A DNA stretch of 64,000 nt from Sabellastarte sp. h YS-2021 (lineage: Eukaryota > Annelida > Polychaeta > Sabellida > Sabellidae). The notes under the pieces are model-generated. The model saw only the letters and a list, made by a program, of their open reading frames with translations. It searched no databases and had not been told where the DNA came from. How positions within the stretch are numbered: the stretch's first letter is position 1; the number at the start of each line of letters is the position of its first letter. Of this stretch, positions 1 through 64,000 are shown one piece after another. The position numbers were made by a program, and so were the translations under genes. Location of the stretch: NCBI GenBank assembly GCA_964017235.1, contig OZ024940.1, forward strand, positions 23,813,615 through 23,877,614, in the 5' to 3' direction.

Positions 1-849
1 GGAGGTCCTTTCCAAAGGAGGCTTCATGGAATCGACTTCAGAATATGACCCAGATCTTGCCTAAAATGTAATCATTTCTTTTTTTGGCCAAGCCCAGCCC
101 ACATTAAAAATTCCCCAAACATCCGCTCATTACCTGTGGTGTAATGTCAATCAGGGGCCAAAATTTGCGGAAAATTGAAGATGCGACCTTACCTTCGGAG
201 TTTTTCCTGAGAAAAGACGGACAAATGAACAGACGTAAAAACATAATCTCTTGGTGGAAGCAATCACCCTCTTTACACCTTGTTATGAGGCACTCGAAGG
301 CCCATGACCATTCTTTTCCTTGGACTAAGACTTTTTTTAGAATATCTAGACATTTTCTTGGGAATACTTTCAAACTAATATGAGCAATACTTTCCGACGA
401 TCAGAATTTTCAAAATTTCCATAAAAAGTGTACATTGAAAATAATTTTTCTACAAATAACATCCAACCCCCAAAGCTTTATTTCTGACCTTTAATTGTGG
501 CAGTATTGCAACTTTAGAAAAAAAAGGCTGAATTCTGCAATAATGTCCAGGTCAGACCTTAACATTCTAAATCAACTAGTATTTTTATAGCGCTTAATCT
601 CCATTTATTGACAGACGCTATGCCGTATAATACCAGACGTAGAGATCCATAACCATTCAGCCAGAAAGATAGCAGGCGTCAGCACCACAGAGACAGAGAC
701 CGACAACTGACTACAAAACTAGGGCTGGGTATCCCTTTTGCAAAGATCAAGATAGGTTTTCAACTTTTTCTTGAATGAAGAGATAGACTTGCCTGAGCAT
801 TCCAAATCCTTTCGCCATATACAACAGGAAAATTTCACAAATGACATAT

Positions 850-1079
850 TTACTTATTTGGGGTTTTACGTCGCTTTCAACACTGTACAGGTCATATCAG
901 GACAGGTAGTTGGAAGGGCAGAGGAAACCAGTACATACAGTTGGTTAGGGTTCTGTACTGTAAACTGCCAACAAACAGCAAGCAACTACCAGCTTTCCCA
1001 CTTGAGGCCGTGCCAGGAACCGAACCCCGGCCTCAGAGGTGGGAAGCGAGAGTGTTACCACTCTGCCACTGCGGCCCCC
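850..1079 (-). mobile_element. SINE family S1, full
   Basis: tRNA-derived: on the minus strand the head has GTGGCAGAGTGGTAACAC (A box) and GGGGTTCGGTTCC (B box); the tail is CGTAAAACCCCAAATAAGTA. Several copies recur across the window. Confidence 0.8.
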
Positions 1080-1495
1080 CGAATGACATATACAAAAAAA
1101 AGATAGTGGATGTGACTGTTTGATTCTATGTGGCTTTAAACTAATGAAATTTGGTGTCTCATCCACTCGAGTGAAAAAAATGAAAGCATATTGAGTGAGC
1201 CACAATTTAGAAATGGAAATGACTTTCATGAGATAGTGTGAAGTTTTTCACTAACATAATGCACAAAATGGGGATATTTCACAAAAGTTTGCGGATGTTC
1301 TCTATTGTTTTTGATGATGTATCGGCCATTAAAATCAAAAGTATTAACAGAATTTTGAATAATGCATACAAATACTAGATCCTACATGTCATCACAGTAT
1401 TATTAATTTAATCTATTCCACAGCTCTGCAGGGTGGAATATCTTCCCCACAATGGGGAACTAATACTGTGATAAATTAACAGAAGGTACATTCAA

Positions 1496-1553
1496 TTTAT
1501 TTATTTATTTGGGGTTTTATGTCACTTTCAACACTATACAGGTTATAGGACAA
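1496..1553 (-). mobile_element. SINE S1 tail fragment
   Basis: TTTATTTATTTGGGGTTTTA followed by the ACACTATACAGGTTATA tail segment of S1. Confidence 0.6.
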
Positions 1554-2160
1554 CTGTAAATAATTGCTTATTCAGAGAATAGTAGCCCATTTAACAGAGG
1601 TCCTGTAATTACAATTTTATTGAAAAGCTTTCCGTGACATTTTGAAATTTCTTTCAGTACGTTTTCCCTACTTTTGTTGCAAAGAGGTTAAAAACAAGCG
1701 AAACTCAAGCGTTATTTTCAAGTCGCTCAGTAGAAATACATTATGTAAATAGATTGCTATGTCTGCATCTATAGAACTGGATTCAATACGAAACGCTTCA
1801 TTTCAATAGAGCAGGGAAAACATACAGTGTAATTACAAAGCAGAGCTTTTAGTTTATTCTTTATGGAATACAATGGAATTTCCTAAAATAGGATCTTTGA
1901 TAAACTAGCTCACTAACTCAAGTTCATAATTACCACAGGTAACTGTGCTCTTTCAGACAGTTTACAAAGCAAAGGATACATCCAACTATTGTTATTGAAA
2001 CTGAAGAAAATTCAAGCCTGTTCATTTTTAATTTCTACTTGAACTTTTATAGCGCCTAATCTCTGCTGACTACAGACTCTAAGGCGCAACTAATCAAAAC
2101 CAGGGTCCAATGTCTCATGCCCTGGAAGGTGAAAAAGATCAGCAACCACAGAGACACCAG

Positions 2161-2538
2161 GGGCGGTATTCACTAACATTCCTAATCTTAGTCCTATCTT
2201 AGTCATAAAATTTATGACCTTTGTCTTAGTTAAGATAGGTCCCAACTTGGTATTCACAAAGCATGTCCTAGCTAGGACAATTTTCCTAATCCTATCATAG
2301 TCCAAAGTTGCAAATCTTGTGAGAGTTTGTATAGACACATTATAACCACTGTGATTTCATCATGTGACGCAAACATTCTTGTCTCTTTTTTTGTGTCACA
2401 ATGGATGAATTAAGTACAGTTGAGAGCAGACACCCTCTAAGCATTCCTAACTTTATGACAATTTCCTGACATACTTTTATGACAAAAATCCTAAAATTGG
2501 GACTAAGACTAAGATAGGAATGTTAGTGGATACTGCCC
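2161..2538. mobile_element. Palindromic MITE M2
   Basis: GGGCGGTATTCACTAACATT at the left, its inverse at the right, CAG at 2158-2160 and 2539-2541. The inner arms carry CTTAGTCCTATCTTAG. Confidence 0.83.
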
Positions 2539-2840
2539 CAGATGAGGAAAAACTAAAACTAATTAGGCAAATGCAAAGAGCTTGCGAGCAATGTTACAAG
2601 TTTTTCTGATATAATTTTCAGGGTTCCCACAGACTTTTGATAACTGGATTCAAGGTCTCTTCAAAGATTTTCACGGTCAACAATAACAATTCTCAAGAAT
2701 ATATTTTAAGGCACGGCCTCTTTTACCTCCCCTTCTAGCCATCCGGTAACCATGGCTCTGGAGGCAATAGATGCCACTGACTTTTGATCTTTTAACTGTT
2801 GGCCCAAAATTGGTAAAACTTGTGAGTCTAAAGGCAGAAT

Positions 2841-2982
2841 GTTATCTGGGGTAGTGGTTAGAGTGCTTGCCTTCAACCTCTGAGGTCACATGTTCGAATC
2901 TCGGCCAGGGCGTTTTATGTCGGAAAGTTGGTAGTTACTTGCTGATGCCAGCTGGTTTACAGTGCAGAATCTTGACCAACTA
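2841..2982 (+). mobile_element. SINE family S2, interrupted by a MITE
   Basis: Head GGTAGTGGTTAGAGTGC (A box) and ATGTTCGAATCTC (B box), then AAGTTGGTAGTTACTTGC. It ends where a TA-flanked MITE begins. Confidence 0.7.
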
Positions 2983-3173
2983 CTGTTAATTTCCAAAATA
3001 ACGCCCAGGTTCAAATAAATGCCTGGTTCAAATTAACACTTGGTATCAATCACACTGTTTACAATTTATTACACTATTTTTGTATTTCAAAAGAACGCCT
3101 GGTTCAATTTAACGCCCGGTCTTGTGCCATTTAAAAATAATTAACGCCCGGGTCATATTTTCGGAAAATACGG
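2983..3173. mobile_element. TA-flanked MITE M4 inside SINE S2
   Basis: About 190 bp with AACGCCCAGGTTCAAATAAA and AACGCCCGGGTCATATTTTC arms, TA on each side. It interrupts the S2 copy on its left. Confidence 0.75.
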
Positions 3174-3202
3174 TAGTACCATGATTACTGAATAGAAACT
3201 GG

Positions 3203-3430
3203 GAACTCGGTGGTGTAGCGGTTTGAGTGCTTGCCTTCAAACCCTGAGGTCGCCGGATTGAACCTCAGCCTGGGCACTTCGTCTTTGGAAAGTTGATAGT
3301 TACTTGCCGATTCCCCGTGGTTTACAGTGCAGAATCTTGACCAACTAGTATACACTGGTTCCTCCACCCGTAAACTCCCCGTCACAATATGACCCTGGCT
3401 GTTGAACACAACGTTAAACCCAAAAATAAA
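3203..3430 (+). mobile_element. SINE S2, full
   Basis: A box GTGTAGCGGTTTGAGTGC, B box GGATTGAACCTC, body with CTTGACCAACTAGTATACAC and tail CAATATGACCCTGGCTGTTG ending in AAATAAAT. Confidence 0.8.
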
Positions 3431-4591
3431 TCTAGTGTAGTAAGGCAATATCAATACAGTATCTATAGTTATCTAAAGGTGAGATTGAAATATATGGCCA
3501 CAAATAAAAACAGCAAAGAATGGTTTTTGTTTTCACTTCATCAATGTTCCAAGAGATACAGAAGTTAAACAGGTTAGCTGAAGCCAGAATATTTCCCCTC
3601 ATAAGAAGGGGAAATTAAACTCAAATAGAACATTTAAATTACTAAACTTAACAGAGATAAAAAAAATGTCAAATCCGACTTGTTGCCATGTAGATATATA
3701 TTGTGAATCTTCTCCAAAAGTTTTGTGACACAGATATGCAGCATTTTGTTACTTTCATGGAAATTCCTGAAAAATCAACCCACTTCATGTTGTACAAGGC
3801 ATTGCATGATTTCATCTGCAGCCGGGAAGAAAATGCTGAAGGTTTTAAAAAGAACAAAATATTAGTTTGTTGAAAACCAGCTACCCAACCTATATTACTG
3901 ATATCATACACAGTGTTTCAACAGATTCTAACAAAAATACCCAAATAAATATGTCCGGAATTTGGTCTGAGGTCAGTTAGTGCTAATCAATCTTTTACCC
4001 ATTGTAAAATTTAAAAGAAAGTATTAGGGATGTTTAACACTGATTAACTTCTACTTAAAGTGGGGCGGGGGAGAATTGTACTTCGTGTCCCATAAATTCA
4101 AGTAACACGAAGGGATACTTCACGCCAATTAATCAAGACATTAAACAAACAACTTCTTATCGCACTGAGGTCCTAGTGTGAGGGATACTTATCGCGTAAT
4201 CTCTTCTACAATTCAAGGGGAATTATAAATTAAGTCCCATATAAATTCAAGTACCAAGAGGGACACTTAATGGTCATTTCAAGCAACAGATTAAGTGGTA
4301 GTCACGAAACATGATAGATTTACTCAGAATTTCCCATAACTTAAAGTGAAAATAAGTAGATTTTACTGATCACACATCCTTTTTTAACTCCACCAGGGGG
4401 TTATGTTTTTGTGTATGTTTGTTTGTCTGTTTGTATGTATTTTCAATGACTCCAAAAGTAGTGGACAGATCTTTATGAGTTTTTTATGTGTGATGCAGAC
4501 TCACCAAAGGAAGAAGTGAAATCTAGCCCCAAAGATTCTGTTTGCCAAAAGTAACAATACCATCCTCTAAGTATCAAGATACACTGTATTC

Positions 4592-4597
4592 TTTATT
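4592..4597 (-). promoter_or_regulatory. Poly(A) signal of gene A
   Basis: AATAAA on the minus strand, about 120 nt after the stop. It sits in a 3' UTR segment (TATCAAGATACACTGTATTC on the plus strand) that is nearly the same beyond gene B. Confidence 0.6.
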
Positions 4598-4718
4598 CAA
4601 CTTCGACACGACCTGGTCGCACTTGCGTGCACTACATTTGTTTAACATTTAAATTGTAACAAAATTTTATGTTAGTGGAAGTACCGTTGACTTTCGGTGG
4701 CTGTACCATACTTCACGT

Positions 4719-7700
4719 CTAACGGATACAGTTACTCTGTAGACAGCCCTTCAATCTCACACATTTGACTGCCATCTTGTTCTTCCATTTGTCTTTCGTT
4801 AAGAATTTGATCTCAATCGTTTCTAGACTCGTTTGTCCTGCAAATCAAATTGTACAAGTACATTGATAGGTAAGGCTCTGTGACACCCATTACTTGGCAT
4901 ATATTTTGGACCATTTCAGGCCAGCTGGTTCTACCAGTCACCCAGCGGGCAGTACTTGACAGAGCCACCTTCACCATTCTTCAATTTACAAGGTCAGTCA
5001 ACCATTGTGATCATAGTTCTGTATTCCATGCTCCAAAGATTTGGAATGACCAATGCAATTCATCCTCTGTTGCCTCCTTCAGGAAAAAGCTCAAAACTTG
5101 TTTGCAAAAGCCTCTCCACCTAATGCCCAATTTACATTACAGGCAATATCTATATATACTATATGTGGCGCAATATCTCCATGTACTAAAGGACTCAAAG
5201 CGCCATATGACCCATTCGACTATACAAGTAAAGCCTAGGCTCTCAAGTTACTGACATCCCCCTAACCGAAAAACAGAGGCCCAAGGATGACCGTTTATCA
5301 ACATCCTTTAGCTTCTTTAGCCTGCCACTGGGGATAAGACCCAACGACATTTTAAGTGATCCTCCGACCCACTATTCATCTGCCTGTACTTGGGTTTGAA
5401 CCCGCATCCTCTGTGTTCCAAGGCGAGTGTGTTACCCACTAGGCCACCACTGCAGATATTAAAGTGTAGTATTCAAGAAGAGGTTTAAAATATGTCAGCA
5501 ATTATATCACACAGGATATTTCATAACCCGAGTGGCACATATTTAAAAATTTTGCTTACAATGGCTGACAAATCACTGCACTCCTATTCCAAAGGACCAC
5601 ACTACACTTTTCTTATCCTGCACACTGGCTGAATAATAAGTAAAGTAAGTAAATATATACCGAAAAATTGCAAAAAAAAAAAAAAAATTGTGAAACCTAT
5701 CCATGGTACTGGTCAATTGTGATTTGTGAATACAATAACTTTAATTATTCACTTGATATATCGCAGCCACTTCTGTATGAATTTAAATGAAAGAATAACA
5801 AAAAAAAAAAAAAAAGAATTGTAAATACACCATTGCATATGAAACATCCTGGTATTGATTTTAAAAAAAACATTATTATTAAAAAGTGGCACTATTTTCC
5901 CAAAATAATGAGAGCCAGTTCATACACTAAAATAGGCACCGATCCACCTGGGGGACTTACTTGGTAAAAAACGACATACAGTGGATAAACAAAGAAAATA
6001 GGCAACTTACCGCAGATAGTGGGGTCAAGATCGACAAGTGGTCCAGGAGGGGGAACTGGCAGTACGAAGGTGACAAACTGGCACCCAGAAATCGCATGGA
6101 TCTGTAGAGAAAGACAAAGAAAAATGTTGATAAAATTAGAGTCCCCAGATGTGTCAGTTCATGAAGATATGCTTTTTTTTGGTTTGTGTTTGTGAGTTTA
6201 TCTGACTCCTAAGCTCAATTTTAATACATTCAAATGAAGGTATTTATGTGTCAATAAACTGAATGGATAAATTCATGTCATTTATCATGCAGACTTTTGG
6301 CTCAGCCAGGTCTTTACTGACTTAGCTTTTGCAAAAACCATTTGAGACCAAAGCCCACCTGATACAAAGCAAAAACATAGATTCAAGCCACTGGCTTCTA
6401 CTAATTGTTATCGTGAAATAAAACCCTGATATTCTACAAACCTAAATGTTAACCCCAACCTACCGTTTGGAAGCGGTATAAAGTTGGCTTATTCAAACGG
6501 CAGATGCCAAACTTGGCCTGAATGGACGTCACTTTGCACACTTTAACCTCAAGTTTAATCGCTCTGAAAACTCCACCAGCCACCACTCTTCTGATCAACA
6601 GGGATTGACCCGGCTTGATCTTGATATTTGTTTTGGGTTTCTTCAGGTTACATGTTTTCCCGTAAAATGTTGCTGGTGGTAGTCTAATCAGCTAAAAAAC
6701 ACAAAAACATAACAAAAAGTCTATTTTTGACACAGATTTCTTATTGCCGCCCAAAGGGAAGGGGGCGGGTACTGTAAGGAGGTACAATATGGTAAGACTA
6801 CTCTTGCTCCGCTAAAAGGAGGGGGTTAAAGATTCGGGCAAAGGTAACCGGTTGTGTTGGTGGCTCGATCCTTCTCAAAGATAGTCCAGATCTGGATCAC
6901 AAATCCAGGACTTTTTTTGTATGTATTTTTTTTTCTCAGTACTACCAATGTACAAAATAAGCTCCTACCCATCTATTTGAGACTGGTTGCTTTTCTCACA
7001 GAGCTGTATTTGGAGTTACAGGTCTCGATATCCGGTAACTACAAACCTCTTCTCATAATTTTTAAGCACATTAACTTCTAGAGATCGCTTTTTTTTTTTT
7101 TTGTCTCTGGACTTTCATGAAATGTGTCACAGCGTGACAAGTGTCTTTTACAGATGTTAAGTGGCAATGAGTTATGTTAGTACTTAAATGGGTGATTGCT
7201 TCAGTGCACTACTTGTGTCTCTGATAGTAGATCAAAACCCCTTTCAGCCTTATTCTTTAATCAGGACGTAAAGGCCACCACATATGACATTCTTACTATT
7301 ATGGAAAATAATGGTTATCATTTTTTCTTCAGCACTTTGTCAATTTTAAAACTCAATATATTGACAGTGTCTGTCCCTGCAGACAGTAGGCTGGCTAGGA
7401 TTCAATTCCTAAAAAGTGGAGGTTTTTAATAATGGCTTAATTGTACAGTTTTGTGGTCAAATTTCACTATGTCAGCTTATGAAATACTGGAGGGATTTTT
7501 TTGAATTTAATTTTTCTTTTTTTGACCAATAAAAGCTGCCACATGCCAACAATCTTTAAGGAATACAATTCGATAGAATGAGAGAAAAAGAGCACTTTAT
7601 CTCACATTCATGCTAGGAGCAAAAATAGGTGATACTTATTCACTTTATGTTCACAGAACCCCTGCTTAACCAACCAGAGTGCCCAAGGTCTGTTGTTAGA

Positions 7701-10700
7701 CTGTCAAACTGTCCTCGTTTGATCTTTTAGGAGGGGCCCAAGGTCAAATATGACTACATCATAAGATGGCCATCCCACGGCGATTTCCTTGAGGTTGGTT
7801 ACACATCCCAAACCCAAGACCAATAACAACCAAGTTCATGTACATGATTTTCTATAGTTTAGATTCAGAGTCCAAACCTCTTGGATAAATAATATATGAG
7901 ACATTAGCAATTGTAAGTTGGGTTTGCACTAGCTACTTTGTGGCACTCTATGGATGATCTTGAATGTAAAGTCTGAAGGTCAAATGTCTACAAGCTAATA
8001 CAGGCATGCATCTGTTTGACACATTACCCACAAATGAGATTCTGAGACAGTCTTCTACAACTGAGAACAATCACAGTTTTTTATGACCAAAAAGATGAAT
8101 ATTTGCAGAGCTGTGGCAGGCATCTTGTTTTTTTTAAAGTGAGGCCAAAAGCATTCCCAAACAAGGTTACGTGGTAAGTAACATTTCTTGTAAATTTCAG
8201 AAGAAAAGATCATTTTTTTTCCCATGGAGAGGAAACATAAAGACCTCTCTATACACTGTGGCATAATATTGAGTCAAATGCTTTTTCAAAGTCTATCACT
8301 ATCAGTAGTCAAACAACATTACTCTATTCTGTTTTATTCATAAATCATAAATAAGTCTTGTGCCATCCCTCACTTGTCTGCCAAATACAATGCCATACAG
8401 AGATTATTATATTATCAAAGTAAGTGTTTTTTCAGTCTATTTACTATAGCACCTAACATAAATTTATACACAACACTTAAGAGGGACACTGGCCACCAGT
8501 TCTTGAGCCATCTTTTATTCTTTTCACCTTTGGCAGGTAAGTTAAATACATTGACATAACATTGTACAAAGATATTTGTTTGCTATGTTAATTTCAAAAT
8601 ATCTTAATCTGAACCCCAAAAACTTTCAAGAGTTTAGAAACAAAACCAGTAGTTTTATTTTGTCTCATAGTTTAGGGAACTAGACTTAATTCATTGGCTG
8701 TTGCATGGTTACCTACTTCTGTATCAATCAGGTTTTTATAGAGGGATATTCCGAAAGACATCTTGCGGTTCAATATCCCATAAAACTGTAATCTTTTTCT
8801 TTGATAATACTTTTAACAGGATGCAGCATCTGGTTTTGTTCAGTACAGAAGGATCCATTTCATCAGTTATAACCTGCCTTGTTCACTTATTGTATTGTAT
8901 ATTTATACTCAGTGCAATATATCCATGTACTATAGGACTCCCAAGTGTTATTTCACCCTTCCTGACTGCACAAGTACAGCCCAAGCATTCCCCTAGCTGA
9001 AAGACAGAGGCTCAAGGATGACCATTTATCAATGTCCTTGAGGTTCTTTAGCCTGCCACTGAGGATAGGACCCATTGACAGAGGAACGATATGACCAATT
9101 GTCCCATGAGAAGTGTGTCAACTGATCTTTTCAGCTTTCAAAGTGACCCTGAGTTGATGTTACGAGTGATCTTTACAATTTTCTGGGATGTTCAAGTTTT
9201 CCCCACCTTTTTACAACAGAATCAGTCCATGAAGCCCCCAACCCCTTCTGAGTTTAAAATCAGTTAGGTCTTACAATTGATTATGAATGTGCATCTGGGA
9301 TTTTGGCAGTAAATGAAAACATACTTACAGTCATGTGTCCAAAGACACCATCAGGGACTGGTAAGTTGGCTGCTGGTTCTCCTGCTGGGCACTCATTACA
9401 CGCTGCCTGTACTCCTACAAAGCAGATCCAATTTTATCTGTATTCACTGTTAACGCTCCAATCTGCATTGTTATTATCATTTTATTATTCACCATACCAT
9501 AAACTGTATCTGACCTATATAGGGGGGTAGATACAGCACAGGATATATATTTTTCTATACACAACAGCACCCCCTTACCATGGATACTTAAGTGTAAACA
9601 GTTGCCGATTTTTCATTAATATAGCAGTTTATTCAACAGTGAGAACCTCAAAGTAGCTATTGCTCAGCTATGTGATGAGCTACAGGTCTGCATTTTCACT
9701 ATGATTCAACAATGATATAAAAAATAAAAAAAAAAAATCTGAGCTTACCAGGCCAAGGACTCTCCGTATAGAAGTTGTAAATTGTGAATGTTTTGGTAAA
9801 CAACATTTGGCGAATGAAAATAAATTCAGAGATGTTCATTTCCCCTGCTGAATTTTTATCTAAGTAATAGCCGAGGTAAAGCCAGTGGAGGGTGTCAATA
9901 GGTGCTCGCCTTGCGAAACAGAATTTTTAAGATACACATAATACCCCATTCCCACTACAGGTGGTATCACCCATGGAAACCCACGTTTGGTGAAACGTCC
10001 CTGTCCTTGGATCACTGCGAGACGTCTGTTTGCGACTTTGCAAGTCAGTGGCGTACCGTCCTATGGAAGTTTTAAGCTGTTTAAAATTTCCGCCTCTGAT
10101 TTCGATACCAGAGCATTCGCAGAGGATTAAGCATGTATCATTTTCTATGGTAACCAAAGGTGTGGTCCACAGTGTACATAAAGTTGTGATTCGGTCATCT
10201 TTCGATGTAATGTGGCGACATAAGGTGAGTTAAGGTATTGGTCATTTCGCCACATGTTCTTTCGAAGGCTACTGAAGGTGAGTTAAGGTGACCAACATTT
10301 GTAGTATTGTCATCCTACTGTTATTAACGCCTAAAAAACAGTATCCCATCAGTGGCCATACACCTGTAGTGTGACCAAATGGGCCGAGATGTACCGCCTT
10401 TAGTGACAGGCCTGGGGCATAATGTACAACAGCATCGCAAAGATACATGGACAGCGCTTCGCCTGGTTTCTGTTGCATTAAAATCCAATGACTCGGTATA
10501 AATATCATAAAGCACAATAAAAATGCCATAAAACCATACTGAGTTGGTAAAAATGTCATATTCATAGCTTAAATAGTTACATCTTTTCTAATACATGTTG
10601 TATCCTTTATTTTTCAAATAGTGAACAAATTTATCTTATTTACCACATTTATTTATTACCTGTTTTGTATATATGTTTTTTTCTTTTTCATACAAAGTGC

Positions 10701-10911
10701 TCAGGTTCTGGGGCATTTAACAATGGTCGGAACAAACACTGAAATGTAAGAATGTTTGGTGCAAAGTTAGCCCTTATTTCCTAAGACCTTGCAATCTAAA
10801 AAAAAAACTTTCCCTGGTGAAATACTGGTAACTATACAAACGATCAACCTTACCTAGTTTGCCAAACATCAGAACTGTAACCACGACGAGTGGAAGAAAT
10901 GCCATCTTCAT
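4719..10911 (-). CDS. Gene A: small secreted ten-cysteine protein, five exons
   Basis: Five exons joined at GT-AG sites: 10854-10911, 9329-9414, 6464-6691, 6011-6101 and 4719-4837. They give 582 nt and a 193-residue protein ending at TAG. The start ATG (10911) opens a hydrophobic signal peptide (MKMAFLPLVVVTVLMFGKL); a second in-frame ATG lies two codons on. Cysteines are at 25, 28, 62, 100, 112, 131, 154, 180, 186 and 191. The core exon (residues 49-124) is Lys-rich with a KPKT...KPGQ stretch and a VKVCKVTS strand; exon 4 has a PVPPPGP turn; the end reads KCVRLKGCLQSNCIR. Intron phases are 1, 0, 0, 1. A predicted secreted, disulfide-rich protein; I do not recognise the family and assign no function. 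Closest in the window is gene B (shared signal peptide, exon 4 and 3' UTR). Intron 4 holds a LINE tail and a SINE, intron 2 a SINE, intron 1 a dispersed repeat. A likely 5' UTR intron acceptor lies just upstream of the ATG. Confidence 0.9.
4885..5148 (+). mobile_element. LINE C-terminal fragment, second family
   Basis: Plus-strand frame contains SVNHCDHSSVFHAPKIWND then SVASFRKKLKTCLQK, the typical end of LINE reverse transcriptases. It lies in intron 4 of gene A and is joined directly to a SINE tail. Confidence 0.6.
5150..5456 (-). mobile_element. SINE family S3
   Basis: Minus-strand copy with GTGGTGGCCTAGTGGGTAAC head, GGGTTCAAACCC-like B box and tail ending in GCGCCACATATAG. It lies in intron 4 of gene A. 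Confidence 0.78.
8888..9086 (-). mobile_element. SINE S3, head lost
   Basis: Tail and body (ACAGAGGCTCAAGGATGACC, TTCTTTAGCCTGCCACTG) in intron 2 of gene A. Confidence 0.7.
9985..10400. repeat. Dispersed repeat R4
   Basis: TTTCCGCCTCTGATTTCGAT, TATGGTAACCAAAGGTGTG and CACCTGTAGTGTGA shared with 41545-41950, in intron 1 of gene A. Confidence 0.6.
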
Positions 10912-11370
10912 TATGGAACTAAATCAATAAAAAGTAAATGAAATTATAGTTTTAATAATTTTTAAAGCTTACAACTTTATTCTTCAACATAATTATGAGC
11001 ACTAAGGCCATTTAATTTGGAATGAAAATCAACAAAGTTGACACAGTCTTGGGAATATTCTCAAAAGTCTCAAGAAAATATCATATAGGGAAGTAAAGAC
11101 TAAAATCTTTACTCAGTCTACGATCTTATTTGCTTGTTGACAATTTATTCACACAACATTTTTTTTCTGTGTGTAGTATCTTTTATCGCTATGTTTACAT
11201 TTATACAAATGTACACTGCATATATTCAAAATAAACAAATTTTTTTTTGGGGGGGGGGAATTCATGCACTTGAAAAGCTTTTAGACCTTTGGATGAGACC
11301 ATGATTCAGTTGCGTTAGCTTTTTTGAAATGGACACGAATCCAACACTTAGCAGACAAAAAAGCCCATGC

Positions 11371-12355
11371 CCTAACAATACCATAGAGGGAAGTCAGTAT
11401 CTGGCACCAACTAAAATACTAATAAGAATGGTTCCCCAAGGTAATACCTAGCTTATGCCCTAAAATATCAGAGGGAAGTCAGTGTCTGGCACCCACCAAA
11501 ATACTAATAAGAATGGTTCCCCAAGGTAATACCTAGCTTATGCCCTAAAATATCAGAGGGAAGTCAGTGTCTGGCACCCACCAAAATACTAATAAGAATG
11601 GTTCCCCAAGGTAATACCTAGCTTATGCCCTAAAATATCAGAGGGAAGTCAGTGTCTGGCACCCACCAAAATACTAATAAGAATGGTTCCCCAAGGTAAT
11701 ACCTAGCTTATGCCCTAAAATATCAGAGGGAAGTCAGTGTCTGGCACCCACCAAAATACTAATAAGAATGGTTCCCCAAGGTAATACCTAGCTTATGCCC
11801 TAAAATATCAGAGGGAAGTCAGTGTCTGGCACCCACCAAAATACTAATAAGAATGGTTCCCCAAGGTAATACCTAGCTTATGCCCTAAAATATCAGAGGG
11901 AAGTCAGTGTCTGGCACCCACCAAAATACTAATAAGAATGGTTCCCCAAGGTAATACCTAGCTTATGCCCTAAAATATCAGAGGGAAGTCAGTGTCTGGC
12001 ACCCACCAAAATACTAATAAGAATGGTTCCCCAAGGTAATAACCAGCTTATGCCCTAAATAATCATAGAAGGAAGTCAGTGTCTGGCACCCACCAAAATA
12101 CTAATAAGAATGGTTCCCCAAGGTAATACCTAGCTTATGCCCTAAATTATCATAGAGGGAAGTCAGTGTCTGGCACCCACCAAAATACTAATAAGAACGG
12201 TTCTCAAAGGTAATACCTAGCCTATGCCCTGAAAAGATTATAAAGAGAAGCCAGTACCTGGCACCCACCAAACACTAATAAGAACAGTTCTCAAAGGTTA
12301 TACTTGGCTCATTACCATAAAAAGATCATACAGGGAAGTCAGTACCTGGAAGCGG
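11371..12355. repeat. 85-bp satellite, about 11.5 units
   Basis: The unit includes GGAAGTCAGTGTCTGGCACC and CAAAATACTAATAAGAATGG. Seven central units (11461 to about 12055, exact 85-bp step) are near identical; outer units on both sides diverge. There are no unique spacers, so this is not a CRISPR. It starts about 460 bp upstream of the gene A start codon. Confidence 0.92.
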
Positions 12356-12911
12356 CTGATTATATGGCATTACACCGGTTAAGACTGGGAACTTGCAAAA
12401 ACCTTTCTTACAGGTTTTACAAGATACTGTAAAATCCAAAAGTGTGCTACCGAGCTTGTCCATTATTCTGCCAAAAGTGCCGTCTTTTACTTGCGCACAT
12501 AAATGTACAAACCTGACAGCTTCATTTCTATGTTATGAAAGAGTCATCAATACATTTGCTATAGAGCTAGTCTTGTTAAAGTGTCTTGTTAAAGTGTTGT
12601 GTATATATTTCTTTTGTGTCAGCAAAATACAATGCAAACGAGGTAGTCCAGGTATATCATTAAACAGAAGCTGTTCTTTTGTTATACTTTTGCAAAACAT
12701 GACCACTGATTTCAATACAGTGGTGTTGTAAGGTGATTGTGTTTGAATGTGTGGAAATGGTTCAATGGCAGGATGCCACTTAATAAATGATGTTCTTCTT
12801 CAGCTATTATCTGGTCCTTTTGGGAGAGTAACAATTAGGTTGGATAATAGAAAGGTTGCATTATAGAAAGCCTAAAATAACAGGTTTAAATGGAATTGGG
12901 AAAATGACTTA

Positions 12912-13142
12912 GTGAAATAAATCTAAAATTCGCCAGGAATCTAAAATTCGCCACCTCTAAAACCTTAGTTAAGTTTATAAAGAATTTGATGTTTTTGTCT
13001 AAAATTTTAAATTGGTATTTTTCAGTTCAAAAAAACCTTAATTACTACATTCAACACTTCTCACCACAATTCATTTATTTTATTAGCATTTTCACATGTG
13101 GCGAATTTCAGATATGTGGCGATTTTTTTAGATTTCTTACTC
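12912..13142. mobile_element. TA-flanked MITE M7
   Basis: Ends AATCTAAAATTCGCCA and GATTTCTTACTC, inner AATTCGCCACCTCTAAAA; the left end is eroded. Confidence 0.7.
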
Positions 13143-13704
13143 TATATAATGCCCAAATTCAGTGCAAGCTATGGCAGAGACTTGCAACATAACTTTAACT
13201 TAACGTAACTGTTTTTTTCTCTCTGATGTACTGAAAATTTCTGAAAAAACTACTACTCCTTTCTGGAAAATAGTACATAAACACACAAAGAACCAGTCCT
13301 ATTTTTCTGAATTTAAGGGGTCGTGCGAGATATTGCTGAAATGCTAATCAGCTCCAATCCACGAAGGGGTTTGAAATGTAAAGAATCCAGAAGATTATAA
13401 GTCCAACAAAGATTGAAAAAGGTGGCCATGGCAACACTTGTTGAATTATATTGCTGAAATGCCACTCAAATGCTGGTCCCTTTCGGACAAACAAATCCTG
13501 ACACTTTGGTTCATATCTGTACACCGACGACACGAAACGGTAAAAAGACAAGTATCAAGAAAACTGGGTGCGGTTTCAACTTCCTTAAAAAGCATTACAT
13601 CTGAAACTTGTGCAACCTTGTAATACCCAAAGATTGGATGCTGGATCTAAAAATATAGTTCTTCAATTTAAAATAAGCAGGTTTACAAAACTGAATGCAT
13701 GACT

Positions 13705-13932
13705 AATTCTAATTCTACTAGACTTTAATAGTGCTTAATCTCCCCATATATAGAGAACACTAAGGCGCAACAAAAACCCCAAAGTAGCGGTCATCCAATT
13801 TCAGAATCCAGGGACAGAAGAGGGGGTCAAGCACCACAGAGAACGCTGGGGGATGATATAGGCTGAGGTGGGTATGCTTTGGTGTACAGGTAGGTTTTCA
13901 GCTGCTTTCTGAAAGAGGCTAGGGAGGGAGGG
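13705..13932 (-). mobile_element. LINE 3' end of the same family
   Basis: Starts at TTAATAGTGCTTAATCTCC and continues with the GGTATGCTTTGGTGTACAGG and GCTGCTTTCTGAA segments shared with the two longer copies; on the minus strand this codes RKQLKTYLYTKAYP-like sequence. Confidence 0.75.
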
Positions 13933-14157
13933 GCACAAATGACTTTTAATCAATGCAAACTGCTTTTACGTGGTGGCATGAGGTGCTTTCTGATGCTTTA
14001 GTAAGACAGTGTATGCTGCACTACTGTAACTACTTTGCTAGCATTTAATTTATAGCCTTGTTCATGACCTGTGACAGGAATTGGTTTACTGGTTTAATAT
14101 TATTATTGCCCGAACTTAATGCTATTCTCACCGTGGTCACCTCTTCGAATATGACCA

Positions 14158-14216
14158 TCTGCTACTGTGGCCTTGTGGGGTAGAGCACTTCTCTAGGAAC
14201 TCAGAGGATCAGCCCA
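14158..14216 (+). mobile_element. SINE S3 head fragment
   Basis: CTACTGTGGCCTTGTGGGGT to CAGAGGATCAG, directly followed by repeat R1 beyond gene B. Confidence 0.5.
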
Positions 14217-14490
14217 TGGGTGATAAAACCAGATTTTTGCGAAATTGGGGGTTCAGCATTTAATAACATCATTTAGCATGTGTTTTTGGGGGTTATTACA
14301 GCCATTTTACCCTTTGTGGCATCGGACAATTTACTTTTTTTTTCTTTCGGATGACATTCACGATCAGAAACTTATGTCAACACAAAGTGCAATCACTACA
14401 GTGGTTCAGTAATTTGTCGTACATTATATGCAAGCTGAGGAGACAATTAGTTGACTGTGTGGTGTGGAACAACAAGTGATCCCAGTATAC
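14217..14490. repeat. Repeat R1 beyond gene B
   Basis: GGGTGATAAAACCAG, TTTAGCATGTGTTTTTGGGG and ACACAAAGTGCAATCA segments shared with the copies beyond genes C and D. Confidence 0.65.
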
Positions 14491-14561
14491 ACAATATTGA
14501 TACAAATATGCATGCCAAAAGTAACAATACCAATATTTAAGTATCAAGATACACTGTATTC

Positions 14562-14567
14562 TTTATT
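14562..14567 (-). promoter_or_regulatory. Poly(A) signal of gene B
   Basis: AATAAA on the minus strand about 120 nt beyond the stop, in the same context as the gene A signal. Confidence 0.6.
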
Positions 14568-14687
14568 CATCCTTGACACCACTTGGTCGCACTTGCGTGC
14601 ACTACATTCATTTAACATTTAAATTGTGACAGAATTTTAGGTTAGCGGAGGTACCCGTTGACTTTCCGAAGGTGGCTGTGGAATACT

Positions 14688-17600
14688 TCACTGAGAGATA
14701 CAGTCGTCCTGTAGACAGCCTTTCAATCTCACACATTTGACCTTCACTTTCTTCTCCCATTTCTCCTTCGTCTGGAATCGGAGCTCAATGCCCTCCAGAC
14801 TTTCTTGACCTAGAAAGCAAATTAAACAAGCATTTTTATCACACTTATGTCATACCACCAAATACCCACATGTCACTCCTGGGGCCGATTTCATGAACGG
14901 ACTTAAGCCTGGTTTTGGGCTTAAGTTTAAGACTTTGGTTTTAAATTCTGTCAAAAATGTGCTAAGTCAGCGGGCTTAGACTTAGTGGATTTCACAAAGG
15001 GGCTAAGTCCATGGATTTGCTAAGTCAGTGGACTTATATTTAATTCTGGGGCCGATTTCACAAAGGGACTTAAGTCCAGATTTAGGCTTAAATCTAAGAC
15101 TTTGGTCTTAAATTTTGTCAAAAAACTGCTAAGTCTGTGGTCTTAGACTTAGCGGATTTCACAAAGCAGCTAAGTCCATGAAATTGCTAAGTCAGTGGAC
15201 TTAACTTTTAAGTCTGGGAGGTAGTGGGCTTAAATTATGTAAAGAGGACTTAAATATGGCCGCCATAAACTTTTCTCTACTTCAAAATTTGAAATGGCTG
15301 TAAATAAATTATAATTATGCAGAACACCTCACTAAAGTAGTGTTTGGGAAGTTTATATGTGCTAACAAGGTTTTCAATTTCAAAACAGCACTTATCCTTA
15401 GACAAAATACATTAAAAGAAGAATATGTGGCATCAATACTATATTTTGAATAGATACAAAAGGTCACATGACACAGAAAACCACTGTGGTTATATGATAA
15501 GCCTGGACTTAGCTAAGTCACCTTTGTGAAATCCATTTTTCTAGCTAAGACCAAAGTCTTAGATTTAAGTCCAAGACTTAGCCAAAAAAGGGACTTAGTT
15601 TAAGTCCTTTAGTGAAATCGGCCCCTGGTTAGCAGTGGGCTTAAATTTTGCAAAGAGGACTTAAATATGGCCGCCATAAACTTTTCTCCACTTCAAAATT
15701 TGAAATGGCTGTAAATAAAGTATAATTACACAGAACACCTCACTAAAGTAATCTTTGGGAAGTTTATATGTGGCAACAAGGTTTTCCATTTCAAAACAGC
15801 CCTTATCCTTAGATAAAATACATCAAATGAAGGATATATGGCACCAATATTATATTTTGAATAGATACAAAAGGTCACATGCCACAGAAAACCACTGTGG
15901 TTATTTGATAAACTTGGACTCAGCTAAGTCACCTTTGTGAAATCCGTTTTAAGTCCCAGACCTAGTTTAGACCAAAGTCTCAGATTTAAGTCCCTGACTT
16001 AGCCAATAAAGGGACTTAGTTTAAGTCCTTTAGTGAAATCGGCCCCTGCTAGAGAAGAGTCTTCAATGGTTGCCTATCAAACATCGATCTGTTTTCGAGA
16101 CAGCCCTGTTCATGTAAAAATTCCTACAATGTTCAAAATTTCTGCCCATAATACTGGGAATGAGAGTCAAGCCCATTCACCGTCATTTGTCAGTACTACC
16201 CACAAGCCTTTATTTGTGTGTCTCCGTCTGTCCATTTCAGTGACATTCTGCAGATAAATGTTTTATACGGTAACTGAAAGCGATGTCCACGGCTTACATA
16301 AGGTTGCAATTTGGTCGTGTTTCGGTACCACGTGTTGTTGACGGCTAGCAAAGGTGAGCTGAGGTTAATGCAGGTGACCAATGGTTACAAACCATGTTGC
16401 TTCAGTGGCCATTCACCTGTAGTGTGGAAGGTTTTAAAAATACTGAAAGATATGGGACGGTCTGTTCTGCCATTGAGTAAAGCTTCTAACAGTAGGACGT
16501 ACCGCATGTAGTCTGAATGGGGCATTACTATTGTGGATGTGAGATGATGCCGATGTCAGACCAATGGACAGACAGATGATGACTATTTCTATATCCTAAA
16601 ACATTTGTTGACGGGGGATTAAAAAAACAAAACAAAACATAATCATAGTAACTGAGGCCAGTGCATGTAAAAACATACACCAAGTCATATGTCTGGCTCT
16701 TTAGAACAGACATGGCACACAGAAGACAAATAAATAAATAAATAAAATAGAAAACTTGCCACAAGCATTGGGGTCGACCTTGACAAGCGGCCCAGGAGGT
16801 GGAAGTGGCAGTACAAAGGCTACAAACTGACATCCGGAAATCTCCTTGTGGATCTGAAGAAAAGATAAAGAAAAATAGAGGGTTAAAAAACCTTGGAGTC
16901 TTCTGTCTTGTCCACTGATTGTCAATGATGTGGGTTTAATAGCACATTCTACCAGTCTTTTTTTGTCGCAAGCACCCCCCCCCCCCCCCCCCACATCCCC
17001 CACCCCACCCCCAATTTGGGAAAATGTTACAGACCACCCCACCGATTCCCCTAGACGCAATGTTGATACAAATGTTATAGGACTAAGTTTAATGGCGGCC
17101 CTCTGTCACTGGGTCCTATCCCAAATTATAGGTTAAAGAACCTCATTGATAAATGGTCATCCTTGAGCCTCTGTCTTTCAGTTAGGGGAATGTCAGTTAC
17201 TTATGAGTTGCGGCTGCACCTGTGCAGTCGGATGGGTCAGATAGCACTTTGAGTCCTGTAGTACATGGAGATATTGAGCTCACTATAAATACTTTTTGAA
17301 TTGATGCAAAATATCACAAAACTGGACCTATTAGATCTATATGGTCTACGTATTATGCACATTACGATGTCATGACCAACTTTGTTTAGTTTAATAAACA
17401 AGAACCCCTGCTTGCAGGTACAGCTAAATGGGCAACAACACTGAGATTTGGGAAAACCTTAGGAACAACTTCAGTTGTAAGATGGAAACAGAACCCAGGA
17501 GATATTGTCAGATGAAAGATACACCGGCAATGATTTTGTACAAGTTGTTTTCATAGTTTGAAGTCCTAGAACAAAATATAAAGGTCTGGAGAGATATAAG

Positions 17601-20600
17601 GTCTTTTTAGCATGATGACCCCACATGACCTTGAAGCAGGGGTCAATGGTCAATTCTGAGACTTGCAAAAGATTTGCAGACCAAAATTTCCTTTTACTTG
17701 TTTTCCCATTCCAAAACCCTAGGACCTATGATAAGTGAGATATTTTTTTTATGACCTCCCCACCCTCTGTTTGCCATTAAAGATGTGATATGGCAGCCAT
17801 TTTGTTTTCAAAACAAGGTCAAAATTACTCTCAGTCAAGGTTTTCTAGCCATTTTGTGCAAATATGATACAGCTACCTATAATATTTTAAGTTTTACAAT
17901 AAATCATTGACTTTTGAATAATTGCCTATGGCAGTCATGTTGTTTTTTTTAAAAATGAGGACACATTTTTTACAAAAAAGTTTTCATAGTCATAGAAATT
18001 CTCTGCAGATTTGGTGACGATATCTTCATGCATGAATGAGATACAAAGGTTGATGTGAAAATGTGACAAACACACACATATCCTGAAAGTAGTGAAAATT
18101 CGTATATGGGTATAGGCTGTGGAAGACCCAGAAGCTTTACATCCTCTGCTGCTCTGACGGCACAGGGGATGACTATAACCCCAGCCTTTACAAAACCTAT
18201 AAACAAGATTTACGTTTGACAATAAAGCTGAATTAACTGTGTAAAAGTGATTTCATGTCCAATGATAAAAAGATCTGAATTCGGCACGATAATATCGGGA
18301 ATACACAACAACTGGAAGTGTCGAATTGTAACCCTAAGTTTTAAGCAAAAAGTTCACTGCTCGGCTGAGACCAAAAAAATCTAGATTTCAGCCATTGTGG
18401 CTCGGCCTGAGACCGGGCCAAGTTTGAGGTCCTTTGTGAAATCGGTATTCAAACAAACCAAATGCTCGTCCTATCTTACCGTTTTGAAGCGATGTATGGT
18501 TTCCTTCAGCTGTATGGCAAAGTTATTCCAACGGCAGATACTAAATTTGGCCTGAACTGACAGCACTTTGCACACTTTAATTTCAAGCTTAATTGCTCGG
18601 AAAACCTCGTCATTCTCCACCCTTCTGATCCACAGGTATTGCCCCGGCATGACTTTAATCTTTGTTTTCGGTTTCTTTTTGTTGCAGGTTTGTCCGTAAA
18701 ATGTTGCAGGCGGCAGTCGAATTAACTAAAAATAAAATGAAATAAACAAAAAAAAGTAGCATACCGTATTTAATCATTTTAAACGTCTCCTCCATGTTAA
18801 ATGCCCTCCCCCTGCTACAAGTGATTATATAGCCAAGTGACGGGTATATTTGGTCAGTATTTATTGGGCATATTTTTTCACATCAGTGAGTCAAGATAAG
18901 GAAATTTAGAAAAAACAAGTGGAAATTCCATTCACAGAAGTTGCTGCAAATTATTATTAATTATGATTCATATAGCGCTCATAAAATTACAAATTAAAGT
19001 TGTGCTTTCAGATGTTTTGTAACTTTCATGACAAATTGTTCCACAGTACTGAATGCCACATCCCCAAAGGACTTGTATCTGGTTCTTGGCACAGACAATA
19101 GTTTTTTTGAGTCAGATCATAAGGAACGAGAGGGAAAATACTCCTTCAAAAGACTAGAGACGTGAGTGAGTGAATGTCCATCTAGAGCCTAGAATTTGAT
19201 AAGTAATATCCGGAATTTAAAACTGGTAGCCAGTGGAGGGATTTAAGTACAGGCTTTATAAATAATTACCGTATTTTTTTCAAAATATGGCCCGGGCATT
19301 AATTACTTTCAAATTGCATCAGACCAGGTGTTAACTTGAACCAGGCGTTCTTTTTAAATAAAAAAACAGTGTTATAAATTGTAAACAGTGTGCTTGGTAC
19401 CAGGCCTTAATTTGAGCCAGGCGTTTATTTGAACCTGGGTGCTATTTTTCAAATTTACGGTAGTTGGTCATATTTCCTGACTTCACAATGTTTCTTAAGA
19501 CCTACCGAAAAAAATGGAGGATTCAAGTTTATATTAATGTCTTCAGGCTTACGGGTTGTTTCCTATATTTTCAAAGTGAGTGATACTGTTGTCTCCCTCT
19601 TGTAATGCTCAGGAAGAATCTAATTTTCACCCATTGCCCCCAGGCACCTAATGAATATGCTTATAATTGTAAACCATGTATGTCCCCTCCCCTCGCTTTG
19701 TGAACAGGTATTTCATCTGCTGGCCTATTAAAACTTTTTTTCTCAAATTTGATCTGTTCCTGATCTGGGGCCGATTTCACTAAAGGACTTAAACTAAGTC
19801 CTTTTATGGGCTAAGTCTTGGACTTAAACCTAAGACTTTGGTCTTAGCGAGGTCTGGGACTTAAATGGATTTGGCTTAGCTAAGTTCATGCTTATCAAAT
19901 AACCACAGTGGTTTTCTGTGTCATGTGACATTTTATATCCTTCATTTAATGCATTTTTCTACGGGATAAGTTCTGTTTTGACATAGAAAAAATTGTCACA
20001 TCATATAAACTTCCCAAAGACTACTTTAGTAAGGTGTTTTGTATTATTATACTTTATTTACAGCCATTTCAAATTTTGAAGTGGAGAAAAGTTTATGGCG
20101 GCCATATTTAAGTCCTCTTTACACAATTTAAGCCCAATACCTCCCAGACTTAAAAGTTAAATCCACTGACTTAGCAATTTCGGCAACTTAGCTGCTTTAT
20201 GAAATCTGCTAAGTCTAAGACCACAGACCTAACAGGCTTTTCACAAAATTTAAGACCAAAGTCTTAAATTTAAGTCTAAATATGGACTTAAGTCCCTTTC
20301 TGAAATCGGCCCCTGATCTTAATCCATGTTTAAATTAGTGATACATCCCCTGACTTCTATAAAATGTGGCAGGTCACACAATTAACTATGCATGTGAAAT
20401 TGGGTTATATCGGTAACAACAAAAAATACTTACAGTAATTTGTCCAGAGACCCCTTCAGGGACAGGTAAATTTGCTGCTGTTTCACCTGCAGGGCACTGA
20501 GAACAAGCTGCTTCTACACCTGTCAATTAGATCGGATTTTCTTCTGTGTTTAACTGTATTTGTGACGGCTACAGTCTTGTGGTGGTGTCATTGGCAATTA

Positions 20601-21995
20601 AAAAAATAACTTTTCTTCTTTTTAAGTGCAAGCTTCTAGATGTCATTTTTTTTCCCCTTTTTAGGCGGGTTTGCTTGTAACCAACCCGTCTATTAGATTG
20701 ATGTGTCTGACATCCGTCTGTCTGTCCGTCCGTCCACATTTTTCGTTCCCGGACTCTAACTCGAAAACGGTTTGACCAATCGAATTCAACCTTGACAGGG
20801 AGATAGATCACCATCATAGCTACCATCCTTTCGAAATTGGTGTAATTCCGTCCTTTCGTTTGGCTGTTTATAGCATAGATACAATGTAACCTAGATTACA
20901 AGTTTTACGTATCTTAGCACGTCTAACACATTCAACTTAACTGGGTGACCTAACATTTCTTTCCTTGTTTCTAAATGTAATTACAGCAGTTGCTAACCTT
21001 ATTGCTGCCTGCGCAACCCGCCTTTTGGGGCATCTTTGACCCTCTTGTTTATATTTCACCTCCACCAAGGAGGTACTGTATAAGTGCTTATTTTCACGTG
21101 AAATTAATTTTTACTATATTCGTACTGCTCTCATGACCGTTTGTCTGTCTGTTTGTTAAAAAGAAAAAATATCAGAACATCTTGAATATCTTGGTCCAGC
21201 TTTAAGATCCTAATAGTATTAAATTTTGAGAGCAATCTGGATCACCGTCTGGATACAAAAGTAATCCGGATTTTCTCATTTACTTATAATTACGTGTCCT
21301 GGCTGAGGAATATCCTCTCTGAGTACTCTGTTCTTTATTTTTGGCTGTGGACTTGCAGGAGTTGTGCATTACTCTAGTGAGCTACTCGTCTTTTGGATGT
21401 GCTTTTGCAGCTTGTAATGCACGACTAGACCGAAACAATTTTTTTTCGCACTTGTTTGAAATAATGGCAGGAAATTGTCGACAGCAAAACCAAGTTTTAA
21501 AGCTACTTCCTAAATTTAGATGTACACATCATTTTACACAACTAATTTTCTTAAGTTAAAGAGAACTTGAAGAGCACATATGTCTGCCTGGACCAACACC
21601 TCCAATACTGCTTATGATGAAAAAAATTCTTTAGAAAAATTCCTCGATCCAGATGCTGAAACCTTCAAAATCCTTCTGCAAGTTTTTCGAATATTCTTCA
21701 GGCCAACAACTGAATACGCCTATTACATAACCCACTTGACTGAGGTAAATATCATAAAAGTATCATGAACTACAATGTATGTATGAATGTTTTATAAATG
21801 TCATTTTAATGTAATTGTATTTTATATAAGAAAAAAATCCTGGATTCTGGTCAGAATAAATGTTCAATGTGTGTGATGTCTTTGAAATAATTTCTGTTTG
21901 AAAACAAAAACTATTTCTCCAATATTACAAAGCATCGACCTACCTAGTTTGCCAAGGAAGAGAACAGAAAATGCAGCAAGTGTAAGGAATGCCAT
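14688..21995 (-). CDS. Gene B: small secreted ten-cysteine protein, five exons, one GC-AG intron
   Basis: Exons 21944-21995, 20434-20519, 18480-18725, 16760-16853 and 14688-14809 give 600 nt and a 199-residue protein ending at TGA. Signal peptide MAFLTLAAFSVLFLGKL, then an ACSQCPAGE motif, a core exon of 82 residues (47-128), an exon 4 with PLPPPGP, and a last exon with KCVRLKGCLQDDC. Cysteines are at 23, 26, 60, 98, 110, 136, 159, 185, 191 and 196, matching gene A one for one. The core is six residues longer than in A near its end. The donor of the intron after exon 4 reads GCAAGT instead of GTAAGT; the other donors are GT. Intron 4 contains a nested MITE, intron 2 two more MITEs, intron 3 a C-run and a SINE, and intron 1 a piece rich in CTGTCTGTCCGTCCGTCC. 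The function is unknown; the protein is predicted to be secreted and disulfide-bonded. Confidence 0.9.
14882..16045. mobile_element. Palindromic MITE M1 (outer copy, split)
   Basis: Left half 14882-15048 and right half 15628-16045, interrupted by a second copy of the same element. It begins GGGCCGATTTCA and ends TGAAATCGGCCC, with CTG on each side. It lies in intron 4 of gene B. The ends and triplet duplication fit PIF/Harbinger elements with CWG targets. It codes for nothing. Confidence 0.82.
15049..15624. mobile_element. Palindromic MITE M1 (inner copy)
   Basis: GGGCCGATTTCACAAAGGGA to TTTAGTGAAATCGGCCC, 576 bp, with CTG at 15046-15048 and 15625-15627. It sits in the middle of an older M1 copy. 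Confidence 0.87.
16255..16435. repeat. Dispersed repeat R4, partial
   Basis: ACGGTAACTGAAAGCGATGT, GGCTAGCAAAGGTGAGCTGA and TTCACCTGTAGTGTG, in intron 4 of gene B. Confidence 0.5.
17090..17286 (+). mobile_element. SINE S3, head lost
   Basis: CCTCTGTCACTGGGTCCTAT through GTACATGGAGATATTGAGC, in intron 3 of gene B. Confidence 0.7.
19269..19460. mobile_element. TA-flanked MITE M4
   Basis: CCGTATTTTTTTCAAAATAT to CAAATTTACGG, TA at both sides. It lies in intron 2 of gene B. Confidence 0.8.
19768..20312. mobile_element. Palindromic MITE M1
   Basis: 545 bp in inverted orientation relative to 15049-15624; CTG at 19765-19767 and 20313-20315. It lies in intron 2 of gene B, shortly before exon 2. 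Confidence 0.87.
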
Positions 21996-22436
21996 CTTCT
22001 GTGATTTCTGTAAGCGCAACAGCTCTGTCTCTTTGCAAGTAACTGTATGATGTGCTGTTTTTGGTCTCTGAGTAACTCTCCTAAAGGAAATAAAAAAAAC
22101 GCAAAGAGATATATAGCTTTTGAATGAATGTGTTTCAATAAAAGGGCTGTTACACTCTCACGAATGAGTTCTTAGCGACCCCCAACTGAATGATGTTATG
22201 GAATGTATGTAATGTAATTAGCACTATTATAGCACTTAATCTCCATTATATGACACACTCGAAGGAGCCAGGGACACAGAAAAGTTTTTTTACACTGAAC
22301 TTGGACAGACTTTTAAACAGAAAATTACAGTGGTCAAAGCAACTGCTGACCACAGCATCATACAAGTTAGTATTACAGCTTCCAGCAGAAGCAGCCACCA
22401 CAACCCTTCTTAACATTTGTATTGTGTATGTATTTA

Positions 22437-22629
22437 CCGTATTTTTTTCAAAATATGGCCCGGGCGTTAATTATTTTCAAATGGCATCAGACCAGGCGTT
22501 AAATTGAACCAGGCATTCTTTTGAAATACAAAAAACAGTGTTATAAGTTATAAACAGTGTGCTTGGTACCAGGCGTTAATTTGAACCAGGCGTTTATTTG
22601 AACCTGGGCGTTATTTTGGAAATTTACGG
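22437..22629. mobile_element. TA-flanked MITE M4
   Basis: Same ends and CCCGGGCGTTAATTATTTTC arm as 19269-19460, TA at both sides, in the B-C spacer. Confidence 0.8.
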
Positions 22630-23235
22630 TATACTCAGCACAAGATCTCACAACATTAGTCTGTCAAAGGAACAAGTGTATATAACAGGAAAACTTCCAG
22701 CATGACAAATACAGAAAAAAAATATATCACGAATGAAGATTCAACAATATTATACGAGTGCTTAGGGGTGCTTATGTATACGAAAAAAAATATCCTGCTC
22801 TGTATATACCGGCGCCACGCTCTGTAATGCCCATGGGCAATGTGACCAAATATTTGCAAAAGTTGAGGATGGGCGTTTACGACAATGAAAACCAGCCGGG
22901 CGTTTCGAAAAAAATAACCCAAATTTAGGGAAACCGTGTTTTAGTACACCGACTGGAAGTAAAGTATGCGGTTGATAAACAAATCTTGATGCAATAAAAG
23001 TTGTCATAACTGCTAAAATAAGGAAAATTTTGTTGAAAATTAATATAAATCAATCACACATTTCACCGATTATTGGGTTTATATGCAGACAGTTTACCTC
23101 GAAACGACATATTAGCAATATATGAGCAATAACGTAAGATTGTGGATGGGCGCTTTCAAAAGCATGAGCGTTACAGAGCGTGGCTATGGTATATTCCCCA
23201 ATGCGGGTCAAATACAGCTTGCAGTGAATAATAAA

Positions 23236-23540
23236 TACTTACACTCCACACAAGATCTCCTTGCACTACAGGACTCAAAGCATTATTTAACCCATCCAGA
23301 CTGCAGTCCAAGCTCTCTAGTGACTGACATTCCCAGAACTGAAAGATAGAGTCTCAGGGATGACCATTTATCAATGTCCTTGAGGTTCTTTTATCTACAA
23401 CTGGGATAGGAACCAGTGACAGAGGTCCACCACTTTAAGTGGTCATCTGAGGCACTATGTATCTTCCTGTATCTGGGTTTGAACCCACGTCCTCTTGTGT
23501 TCCTAGGGGAATGTGTTACTCACTAAGCCAACATGGCTAC
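23236..23540 (-). mobile_element. SINE S3
   Basis: Minus-strand near-complete copy with GGGTTTGAACCCACG B box region and a GCCAACATGGCT head end. Confidence 0.72.
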
Positions 23541-24133
23541 CAAATGAGAACCCTACTCGAACAAAATCCCAAACCTGTATCACTACATTTACATGATATG
23601 AGTTACCAGCCTGGAATAGAGGGGATAGGTGTCAATTTTATACACTGGCCTTGTGTATCGTATCATTGTTGGGGGCCTTTAACGCTGCAACTTTTCATGT
23701 CATGAAAATATTTTAGGCATAAGACTAGTATTGTTAAACTGTCTGGGTCAAAATGTATCAGCCAATTTACATCTATTGTTGTATAATGTGCCTCTGCGTA
23801 ACAGACAACCATTATAAATACCTTCTTTTGTAATGTATGCAATAAGTTATTGGTACAAAAAAGGCTTTCCAGCTATTGAACAGAACTGAACATGAAAAAA
23901 CCTGAACTTGTGTGGAATTGTTTTCACAAGAAGATTAATGATGTTGAAAATGTGTCACTCTCTGTTTTCCAGTCTTTTATTATATCTGAATATTCAATTT
24001 TACGAACTCTTCTCCACTGTTCTGAAGTTGTATTTCCTTGATGTTTTGTAAGATTGTACCTCTATTATTTTATGAAAACCTTCTATTCAGGTTATTCCTT
24101 CATTTAATTAATATCTCTTTAGTGTTTTACATT

Positions 24134-24305
24134 GAGCAGAGGAAACCAGTACATACAGTGGGTCAAGGTTCTGTACTGTAAACTGCCGACCAACAGCAAG
24201 TAACTATCAGCTTTCCCGCATGAGGTCAGGCCAGGAGTTTCGAAGTCTGATCTCAGAGGTGATGGGACGGGGTGGGGGAGGGTGTGTGTGAGTGTGTTAC
24301 CATGG
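24134..24305 (-). mobile_element. SINE S1, partial
   Basis: Shares AGGAAACCAGTACATACAGT and TCTGTACTGTAAACTGCCGA with other S1 copies; the tail is lost. Confidence 0.7.
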
Positions 24306-24384
24306 CTCCCCTGCAAAAAATCTCACTTTTTCCATACAGTTGGAAACCTGAAACTGTAGCGAAGCTGGTAAATGTTCAACCCAG

Positions 24385-24506
24385 TCACTCTTTCCTTCAG
24401 TTAGAGGAATGCAAGTCCCAGTGTACTTGTGCAGTTGGAATGGGTCAAATAGCACTTCCAAGTCCTGTTACAGTAGTAAAGGAGACATCGTGCAGAGTAT
24501 AAAATA
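24385..24506 (+). mobile_element. SINE S3 tail fragment
   Basis: TTCAGTTAGAGGAATG then GGGTCAAATAGCACTT as in the S3 tails, close to the S1 fragment on the other strand. Confidence 0.55.
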
Positions 24507-25160
24507 CCCAACAGTGTTTTCTGAAACACCCATGGGCAACATGACCGTGTATTTGCACAAGCTTACCTGCCTAGGTAAGACTGACTAGGTTAGACTGACT
24601 AGTTAGCAGTGAAATTTTAGTATACACTAACTGGAAATTATGTGTGGATGATGCAAACAAATCTACAGGAAATAAGAACAGACTACGGTTTAAGATAATC
24701 AAATTTGACCTTATATTGGGTTGTAATGGAGTCCATTTATTTACCTTGGAACGTAACATTATCAATTTATGGGCTGTAACTAAAGATTGTGGGGTGGGCA
24801 CTGACAAAGACGTGAGCCTGTCAGAGAGCTATGATGGCTCAAAATATTCCAAATGTGTTCTCAATCTAGTACAAACCACGGGGAATTGAAAATTTTAATG
24901 AGTTAAATGTAGCTTTTCTAAGCTAGAAGCTTACGATCTGGGACTAAGTCCTATCTCGGGAGAGCTTGCGGCTTGGCCAAGACAAATGAGCATATAATGA
25001 CCAAGTGGCAAGACAAGCAGCTTCAAGGTGATATAGGGAGTAACAAAGTACACAACTTCCTTCTTCGAGTTCTTGTTTTTAAGACATTGGAATTTTTAAA
25101 TTCAATACAATTGTTGTTTCTATGATGTAACAACATTTATATGAAAAGGTTCACCAGGAA

Positions 25161-25385
25161 CAGTGTTCGACACTAACAGGAGATGTACGCTGGACCATAG
25201 GGCCAGTAACTCGATATCTACTGGTCCTTTAGATTTTGTGGTGGTCACTATTTTATTCAGTATCTCAGGTGAAAGTGTTGAATGAAATCTACTGGCAAAA
25301 GGGGCCGGTAACTTTTAAACTATGCAAGTCCTTAGAAAATTCTACTGGCCACGGACCAGGGGGACACCAGTACTGTCGAACGCTG
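25161..25385. mobile_element. hAT-type MITE with 8-bp target duplication
   Basis: Inverted ends CAGTGTTCGACA and, read inversely, CAGCGTTCGACA; the flanks are ACCAGGAA at 25153-25160 and 25386-25393. End type and 8-bp duplication fit hAT. Confidence 0.82.
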
Positions 25386-25633
25386 ACCAGGAAGGTCAAT
25401 TAAATAAAAGTAGTTCCTTTAAAATACTCAAAATGACGTACTAGCACTAGACATAATGAATAGTAATTGCAAAGATGACGGTCAATTCTATACACTTGTG
25501 TTGCAAGATGATTTAAATTGGTGTAAAAAATCTTTACTTGGGGTATGTTATTGAATAAATGGTTCTTTGGAAATACTCGTAATGACTTAATAGCATAAAT
25601 TGCAAATTTAATACGTAAATTAAATTTTTATAA

Positions 25634-25814
25634 GTTAATACCCTATCCAATGGACAATAGCTTATCCGGTCGGCGCGGACCGGCCCGCCAAACGTCAGAA
25701 AAAGACGTCCTGTGTCTCCACCGGCTAGGCTGGCCCAGTACTGTGCACTCGCCAGATGGCGTGTCGTACTTCCTTCCTGTCTAGACAGCGTGACGTCATA
25801 GCATCTTTTTCGTT
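25634..25814. repeat. Left inverted terminal repeat of the DIRS element
   Basis: Runs from GTTAATACCCTATCC to GCATCTTTTTCGTT and is repeated in inverse orientation at the other end. It contains a TGACGTCA palindrome at 25791-25798 and TGTCTAGACA at 25778-25787. The extreme end differs from the right copy (CCTATCC against ATCCTATCC), as is usual for DIRS termini. Confidence 0.9.
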
Positions 25815-25873
25815 GTCTAAAACTCTTAGACCCCTAGTAAGCTGATAGCGGGGTCGGTGGGAGGGTCTTGTGT

Positions 25874-25969
25874 GTCCATTGGATAGGGTATTAACTTATA
25901 AAAATTTAATTTACTTATTAAATTTGCAATTTTATTGCGTTAATACATCCTATCCAATGGACAATAGCT
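25874..25969. repeat. Internal complementary region of the DIRS element
   Basis: The first part (GTCCATTGGATAGGGTATTA and on) is the reverse complement of the element's left end. The second part (GCGTTAATACATCCTATCC and on) is the reverse complement of the right end, including bases outside the terminal repeats. It can template the joined ends during replication. Confidence 0.88.
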
Positions 25970-26331
25970 GAATAACTACCGCTTGGTAGGCGGGTAAGTT
26001 ACTAGGGACTAAAGAACTTGAACTCATTTTGAAATAGTGACAATGCCTTCTAAAGCCCGGGTAGACCTTGAAGTCTAAACCCTTAGGGCTATGGTCGAAT
26101 ATCATCATCCGGTTATCCGGAATGGAACCGTCAGAGTCGACCTTGCCCCCCCCCCCTTTTTTAACAGACCTGCTCAGAGGTAGGGGAAGAGAGGGATGAG
26201 TTCAGTCCCATAATTTAATCCTCCCAGAGGAAGTACATGAGAGATTTTTTTTTTTTTTTTTTTTATATTCCTTAATTATATGTGCAATATATACAAATAT
26301 GTACAAGTATTTACATATGTACATTTCTCCT
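25970..26331. other. DIRS 3' noncoding part
   Basis: Between the internal complementary region and the pol stop. It contains a C-run followed by T-run near 26147-26162 and a long T-run near 26244-26264. No coding signal is seen. Confidence 0.5.
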
Positions 26332-29300
26332 CTAGGTGCCAGTCTGTTGGTGGATCTGCTGGGCAGCCACAACTGGTCCGAGATGGTAGAGCTCTGAGTC
26401 AGCCCAAGCCACATCCTTCAGATAAAATTGGGTGAAGGTATTATGAGATTTCCAGTGGCAGGCTGCTAGGATCTGCTCTAAGGAGACTCCCGACTGGAAG
26501 GCCTTAGAAGCCGCAAAGGCCCTGACATCATGAGCTTTAACTTGATGTAGGGTGTGGGCCTGTTGATCAGAGAGCTCATAGCATAGGATCACAGTTTGTT
26601 TGATCCATGAGGAGATAGTGGCAGGGGAGATGTCTTTGTCGAAACCTTTCTTGAAGGAGACAAAGACTAACTCCTTGCTCTGTCTGAGGTCTGACATCCT
26701 GTCCAAGTAGTAGCGCAAAGCTCTGACTGGACACAAGGATCTGTCAGACTTGAGGGATTTATCTAGAGTAGGAGCCAGGGCTGGTATGACCACTGGGGCT
26801 ACACTCTCTGGACCCTCCTTGGCCAGCTGATTCTTAGAAAGAAAGCTGGGAGATGGAAAAAGGGACACCTTAGACCAATCGGATTGGTGTCTGATGTTCT
26901 TGTGCTGCCAAGCATGGATCTCACTCCTTCTTTTGCCAGATCCTAGGGCTAAAAGGAAGACAGTTTTGAAGGTGAGGTGCTTCAGAGATGCCTCCCTAAG
27001 AGGTTCAAAGGGAGCCTTTGTCAGCTGGTGTAGCACCAGGGAAAGGTTCCAGGAGGGAATCCCCCTCCGCCCTTTGGGTCTATCTCTGTGGAAACTTTCC
27101 AAGAGACGAGTGAGATTATCATCTTTGCTGATATTGACTGTTGTAGGACCCAGTTTATCAGCAATGGCAGATCTGTATCCATCAATGGTGCTGGGCTGTA
27201 ACTTCTTGTCCTCAAAGAGGTACATTAGGAAGTCAGCTACCGACTTTAGGTGCCCTGAAGTCCACCTGATTAGTGACGCACCACTTTGTAAAAATGGTCC
27301 ACTTCGCCTCATAGACTGATCTGGTAGATCTTCTTTGAGGAGCCTCAATTCTTGCTGCCACTGCCTCAGAGAAGCCCTGTTCTTTGATAGTTGTGGCTCT
27401 AGGAGCCAGGCATGGAGATTTAGATTGGTCAGATTTCTGTGAGGGATCTGATTGAAGGGCTGTGTTAGTAGACTGGGCAGGTTGGGAAGGCTGAGAGGGA
27501 CCTGGCTGGACATGGTCACTAGGTCCCAGAACCAAGGCATGTTGGGCCACCCCGGGGCAATCAGAATGAGTCTCTTGCACGGGGAGTCGAATAGCTTCTC
27601 CACCACTTTGCCCAATATGGCGGTCGGTGGGAAGGCGTATGCATCCAGATCGTCCCATGGCAGGGTAAGTGCATCCACTGCTACAGCCAGGGAGTCCGGT
27701 ACTGGAGAGACAAACTGAGGCAACTTGTGGTTGAATCTCGTGGCAAAGAGATCTATTTGAGGCAAGTGCCACCTGTTGCATATTTGTTGAAAAACCTCCG
27801 GAAGGAGGGACCACTCTGTTTGGATGGTCTGACCCAGCCTGGATAGTTTGTCTGCTATCACATTGAGATGGCCTGGGATGTGTCGAGCTTTTAGAGTCAC
27901 TTGTCGCTGGGAACACCAGGTCAAGATTCTCCACAGTAGGGCACACAGTGGGCCCGACCTCATGCCTCCTTCCTTGTTTATGTAAGCTACCACTGTAGTA
28001 TTGTCGGTTGCCACTAGAACTATTTTGTCTACACAGAGGTCTTGGAACTCCTTGAGGGCTAGTAACACTGCTTTGAGTTCCAGATAGTTTATGTGCAGCT
28101 TGCTTTCCGGCACTGACCAGGACCCTCTTGCAGTGAACTCGTTTAAGTGAGCGCCCCACCCTTCTTTTGATGCGTCTGTAAATATCTGCAGAGCATGCCT
28201 TACTGGGTGTAATGGTTGACCTTGAAGCACATTGTCTTCGTCTAGCCACCATTGTAAGTGAGGGTGCAGGGTTCTCGGAAGGGGAATAATCTTCTCTAGA
28301 GATTCTGGTACCCTCCAATTGTTTTTGAGATGCCACTGTAGGGGTCTCATGTGCAGTCGGCCGAGGTGAACTTGTTTCTCTGTGGCTGTTAGGAGGCCTA
28401 TCAGGGACATGAACTGTCGAACCGGACAGGCCGGTAATAACAGAAGTACTTGTATCTTGTCCTGAAGGCTTTGCCACCGGTCCGGGGTCGGTCTGACCCG
28501 GCCGGACCTGAGATCGAACTGGTAACCTACAAAGTCGAAGACCTGCTTGGGTTCCAGCTCTGATTTTTCTAAATTCACCAACCAACCGAGGTCCTGGCAC
28601 ATCCTGACCAGGATTTGGGTGTGATGGAGACAAGTTTCTTGGGATCTGGCTCTCACCAACCAGTCGTCTAGGTACTGGTGGATTCTTATACCCTTGTTTA
28701 TGGCCATCAGTTTCACCTCCTTTGCCAAAACAGTGAACTCCATGGGCGCTGTGGACAGACCAAAGGGCAATGTCTTGAATTGGTAAGTCCGGCCTTGGAC
28801 ATGAAATCTTAGGTATTTCCTGGATTGTTCCTGTATTGGAATGTGGAAGTAGGCATCCTTGAAGTCTACTGAGGTGACCCACTCTCCTTGTTGGAGAGAT
28901 GTTCTGATGGTTTCCGGTGTCTCCATTTTGAATTTCTCCACCTTGAGGAAAAGGTTTAATTTGCTCAGATCCAGTATTGGCCTCCATTTGTTGTTGGGTT
29001 TTGGAACTAGAAACAGTCGATTGAAAAACCCCAGAGATGTTTGATTGTGGACCAATTCTACTGCATTTTTGTCCATAAGCTGATGTAATGCCTCCAACAG
29101 GTAGCTGTTCCTGTGGGGATTGACATAACGGCTTACGACAGTGGGAGACCTTGTAAGATTTGGCCGGATCCGAAAGGGAAGGGTGTAACCTTCTCTCAGG
29201 ATTTGAACTATTTTCGGACCGGCCCCTAGCTCCAGCCAAGTTTGCCAAAAGTTTTGAAGTCTGGCTCCTACAGGCAGATTTGAGGCAACATTTTTGACAC

Positions 29301-29685
29301 TTGTTACAGGTTGAACATAAGACAATGGAATGACACAAGAAGCACTTTTCACAGATTTTAATGTACATTCTTTCTGATAACAGACTGCTGCCCCGGGACT
29401 TATTTCTTTCTTTTGCGAAAGCCCGGGCGCAGTATGAACATTTGCAACAACCAAAGGTTTTACACTTAAAGAATTGTCTATTGTCTGTGAGGAGCTTCCG
29501 GCCAGCAGACTTGCCTGTACAAGTGTTATACAATGACTGTCATTTATAAGCCTGCTGGCCCTTGGCTGGTCGGGTGGAGTACTGGTACTTGCCTTTCCCT
29601 CTACGGTGTTGGCCATGAGAAGAGATATTCTTCCAAGCCGGCCTATCCTGTCTTGAACTATCCGGCTTCTTGTCATGTTTCTCAT
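26332..29685 (-). CDS. DIRS pol ORF: reverse transcriptase, RNase H and tyrosine recombinase (1117 aa)
   Basis: One open frame. Reverse transcriptase: LVPKPNNKWRPILDLSKLN near residues 226-244, VDFKDAYF 273-280, catalytic YLDD 338-341. RNase H: IFTDASKEGWG 501-511, YLELKA 534-539, ATDNTT 559-564, and a late Asp at 612. Between RNase H and recombinase is a region with DLFATRFN (645-652) and YAFPP (683-687) seen in other DIRS pol proteins. Tyrosine recombinase: SGKRRSE (R919), HDVR (1052-1055), CHW (1076-1078) and the presumed nucleophile Y1088. All key residues are present. In related elements the start of the recombinase is read in a different frame; here residues about 760-812 look like an out-of-frame reading of that segment, so the apparent fusion may be fortuitous. 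Confidence 0.9.
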   Translation of the reverse strand: MRNMTRSRIVQDRIGRLGRISLLMANTVEGKASTSTPPDQPRASRLINDSHCITLVQASLLAGSSSQTIDNSLSVKPLVVANVHTAPGLSQKKEISPGAAVCYQKECTLKSVKSASCVIPLSYVQPVTSVKNVASNLPVGARLQNFWQTWLELGAGPKIVQILREGYTLPFRIRPNLTRSPTVVSRYVNPHRNSYLLEALHQLMDKNAVELVHNQTSLGFFNRLFLVPKPNNKWRPILDLSKLNLFLKVEKFKMETPETIRTSLQQGEWVTSVDFKDAYFHIPIQEQSRKYLRFHVQGRTYQFKTLPFGLSTAPMEFTVLAKEVKLMAINKGIRIHQYLDDWLVRARSQETCLHHTQILVRMCQDLGWLVNLEKSELEPKQVFDFVGYQFDLRSGRVRPTPDRWQSLQDKIQVLLLLPACPVRQFMSLIGLLTATEKQVHLGRLHMRPLQWHLKNNWRVPESLEKIIPLPRTLHPHLQWWLDEDNVLQGQPLHPVRHALQIFTDASKEGWGAHLNEFTARGSWSVPESKLHINYLELKAVLLALKEFQDLCVDKIVLVATDNTTVVAYINKEGGMRSGPLCALLWRILTWCSQRQVTLKARHIPGHLNVIADKLSRLGQTIQTEWSLLPEVFQQICNRWHLPQIDLFATRFNHKLPQFVSPVPDSLAVAVDALTLPWDDLDAYAFPPTAILGKVVEKLFDSPCKRLILIAPGWPNMPWFWDLVTMSSQVPLSLPNLPSLLTQPFNQIPHRNLTNLNLHAWLLEPQLSKNRASLRQWQQELRLLKEDLPDQSMRRSGPFLQSGASLIRWTSGHLKSVADFLMYLFEDKKLQPSTIDGYRSAIADKLGPTTVNISKDDNLTRLLESFHRDRPKGRRGIPSWNLSLVLHQLTKAPFEPLREASLKHLTFKTVFLLALGSGKRRSEIHAWQHKNIRHQSDWSKVSLFPSPSFLSKNQLAKEGPESVAPVVIPALAPTLDKSLKSDRSLCPVRALRYYLDRMSDLRQSKELVFVSFKKGFDKDISPATISSWIKQTVILCYELSDQQAHTLHQVKAHDVRAFAASKAFQSGVSLEQILAACHWKSHNTFTQFYLKDVAWADSELYHLGPVVAAQQIHQQTGT
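27233..29533 (-). other. Long overlapping open frame inside DIRS pol (766 codons)
   Basis: A second frame stays open for 2.3 kb under the RT/RNase H code. It starts with a Cys-rich part (CKTFGCCKCSYC, then CEKCFLCHS, CSTCNKCQKCC) and ends with RSVYEAKWTIFTKWC (from about residue 738), which looks like the true N-terminal part of the recombinase. It stops at 27233, just where the pol frame enters KSVADFL. Most of its length may be a shadow of pol; the last 40 or so codons are probably real coding sequence. Confidence 0.5.
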
Positions 29686-31561
29686 AAGGGTGGTATCGCC
29701 CTTTCTTGTAAACTGAGCCGGAACGATTTCTGTCTAGGGCTGCTATGTCCTCTTCCGCCTGTTTGACCATCTTATCAGGGAAGAGGGTGTCCAGATCCAG
29801 AGGGGCTGCCCTGAGAGCATTTAAAGTGTCAGCCTTAACTCCGGCTTTCAGGTATGACAGGTAGGAGTCTCTTCTCATTAAAGTCGTGTTTGCTACATTG
29901 ACAAAAACAAAGTCGGTCAAGTGTTCCATTGCCCGAGCCATAGCATGGCACACACTAGCGTTGAAATCTAGCAGAAACTGCAGCTCGTCAGTGGCTGTTG
30001 AAACTTTACTGGCCGACTTGCCCTTTGACTCTGTCCGGATGGTCTTGAGATGGGATTGCATGCTTTGCTGGACCTTGAGAAGGCAGCGATTAAATCCGGC
30101 CGCCTGATTACATATTACAGAGGACTCTCTGGCCGACCTTTCCCATTTTCTGAGGTTCTCTTGAGATATGGGCCTAGACAAAGGTGGGTTAGAGGCGATG
30201 CCGGCTTGTCGGGCTATTCTCAGGTAGGTACTATTTAGCCTGGAGGACCCCGTATTCCAGGACTTGAGAGAGTCAGAACTGTCTGTTTTAGCTTCAGAAT
30301 GTAAGCTGTACCATTTTGACTGCGACTTGGCCGTCCGGACAAAATGGTCCCTCTGTAGTGTGCCTGCCTCAGTGGTACGTGAGGGATAACCTTGTGTTAA
30401 GGTGAGATTAAGCTTGCTCAGTTTGCTACACAACCACTCGTCGGTGGGTAAGGCGACGGAAACTTTCCCTGGTGTCTGCATTTTGGGCCCAGCAAAAGGG
30501 TTGTCATCTGATGACTTAGTGCCAGAGTCCATGTCAGGGATGTGGTTCCATCCCATATAGGACCGGATGCCCCTCATGGTCTCCCTGTAGGACTGTTCCT
30601 CTGAGAGGGATTGATCCGGGTCGGTGAGGGAAACATCTTGTTCATCAGAGAGCTCGCCCTCTTCTGGGAAAAGATCTACTGGAGGACGGTCGGAGGTGAT
30701 GCTATCCACATCCGAGTCACTTGAAGAAGTGTCCTTCCTGGTAACATCCAAAGTACCGGGCACATGCTTCTTAACAGTAGGTCGGTCGGACACACTAGAA
30801 GTTCCTGGTGGTTGAAAAGGCGGGGATACATCTGATCCGGCCTGTGAAGCAGTAGCTGAGCTAGCAGGGTCGGTAGCCGGTAGAGTAGAGGTGGGAGGTC
30901 GGTGAACAGGCTGGTCAGTTGGTTTCAGAAAAGGTTCAGTGCTGACACTAGCAGGGGGGGCATGAGTAGGTGCCACCTTGACCGTCGTAAACACAGGTTC
31001 TTGAGGTCGGTCTAAAGATTTGGAGAGGAGGAGAGCCTCCAACCGGTTAAACCGGTCCGACCACTTCTGCTCCATTACTTCTAACTTCTGGTCGGTACTA
31101 GAGGTAGAAGAGGTTCGGTGAGATGAAGATTTGACCGACTTGTCAGCTTTAACCGACTTTTCACTGGAAGCCTTCTTGTCCTCCTTCTTCTTTTTCTTTT
31201 CCACCGGCTGATCACTCAAACCAGGCGACCTAGAGGTGCCCTGGCCATCCACAACCCCCATTACCGTCACTAAGGACGGGTCCACAAGGGTGGGACTGAG
31301 AGTGGAGTCTGTAGACGATTTCTTAGATGGGGTAGAAGACTTGGATTCCCTCTTCTCCTTCTTGATTTGATAAGACGGGGTAGATAAATGAACTAACTGT
31401 TCTGGTGTAAGGGCATTACAATGAAGGCAATCCGCCCCTTCCTTCTCTACACAAGGGTCCTTGCCCTTCTTCTTGTCACGACAGCGTGCACAAAAGGTAT
31501 GAGTATCATAACCCGCCATCATGTGGCCACAACTACCCCGTCGCTGACTGGGAGAAGACAT
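29540..31561 (-). CDS. DIRS ORF1, gag-like protein (673 aa)
   Basis: First ORF after the right terminal repeat. The N-terminus has a possible zinc-binding cluster (C11, H13, H21, C24, C27, C37, C45, H47, C48). A long Ser/Thr/Lys/Asp-rich low-complexity part follows, then a more ordered region from about residue 370 to 620, and a basic tail (KKGRYHPYEKHDKK, then HRRGKGKYQY). By position and composition this is the structural, nucleic-acid-binding protein of a DIRS element. The reading frame is uninterrupted. Its end overlaps the start of the pol ORF by 146 nt in another frame, suggesting reinitiation or a frame change for pol expression. Confidence 0.8.
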   Translation of the reverse strand: MSSPSQRRGSCGHMMAGYDTHTFCARCRDKKKGKDPCVEKEGADCLHCNALTPEQLVHLSTPSYQIKKEKRESKSSTPSKKSSTDSTLSPTLVDPSLVTVMGVVDGQGTSRSPGLSDQPVEKKKKKEDKKASSEKSVKADKSVKSSSHRTSSTSSTDQKLEVMEQKWSDRFNRLEALLLSKSLDRPQEPVFTTVKVAPTHAPPASVSTEPFLKPTDQPVHRPPTSTLPATDPASSATASQAGSDVSPPFQPPGTSSVSDRPTVKKHVPGTLDVTRKDTSSSDSDVDSITSDRPPVDLFPEEGELSDEQDVSLTDPDQSLSEEQSYRETMRGIRSYMGWNHIPDMDSGTKSSDDNPFAGPKMQTPGKVSVALPTDEWLCSKLSKLNLTLTQGYPSRTTEAGTLQRDHFVRTAKSQSKWYSLHSEAKTDSSDSLKSWNTGSSRLNSTYLRIARQAGIASNPPLSRPISQENLRKWERSARESSVICNQAAGFNRCLLKVQQSMQSHLKTIRTESKGKSASKVSTATDELQFLLDFNASVCHAMARAMEHLTDFVFVNVANTTLMRRDSYLSYLKAGVKADTLNALRAAPLDLDTLFPDKMVKQAEEDIAALDRNRSGSVYKKGRYHPYEKHDKKPDSSRQDRPAWKNISSHGQHRRGKGKYQYSTRPAKGQQAYK

Positions 31562-31683
31562 AGTGAGCTATAAGTCTTCTAGAAATCGTTAGTACAAAAA
31601 TAAAAGCAATTAACGTAAAGTTCTCACATAAAACTTGAAAATATATAATCTCAGAAAAAACCGTGTCACAAGTACATGCGCCA

Positions 31684-31867
31684 AACGAAAAAGATGCTAT
31701 GACGTCACGCTGTCTAGACAGGAAGGAAGTACGACACGCCATCTGGCGAGTGCACAGTACTGGGCCGGCCTAGCCGGTGGAGACACAGGACGTCTTTTTC
31801 TGACGTTTGGCGGGCCGGTCCGCGCCGACCAGATAAGCTATTGTCCATTGGATAGGATGTATTAACG
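31684..31867. repeat. Right inverted terminal repeat of the DIRS element
   Basis: Inverse copy of 25634-25814 with few differences. Its TGACGTCA palindrome is at 31700-31707. It lies about 120 bp upstream of the gag-like ORF start, so it is the likely promoter side. Confidence 0.9.
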
Positions 31868-32269
31868 CAATAAAAAACAATTCTTGTATTTATTACAGTC
31901 TCTTGAATGTGGAACTGAAATATGACATTTAATTCAATGCAATTGCTTTCATCAGGTAATTAAGTTTGTGTATAAAAAAGGGTTACTTAGTTTGTCAAAT
32001 CTAGCTCTTTTGAAATACTCAAATGACTTTCATAAATCTACAAAGTTTAACAAAAAAACATCATAGGCAGAACTAAGATCTAATACTCCTGGTATTATAA
32101 AAACTTTTTCTGGGATTCAAAAAAGAACAGAAATATTTAGGATAAATTTTTATTTGATTACAAGGTTTACCATGACTGCAAATCAGCAGTTTGCTTAGCC
32201 AGAACTTGGCTAAAACTAAAGGATCTGATTTAAGTCTTGACTTTGCCGAAAATTTTGAAATTATCTTTA

Positions 32270-32625
32270 CCATACTTCGTTTCAGCATCAGCTCCAAAAC
32301 TCTGGAATGATTTGCCACTGGAAATTTGAACTGCTCCTACACTATCATGTTTCCAAAAGGCAACTTTAAAACTTATCTGTTTCAGAAGTCCTTCCCTCTG
32401 TAGGTTTTCTTACTACCGAAAGCCGATGATCCCTTCATGACGACCCTATTTTATGTTTCACGACTTCTGATTTATGTATTACAAATTGGATGGTTTGCCT
32501 CAGATATAGAATCTGCGAAGTTGGGAGATTAAGCACATGCATACCTGATATCTGAGCAGTGTGTGCCATACATCTGTCTACGTGACACTAACTACATTTC
32601 TGTCTTTCTTTTGATTAATAAATAA
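32270..32625 (+). mobile_element. LINE C-terminal fragment, third family
   Basis: Reads SASAPKLWNDLPLE followed by a disrupted FQKATLKLICF segment, again the usual LINE C-terminus; it ends near a TTAATAAATAAAATTTAATT tail. It lies just right of the DIRS element. Confidence 0.55.
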
Positions 32626-32792
32626 AATTTAATTTAATATAAAACACATAAAGAAATCCAATGATATTAGTGTTCAATGTTTCAGCTGGAATTAATAACT
32701 TAATCTGTCATTTATTATTACTAGACTATAAAATCAGTAACGTGACTGGATGTTAGCCATATTTGGGGTAACTATGGACTGGGAACAGAGTG

Positions 32793-33054
32793 GGCCTGGG
32801 TTTCAACCCAGGTACAGCCAGATACATAGTGCCTCAGATGACCAACTGAAAATGGCGGTCCTCTGTCATTGTGTCCTATCCCAAGTGGCAGGCTAAAGAA
32901 CATCTAGGACACTGAGAGATGGTCATCTCGGAGATTCTGTGGCTTTCAGTTAGGGCAATGTCTGTCACTAGAGAGCTGAGTGGGCTGTACTTGTGTAGTC
33001 AGGGTGGGTCAGTGCTCTGTAGTAAAAGGTGATAAAATTGTGCTGAGTATATAT
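32793..33054 (+). mobile_element. SINE S3
   Basis: GGGTTTCAACCCAGG B box, CTGTCATTGTGTCCTATCCC body and GTGCTGAGTATATAT tail. It is joined to repeat R1 beyond gene C. Confidence 0.72.
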
Positions 33055-33059
33055 ATTAT

Positions 33060-33430
33060 CCACTGGTATCGCTCATTATTATGTCCATGGGTGATAAAGC
33101 CAAATTTTTGTGAAACTTGGGGTTGAGCATTTAACTGATTGTAAATAAAGTAATAACACCTTAATTTCAGTTTTTTCTTTGATTTAGCATGTGTTTTCTG
33201 GAGTTATTATAGCCATCTCACCCTTTGTTATATTGAACCAAATTTACTGTTTTCCTTTTGGAAAAACACATTGATCATTAACTTTGGTCAACACACAGTG
33301 CAATCAGTACAGTTGTTAAGCAGAGACCTAAGCCAAATGACAGAAATATTTACATTTTTTCAACGTGTTTTGTTATGATTTGTATAAAATGCCATAGTTT
33401 ACATGTGATTTCAGTGTATCCCAGTAAATA
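33060..33430. repeat. Repeat R1 beyond gene C
   Basis: CCATGGGTGATAAAGCC, TTTAGCATGTGTTTT, CTTTTGGAAAAACACA and CACAGTGCAATCAGTACAG. It has the same place relative to gene C as the other copies have to genes B and D. Confidence 0.68.
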
Positions 33431-33497
33431 CAATTTAAAAAAAAATTATTTTAATACAAATTTGAAAAATTCTGTTGTAATTTTAATTTTTATTATA

Positions 33498-33782
33498 TAA
33501 ATACTTACCATTTCCTGACCATAGCTATATGCTGGAGCCATCCAACTCACTGGCCAATGTTGAGAAATGTTTTTAAGGTACCTTAAGAAGCCAGTGAGGG
33601 AGTGTGGACTAGGAAGCCCCTGAATGGTCAGTCATGTGACCACGCCAATAGGCGCCATTCATTGTTTCTGTTGGCCATCTTAGAGTGTGGATTTTTAGTG
33701 GAATATTTCACAAGTTTTTGTGTGGATTTCAGGTTCGAAGTGAGGCATACATATATATAGGAAACGGTAAGTGTATTTTTCG
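33498..33782. mobile_element. Inverted-repeat element M9 beyond gene C
   Basis: Left end AAATACTTACCATTTCCTGA; right end GGAAACGGTAAGTGTATTTT, its near inverse. It contains the palindrome TTAAGGTACCTTAA and the pair CTCACTGGCC / GCCAGTGAG. Confidence 0.65.
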
Positions 33783-33815
33783 CAAATAAAAATGTATGTA
33801 TACTGCTCTTAACTA

Positions 33816-33821
33816 TTTATT
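33816..33821 (-). promoter_or_regulatory. Poly(A) signal of gene C
   Basis: AATAAA on the minus strand about 120 nt beyond the stop, in the context GAGAAATAAATAG that is repeated beyond gene D. Confidence 0.55.
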
Positions 33822-33938
33822 TCTCTTGTAATTGTGAAGAAATTACACATTACAAAAAAAAAAATTATGACAGATATTAACAACTTGATCAGTGGTAGGA
33901 GGAACCATTACTTTTTCCTCTGGGATCAGGTTCAATCC

Positions 33939-36900
33939 TCATATCTGGATACACTCGTTCTGCAGACAGCCTTTAAATTTTACACATTTGACGACAATCT
34001 TGTTTTTCCAACCCGGGAAGGTTTTAAAGCTCAAGAATATACCAGTTATACTCTGATGACCTGAACAAACACAAACAAAAGATTAATACGGGACCTCTAT
34101 CAAGGCATGCATCTGCCACTGTGGCCTAGCAGGTAACACACTTGTCTAGGAACTCCAGAGGACGTGGGTTCAAACCCAGGTACAGGCAGATACATAGTGG
34201 CTTGGATGAGCACTTAAAATGGCAGCCCTCTGTCATTGGGTCCTATCCCCAGTGGGAGGCTAAAGAACCTCAAGGACATTGATAAATGGTCATCCTTGAG
34301 CCTCCGTCTTCCAGTTAGGGGAATGTCAGTTACTTGTGAGTTGGGGCTGTACCTGTACAGTCGGCTTGGTTAAATAGTGCTTTGAGTCCTGTAGTATATG
34401 GAGATATTGCGCTGAGTATAAATACATAATAATAATAATAATGTAATAATAAAAAAAAAATATGAAAATCTGGATCGGGGATATTGTATTTTTCATCCAT
34501 ACTGTTATCCAGATGGGATCTTAAAATTTCATGGGATCTCAGTTGGACCAAGACCCTTCCTCTGATTTTTGTTTCATGACGATCCAAGCAGTAGTATTTG
34601 TGTAATCCTGCTAACGGACAAACAGACAAACAGGCAAATGGTCATGAACACAATACCTCCTTGGCAAAGGAACAAGAGATGCTAGTCTCTCCTGGTTACA
34701 GAGTGTCACCAGAAGAGGTAAATAAATAGGAAATTCATTGGAGAAACGTATATTTTAAAACATAATGTTGAGATTTACCTGTTATTTTTTTATGTTGCGT
34801 TCAACAGCCAGGGTCATATTGCGATGGGTAGTTTACAGGTGAAGGAAACCAGTGCATACTACACTGTAAACCACCGGGCATCAGCAAGTAACTACCAACT
34901 TTTCAACATGAAGTGCCCAGCTGGAGATTCGAACCGGCGGCCTCAGAGGTTGGAGGCGAGAACTCTAACCGCTACACCACCGAGCCTCCAACATAATGTT
35001 AAGAGCAGACCAACTTGGATATTTTAATTACTTGAATGTAGCTTTTATAAGCTACAAGATTACCATGTGAAACTGAATGCTAAGTCGGATGGCCACGTAA
35101 GGATGCTAAACAATTTGCAACTTCATTATCAAATCGACCGTATGTCATTCGCAAAAGTTTTTCCTGTTTTCAAAACAACGCAATGCCATGAATTTTTGGT
35201 GCTGGAGCCGATTTCACAAAGGAACTTAAGTCCAGATTTAGACTTAAATTTAAGACTTTGGTCTTAAATTTTGTCAAAACAATGTTAAGTCTGTGGTCTT
35301 AGATTTAGTGGATTTCACAAAGCAGCTAAGGAAATGAAATTGTCAGTGGACTTAACTTTAAGTCTGGGAGGTAGTGGGCTTAAATTTTGTAAAGAGGGCT
35401 TAAACATGGCTGCCATAAACTTTTCTCCACTTCAAAATTTGAAATGGCCGTAAATAAAGTATAATTACATAGAACACCTCACTAAAGTAGTCGTTAGGAA
35501 GCTTATATGTGACAACAAGGTTTTCCATTTCAAAAGAGCCCTTATCCTTAGATAAAATACATCAAATGAAGGATATATGGCACCAATATTATATTTTGAA
35601 CAGAACAAAAGGTCACATGACACAGAAAACCACTGTGGTTATTTGATCAGCTTGGACTTAGCTAAGTCACCTTTGTGAAATCCATTTTAAGTCCCAGACA
35701 TAGGTAAGACCAAAATCTTAGATTTAAGTCCAGACTTAGCCAATAAAGGGACTTAGTTTAAGTCCTTTGGTGAAATCGGCCCCTGGAAAACACTTACCAC
35801 AATCTGTAGCACCCAGATCAGCATTGGTGTTAGGCACTGGCAGTGTAAATGTAACTGTTTCACATCCCGCAATCACTCCAACTTTCTAGATAAGAAAAGA
35901 AAAACACACTTATACAGCACAAACCTCCCTCAGAAGGAGTGGGGTGGGGTGGGGTGTGCATGGGGGTGATTAGCTGGTCCTGAAAATTCAGCGATTTTCT
36001 ATGCAGAATACTACTCAGTGGAGATTAAGCACTATAAAAGTTGAATTAGAATTAGAATTTAGATTATAGAGGGCCGGATAATCGGTGGTTCTACTGTATA
36101 TAATTCTAATTTTAATTGGATTTTTATAGCGCTTAATCTCCCCAAACAAGAGGACTCTCATACACAACAAAACAAAAAGCAGATATCAAAATTTCTATAT
36201 CCAGGGGCATGACAGGGGTCAAGCTCCATGGAGAACGCCACAGGAATGATCCAGGCTAAGGTGGGTATGCTTTGGTGTACAGGTAGGTTTTAAGCTGCTT
36301 TCTGAAGGAGGCCAGAGAGGGAGAGGCACGAATCTCCTCAGGGAGAGCATTCAACACAGTGGGAGCATCAAATGCAAAACTATTACCAAACTGTTTGACA
36401 GATTTGTGAACAGAGGGGCTGAACTTTGGAATGACAAGGAAATTACCGCCACTTTGACTGCACCTGGTACTATAAGAACTGCTGTAGGAGGAAAGATATG
36501 GAGCAAAATACATGGGAAAACCTGTGTGAAGATACTTATAAACAAGTGTGGCTGTCTTGAACACTGTGCGCTGTTCAACAGGAAGCCAATGCAGTTTCTT
36601 TAGCACTGAAGGATACTGGTGTATCGCCTGGTGTCTGATACAATTCTGGCTGCACTATTTTGGATGCACTGTAGTTTGCGTAGATTGAATTTGGAGAGGC
36701 TCCTGAAAAGTGATTTGCAGTAATCCAGCTGACTATTAACAAGAGCATTAGCCACAAGTACAGAAACATCATGAGTGAGAAACTGCCTGACATGTCTGAA
36801 ACCACGGAGTTTAACAAAACAACTTTTACAGACATTCTGAACACGCTTGGACAAAGAAAAGTCTGAATCAAACCACACACCCAGATTTTTTACTGAATCA

Positions 36901-39900
36901 GCAGGGCAGAGTGAGTTGCCCAAGATATCAATTGGAAAGCATGCTTTCAACTTGTCCCTCTGTCTTGTCAGGATTCAATTTGAGCTTACTAGTTGACATC
37001 CACTCTTTAACATCGTCTAGGCACCTATTTAGCTTTTCAAAGGCAGCAGATGCATTCTTCTGGGATAAATGTATTTTAACTTAGCTATCATCTGTGTAGA
37101 AATGAAACTTTATTCCCTTATGTCTACTGATAACCAAACTGAGGGGGTGGTGTACAATGAGAACAGCAAAGGGCCCAGGACAGAACCTTGGAGAATGCCA
37201 AATAGGAGTTTACAAACATCCGACTATGTAGAGGCAACTAAGAGGAGTGGAATGATCTATGGTGTCGAAGGCACCAGACAGGTCGAGCAACACCAAGACA
37301 GTGGTTTCACCTCTTGACAATGACAAGTGAACTTCATTTTTTATGTAGAGAATAGCGGTCTCAGTTCAATGGCCAGCCTTATATGCCGACTGGTACGGGT
37401 TGTCTAAGTTACGGACATGAATATGTTCTAACAGCTGCTTAGCAACCACACGTTCTACCAGTTTTGAAGGGCAACTGACCATTTGACTAATGCACGATCA
37501 GAAAGGTAAATTAAAAAAAAAATATTAGTTTAGATACAACAGATGACAACTGGTGTAAAGGCACAATAAGAAGAACCAAGGAAAGTTAAACCTCAGTAAA
37601 TACAGCAAAAAAGGACAGAACCACAATTATCGTATAATAAAGATTGACACTAGGTTTTGTCTTATCTAGGAGACACCGAGAATCAACTTTGGAGGGTTGA
37701 ACACTGTGGTTTATTTTTGCAACAAAATTTTTGGTCAGTATAAATACTACTGAAAAATCTCTGAAACCATTTAATCGCAATGTTTTGTTTCCACATGGAC
37801 AATTAAAAATGTATTTCTTAGCAGAAAGAAAAATCTATTTTTTTAAATTTTTTGGGGGGGTGGGGGGGTGGGGGTGGGGTGTTAAATCAAATTCTAATAA
37901 AAAAAAAAAAATTCTAATTTGTCAAAATTAATAGGATCACTGGATTTAGATCAAGAAATAGATTGAAATCTCTGGTAGACTTCTAACACTGAGTAGACGT
38001 ATGCTCACCGTCTGGTAAACTGGAAAAGACTTTGGTAGAGGCACATTACCGAACCTTCTGCACACGACGTACATGGCTTCTACATTGGTCACTTTACACA
38101 CTTTCACTTTCAGCTTGAGCGCGCGGAACACCCGAAATGTTACGACTCGGTCGATCCTGAGCCTCTGGCCAGGCTGTATAGAGATCTTAGTCTTGGGCTT
38201 CTTCTTTCTGCACGTTTCCCAAAATATTTGTGATGGGAATTCCCTCCTAAGCTGAAACCAAAACACTCGTGTTCAGTTGGGATGAGAGCTACAGCATTGC
38301 CGGTATTACGGCATGGAGAATATGGTAATGAGACAATATCTTACACAGTTAACCGTGCATGTTACTAACTGCAATGTGTTACCATAGTACAAATTACTGA
38401 ATAGGAGTCTATTTTATGTATATATTTGAACCACAATGACGCTAAAACTTCCTTGGCTTGATAGAAGTAGATTATTATGGCGTGACATTGTTGGCTTGAT
38501 AGCACACACATCACACGTATTGGTCGAAATCTAAATAAGAAAGTGGAACCTCCTGACTGAGTGTAAAGTTATTTCTACTGGTATTGGTCAAAATCTACCT
38601 AAGAAAGTGGAATTTTCATTGAATTTGAAGCTATTTCTACTTATATTGGTTCACATCTACAAAAGAAAGTGGAATTCTGATTGAATTCAAAGTTTTTTCA
38701 ACTAGTATTGGTAAAAAAATCTGCATAAGAAAGTGGAATTCTGATTTAATTCAAAGTTATTTCTACTAGTACTGGTCAAAAAATCTGCATAAGAAAGTGG
38801 AATTCTGATTGAGCTTAAAGTTATTTCTACTGTTATTGGTCGAAATCTACATAAGAAAGTGAAATTTTCATTGAGTTTGAAGTTATTTCTACTAGTATTG
38901 GTAGAAATTTACATAAGAAAGTGGAATTCTGACTGAATTTAAAGTTATTTCTACTAGTTTGGTCGAAATCTATGTAAGAAAGTGGAATTCTGATTGAATC
39001 TAAAGTTATTTTTAGTAGTATTTTCTTGGGATTACAATTCGTACCAGCTGAAATCTGCATTAGACTAATAGCATGTACTTAAAAGTTAAAATCACTTTCC
39101 ATTTAACCGATGTCCATAGCAGCACTCACCTTAAACAGGCTTGGACTCTGTGCAGGTGTTGGTAGATAGCCAGTTAATTCTCCATTTGGGCAATTATTAC
39201 ATGCATCTGAAATCATGACTATCACTCTTAAAGATACTATCTTATTACCTCAAAATACTATCTTGTTACCTCAAAATACTATCATGTTACCTCGAAATAC
39301 TATCACGTTAGCTCAAAATACTATCATGCTATCTCAAAATACTATCTTGTTACCTCAAAATACTATTATGTTATCTCAAAATACTACCTTGTTACCTCAA
39401 AATACTACCAAGTTACCTAAAACATACTATCATGTTACCTCAAAATAATATATCATTCCCTCATATTTAGTTATTCCCTCAAGAAACATCTGGCTATCTG
39501 AAGATACTTTCTTCTCACCTCAAGGTGGTTTCATTTCTGTCCGCTTTTTCCCAATAAAGAGTGACAATGGCCAAAATATATATTGTCACTGTACATAAGT
39601 TCGATATAGACAAAAATGTCGATCGGCTTTGTTTTCTTCCGATCCGCTTCGTTTTGAATGGTTGTATGAGGAACGGAAGGCTGCTGGCATTTCGAATGTA
39701 ATTAATCTTACCGGAAAAATTATCTCATTCTGATGTCAAAATGAGGAAAAAAACAGACATGTTTATTTTTCCTTTGCAAAAATAGATGTTATAATTGTTG
39801 TTGCACAATCAAAAATTGTTTTTAAAGAACTTTCCATTGCAAAATTTAAAGAAATTACCTTTTTATTAGAGACTTATCTGACTGAGATGAAAAATCAATC

Positions 39901-40842
39901 AAATGATATCACTACTTTTTCAAAATTTAGTTGTGGTTTTCCACTTCCTTTCCCTGATAAAGATGCGTGTACCAAATGATCGATTTTTTTGTACATCTCT
40001 GTCCCCTATGACAACAGTTAAAGGAAATGATATCTTTTAAATATGAATAAAATCGTTATATTTTAGATAATTTCAAATAAAAAACAACTTAGCAAAACTA
40101 AAATATAGATATTTTTACGCATATTGTATGTTTCAAAATTCAATAACACTTTTTATTAGACTTTAATTTGAAAATTTGACATCAGTTTTCTTAAGCGATT
40201 GAACTTCCGTACAACGACAACAGAAAGATACAGAAATCAGGGCCCTGTGTCTCTTTCTAGAGTTACAAGTCAAGATGTCCTGTAACTAAAGAAAAACTCT
40301 TCATACATTTTTTTTTACTGCTGAAACCTGGCAAAATTGAAAAATTTTGTTGTCATTTAAATTTTTATTAGATAAATACTTACCATTTCCTGACCATTGC
40401 TATATGTTAGTGCCATCCAACTCACTGGCCAACGTTGAGAAACGTTTTAAGCTACCTTAAGAGGCCAGTGAGTGAGTGTGAACTAGCATGTCCCCCTAGT
40501 GGTCATGTGACCACGCCAGTAAACAATCTTCATGATTTTTGTTGGTCATCCTTGAGTGTGGATGTGTTACTTTTTACATTCTTGCTAAACATTAGACCTT
40601 CTTTTCTTCAGCACCTACCACCTGGGCAGTTTTGGACCTCAATATTGATTTAACCTCCAGTAAAATGCAGACTGGCAACTTTTGCTACTATAACAGACCT
40701 GTACATATTTTTTTGCTGGTCCTGTGAACAAAGTCTTCCAGTAAATTACGTATACTAGTATTAATATAATATAAAAAAGTACTAACTCACCTATTTGGTT
40801 TACCAACAAAACCAGCAACAAAACAGCTGAAATCAACGCCAT
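33939..40842 (-). CDS. Gene C: small secreted ten-cysteine protein, five exons
   Basis: Exons 40791-40842, 39130-39206, 38009-38251, 35798-35885 and 33939-34060 give 582 nt and a 193-residue protein ending at TGA. Signal peptide MALISAVLLLVLLVNQI, then DACNNCPNGE. Core exon residues 44-124 carry KKKPKTKI, QPGQRLRI and VKVCKVTN; exon 4 is IAGCETVTFTLPVPNT; the end is KCVKFKGCLQNECIQI. Cysteines: 20, 23, 57, 95, 107, 132, 153, 179, 185, 190. All introns are GT-AG with phases 1, 0, 0, 1. It lacks the proline-rich PPPGP turn of A and B and pairs with D. A conserved acceptor (TTTGATTCTTTAG before 40936) suggests a 5' UTR exon reaching 40936. Intron 4 carries a MITE starting 12 nt after the splice donor, intron 3 a LINE, intron 2 a 62-bp tandem repeat, and intron 1 a 21-bp tandem repeat. 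The family is not recognised. Confidence 0.9.
34116..34432 (+). mobile_element. SINE S3, full
   Basis: Best copy: A box TGGCCTAGCAGGTAAC, B box GGTTCAAACCC at 34167-34177, then a body and a tail GCGCTGAGTATAAATAC with AAT repeats. It lies in intron 4 of gene C. Confidence 0.82.
34783..34990 (-). mobile_element. SINE S2, full
   Basis: Minus-strand copy with the TGCGTTCAACAGCCAGGGTC tail and GATTCGAACCGGCG B box region, in intron 4 of gene C. Confidence 0.78.
35205..35782. mobile_element. Palindromic MITE M1 next to a splice donor
   Basis: 578 bp, CTG at 35202-35204 and 35783-35785. Its end lies about 14 nt from the end of exon 4 of gene C. Confidence 0.87.
36090..37495 (-). mobile_element. 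LINE fragment (CR1/L2/jockey-like RT), frameshifted
   Basis: Minus-strand reading gives RT pieces in order: HSTETAILYIKNEV-like and LLDLSGAFDTIDH (motif A) near 37260-37340, GPFAVLIVHH and FHFYTDD (catalytic) near 37080-37190, VKNLGVWFDSDFSLSKR at about 36900, SAARIVSDTRRYTS near 36630, and LKKLHWLPVEQRTVFK then LPEEIRASPSLASFRKQLK to the 3' end. Stops and frame changes break it. The 3' tail is ATAGCGCTTAATCTCCCC in plus reading, followed by TTCTAATT-type repeats. It lies in intron 3 of gene C and is a pseudogenic, 5'-truncated copy. Confidence 0.85.
38519..39025. repeat. 61-64-bp tandem repeat, about 8 units
   Basis: The unit contains TATTGGTCGAAATCTACATA and AAGAAAGTGGAATTCTGATT, with moderate divergence between units, in intron 2 of gene C. 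Confidence 0.88.
39222..39450. repeat. 21-bp tandem repeat next to exon 2 of gene C
   Basis: Unit CTCAAAATACTATCTTGTTAC, about 11 times, beginning 16 bp inside intron 1. The length is a multiple of three, so it reads open as an LPQNTI repeat; I do not take it as coding. Confidence 0.85.
40376..40575. mobile_element. Element M9, one end only
   Basis: AAATACTTACCATTTCCTGA end and inner GGCCAGTGAGTGAGTGTG, in intron 1 of gene C. Confidence 0.6.
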
Positions 40843-41118
40843 CTCCAATGATTTGCAAAGTTGGGTGTGCGAGCTCGTTCACAGATATGTTCTGTCTACT
40901 TTATGCTGTTGTCTTTGTCTGAAGTCACTGCAATTTCTAAAGAATCAAATAGCAAAAAAGGGGCATTTACTTCTCATCACAATAACAAAATAAAAAAAAA
41001 CAAAATTAATGTAACAGAACAAGCCAGTAATGGAGACATTCCATTGACAGTAAAGTATGATAATATCGCAAATCAACTTTCAACCTAAAGTTTATTTTGT
41101 AGTTTATTATAGGATTTA

Positions 41119-41350
41119 TTTTTTATTTATTTATTTGGGGTTTTTACGTCGCTTTCAACACTGTACAGGTCATATCACGACGGGTAGTTGGAAGGTGAGA
41201 GGAAACCAGTACACAGAGTTCGTCAGGGTTCTGTACTGTAAACTGCCGATCAACGGCAAGCAACTACCAGCTTTCCCACTTGACGCCGTGCCGGGAATCA
41301 AATCCTGGACTCAGAGGTGGGAGGTGAGAGTGTTACCACTCCACCACCGT
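41119..41350 (-). mobile_element. SINE S1, full
   Basis: Complete copy from the TTTATTTGGGG tail to the tRNA-like head with ATCAAATCC and GTGTTACCACTCCACCAC on the plus strand. It lies just upstream of gene C. Confidence 0.8.
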
Positions 41351-41544
41351 GTTTATTATAGGAATAAATAACATGAGCATAGTGCTTTATGATAGTTTTA
41401 AACTATGGATCGGCTGAATATTAAAGCCTCGAAGCCCAAAGGGATTGAGTGCATTAATACAGCAGATCGATACTTTAAAACCACAAGCAAGCACGAGAAT
41501 TTGTCTTTTATTGCTATTCTAAAATGGCTACATTAACACGTTTG

Positions 41545-41950
41545 GGGAAATGTCCCTGTTCTTGGAATACCGAATGATATCATTTTGCAAACTTGTGAGT
41601 CAGTGGTGAACAGTCAATTACCTTGCGTGTCCTATTAAAATGTTTGCAATTTCCGCCTCTGAATTTGATACCGTGTGCACGCGAGACGATTTTGCGCATG
41701 CATATATGACTTTCTTACTATGGTAACCAAAGGTGTGTATATAAGGTTGTAACTCGGTCTTCCTTCAGTGTAACGAGACGACATAAGGTGAGTGGACGTA
41801 TAATGGCTTCGTTTTGGCTACCAAAGGTGAGTTGAGGTTAATTGAGGTTGCTTCTCGGCCACCAACGTTTGTAGTACTGTCATCTTACTGTTATTGATGG
41901 TTAAAAACCTTGTCCAACCATTGGCAGTCTGCCTGTAGTGTGAGTAACTT
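41545..41950. repeat. Dispersed repeat R4
   Basis: TTTCCGCCTCTGAATTTGAT, GGTAACCAAAGGTGTG, GGCTACCAAAGGTGAGTTGA, as in gene A intron 1, upstream of gene C. Confidence 0.6.
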
Positions 41951-42584
41951 GGACAAAAAGGGGTGACCTGGGAGGCAGTTCCGCCACCGAGTTATACTTC
42001 TACCATGGTAGCATAAGGCTAAAAACCAAACACTAGATATTCCTTAGTCGTTCGCCAGCCGCACTATTCGAATATCACTTGTCGACAACAATGAATATTT
42101 GGTAAGTTTTAATGACCTGTAATATTCATGCATCCATTAGGTGCCTTTCTTTCAAATTTTTCTATAAAAATGTTAGCTTTGGTCCTCGTAAGAATTCATT
42201 GGATATCAAATTACGATATCAACCAATTTTATGACTGTAATATTAATCGCGGGTAAAAAAAATAAAGCTGAATTCTTGTTCATGTAGATACTAAAATGTG
42301 TGGCAATTTTCTTTTTTAATGTCTATTTCTTCATATTTTTTACAAATTTAGTTTTTTTCAATATTTTGTGGGGTACTGGGGAGGAGAATACTGTTTATGT
42401 ACAAGAAACCAGCCATATTAGAACAGTGCAATACGGACACAAAATATTTGAATATTCATCAAATATCATGACTAAGAATTTGAATATAGTGATTTTTCTA
42501 TTCAGTTTCAGCCTTATTATCTTGGGATTAAAATGATCTGCGACTGGCAGTGTAACAAAATGAAAAATATGATAGGTGAAAATC

Positions 42585-45020
42585 AATAATTTTGCATTTC
42601 TTGAAACTTGTGAATTTAAGCGAAATTCTTTTCAGCCTTAATTTCCTACTTGTACGGTGTATTTAGTTTCCCTGGCAAAAAAATAATTCTGAAGCTGAGA
42701 AAGTGAATGAGGACAAAGTAATATCTTAATCGTTTACCTTTACAGAGTAAATGCGTATGCACCGTAAATGACTTGGGCAAAAATAACTTTCTATTGTTGT
42801 AACATTGCATAGACTTTTATTCTGCATTTTAGCAGCTTGTATCAGCTTGGGAACTAAGAATAATATCCTAGGCTCTTAATGGCTCTGATACATGTAGTGA
42901 AGGGGCAATAATGATTCAAGATCTCTTTGCCAGCCTGAGAGATATCATAGTTTTTTACGTAGGAAAATGGGTAGACGGGGAACTAGACAACCTTTAACGA
43001 TAAAGGGACTGGTATCATCCACGATGACCTTGCTGCATTCTTTTTTACATTCATTTTGTGAGATGCTATTTTCCCGCGAAACAGTTGTTTGCATTTTCAA
43101 TGGCATTTTTCCGGGATGTGAACTAGTAAGTACCATTGCTGAATAACCAAAAGAATGCATCATTGCTAGCAAAATATATTTATTTTTTTTTAAATTTTCT
43201 ATTTTTATTTTAAAATATTTTAAACATATATTATTGGACTTATAACAACAAATATTGCGAATTAAACTTAAAAATATTTTGGGATGACAATAATCTTTAG
43301 AAGCAAATACGTGTTACAGGCGATAATAGAAGATCGACAACACTTAAACTGATGCACATTTTTTATTTATCATAAATGGTGTTTTATTGTTGTGGGATAT
43401 CATTACACAGTAAAAGGGGGATACTGTGTCAAAATGTGCAACAAATGTGTTAACTAGAAATATTTTTATTTAATTTCTTCTTGATCATTGCTAGGTAGTA
43501 ACTACGGAGGCGTAGTACACAAGATGGTGGGCGATACCTGACCCTATATTGCAAAGTAGGGTTGGGAGCCAGACTAGAAAATGGGACACTTCTCTAATTA
43601 CAATACCGTAATTTCTGTGATAATAGCCCCGGGGCTATGCATTTTTTTCAAAGAGGGGGCCTTTATTAGAACAACATGCAGAAGTATGAAAAATTTTCCA
43701 TTCAGTGAAATATCCGTCTTTAGATAATTGAATTATATTGTGCTTCCAATTATTATTTTCAATTTTCAATTATAATGTCTGTTAGTGTAGTGGTTAACAA
43801 ACATGGCTGAAAAAGTCATAAGTGTAATGTACTTTACAGCATATTCTTGGCTGAACATAGCAACTGTAAAACCATAAGAGATAATATTTATGCAATACTA
43901 TGTTTTACTGTTATTTCACTAAATCTGTATAATATATAAAATCTAGGGCTGCAAAAAGTGACTCGAGCCTCAATAGATAAGTCGATCTTGGCTAGTACTC
44001 GAGTCCATTTTAAGTACTTGGTTACTCACGAGGCATTGTATTGTATTATCACCCACGTAATGAAACGTTTGTGTAAAATATGCTGCATTTCAGCATTTCC
44101 ATCACATAACATCAATTAAAGTTGTTGTTTTCGCTTCAAAATGTATAATTTACTCCATAATATATAATATCTCGTTAAATAGGAGATGTTTTTCTTCAAA
44201 AGTTTCGTTTCCAGAATCGACCATTTGTTTACAGAAGACTTGTAACGGTGGGAACTAAATCTCACGGTTACTCGAATTCAGGCCGGTTGTCAGAGGGCGA
44301 GTACTCGATGCCGTTTTTTTGTACCTGTCACAGCCCTAATACTATCCACACTGAAAAACTGTGAAATTTTGTGGGCTTTTTAAATTTGAGTAACATTATA
44401 CTTCAGTTTCTGACCCTTGGTCACTTGACATTTGTAGGGGTGGGCTATTATTAGAGAGGGGCTTTTATTACAAAACTTATGGTATTTAACAAAACTTAGT
44501 ACCATAAAATATATTCTGAAAATTCTATTAATAGGTATATAGGTATAGAGAGCATGAAAATATTATTATTTAAGTACAAACATTTTTTTAAAACCTACTA
44601 GAAAAAAAAATCAGTGCCCGTAAAAAGGTATAAAAAATTGCAAAACACACCACACACTTTACCAAACAAAATCTTTTCGGTAAAACCAGATGGTTTTGAG
44701 TTGGGTCTTCTTACAACAAAATTGCTGTATAATTGTTAAGGAATAAAAATGACCTTATTATACTTAAGGAGGTCCTTTCCAAAGGAGGGCTCATGAAAAT
44801 GGCCCCTGACCTTTAGCCTCTCGGATAATATCGAGATTTCTGAAGAACATAATTATACTAGAGACTTAAAAGCAGACTATCCCATAACACTGAAGCAAGA
44901 AAAAGATTCTTTCACAGCGTTGCTAGTTGGGGTTATAGGAACTAAGGAAATAATGCTGGAACTAGGAAATAATGACTCCGGTACAGTTTTTGAGCAAAGG
45001 TTCAAAGTTAGGGTTTTATG
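42585..45020. repeat. Duplicated 5' flank of gene C
   Basis: Matches 57220-58275 upstream of gene D in several blocks (CTACGGTGTATTTAGTTTCC-type, TTTAGCAGCTTGTATCAGCT, TGATTCAAGATCTCTTTGCC, GGAGGTCCTTTCCAAAGGAG). It contains about 600 bp (43000-43580) and 700 bp (43668-44376) that the partner lacks. Confidence 0.8.
43606..44482. mobile_element. TA-flanked element with CCGTAATTTCTG ends (long form)
   Basis: Ends CCGTAATTTCTGTGATAATA and its partner GGGGCTTTTATTAC...ATGG, TA on both sides. It holds about 700 bp in the middle that the copy upstream of gene D lacks. Confidence 0.65.
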
Positions 45021-45099
45021 TTCTGTACAACAGTCAGGGTTATATAGAGACAGGTTGTTAGTCGAACTCACACACAGGTGACAGCCTGTCATTAGATTA

Positions 45100-45425
45100 T
45101 TATTATTATGTATTTATACTCAGCGCAATATCTCCATATACTACAGGACTCAAAGTGCTATTTAACCAATCCGACTGTACAGGTACAGCCCCCAACTCAC
45201 AAGTAACTGACATTCCCCTAACTGGAAGATAGAGGCTCAAGGATGACCATTTATCAACGTCCTTGAGGTTCTTTAACCTGCCACTGGGGAAAGGACCCAA
45301 TGACAGAGGACCGCCATTTTAAGTGGTCATCCGAGCCACTATGTATCTGCCTGTACCTGGGATTGAGCCCACATCCTCTGACTTCCTAGACAAGTGTGTT
45401 ACCCCCTAGGCCACAGTGGCAGATA
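45100..45425 (-). mobile_element. SINE S3, full
   Basis: Minus-strand copy: ATTATTATTATG repeat tail, TATTTATACTCAGCGCAATA, body, and GGCCACAGTGGCAGA head. Confidence 0.8.
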
Positions 45426-46261
45426 CCACGCTTACTAGCCCACTAGTATTTATGTTATTACTACATCATTATAAACTTTTTAATATTGTTTTACTGAATA
45501 ATTTATCTTGTTATACTCTTCAGTTATATTTACTAAAAAATAGAAATCTGCTTGTTGCTGCAAGTGCTTAGTATATACTTTGATAAACTCTGTCTTCTTA
45601 TTCTTTCTACTAATGTTACCTCAAATCCTAAAACATTTTGGTTAAACATCCATGTGTACTAGATGGAACAGCCACAATTAATTGGACCGCACTGAATGGA
45701 AGAGCAAATATTGTGGACTGATGTTACATTAATAAAGGTCATTTTTTGTTCAGGTCATGTTAGAATAGGGATATAACATTCCAAAAGCGAGTATCTATGC
45801 CAAATTTTAGACAGGTTTAAGTTCAGCAGGAACTCAGGCTTTGCCTTTATGCCTCTGGCCCTTTAATCTGTCTAAAGTTCTGCTTATATGCTTGCTTTCT
45901 CATGCCATAAGCCTGTAACATGTATACGTAAAGATCAAATCAAATTTGAGCAGAAAAAAAAAAATCAATTTTGATGATACTTTTTGAATCAGCTCAGGTT
46001 GGTATTCACAAAACATTTGATCTGATCTTTTGATCAAATTCTGGATTACCTTTGATCCATGAGCTTTCATGGATTAACTTTTGGATCAAGATGGGTAAAA
46101 AAATAGCTGATAGAGGATTTCTCAAGGATGAAGATCAATGGTTTAATCAGGGATGCTTAATAAACTGGAGGGGTACTTCACAACTGATTAAAATCTGAGC
46201 CATAAAGAACTCTGTTCAAAGTTGTGAGAAGTACATGGAAAAAAAATGCAGATCAATTCTA

Positions 46262-47480
46262 ATTTCTAATTCTAATTGAACTTTTATAGCACTTAATCTC
46301 CCCATACAAAGAGGATTCAAAGGCGCAACAAGCCAAAAAAGCAGTCGACCAAATTTCAGCATCCAGAGACAGAAGAGGGGTCAAGCACCATGGAGAACAC
46401 CTGGGTATGATCCAGGCTAAGGTGGGTATGCTTTGGTGTACAGGTAGGTTTTAAGCTGCTTTCTGAAGGAGGCTAGGGAGGGTGTTGCACAAATCTCCTC
46501 AAGAAGAGCATTCCAAACAGTAGGAGCATCAAAAGCAAAACTAGGGTATTACCAAACTGTTGGACAGATTTATAAACAGAAGGATAGAGTATCGAAATGA
46601 CAAGGAAATTACCACCACTTTGACTGGGCCTGGTACGGTAAGAACTGCTGTAGGATGAGAGATATGGAGCAAAATACCTAGGAAAACCTTGTGAAGAAAC
46701 TTGTAACATCTGTCATTGGGCCCTATCCCCAGTGACAGATTTATAAACAGAAGGATAGCACTTTGGAATGACAAGGAAATTGCCACCACTTTAACTGCGC
46801 CTAGTACGGTAAGAACTGCTGTAGGATGAGAGATATGGAGCAAAATACCTAGGAAAACCTGTGTGAAGAAACTTGTAAACAAGTGTGGCTGTCTTAAACA
46901 TTATGCGCTGTTCAACAGGAAGCCAATGCAATTTCTTAAGCACAGGTCAGTTACACTGGTGTATCGACTGTTGTTTGATACAATTGTGGCTGCACTATTT
47001 TTGGATGCACTGTAACTTACGTGTATTGAACTTGGAGAGACTTCTGAAAAGTGAGTTGCAGTAATCCAACCACCTACTAACAAGAGCATTAGCCACAAGT
47101 ACAGAAACATCATTAGTAAGAATCCGCCTGACATGTCTGAAATCACCGAGTTTCACACAACAACTTTTGCTGACATTCTGAACATGCTTGGACAACGACA
47201 AATCAGAATCAAACCACACACCTAAATTCTTGATTGAGCCAACAGGGCAGAGTGGATTGCCCAAAATATTGATAGGAAAACATACTTTCAACTTGTCCCT
47301 CTGTGTCTTTGAACCAAAGCTGATAAACTCAGTCTTGTCGGGATTCAACTTGAACTTACTAATAGGCATCCAATCTTTAACATCATTTAGGCACCTGTTC
47401 AAGTGTTCAAAGACAGCAGATGCATTTTCTGGGATAGATGCACATAAACTTGACTGTCATCTGCATGAAAATGAAACTTT
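46262..47480 (-). mobile_element. LINE fragment of the same family, with internal tandem duplication
   Basis: Same family and orientation as the copy in intron 3 of gene C. It reads NPDKTEFISFGSK and IKNLGVWFDSDLSLSKHVQ at about 47200-47350, then SLFRSLSKFNTRKLQC, and a broken C-terminus. A stretch of about 145 bp is repeated (46562-46707 and 46733-46876). It lies in the C-D spacer and is inactive. Confidence 0.82.
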
Positions 47481-47737
47481 AAAGACAGGTCTTTATAGAT
47501 GATTTCTGAAACCTGGTCCCAAGTCCTGTGATGATTTGGGAGTTTATTTCACTCAATAAATGTTGTGAAGACAAAACCAGCTTCTGTCAATTTTCTGTGA
47601 TCTAGTTCAGGTATGAGGTATCCGTCTGCTTAATCTCCAAACTTGCAGATTCTAAGGCACAGCACCCAAATCGTAAGTCACAAATCAATAAGTTGTAAAA
47701 CATAATCAAGTCCACCAAGTAGTGCACCCACCTCTGT

Positions 47738-48025
47738 CATTGGGTGAATACTGGATTGGGAATACTCAGGACCTGGGATTGAATATCAGGTGCAGACAGA
47801 TACATAGTGGCGTAGATGATCATTTGTAAACGGCAGTCATCTGTCATTGGGCCCTATCCCCAGTGGCAGGCCAAAGAACCTCTAGGACACTGAGAGATGG
47901 TCATCCCCGAGACTCCGGGTCTTTCAGTTAGGGGCAATGTCTATCACTAGCTTGGGCTGTACTTACGCAGTCGGAATGCATCAGTGCACTGCAGTAACAG
48001 GGAATATTGTGCCGAGTATATATAT
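47738..48025 (+). mobile_element. SINE S3
   Basis: Body with CTGTCATTGGGCCCTATCCC and GTGCCGAGTATATATAT tail; joined to repeat R1 beyond gene D, as at gene C. Confidence 0.72.
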
Positions 48026-48029
48026 ATGC

Positions 48030-48460
48030 TGGGATCGCTTACTGTTATGCCCATGGATGATAAAGCCAGACTTTTACAAAATTGGGAGGGGTTAACCGAT
48101 CGTAAATAAAGTAATAATACCATTCAGCATGTGTTTTTGGGGGGTTATTAACAATTTATTAAACAATTTACTGTTTTTCTTTTGGAAAAACACATGATCA
48201 GTGGCTCACATTAGCACAAAGTGCGATCAGTACAGTTGTTAAGCAGACAGTTGAGCCAAAGAACATGAAAATTGATATTTTTTCAACATCTTTTGTTACG
48301 ATTTGTATAAAATGCCATTGTTTACATGTGATTTTAGTGTGTTTGGGCCATTTACCTTTTAAGTTATTTGTTTTTTTTTCGTACATGTCACACAAGCTGA
48401 GGAGGCATTTAGTTGGCCATGTACACCACAACAAGCATTACCAGTATATATTATAAAAAA
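48030..48460. repeat. Repeat R1 beyond gene D
   Basis: CCATGGATGATAAAGCC, TTCAGCATGTGTTTTTGGGG, CTTTTGGAAAAACACATGAT and AAAGTGCGATCAGTACAG, in line with the gene C copy. Confidence 0.68.
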
Positions 48461-48517
48461 AAAATATTTTAATACAAATTTGAAAAATTTGGTTCTAATT
48501 TTAATTGTTATTAGATG

Positions 48518-48800
48518 AATACTTACCATTTCCTGACCAAAGCTTAGTTGATAAACATTTTTAAGGTACCTTAAGAAGCCAGTGAGTAAGTATGGACTAG
48601 AAAGTCCCCCAATGGTCATGTGACCACACCAATAGCCGCCATTCATTGTTTTTGTTGGCCATCTTAGAGTGTGGATGTGTCATTTGGATTTGGAATTTTT
48701 ACTGGAATATTTCACAAGTTTTTGTGCGGATTTCAGGTCTGAAGTGAGGCTTATATAATTATATGCAATAACTTAGGTCAGGAAACGGTAAGTGTATTTT
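48518..48800. mobile_element. Inverted-repeat element M9 beyond gene D
   Basis: Same ends and same position relative to the gene as the copy at gene C; the loop has lost about 40 bp. Confidence 0.65.
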
Positions 48801-48837
48801 TCGCAAATTAAAAATGTATACATACTGCTCTTAACTA

Positions 48838-48843
48838 TTTATT
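48838..48843 (-). promoter_or_regulatory. Poly(A) signal of gene D
   Basis: AATAAA on the minus strand, in the same position and context as beyond gene C. Confidence 0.55.
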
Positions 48844-48958
48844 TCTCTTGTAATTGTCAAGAAATTACAGCTGACAAAAATAAATTATTACAGATATTAA
48901 CAACTTGATCAGTGGTAGTAAGACTCATTACTTTTTCATCTGGGTTGAGGCTCCTCCT

Positions 48959-51900
48959 TCATATTATTACCCGGATACACTTGTCCTGTAGACAGCCTTT
49001 CATTTTCACGCATTTGACGACGACTTTGTCTGCCCATGCCGCCGTGGTTTCAAAGCTCAATGCAATGCTGGTGATGCTCTGATGACCTAAACAAACACAA
49101 AGAAAATAATTAACAAAAGCACTCGGTGAGGGCCGACCTCCGCCTAGACACATGATAACAAGTAAACTGGGAAAATCCGCATCTTTGATATAGAAACACA
49201 AAAGAAAAGTTCAACTAGAGCTTGTCTGCTGAGGCAGAATATTGCAGGAAAAATAAATAATACAAAAACGATCAAAGAAACACATGTATTTTTAAATTTT
49301 ATCACAACAAAAGACACAGAACTTATTCTTTCTGGCACAAGGCGGTTGAAATGGGGTTGTTTCCTTCACTTCCTGTCAGGATCAAAATTGAAGTGCTGGA
49401 AACTCAAATTGTTTTTTTTTTTTTATTATTATTATGATTGTGAACCATATTTTATTGTTAATTACATGGTACACATACCACAAACCGAAGCGCCCAGAAA
49501 ACTATCCGAGTCGGAAAGCGGCAGTGTGAATTTTAGATTCTTACATCCTGGAATCACCTCGTCAATCTGAAAAATAAAAAAATAAAAAATAGACCTCTGA
49601 TGCAGTCTGATATCTCATGCCAATTTAACATTAATTTAACTGATTTTCAATATTTAATTACCGGTAATTATAATTTATTACATTGAAGGATAGTGGCGTA
49701 ACATAATTCATAGTTGCCAACGAATGCATGTGATGGATAGAAAAGTAGAGTAAGAAATCTAAAATTCGCCACATATCTGAAATTCGCCACATGTAAAAAT
49801 ACTAATAAAATAAATGAATTGTGGTGAGATTTGTTGACTGTATAGTAAATTAAGGCTTTTTGAACTGAAAAATACCAATTTTTGGACAAAAACATCGTTT
49901 TCTTCATAAAATTAACTAAGCTTTTAGAGGTGGCGAATTTTAGATTCCTGGCGAATTTTAGATTTCTTACTCTACCATTTTATTGTTACTGTTATATTGT
50001 TATTCCTATTTTGCAAGCCCTTTGTTATGTAATAGCAATTTGTAAGGGACTGGTAATTGGATTAGATTTTAGAATGTATTCTGAAAAAATATAACTGTTA
50101 AATATATTGTTATGCTTATACTGCTTAATATATTTAGAAAAGAAACTACATCAAGGTCACAAGGCCAAAGGGCTCAAACTGCTGTGTATCAAATGATTTT
50201 CGAGATGAACAACATTTTCGATTCCACCACAATTCAAGATGGCAGATAAAATTCAGAAAATTCAAATTTTTTAGAGGGGATAAATTTGCCAAAAATCATT
50301 GTATCTGCCTTGACGGAAGTTAAAATGTGTACATGATATATAAAATTGTACATAAATATAAACTGTAATGTGATTTTTTTAAAGATTTTTTTAAAAACCA
50401 AAAATGACTAATATGTTGACAGAATACAACAAAAACAAAATTATAAAAAAATACTGTGAATTACTTTTTCTAGTTGGATATCTTGGTAAGCTTGTGGTTA
50501 AAAGAGTGAATATGTGAGGAAACCGGTTATGATAAGGTTCCAAGTGGAATCTAACCAGATCAGTGCCTACCGGTTGGTAAATAGGTCACCGGTTTACCAT
50601 CTTACATACTAGCAGACGTATGCTCACTTGATCTTCAACCAGAATGGATTTCGGTGGGGCTCCTGCAACAATCCTTCTGCATACAACCAGCACAATTTTT
50701 ACAGACGTCACTTTGCACACTTTCACATGCAGCTTGATGACTCGGAACACCTGAAACTGCACGGCTCTCTCGATCTTCAGGCTCTGCCCCGGCAGAATCG
50801 ATATCTTCGTCTTGGGTTTCTTCTTGTTGCAGGTGGCGAAAATGATTTCTCCTTGGGGTTGCTTTATAAGCTAGAACAGACCAAAAGAATCGTGTTCGTG
50901 AAGATGAAGACTATCCAGGCTATTCAGCAGTTTTCTCCCCTATCAGATGGGCTCTTTCTGACAAATGGACTACAGTTAGGGCTTAGTAAATAACTCCTTT
51001 ATGAAGTGGTTTTGCTGGTATGACAGCATTGAGACCATTTTGCTGAGATAACATGTTACACAACACGGGAGTATGAACCTAAAATACTAAAAATATGGAA
51101 TATATGTGGCACCTCTTGTTTTATACCAAACTACCTTATTGATTTTACGAGTCCTTCTCCTCACTAGGTTGGATCATGTTCCAAAAACAAAGGGCTATTT
51201 AATAAAGCTACATACAAAACCGAAACTCAGGTTAAAAAAGGTGTTTTGTTATTTAATGCCGCGGTCAGAAGTAGGTGACAGTCGTGAGCCCGTTGCGCAC
51301 GACTCAAGAGTTGGTAACGACCACTAGAAAGCTTTGACCGTTCTTAACTTATTCACGGCCTATGTGTTTATATGTGGATGTAAACAAACACAAATGACAA
51401 AGAGAAAGCAATAAAAGAAATCACAACATTTCGCTATCCATCATGCAAAATGTGTGCTTCATTTGTTGTACGTTTCCTGAGGTTATTTATCAAAATCCAG
51501 AGTACTGAAATACATTATTTTACATGCTTGTTTTATAACAAAAGCACGTGTATTCTGCATCTTTGTTGTCATTAGAGGTGAAGGTCACAAATTGGAAAGT
51601 TTCTGGAGGTACCCAACTCACCAGTGATAAATACGACCCGTGACATTGTTCTTGGCAAATTTACAGGCCGTGAACTCGTGTTTTTACGATCGGGAAGAAC
51701 ACAGCATAAGACTGCATTGATCAAAATCTTGTCAATGATTCCTTGGATGGAAATTTGGGTCACAATTACCATTCAACTCACTTCACGTTACCTTGAACAG
51801 ACTTGGACTAAATGGTGGTGTTGGTAAAAATCCCGTGATTTCTCCCTTTGGGCATTTCTTACACGCACCTGTCACCACATCTGAAATGATGACAAGGAGG

Positions 51901-54900
51901 TCAAGTATGGAGTTCCTTAACGTGACCCAGAAACAGAAGATTTTTTAATACAATAATAAAAAAACACAATCATAGTTTGTGAGTCTCCCAGTGGGTACAT
52001 TATCGATATTGCTGATATTTATTGTTTTGGAACAGGTTTGCTGATATCGATGTCTAAAGATGTATATCAATACCACTATTTTAAGTAAAACTGTAAACTT
52101 AAACTTCAAATATTTGAAATAAAGACCAAAAGAATTCTGAAGAATTTGTACATTTTTTATCTTGCATTTTTTGAAGTTTTCAATACATTCTGATAAAAAC
52201 TGCAATGTTTTGTATTGACAAAAATTTAGTTTCCTGTTAGTGGTTGTGGATATGCTAGAATGAAATGTTTTCAGTATCCCGGATAGGGATAATTTGCTAG
52301 ACAATATGATTCCCCCAAATCTGGCCGATATTGAAATATTTTTACGTTCAATATCAATATCCACACAGCTAAACGATTCACAAACTGGAGTCTTCCCATA
52401 CCACAAGATATTATGCCATTACAAAAAAGATAGTTTCTCGTTACCTCAAATATACTATCTTGTTACATCAAGATACTATCTCATAATCAAAATATAGCAT
52501 CCGAGATGCCTGTACTCCACAGTCCAGGGATTTTCCGAAATAGTTTCAACACCTGGGGCCGGATTCACGAAAGGTCTCAAGTCTTAGCCAAATCTCAGCT
52601 GAGATTTTGCTCAAATCTGAGATTTTTGTCTCAGCTGAGATTCTGCTTCTTAAGTTGAGATTCACGAAAGGAATCTCAGCTGAGACCGAAATCTAAGCCA
52701 AGTTTTGAGTCTGGACCAATCAAAACTGATGTAACATTTTGTTGAGAATAGTTGAAAGTAATTCAAAGTATACACATTTATATTTTACCACTCTACCATA
52801 TATACTCACATTTTAGAATATTTTCAATCAAACAAAACATTGTCTTTTTACTATAATTTGTACTGACATTCAAAAGAACTGATTATAACAGCAAAACAAG
52901 CCACTCATGTTAATTTTGTAATGTAAATGTTTGCTGTTAGTTTTGTACAATCTCTTAATATATATTCATATTTTGTGTTACAAGTTAAATAATATGTCAT
53001 ACTTCACTATTTTCATTTTGTTGTGTTACTTTTCATTACATATACTCTATTTTATGAAAACTTAAGTCACCCCCTAGGCAGCCTTAGATTTGAGACCAAA
53101 TCTGAGAAAAATCTTAGCCTGAGATCTTTTGTGAATCCCAGCTGAGCAAAAGGTCTCAAATCTGAGAAAAATCTAAGAAAAATCTTAGATTTGAGACCAA
53201 AATCTCAGATTTGAGACTTGAGACCTTTCGTGAATCCGGCCCCTGGGGTGGTATTCACTAACATTCATATCTTAGTCTTAGTCCTAACTTTAGGATTTTT
53301 GTCATAAAAATATGTTAGGAAATTTGTCCTAGTGAAACTGGTATTCACAAAGCATCATAGTCTTATCTTAGTCCTAACTATGGTCATAATTCTTGTTCAG
53401 AACTCCTCTCAACTGTACTTAATTCATCCATTGTGTCACAAAACGCAGACAAGAATGGTTACATGATGAAATCTCAGTGATTATAATGTAGCTATGGAAA
53501 CTCTCACAAGATTTGCAACAGTGGACTAAGATAGGATTAGGAAAATTGTCCTAGCTAGGTCATGCTTTGTGAATACCAAGTTGGGACCTATCTTAACTCA
53601 GACAAATGTCATAAATTTTATGACTAAGATAGGACTAAGATTAGGAATGTTAGTGAATACCGCCCCAAGAGATAGAGAAGAAGTGAAACAGTTCAAAGAT
53701 GAGGACACCAATGTCCCTACCAAGTATCAACTTCCTATGTCTTACATTTTCTGAGATATATAGCCCAGACAAGATTTTTAAGGGTCAAAGTCACTACAGC
53801 AAGATCAAAGGTCAACATAAGGTCACACCAAGATGTTGCACGCGTACACCTTTAACCAATGTCCATACCAAATATCAACTTCCTACACCTTACGGTTTCT
53901 GAGATACAGCCCAGACAAATTTTTCCTGCCGCTCGCCTGCCCATCTGGACAACATGGGTGAAAATACTCCGACAGTCCTTCAGGCTGTGGGGTAAAACTT
54001 GCCTTATTGCCTAAAGATACTATCTAACTACCACTAGATACCAACTTGTTACCTCAAGATACCTCACTACCTCATAATACTCAAGTCATTCTCTCAAGAT
54101 ACTGTCTACCCATCTGACAATACTGTATCTAATTGACACAACCATGACGAGATATTTGAAAAATTCTTCCGGGCGAGGGCTTAAGCTTTTGTGATGTGGG
54201 GTGTTTGTGATGTCTCGGGTGAAGGGGGTTTGAGTAGCTAAGGTAGGAAAACCTGCAGAATATTCAAAGTAATCCTTTTGTCGACCAGCGTTCAGTTACA
54301 ACAGGTGGAAAGTCCACCATCTGCCACAAGTGCCAACAGTAGAATTGAGAGAAAAAATGTCGGCCTAAGCCTTCTTAAAATTGACAGAAAGAACACAGTT
54401 CCGATGCATATATTAACATACCAGTCAGCTTTTCTGTAGGACCTAAAGCATTAATTACAGTTAGGTACAAAAGGTTTTAATTTGTAGCCAGTGATACGGG
54501 TTAAACATTGCTTTCAACATGTTGTATCAGTCTTTATCCGCAAGTTTTTGAGGAAAGACATCCTGGATGGCTTGGTGTTTAGCAAGTTTGTCATAAACGG
54601 TCACCTCGGGTGTGGGTTTGACTCCCACACCCGGCAAATGCTGAAGGACTGTTGCAATACGACCCTGGGACTTGTATAAATACCAAGTTGGAGCTTTGAG
54701 GAATTGGAGGCAACCGGGGCCTACTAGGTTGTCAAAATTCTGCAGAGAACAAAAACCATCATCAGTCGTAGACATCCAACTTAATATTAAAGACCATGGA
54801 GAGACAAAACTAACGAGTATTTTTTTCGAATCCCTCAAGATATTATTGAAAAGGATTCAACTATAGTTTAAAGGGGAAAGTTTTCGACCCGGGACGAAAA

Positions 54901-55671
54901 TCTCCTCAAATTACAAGGATCATACATTTGAAGCCTTCATATACAAATATCAACAAACACCACAGCTTACTGGGATATAACATATCACCTTTGACAGCAC
55001 TGACAAACTCTTCCTTCCAGACTAAAAGGGCATAAGTTCTCAAGGAATTTTGTTACCTGATGCAGTTTTTTTTACTGTTTTAAAGAACACAAACTTTATT
55101 TAAATTTTCAACAGCAGATTCCCACATAAGTCCCTCTGTACACGGCAGTTGTTAATTATCTGAGATAGGTGTATATTACAATGCACTTGCCATGCAACAT
55201 TTGTTTGTTTATTATAGCATCACAATTGACAGAGGAATGAAGGTTCTTAAATGCTCTTTGACCCCTCGACTCTGGGCTTTAACCTAATATAACAAGAACA
55301 CTTAAGAGAGTGTATACCTCTGATAAGGCCCAATGTCTGCACTATTGCTTATGAGTACACTGAATCATTTAAAAAAAATACATCTTGCATCCTGACTACG
55401 TTTGCGGAACACAATTCAAATTAAATTGCTTTTGTGTCAGACTGAAACCTAGCTGCTGTGAAAACTGTGACGTAAATTTGTGCTAACATATGAAACCATC
55501 AAACAGACTGACTCAAACTATCATAATTCCATGATTCTTGCTATTAACTTACATTAATAACAAGAATTCAACAACAATCCCATAAACCTCAGAGCCAGAC
55601 GGTAAACTTGTCAACTCACCTATTTTATTAACCAACAGAAGCAACAGTACGACAGTTGAAATCAACGCCAT
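48959..55671 (-). CDS. Gene D: small secreted ten-cysteine protein, five exons
   Basis: Exons 55620-55671, 51792-51880, 50628-50870, 49479-49566 and 48959-49086 give 600 nt and a 199-residue protein ending at TGA. Signal peptide MALISTVVLLLLLVNKI, nearly the same as in C, then a CKKCPKGE motif. Core exon residues 48-128 carry KKKPKTKI, LPGQSLKI and VKVCKVTS; exon 4 is PGCKNLKFTLPLSDS; the end is KCVKMKGCLQDKCIRVII. Cysteines: 24, 27, 61, 99, 111, 136, 157, 183, 189, 194. All introns are GT-AG. Exon 2 has two in-frame acceptors 12 nt apart, which would include or skip four residues before the first Cys pair. A 5' UTR exon probably begins at 55732, after TTTGATTCTTCAG as in C. Intron 3 contains a TA-flanked MITE; the 3.7-kb intron 1 contains two Harbinger-type MITEs and a SINE. 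Plus-strand reading frames over its exons are shadows. Confidence 0.9.
49748..49972. mobile_element. TA-flanked MITE M7
   Basis: GAGTAAGAAATCTAAAATTC to GATTTCTTACTC with TA on both sides, in intron 3 of gene D. The short motif TGGCGAATTTTAGAT is doubled near each end. Confidence 0.82.
52430..52500. repeat. Degenerate 21-bp repeat in intron 1 of gene D
   Basis: CTCGTTACCTCAAATATACT and TCTTGTTACATCAAGATACT: the same unit as at gene C, three eroded copies. Confidence 0.6.
52556..53242. mobile_element. Palindromic MITE M3
   Basis: GGGCCGGATTCACGAAAGG to CCTTTCGTGAATCCGGCCC, arms rich in TCTCAGCTGAGATT, CTG at 52553-52555 and 53243-53245. It lies in intron 1 of gene D. Confidence 0.85.
53246..53665. 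mobile_element. Palindromic MITE M2
   Basis: GGGTGGTATTCACTAACATT to TAGTGAATACCGCCC. The left triplet is CTG and the right CAA, so no clean duplication. It abuts MITE M3 in intron 1 of gene D. Confidence 0.78.
53707..53926. repeat. Two-unit repeat
   Basis: AAGTATCAACTTCCTA...TTTCTGAGATATATAGCCC occurs at about 53720 and again at about 53870, with AGATCAAAGGTCAACATAAG between. Confidence 0.6.
54003..54126. repeat. Degenerate 21-bp repeat, second block in intron 1 of gene D
   Basis: AAGATACTATCTAACTACC and CTTGTTACCTCAAGATACC variants of the same unit, interrupted from the first block by MITEs and other DNA. Confidence 0.55.
54563..54672 (+). mobile_element. SINE S2-like, same variant, partial
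   Basis: Shares GGTCACCT, TGGGTTTGACTCCCACA and GACAAATGCTG-type segments with the copy at 58645-58792; it lies in intron 1 of gene D. Confidence 0.5.
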
Positions 55672-57219
55672 CGTTTAGGAATGCTCAGAGTCTGCTTTAT
55701 GCTGTCGTCTTTGCCTGAAGCCACTCCAAATGCTGAAGAATCAAATAACAAAATGGGGCCAGATAATTACAGTCCTCACGACTGTACAGACATATTAGCA
55801 TTTACTTCTCATCACAGTAACAAAACAAAACTTTTAAAAAATAATGTCCCAGATTGAGCCATTAAATGAATCAGCCCATTGACAGTAAAGTACTAAAATA
55901 TTGCAAATCATCTTTCAACCTACATTTCACTTTGTAGTTAATTGTGTTTTAATTGCTGTAAAATCTTACGTGACTGTGGGGTTGTAAAAGAGTAATGCAA
56001 ACATGAAGGCCGGTCTAAAGTATTTTGTACTTTCCGCAAAACAATCCAGATTTTTTTAAAAGGTGCATTTTTTAAAAAAAAAGTAGTGTTTTAGCACATT
56101 CCAAATCAAATAGCACCCATTAACAGGAAGTGATTTAATTTAAGTTTTCCTATATTTTCAGTTTTTGCGGCAATCAACTGTCGACAACGAGCTTCACGCA
56201 TGCGCAGAAAAAGGGGTCAACTGGGGACGTATTAAAGCTGTATATTCTGATGTATATTCAGAATTTTTTTTTCAGTCAAATGTCTAAGTTAACTCAGAAT
56301 GATACTACCATGCAAAAACCAACATATTCACAATATTTTTACTTTCCAAAAACTTGCCATATATTGAAATAAAGACTTGTTAATTAAATCAGCCCGTATC
56401 TGTATGTTTGCATCCTCCAACTTTCACATAGCACATAAAAAACCACGAAAGGTGATGATGTAACTTTTATTTCTAATAGGGCTGTTCCACTCTGGCGACT
56501 GTCCTCCCTGACTCAATTACGATCCAGTATATTTCTGGTTCACAGCCATCATATTTTGAACGGGAGGAAAACTGAGGAATCTAGATCCAGTCGTAAAGTT
56601 AGTCAGAATCCTATCGTAGTGCCTGCAATCCCCTAACAACCCATCGGGAACCAATCGCTGGTGAACGGCATAGCAATCAAAAGTTCTCTTAGCAATTCTT
56701 TCTCTCAGCAATAACCCCCCCCCCCCCCCCATTTTTCCCATCATTCTGAAAGGAGAGACCCAGGTTCATAAATATTTTCAATCGGGGCTAGGTGTTCCAT
56801 CCAATCGCAACAGTTGAACAGCCCTCTAACACTAAAGCTTTCCAACACACTAATCCGGCCAGTCAAAATGGAGTCATGACTTTTGTGTGTTGTTTTGACA
56901 AACAGAAAAAAACCATCGTAAATACCACCTACATCTTTTGGCCCGAATTTCGAGAAGAATTAAATCAAAACATGTATATTTTCCTATATTCTAACAGGTT
57001 GTATTTCTTGTTACTTCCATGGGTTATTATATCAAGTTGTCATTGCAGGGAAAGTACAATTAGGGCACTTTTAAAATCTAAATAAAAATTATACACCTGT
57101 AAAGCAACACCTTGTTCATTATTCTAGGGTAAAAATGGTCTGGCATTGGCTGTATATCAAACTGGAAAATATAATTATTATTGCTGAAAATCAATAAAAT
57201 ATAATTTTTTTTTTGCATT

Positions 57220-58275
57220 TCTTAAAAATTGAGAATTTAGGCAAAATTCTTTTCAGCCTAAATATCCTACTTCTACGGTGTATTTAGTTTCCCTTGGAAA
57301 AACCTTTCTACAGATGAGAACGAGGACAAAGTGATGTTTTAATCATTTACCTATACAATTTAATGTGTCTGCACTGTAAACGAATTAAGCAAAAAGTCCT
57401 TCTATTGTTGCAACATTGCATAGACTTTTATTTTGCACTTTAGCAGCTTGTATCAGCTTGGAACTTAAAACAATATCCTCTAAATAGCTCTGATACATGC
57501 AGTGAAGAGGCAACAATGATTCAAGATCTCTTTGCCAATCTGAGAAATATCATAGGTTTTTTACGTAGGAAAATCGGACACTTCTCTAATTGCAATACCG
57601 TAATTTCTGTAATAATAGCCCCCAGGCTATGCATTTTTTCGAAGAGGCTTTTTAAATTTGAGTAACATTATACTTCAGTTTCTCACCCTTGGTCATTGAC
57701 ATTTGTAGGGGTGGGGGTGGGCTATTATTAGAGGGGGGCTTTTATTACAAAAATTACGGTATTTAACAAGTACCCTAAAATATATTCTGAAAATTCTATT
57801 AATAGATATATAGGTATAGAGAGCATGAAAGTAAGAACAAAATATTTTTTAAAAACCTACTAGAGAAAAAACAAAAGCCAGTGTCTGTAAAACACACCAC
57901 ACACTTTACCAAACAAATTCTTTTCGGTAAAACCAGATGGTTTTGAGTTGGGTCTTTTTACAAACAAATTTGCTGTAAAATTGTTAAGGAATAAAAATGA
58001 CCTTCCTATACTTAAGGAGGTCCTTTCCAAAGGAGGGCTCGTGAAATGGGCCCCAGATCTTTACCCTCTGGGGTAATATCGAGATTTTTGAAGAACATAA
58101 TTATACTAGGGCCTTAAAAGCAGACTATCCCATAACACTGAAGCAAGAAAAAGATTCTTTCACAGTGTTGGTAGTTGGGGTTATAGGAACTAAGGAAATA
58201 ATAATACTGGAACTAGGAAATAATGACTTTGGTACAGTTTTTGAGCAAAGGTTCAAAGTTAGGGTTTTATGTTCG
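57220..58275. repeat. Duplicated 5' flank of gene D
   Basis: Partner of 42585-45020, same order of blocks, ending with the AAGGTTCAAAGTTAGGGTTT segment. Confidence 0.8.
57598..57759. mobile_element. TA-flanked element with CCGTAATTTCTG ends (short form)
   Basis: 162 bp; inverted ends of about 28 bp, TA on both sides. It has the same flanking DNA as the long form, so it is the same insertion in a duplicated segment. Confidence 0.72.
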
Positions 58276-58566
58276 TGCTTCGCCTTCGTGCGTTGACAAT
58301 GCCACCCGTGCTAAAATTCTGCAATTGGATGGTTTTTTCGTGATATATTCCTATAGTAGATCACCCAAAAGTAGTTGAAGGAAGTTAAAAGGTATTTACT
58401 TATTATAGTAGCTATTACTCAGCTATGTAACGAGCTACGGTTGTGCAACTTCACTATGTAGTAGATCAACCAAAAGTAGGTGAATGACTTATTTAGAAGA
58501 AATTACCTATCTGTAACACTTTTACAGATAAAAGACATTTACTCAATTTGCTCAGTTAACTTTGTA

Positions 58567-58613
58567 TAGGTGGCGAATTTTAGATTTCTGGCAAATTTAT
58601 AGATTTCTTATGC
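58567..58613. mobile_element. MITE M7 end fragment
   Basis: AGGTGGCGAATTTTAGATTT and ATTTATAGATTTCTTA, one end only. Confidence 0.55.
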
Positions 58614-58644
58614 TATAAGTCTGTCATTTTATCATCTGTTAAGA

Positions 58645-58792
58645 TCCTCAGTGGCCTAGTGGGTCGGCAACTTTGGCATCTAATCGCAGGTGGTCACCTG
58701 GTGTTTGGGTTCGACTCCCACAAGTGACAAATGCTGTGGACCTGTCCCAATATGACCCTGGCTGTTGAACAGGATGTAAAACCCCAACTTTG
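58645..58792 (+). mobile_element. SINE S2-like with a different head
   Basis: Head GTGGCCTAGTGGGTC and B box TGGGTTCGACTCCC, with the S2 tail AATATGACCCTGGCTGTTG. Confidence 0.65.
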
Positions 58793-58876
58793 TATGATTA
58801 TCGTAAGTTATTTTGTGCGTGTTTGTTACCATCGTCATGATTGTTAATTTATGTTTTGTCATATTGAAAACTGGCA

Positions 58877-59310
58877 CTGCCACTGTGGCCTAGCAGGTAA
58901 CACACTCGCCTAGGAACACAGAGGATGTGGGTTCAAACCCAGGTACAGGCAGATACACAGTGCTTTAGATGACCACTTAAAATGGTGGTCCTCTGTCATT
59001 GGGTCCTATCCACAGTGGGAGGCTAAAGAACCTCACCAACTTTCCAACATGAAGCACCCAGGCCGAGATTCAAACTGGCGACCTCAGAGATTTATTTATT
59101 TATTTGGGGTTGAAGGCGAGCACTCTAATGACTTCACCATCGAGCCCCCTAAAGAACCTCAAGGACGTTCATAAATGGTCATCCTTGAGCCTCTGTCTTT
59201 CAATTAGGGGAATGTCAGTAACTTGAAAACTTGGGATGTACCAATAAAGTCGAATGGGTTAAATAGCACTTTGAGTCTGGTAGTAAATGGAGATATTGAT
59301 CTTAGTATAA
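58877..59310 (+). mobile_element. SINE S3 interrupted by SINE S2
   Basis: GCCACTGTGGCCTAGCAGGT head to GGAGATATTGATCTTAGTAT tail, split by the S2 insertion at 59036-59148. Confidence 0.78.
59036..59148 (-). mobile_element. SINE S2 inserted in SINE S3
   Basis: Head half of S2, flanked on both sides by CTAAAGAACCTCA of the host S3 copy, an apparent target duplication. It carries a TTTATTTATTTGGGGT piece inside its head. Confidence 0.7.
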
Positions 59311-59804
59311 TTATACAATACAATACTAATCGAAGATAGATCAACTTTAAAAAACACATACCAAATATTCGAATGTTAGCTAAATACCACAACCAATTAC
59401 ATGTATTCAGTAATTATACTGATTTTTCTTCTTTTCTTTTCAGCCTTACATGTGTGCATCATTATGAGCACATAACAGACGTACTTGGTTTTCAAAAGAA
59501 CTTTTTTTTCAAAAATGAAAGACACTTTTAGAACAAACTTTCAACTTGCAATATGGCAAGTTGAAAAGGTCACCAATCTATATCAGCTTTGATTTTTTTG
59601 CTCCAAGTTATGAGTTTTCAATTTGACATGTTGATGTTTTTGCAAGAGGTGTATAAATTATGTTATCATATTTTTACAAAAGAAAAAATATAAATCGTTT
59701 GTTAAAATTTTCCACAGGTTAATGTTTTAGAACCCACACAAGACGTGACAGCCTGTGCCTAACCTGCTAATCCACTTAAAGCCTCTCTGAGATTTTGATT
59801 TATT

Positions 59805-60030
59805 TTTTTTGTTTTACGTCGCGTTCAACAGCCAGGGTCATATTGCGACGGGTAGTTTACGGGTGGAGGAAACCAGTGCATACTAGTTGGTCAAGATTCT
59901 GCACTGTACACCAACGGGCATCGACAAGTAACTACTAACTCTCCAACATAAACTGCCCAGGCGGAGATTCAAACCAGCGACCTCAGAGGTTGAAGGCAAG
60001 CACTCGAACGGCTTCACCATCGAGCCCCTA
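59805..60030 (-). mobile_element. SINE S2, full
   Basis: Minus-strand copy: GTTTTACGTCGCGTTCAACA tail, GATTCAAACCAGCGACC B box region, CATCGAGCCCC head. Confidence 0.78.
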
Positions 60031-60102
60031 GAGCCTCTCTCAAGACTCCATTTATTACCACAAGTGTATCACAAAACCTCTGTGAATTTGGCTGAATTTA
60101 TA

Positions 60103-60326
60103 GAGTAAGGAATCTAAAATTCGCCAGGAATGTACAATTTGTCACCTCTAAAAACCTTTGTTAATTATATGAAGAAAATATTTTTTTGTCTTAAACATGG
60201 TATTTTTGGTTCACAAAGCCTTAATTTACTATACATTGAACACATCTCACCTCAATTGATTTAATTTATTAGTAATTCCACATGTGGCGAATTTCAGATA
60301 TGTGGCAAAGTTTATATTCCTTACCC
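60103..60326. mobile_element. TA-flanked MITE M7
   Basis: GAGTAAGGAATCTAAAATTC to ATATTCCTTACCC, TA on both sides, in the D-E spacer. Confidence 0.8.
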
Positions 60327-60375
60327 TAGTATTTACCATGAGTCATGACTGCAGCATTGATATCAAGCTTCAATA

Positions 60376-60500
60376 TGGCTCTGTGACGCAGTGGCAACAC
60401 ACTCGCCTCCCACCTCTGAGGCCGGCGGTTTAAACTCCGAACCCTATGTGGGAAATATAGTAGTTTCTTACCGATGGTCGGTAGTTTATAGTGCAGAAGG
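60376..60500 (+). mobile_element. SINE S1 head, plus strand
   Basis: CTCTGTGACGCAGTGGCAAC head with CTCTGAGGCCGGCGGTTTAA. It forms an inverted pair with the next copy. Confidence 0.65.
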
Positions 60501-60504
60501 GAAG

Positions 60505-60706
60505 TTCAATTTATTTATTTGGGTTTTACGTCGCTTCCAACACTGTACAAGTCATATCACGACGGGTAGTTGGAAGGGCAGAGGAAACCAGTACATACAG
60601 TTGGTCAAGGTTCTGTACTGTAAACTGCCGACCAACGGCAAGCAACTACCAGCTTTTCCACTTGAGGTAGGGCCGGGAACCGAACCCTGATCTCAGAGGT
60701 GGGAGA
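60505..60706 (-). mobile_element. SINE S1, minus strand
   Basis: Near-complete copy from TTTATTTGGGTTTTACG to CTCAGAGGTGGGAGA, inverted relative to its left neighbour. Confidence 0.78.
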
Positions 60707-60927
60707 CCCAAAATAAACAAATCAATCTGGCTCTGTGTATTCAGCCATTTTACAGTTTAGCAGGTTTCCTAGGTCGGAAGCTGAATTAATTCCGCAGATT
60801 CATAAAGTTTCACAAGCATAATTCAGTAGGTGTACACCAAAAATGCACTGTACCACTTGTATACCAGACATTATTTATTTATTTGCTTATGATCAAAAGC
60901 AATTTACATATTGAGAATATGCAGCAA

Positions 60928-60933
60928 TTTATT
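60928..60933 (-). promoter_or_regulatory. Poly(A) signal of gene E
   Basis: AATAAA on the minus strand about 60 nt beyond the stop of gene E. Confidence 0.5.
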
Positions 60934-60991
60934 TTATGAACACACGCATGTAGCTTATTACTTTTTGTTGGGCGGTGTAGTTTTTTCTCCC

Positions 60992-63137
60992 TCACACTTG
61001 AATACACTGGTTCTGGAGACAAGCATCCATCTTAACGCATCTCACTACAATTTTCTCTTTCCACGCCTTGTTTGTTTGAAATTTCAGCCGGATTCTCGCC
61101 AAGTTGAACTGACCTACAAAAGGACAATACACAAGTAATATTCATCCTTGACCTGCCCGCCTGCTTGAGCTTGTAGGGCGTTTATCATTTTGCCAAAGCA
61201 TACCTTAATTATTTCTGTGTTAAACAGGGGTTTTTATAAGAAAGTGTGATACAGTATATTAACAGCACTTACCCCTTGTTGCATGGAGGTTGATAAAACA
61301 CAGGTAAGTTTGTTTGATATATATGCATGAGATTCATGCATGCTGGTTAGTAAAAATGTTAACTAAGGCTTAAGTTTATATCCATAAATATAGAAGAGTT
61401 GTTTTGTCTTGTCTGTGAGACAAAAAAGTGTGTTTAAGTCTTTAACTGTTAATGAAAGTAAAGACTAGACAACTTTCAGATTAGACTGGAAATAGGTACA
61501 ACAAACCTATAAACCTTACCAGTCATGGGTCTCATATATTCATAAAACATAAATATGTTTCAAATTTTACCATCAGAAAAGGGGTATGATATACACAATG
61601 CCACCACAAAACTTACCACAGGCATTGGGGTCCAGGAAGGAGGGATTGTTTTTGTCGGGGGTGGGTAACTCGAAACAGACTCTGTTGCATTTATTAGGCA
61701 AGTCGTCGAGCTGAAAAAAAAAAAGAGAAAAAAAGTCACATTTTACCCCGTTTGCTACGGTCTCCCCACCTTGAAAGTCAAATTTCGAGGTCACTTGGGT
61801 TCAAAGATTAGAATTCAACCTCGATTATCTGACAGTGTTGAGATAGTTACCTTGTGTTTGGATAATAGAAGGTTAATGAAACAGACGAGGCAATTCATTA
61901 AGTTTATTTACTTGGGGTTTTATGTTGCTTTCAACACTGTACAGATCATATCACGACGGGTAGTTTTGAGGGCAGAGGAAACTAGTACATACAGTTCGTC
62001 AGGGTTCTGTACTGTAAACTGCTGACCAACAGCAAGCAACTACCAACTTTCCTACATAGGATTCAGGGCAGCATTGGCGACTTCCCGACGTACACATTTT
62101 TGATACCGACCCATCCCTAGTCAGTACTAATTTTATCTTCATAAACATTTCTTGGCCACTAAAAGTTGCCCCATTTCTCAATTTGCAGACTTAAACATCA
62201 TTATTGCAGGTAGAAGCAAAGCAGTCATCTCTCATGCATCTGGGGCCATATTCACGAAAGGTCTTAGCCAAGTCTTACACTTAAGTTGGCTGTATTTTTA
62301 TACAAAAGTTAAGCCAAACATTTGGCTAAGACCTTTCGTGAATACGGACCCCTGGATATTAAAGTAATGGTCATATCGCCCCGGGCATATTTCAGAGATC
62401 AGATATGGTAGATCTAGGCTACAGTAATACCGAGGAAATTCTATTTGGGGCCATGGCAGGGTCAATAAAACTGGTATCTCCGTATTGAGAACAATTCACT
62501 TAAATACTGTGACGACACTTGACAATCAGTATTTCGAATGCCAGTATATAATATTGTGAGAAAATTTAAAATACCAGAAATAAACATCAAATCGGAAGAA
62601 ATGATAAAGTTTTACATCATATTTTTGTATATTTTAGTACTTTTATAGTGATTTTTTGGTTTCGGAAGCACTGCTGCAGTGTTTTGTTTTCAGGCATTTT
62701 ACTTCCTGTAATGGGCCTATTTGATTGGGTATAATAGAACACAAATTTTTTTCAGTATTCCGGAATCGCTACGGTTTCACACTGGCGGGATACCGAAATG
62801 GAAAATCCGCTACCCACCCTGCCCTAATTGGGACCTAATTTGGCAAGAAATTATTCTCAGTGGCAATTCTAGGTCACACCAGAGCACTTACATTCTGCGT
62901 GCTGGTGAAGAAATCGGGTATAAAAGTGGCGGTCGGAGTCCAGCGGCAGATGGCAAACCAGGCCTGCACGGAGGTGGCTCTGCATACGTTCACACAGAGT
63001 TTGAGGGCGCGGAACATGTTGGTTTGTGGCACGGGTCTGATCTCCAGGAACTGGCCAGGCTTCACGTTAATCCTCGTCTTCCCGACTCCTTTCTTACACG
63101 TCTCCCTGAACTCCTTATTAGGATACTTCAACGTAAG
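60992..63137 (-). CDS. Gene E (5' part outside window): secreted-type cysteine-rich paralog with two extra cysteines
   Basis: Three exons are visible: core exon 62892-63137 (82 codons), exon 4 61617-61710 and last exon 60992-61113, ending at TGA. All junctions are GT-AG with the family phases. The core reads KEFRETCKKG, VKPGQFLEI, CVNVCRATSVQAW and FAICRW; exon 4 is PNKCNRVCFELPTP; the end is RCVKMDACLQNQC. All eight cysteines expected in these exons are present, plus one in the core (KLCVNVC) and one in exon 4 (CNRVC) that no other copy has. The signal and Cys-x-x-Cys exons should lie to the right of the window edge. The function is unknown. Confidence 0.86.
61898..62050 (-). mobile_element. 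SINE S1, head lost
   Basis: Tail and body of S1 in intron 3 of gene E. Confidence 0.7.
62243..62351. mobile_element. Short palindromic MITE M5
   Basis: 109 bp, GGGCCATATTCACGAAAGG to CCTTTCGTGAATACGGACCC, CTG on both sides. It lies in intron 3 of gene E. Confidence 0.8.
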
Positions 63138-64000
63138 CTGTGAAAAAAAGCAGAAAAAAAACTAAAACAATCAAACAAAAGGACGGTTAGCATTAAGGCT
63201 ATTACCGGGTGGTCGGTATTCGCAATTGGGTCGATTTTGGGAAGATCTCGAGTGCTTTCTGGTCCACTTGATAGTCATTAACTACTACAACATATTACAA
63301 TGTTACCCATTTGGGTCACATTTGTTAGGGTGACAAAAGCATGAATGTCAGTGTCAAAATGTCAGAATTCTCTGTATATTGGGACGTTTTATATAAAACT
63401 CCTCATTTTATAACAATATCATAAGTTCTGATTACCTTTCATGACTATTTTAATGCAAAGACATTGTTTCTGGAAACCACTTTTTGTTTATGCAGAGGAA
63501 GAAATATGCATTCTAAAACAAGCTAACAACAAACTGCGAGATGAATTTGGGTAGCTCGGGTACTGGAGTGGATTTTAACCAATCGTCAGCCTTAGTTAGC
63601 ATTCGTGTCAGTTTATCCAGTTTGACTAGTGTTGGGAGAATGCCACGATTGTGTCTGTCAAATGTCCGTATCGGCAAACTGTAAACAAACCTTAATCACT
63701 GCCGATCACAAGAGTTTCAACAGATTCCGATCCAATAATAAATAAGAACTAGTAAACTAGACACAAATCTGCACAAACATTATTCAAAATATAACTTAAA
63801 AGCTCACTAATCACCTGACTTATAAAATATGATTGGCTAATTTTACGATCACCCCAAGTGGGACTGGGGGACAAAAAATACTAAAGAGAGAGAGAGAGAA
63901 TTAATGTAACATCTTAAGGCCTTTTTAAGTACGAGTTTTAGAGAGGCTCGTGCTTCTAGGGATCACTTTTTTATTTTTTTTGGTCTCCGGACTTTCATGA
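63138..64000. other. Right edge: intron 2 of gene E
   Basis: No exon is seen. The last 45 bases (CTTCTAGGGATCAC, a T-run, then CGGACTTTCATGA) resemble 7078-7120 in intron 2 of gene A, so this may be old shared intron sequence. Confidence 0.45.

Follow-up and report, generated by a model that had tools for sequence, protein, structure and literature searches.

What are the five similar genes that lie in tandem on the minus strand of contig OZ024940.1 of Sabellastarte sp. h YS-2021, within the 64,000-nt stretch analysed here as a whole (the window), and what do their products do? A preliminary description had read them as genes with common exon lengths and intron phases that encode secreted ten-cysteine proteins of no recognised type, possibly diversifying under selection. 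Our analysis points tentatively, at less than even confidence, to functional genes that arose by tandem duplication and belong to a single undescribed animal family, whose product would be a soluble, basic, disulfide-locked binding protein subject to birth and death of its genes.

The five copies, A to E, were rebuilt exon by exon (Table 1) and proved to be real, with the exons at their described places. Splice sites are intact, AG acceptors and GT donors bordering all named exons with the exception of exon 4 of copy B, whose GC donor gives the single GC-AG intron. Copies A to D have intron phases of 1-0-0-1, and the part of E inside the window follows them, as described. The exon lengths are similar among the copies but not identical (77 to 89 nt for exon 2, 228 to 246 nt for exon 3, 88 to 94 nt for exon 4 and 119 to 128 nt for exon 5). 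The reading frame is open throughout A to D, which encode proteins of 193, 199, 193 and 199 residues, respectively, in agreement with the lengths first given, and it is open in exons 2 to 5 of E. The signal peptides are likewise present; for E, exon 2 and the matching signal exon lie just past the window end, near 64320 and 65459 in window numbering. For copy B, an open frame at 18795 was considered as the signal exon and rejected as intron read-through, the true exon 1 being at 21995. Compared copy against copy, the core exons match with E values of 5e-33 to 1e-11, a likeness beyond chance. A poly(A) signal is found 108 to 121 nt past the stop codon in all five copies, while from a random place on the same strand such a signal starts 105 to 124 nt away in 4.4% of cases. 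A 5-kb retroelement lies between copies B and C, and an Rfam search of the window gave no match. Elsewhere in the genome, a 15,345-base mitochondrial contig has a COX1 frame that is open with TGA read as W; a search for the haemocyanin beta-sandwich gave no match in this genome or in any control genome.

Table 1. Exons of copies A to E, in positions of the 64,000-nt window
Copy	Exon	Position	Strand	Remark
A	1	10854..10911	-	start codon, signal peptide; phase 1 donor
A	2	9329..9414	-	C-x2-C-P
A	3	6464..6691	-	core: TC, VC, IC
A	4	6011..6101	-	
A	5	4719..4837	-	contains stop; poly(A) signal 121 nt past stop
B	1	21944..21995	-	
B	2	20434..20519	-	
B	3	18480..18725	-	
B	4	16760..16853	-	GC donor
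B	5	14688..14809	-	contains stop
C	1	40791..40842	-	
C	2	39130..39206	-	
C	3	38009..38251	-	
C	4	35798..35885	-	
C	5	33939..34060	-	contains stop
D	1	55620..55671	-	
D	2	51792..51880	-	
D	3	50628..50870	-	
D	4	49479..49566	-	
D	5	48959..49086	-	contains stop
E	3	62892..63137	-	extra Cys in KLCVNVC
E	4	61617..61710	-	extra Cys in NRVCF
E	5	60992..61113	-	contains stop; exons 1 and 2 beyond window position 64000

After the signal peptide, the mature proteins comprise approximately 170 to 178 residues and are basic (pI 9.4 to 9.9), and no N-glycosylation motif (N-x-S/T) was found in them. The count of ten cysteines holds for A to D but not for E, which has twelve, exon 3 contributing one more (LC) and exon 4 another (VC). 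The first five cysteines of A to D occupy identical mature positions (2, 5, 39, 77 and 89, counted from the residue preceding the first cysteine). Most copies contain the lysine-rich core TC-x-KKPKTKI-x-I-x-PGQ, and one tryptophan in the last exon is invariant among the aligned copies. Because of an alternating hydrophobic pattern, the sole basis for this assignment, the protein is predicted to be mostly beta-sheet; AlphaFold models of exon 3 alone and of exon 5 alone had mean pLDDT values of 51 and 49, too low for use. An internal repeat suggested by eye, exon 3 against exons 4 and 5, was rejected, as profile comparison revealed none.

Database searches left the family outside the known ones. 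Pfam returned 0 families at E values up to 10 for all five window members and for all three further members searched, cystine-knot and cytokine models included; NCBIfam returned none at E values up to 10 for the five window members, and PHROGs gave no meaningful match. In the PDB, two weak matches to ribosomal L38 (E values of 0.26 to 0.27) were judged to be chance, and exons 4 and 5 together had no match. Exon 3 matched three designed proteins, at E values of 1e-4, 0.003 and 0.06 that are sums of weak pieces, none significant alone, as well as ORC1 at 0.67, and all of these were judged to be chance. With exon 3 as the query, no viral or prokaryotic relatives were found, and a literature search by sequence strings and topic, covering titles and the starts of abstracts, brought up no recognisable description of the family. 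The absence of a meaningful match in Pfam, NCBIfam, PHROGs and PDB means that the designation as an unplaced family stands, and the profile search proposed at the outset gave no match tying the copies to a larger, well-known protein. These results also bear on whether the genes encode a secreted signalling ligand or antagonist on a disulfide scaffold, cytokine-like in kind. The size, secretion, cysteine framework and invariant last-exon tryptophan would suit such a role, but the empty Pfam result extends to the cystine-knot and cytokine models, and numerous near-redundant tandem copies are unusual for ligands, which makes this reading improbable.

The family is larger than first noted. At least eight copies lie on the window contig, three of them downstream of A to E, and a second array of at least nine copies, four of which are broken, lies on another contig, C8 (genome match counts are lower bounds). 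Exon 4 is broken in the C8 copies A' and B', and the core exon is split in two in F, G, F', F'' and H'. H and H' are approximately 89 to 91% alike up to the end of locus L036. A distant cluster has kept the exon phases and few cysteines; in the distant member at L050, three cysteines were found in three exons, the extra cysteine pair being kept and most others lost. A tree was used for the pairing of the arrays and for the number of changes in the cysteine pair, and in it A, B, C and E pair with their respective C8 partners. Its 14 rows do not include H, D', H' or the L050 member; exon 4 is lacking from C8_A and C8_B, exon 5 from F, exon 2 from C8_E and the start of exon 3 from G, and the C8_X row has INR before GCKN, which the frame does not support. 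The C8 array may be a left-over alternate haplotype. Against this, the 1.4 kb upstream of E had no second match in the genome, in a DNA search that skips common words, and comparison of the 10-kb flank of E with C8 on the minus strand (matches of at least 150 bases, 8.7 kb upstream of E' covered) revealed only repeat-like matches.

The two additional cysteines of E recur across the family as a pair. They are both present in eight copies (E, F, G, E', F', F'', H' and L050) and both absent from seven (A, B, C, D, A', C' and X), so that all 15 scorable copies carry both or neither and none is mixed, although several of the 15 are near-copies of one another and hence not independent; B', D' and H were unscorable, with one of the two exons missing or outside the sequence covered. 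Because of this co-occurrence, the extra cysteines of exons 3 and 4 are predicted to form a disulfide bond. A more specific and rather doubtful proposal is that of an undescribed animal domain that has a new disulfide framework with a switchable cross-strand bond between exons 3 and 4, carried by a lineage-specific array of humoral effectors that spread as a block between chromosomes and then lost copies.

The suggestion that the genes are diversifying under selection found no support at the gene level. By the Nei-Gojobori method (six mature sequences giving 15 pairs, seven of them saturated; broken exon 4 of A' and B' excluded; E and E' compared over exons 3 to 5 only), dN/dS was 0.12 to 0.39 in the 12 of 19 comparisons without saturation. 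It was 0.23 to 0.35 among window copies (five of ten pairs with computable dS, five saturated) and 0.12 to 0.27 when copies of one array were set against their counterparts in the other, and the highest value, 0.39, came from D against C'. Third codon positions account for the larger share of the differences between the arrays (10/15, 5/7, 13/22 and 17/23). These values indicate that the coding parts are under purifying selection. In some pairs, dN/dS was near or above 1 for the signal exon and for the head and tail of exon 3, stretches of 11 to 17 codons and too noisy to weigh, and a few sites may be under positive selection.

Could the array consist mostly of non-functional relics? Four of the nine C8 copies are broken and a retroelement separates B and C, but the fully open frames of A to D, the open exons 2 to 5 of E, the intact sites and the purifying selection make this very improbable. 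A reproductive protein of egg coat, semen or albumen gland would accord with a tandem array showing copy-number turnover; positive selection, however, was not seen gene-wide, and we regard this reading as distinctly unlikely. Unlikely, too, is a structural role in which small, basic proteins able to cross-link are deposited in the extracellular matrix of a shell, byssus, egg capsule or cuticle. Many matrix proteins contain low-complexity or repeat sequence. The copies are secreted, basic, cysteine-rich and under purifying selection, which would suit matrix proteins, but low-complexity or repeat sequence is not obvious by eye and the orderly cysteine spacing indicates a globular domain.

Under the favoured reading, that of a disulfide-locked binding protein, the soluble, mostly beta-sheet product would act in body fluid, mucus or a gland secretion, and would do so by binding rather than catalysis. 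Its lysine-rich core would face an acidic ligand, for example a sulphated glycan, a mucin or a microbial surface, and loop differences among the copies would vary the binding. Copy number would shift by birth and death, as in the partly broken second array. Humoral or mucosal defence is our first choice of role, conjecturally, and the evidence found separates it from neither a matrix nor an egg-coat role. The basic charge is equally compatible with matrix and egg-coat proteins. Defence families often have dN/dS near or above 1; such values were not seen gene-wide in A to E, which speaks against defence.

As a kind of system, these genes look like ordinary tandemly duplicated genes for extracellular proteins, arrays of which are carried by many animals. 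The domain libraries searched missed the family entirely. With one tandem array and a sister array that is broken in part, it offers good material for annotation, for structure determination (the disulfide fold may be new) and for studies of birth and death in secreted gene families.

Among known systems, NTR domains and TIMPs are secreted and beta-rich, built as an OB-fold barrel, with a cysteine at or near the mature N terminus in the motif C-x-C. The present family has secretion, an N-terminal cysteine and a putative beta-rich fold in common with them and differs in its C-x2-C-P motif, and Pfam assigned none of the members searched to NTR or TIMP. Comparable small secreted cysteine-rich tandem families in animals also suggest a protease inhibitor or a toxin of salivary or skin gland. 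In the sections of the razor clam report drawn on here, the scSI genes represent the mollusc family I84 of protease inhibitors, with mature proteins of 69 to 89 residues, 12 cysteines in the array CX5-8CX4-5CX7-9CX4CTC...CXC, pI 5 to 6 and three exons with two introns; they lie clustered on separate chromosomes, within stretches of 100 kb, which is attributed to tandem duplication, one copy is shortened by a stop, and the site-model rows contain no positively selected sites (PMC9198434). As far as those sections go, the two families are alike in being small and secreted, with conserved cysteines and an exon structure shared within each family. In contrast, ours has 170 to 178 residues, 10 or 12 cysteines, pI 9.4 to 9.9 and five exons in phases 1-0-0-1, so that neither the size and cysteine array nor the three-exon structure of I84 was found in it; with Pfam also silent, an inhibitor or toxin is quite improbable. 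Ependymin-related proteins, in the portion of the source used, are likewise a secreted animal family found in several lineages (PMC6280359), but ependymins are glycoproteins, unlike the present proteins with neither an N-glycosylation motif nor a Pfam match. A further likeness, drawn by description alone and from part of the source, is to Mytilus CRP-I, a mussel effector family with presence and absence variation of its genes (PMC10138031).

The five minus-strand genes of the window, copies A to E, were modelled by reading that strand around each tblastn match of the core exons, which align copy against copy with E values of 5e-33 to 1e-11. Each gene comprises five exons with intron phases 1-0-0-1, AG acceptors and GT donors, the sole exception being a GC donor at exon 4 of copy B. 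The proteins measure 193 aa in A (191 if counted from the second ATG), 199 aa in B, 193 aa in C and 199 aa in D, and for E, whose exon 2 lies about 320 bases past the window end, a fitting signal exon (MGGHPLIVLFISFLGFV) was located approximately 1.1 kb farther upstream. A poly(A) signal lies 108 to 121 nt past the stop codon in all five copies, while the chance of one starting 105 to 124 nt away from a random place on the same strand is 0.044; together with the dN/dS values and codon positions given below, this points to functional genes.

The tandem arrangement reported in the preliminary description was correct, and the family proved somewhat larger, with eight copies on the window's contig, C21, and nine on a second contig, C8. 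Among matches in the 1.79-Gb genome at E values up to 10, counted as lower bounds, at least 50 of 53 for query D and at least 38 of 41 for query E fell in these two arrays; copy H is known from match coordinates and exon 5 alone. The gene order A to E is common to both arrays, X being additional on C8, and identity across collinear blocks, counting introns and spacers, is mostly 87 to 97% around A to C (84% in one 247-base block), 76 to 90% for D, 84 to 87% for E and about 89 to 91% for H. F and G are only about 74 to 88% like their nearest C8 copies, without one-to-one pairing, and an extra intron splits the core exon in F, G, F′, F″ and H′. Four of the nine C8 copies are broken: in A′ the donor of exon 4 and the last cysteine are gone, B′ carries an internal deletion within exon 4, D′ combines an in-frame stop within exon 3 with a partly duplicated exon 2 and no exon 4 that could be located, and H′ carries stops. 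C′, X, F′, F″ and exons 3 to 5 of E′ are stop-free in the exons found; E′ exon 2 was not found in the C8 stretch examined. Matching copies on C21 and C8 have diverged by 0.05 to 0.17 at silent sites. The C8 array could be an unpurged haplotype but is more probably a block duplication, because a search with the 1.4 kb upstream of E gave no second match in the genome.

Coordinates of the arrays, distant relatives and other features
Feature	Location	Strand	Remarks
Window	C21:23813615-23877614		
Array 1	C21:23.768-23.878 Mb	minus	A-E, F, G, H
Array 2	C8:6.628-6.770 Mb (6,627,716-6,769,954)	plus	E′, X, D′, C′, B′, A′, F′, F″, H′; covered by stretches L012, L015, L016, L020, L022, L041-L046 and others
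Successive signal exons ahead of C′	C8:6668624 and 6670476 (L056)		two, ~1.85 kb apart
Distant sub-family	C21:19.16-19.18 Mb (L050: C21:19.156-19.181 Mb)		at least two copies
Distant match	C8:98.65 Mb (98,648,265)		one, with stop
Distant match	C11		one, last exon
D signal exon	window 55671	minus	
GC-AG intron after B exon 4	window 16853-16760	minus	GC donor retained in C8 partner, beside its deletion
Element between B and C	window 26335-29733 and 29543-31567	minus	
Tandem repeat upstream of A start	window 11300-12194		85-base unit, ~ten copies; seemingly fewer on C8
Tandem repeat, C intron 2	window 38517-39022		unit ~62 bases
Tandem repeat, C intron 1	window 39210-39443		21-base unit

The element between B and C, which we take to be of the DIRS type, matches reverse transcriptase and, more weakly, RNase H and tyrosine recombinase; its upstream open frame has no Pfam match.

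Counted from one residue ahead of the first cysteine, mature A to E have 170 to 178 aa, a pI of 9.4 to 9.9 (26 to 29 Lys+Arg versus 9 to 16 Asp+Glu) and no N-x-S/T motif. A to D contain ten cysteines and E twelve, the additional two lying in an LC of exon 3 and a VC of exon 4. Among 15 copies with both exons readable, which are not independent of each other, eight have both, seven neither and none only one; two state changes are needed on a 14-row tree. The distant gene at L050 keeps phases 0 and 1 around exons 3 to 5 (exons 1 and 2 were sought there and not found) and has lost most cysteines; the three in the three exons located are the extra pair and one other. Since the pair appears and vanishes together, the L050 gene being the telling case, we infer a disulfide joining the exon 3 strand FR-x-IKLC to the exon 4 strand VCF.

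The suggestion that the family is diversifying under selection was not borne out. Nei-Gojobori dN/dS of the mature part was 0.12 to 0.39 in unsaturated pairs: in the window 0.23 (A/B), 0.24 (A/C), 0.25 (A/D), 0.31 (B/D) and 0.35 (C/D), with A/C, A/D and B/D close to saturation and the other five pairs saturated at silent sites; between matching copies of the arrays 0.26 (A), 0.12 (B), 0.22 to 0.27 (C) and 0.13 (E); and in cross pairs 0.22 (A/C′) and 0.39 (D/C′). Differences between the arrays favored third codon positions (A, 10/15; B, 5/7; C, 13/22; E, 17/23). Several dN/dS components by exon count against a uniformly purifying picture, namely, the signal exon (A/C, 0.63/0.67; B/D, 0.60/0.58), the first 12 residues of exon 3 (C/D, 0.78/0.35; A/C, 0.83/0.81), the exon 3 tail (B/D, 1.47/1.51) and exons 1 and 4 of C/C′, where dN slightly exceeds dS on very few changes. 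With stretches this short the values are noisy, and a few sites may be under positive selection.

That the family could not be placed was confirmed, as neither Pfam nor NCBIfam returned a family at E values up to 10. One of five members matched a PHROG (E, 0.4) and PDB gave ribosomal L38 (E, 0.26 to 0.27), whereas a PDB search with exons 4 and 5 gave nothing. Exon 3 matched three designed proteins (E, 1e-4 to 0.06, summed from weak repeated pieces, none significant singly) and ORC1 (E, 0.67) in PDB, all judged to be chance; searches of IMG/VR contigs, prokaryote genomes and phage records with the same exon brought up no relative. Exon 3 or exon 5 folded alone gave unusable models, and an internal repeat was rejected, the exon 3 and exon 4+5 halves sharing no detectable likeness.

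The A to E proteins would be secreted, given signal peptides predicted from sequence alone, and, from cysteine conservation and covariation, probably disulfide locked; hydrophobic alternation suggests a beta-sheet make-up, and the charge would suit binding to an acidic partner. A to E and their relatives constitute an undescribed protein family of a familiar kind. We propose a defense or mucosal role, because the secreted, cysteine-rich tandem families of mollusks include the I84 inhibitors, whose razor clam genes cluster within 100 kb and for which the table rows list no positively selected sites (PMC9198434). The two are alike in being tandem, secreted and cysteine-rich but differ in length, in cysteine array, in pI and in the number of exons (PMC9198434), so the comparison with these mollusk genes is one of analogy, not membership.
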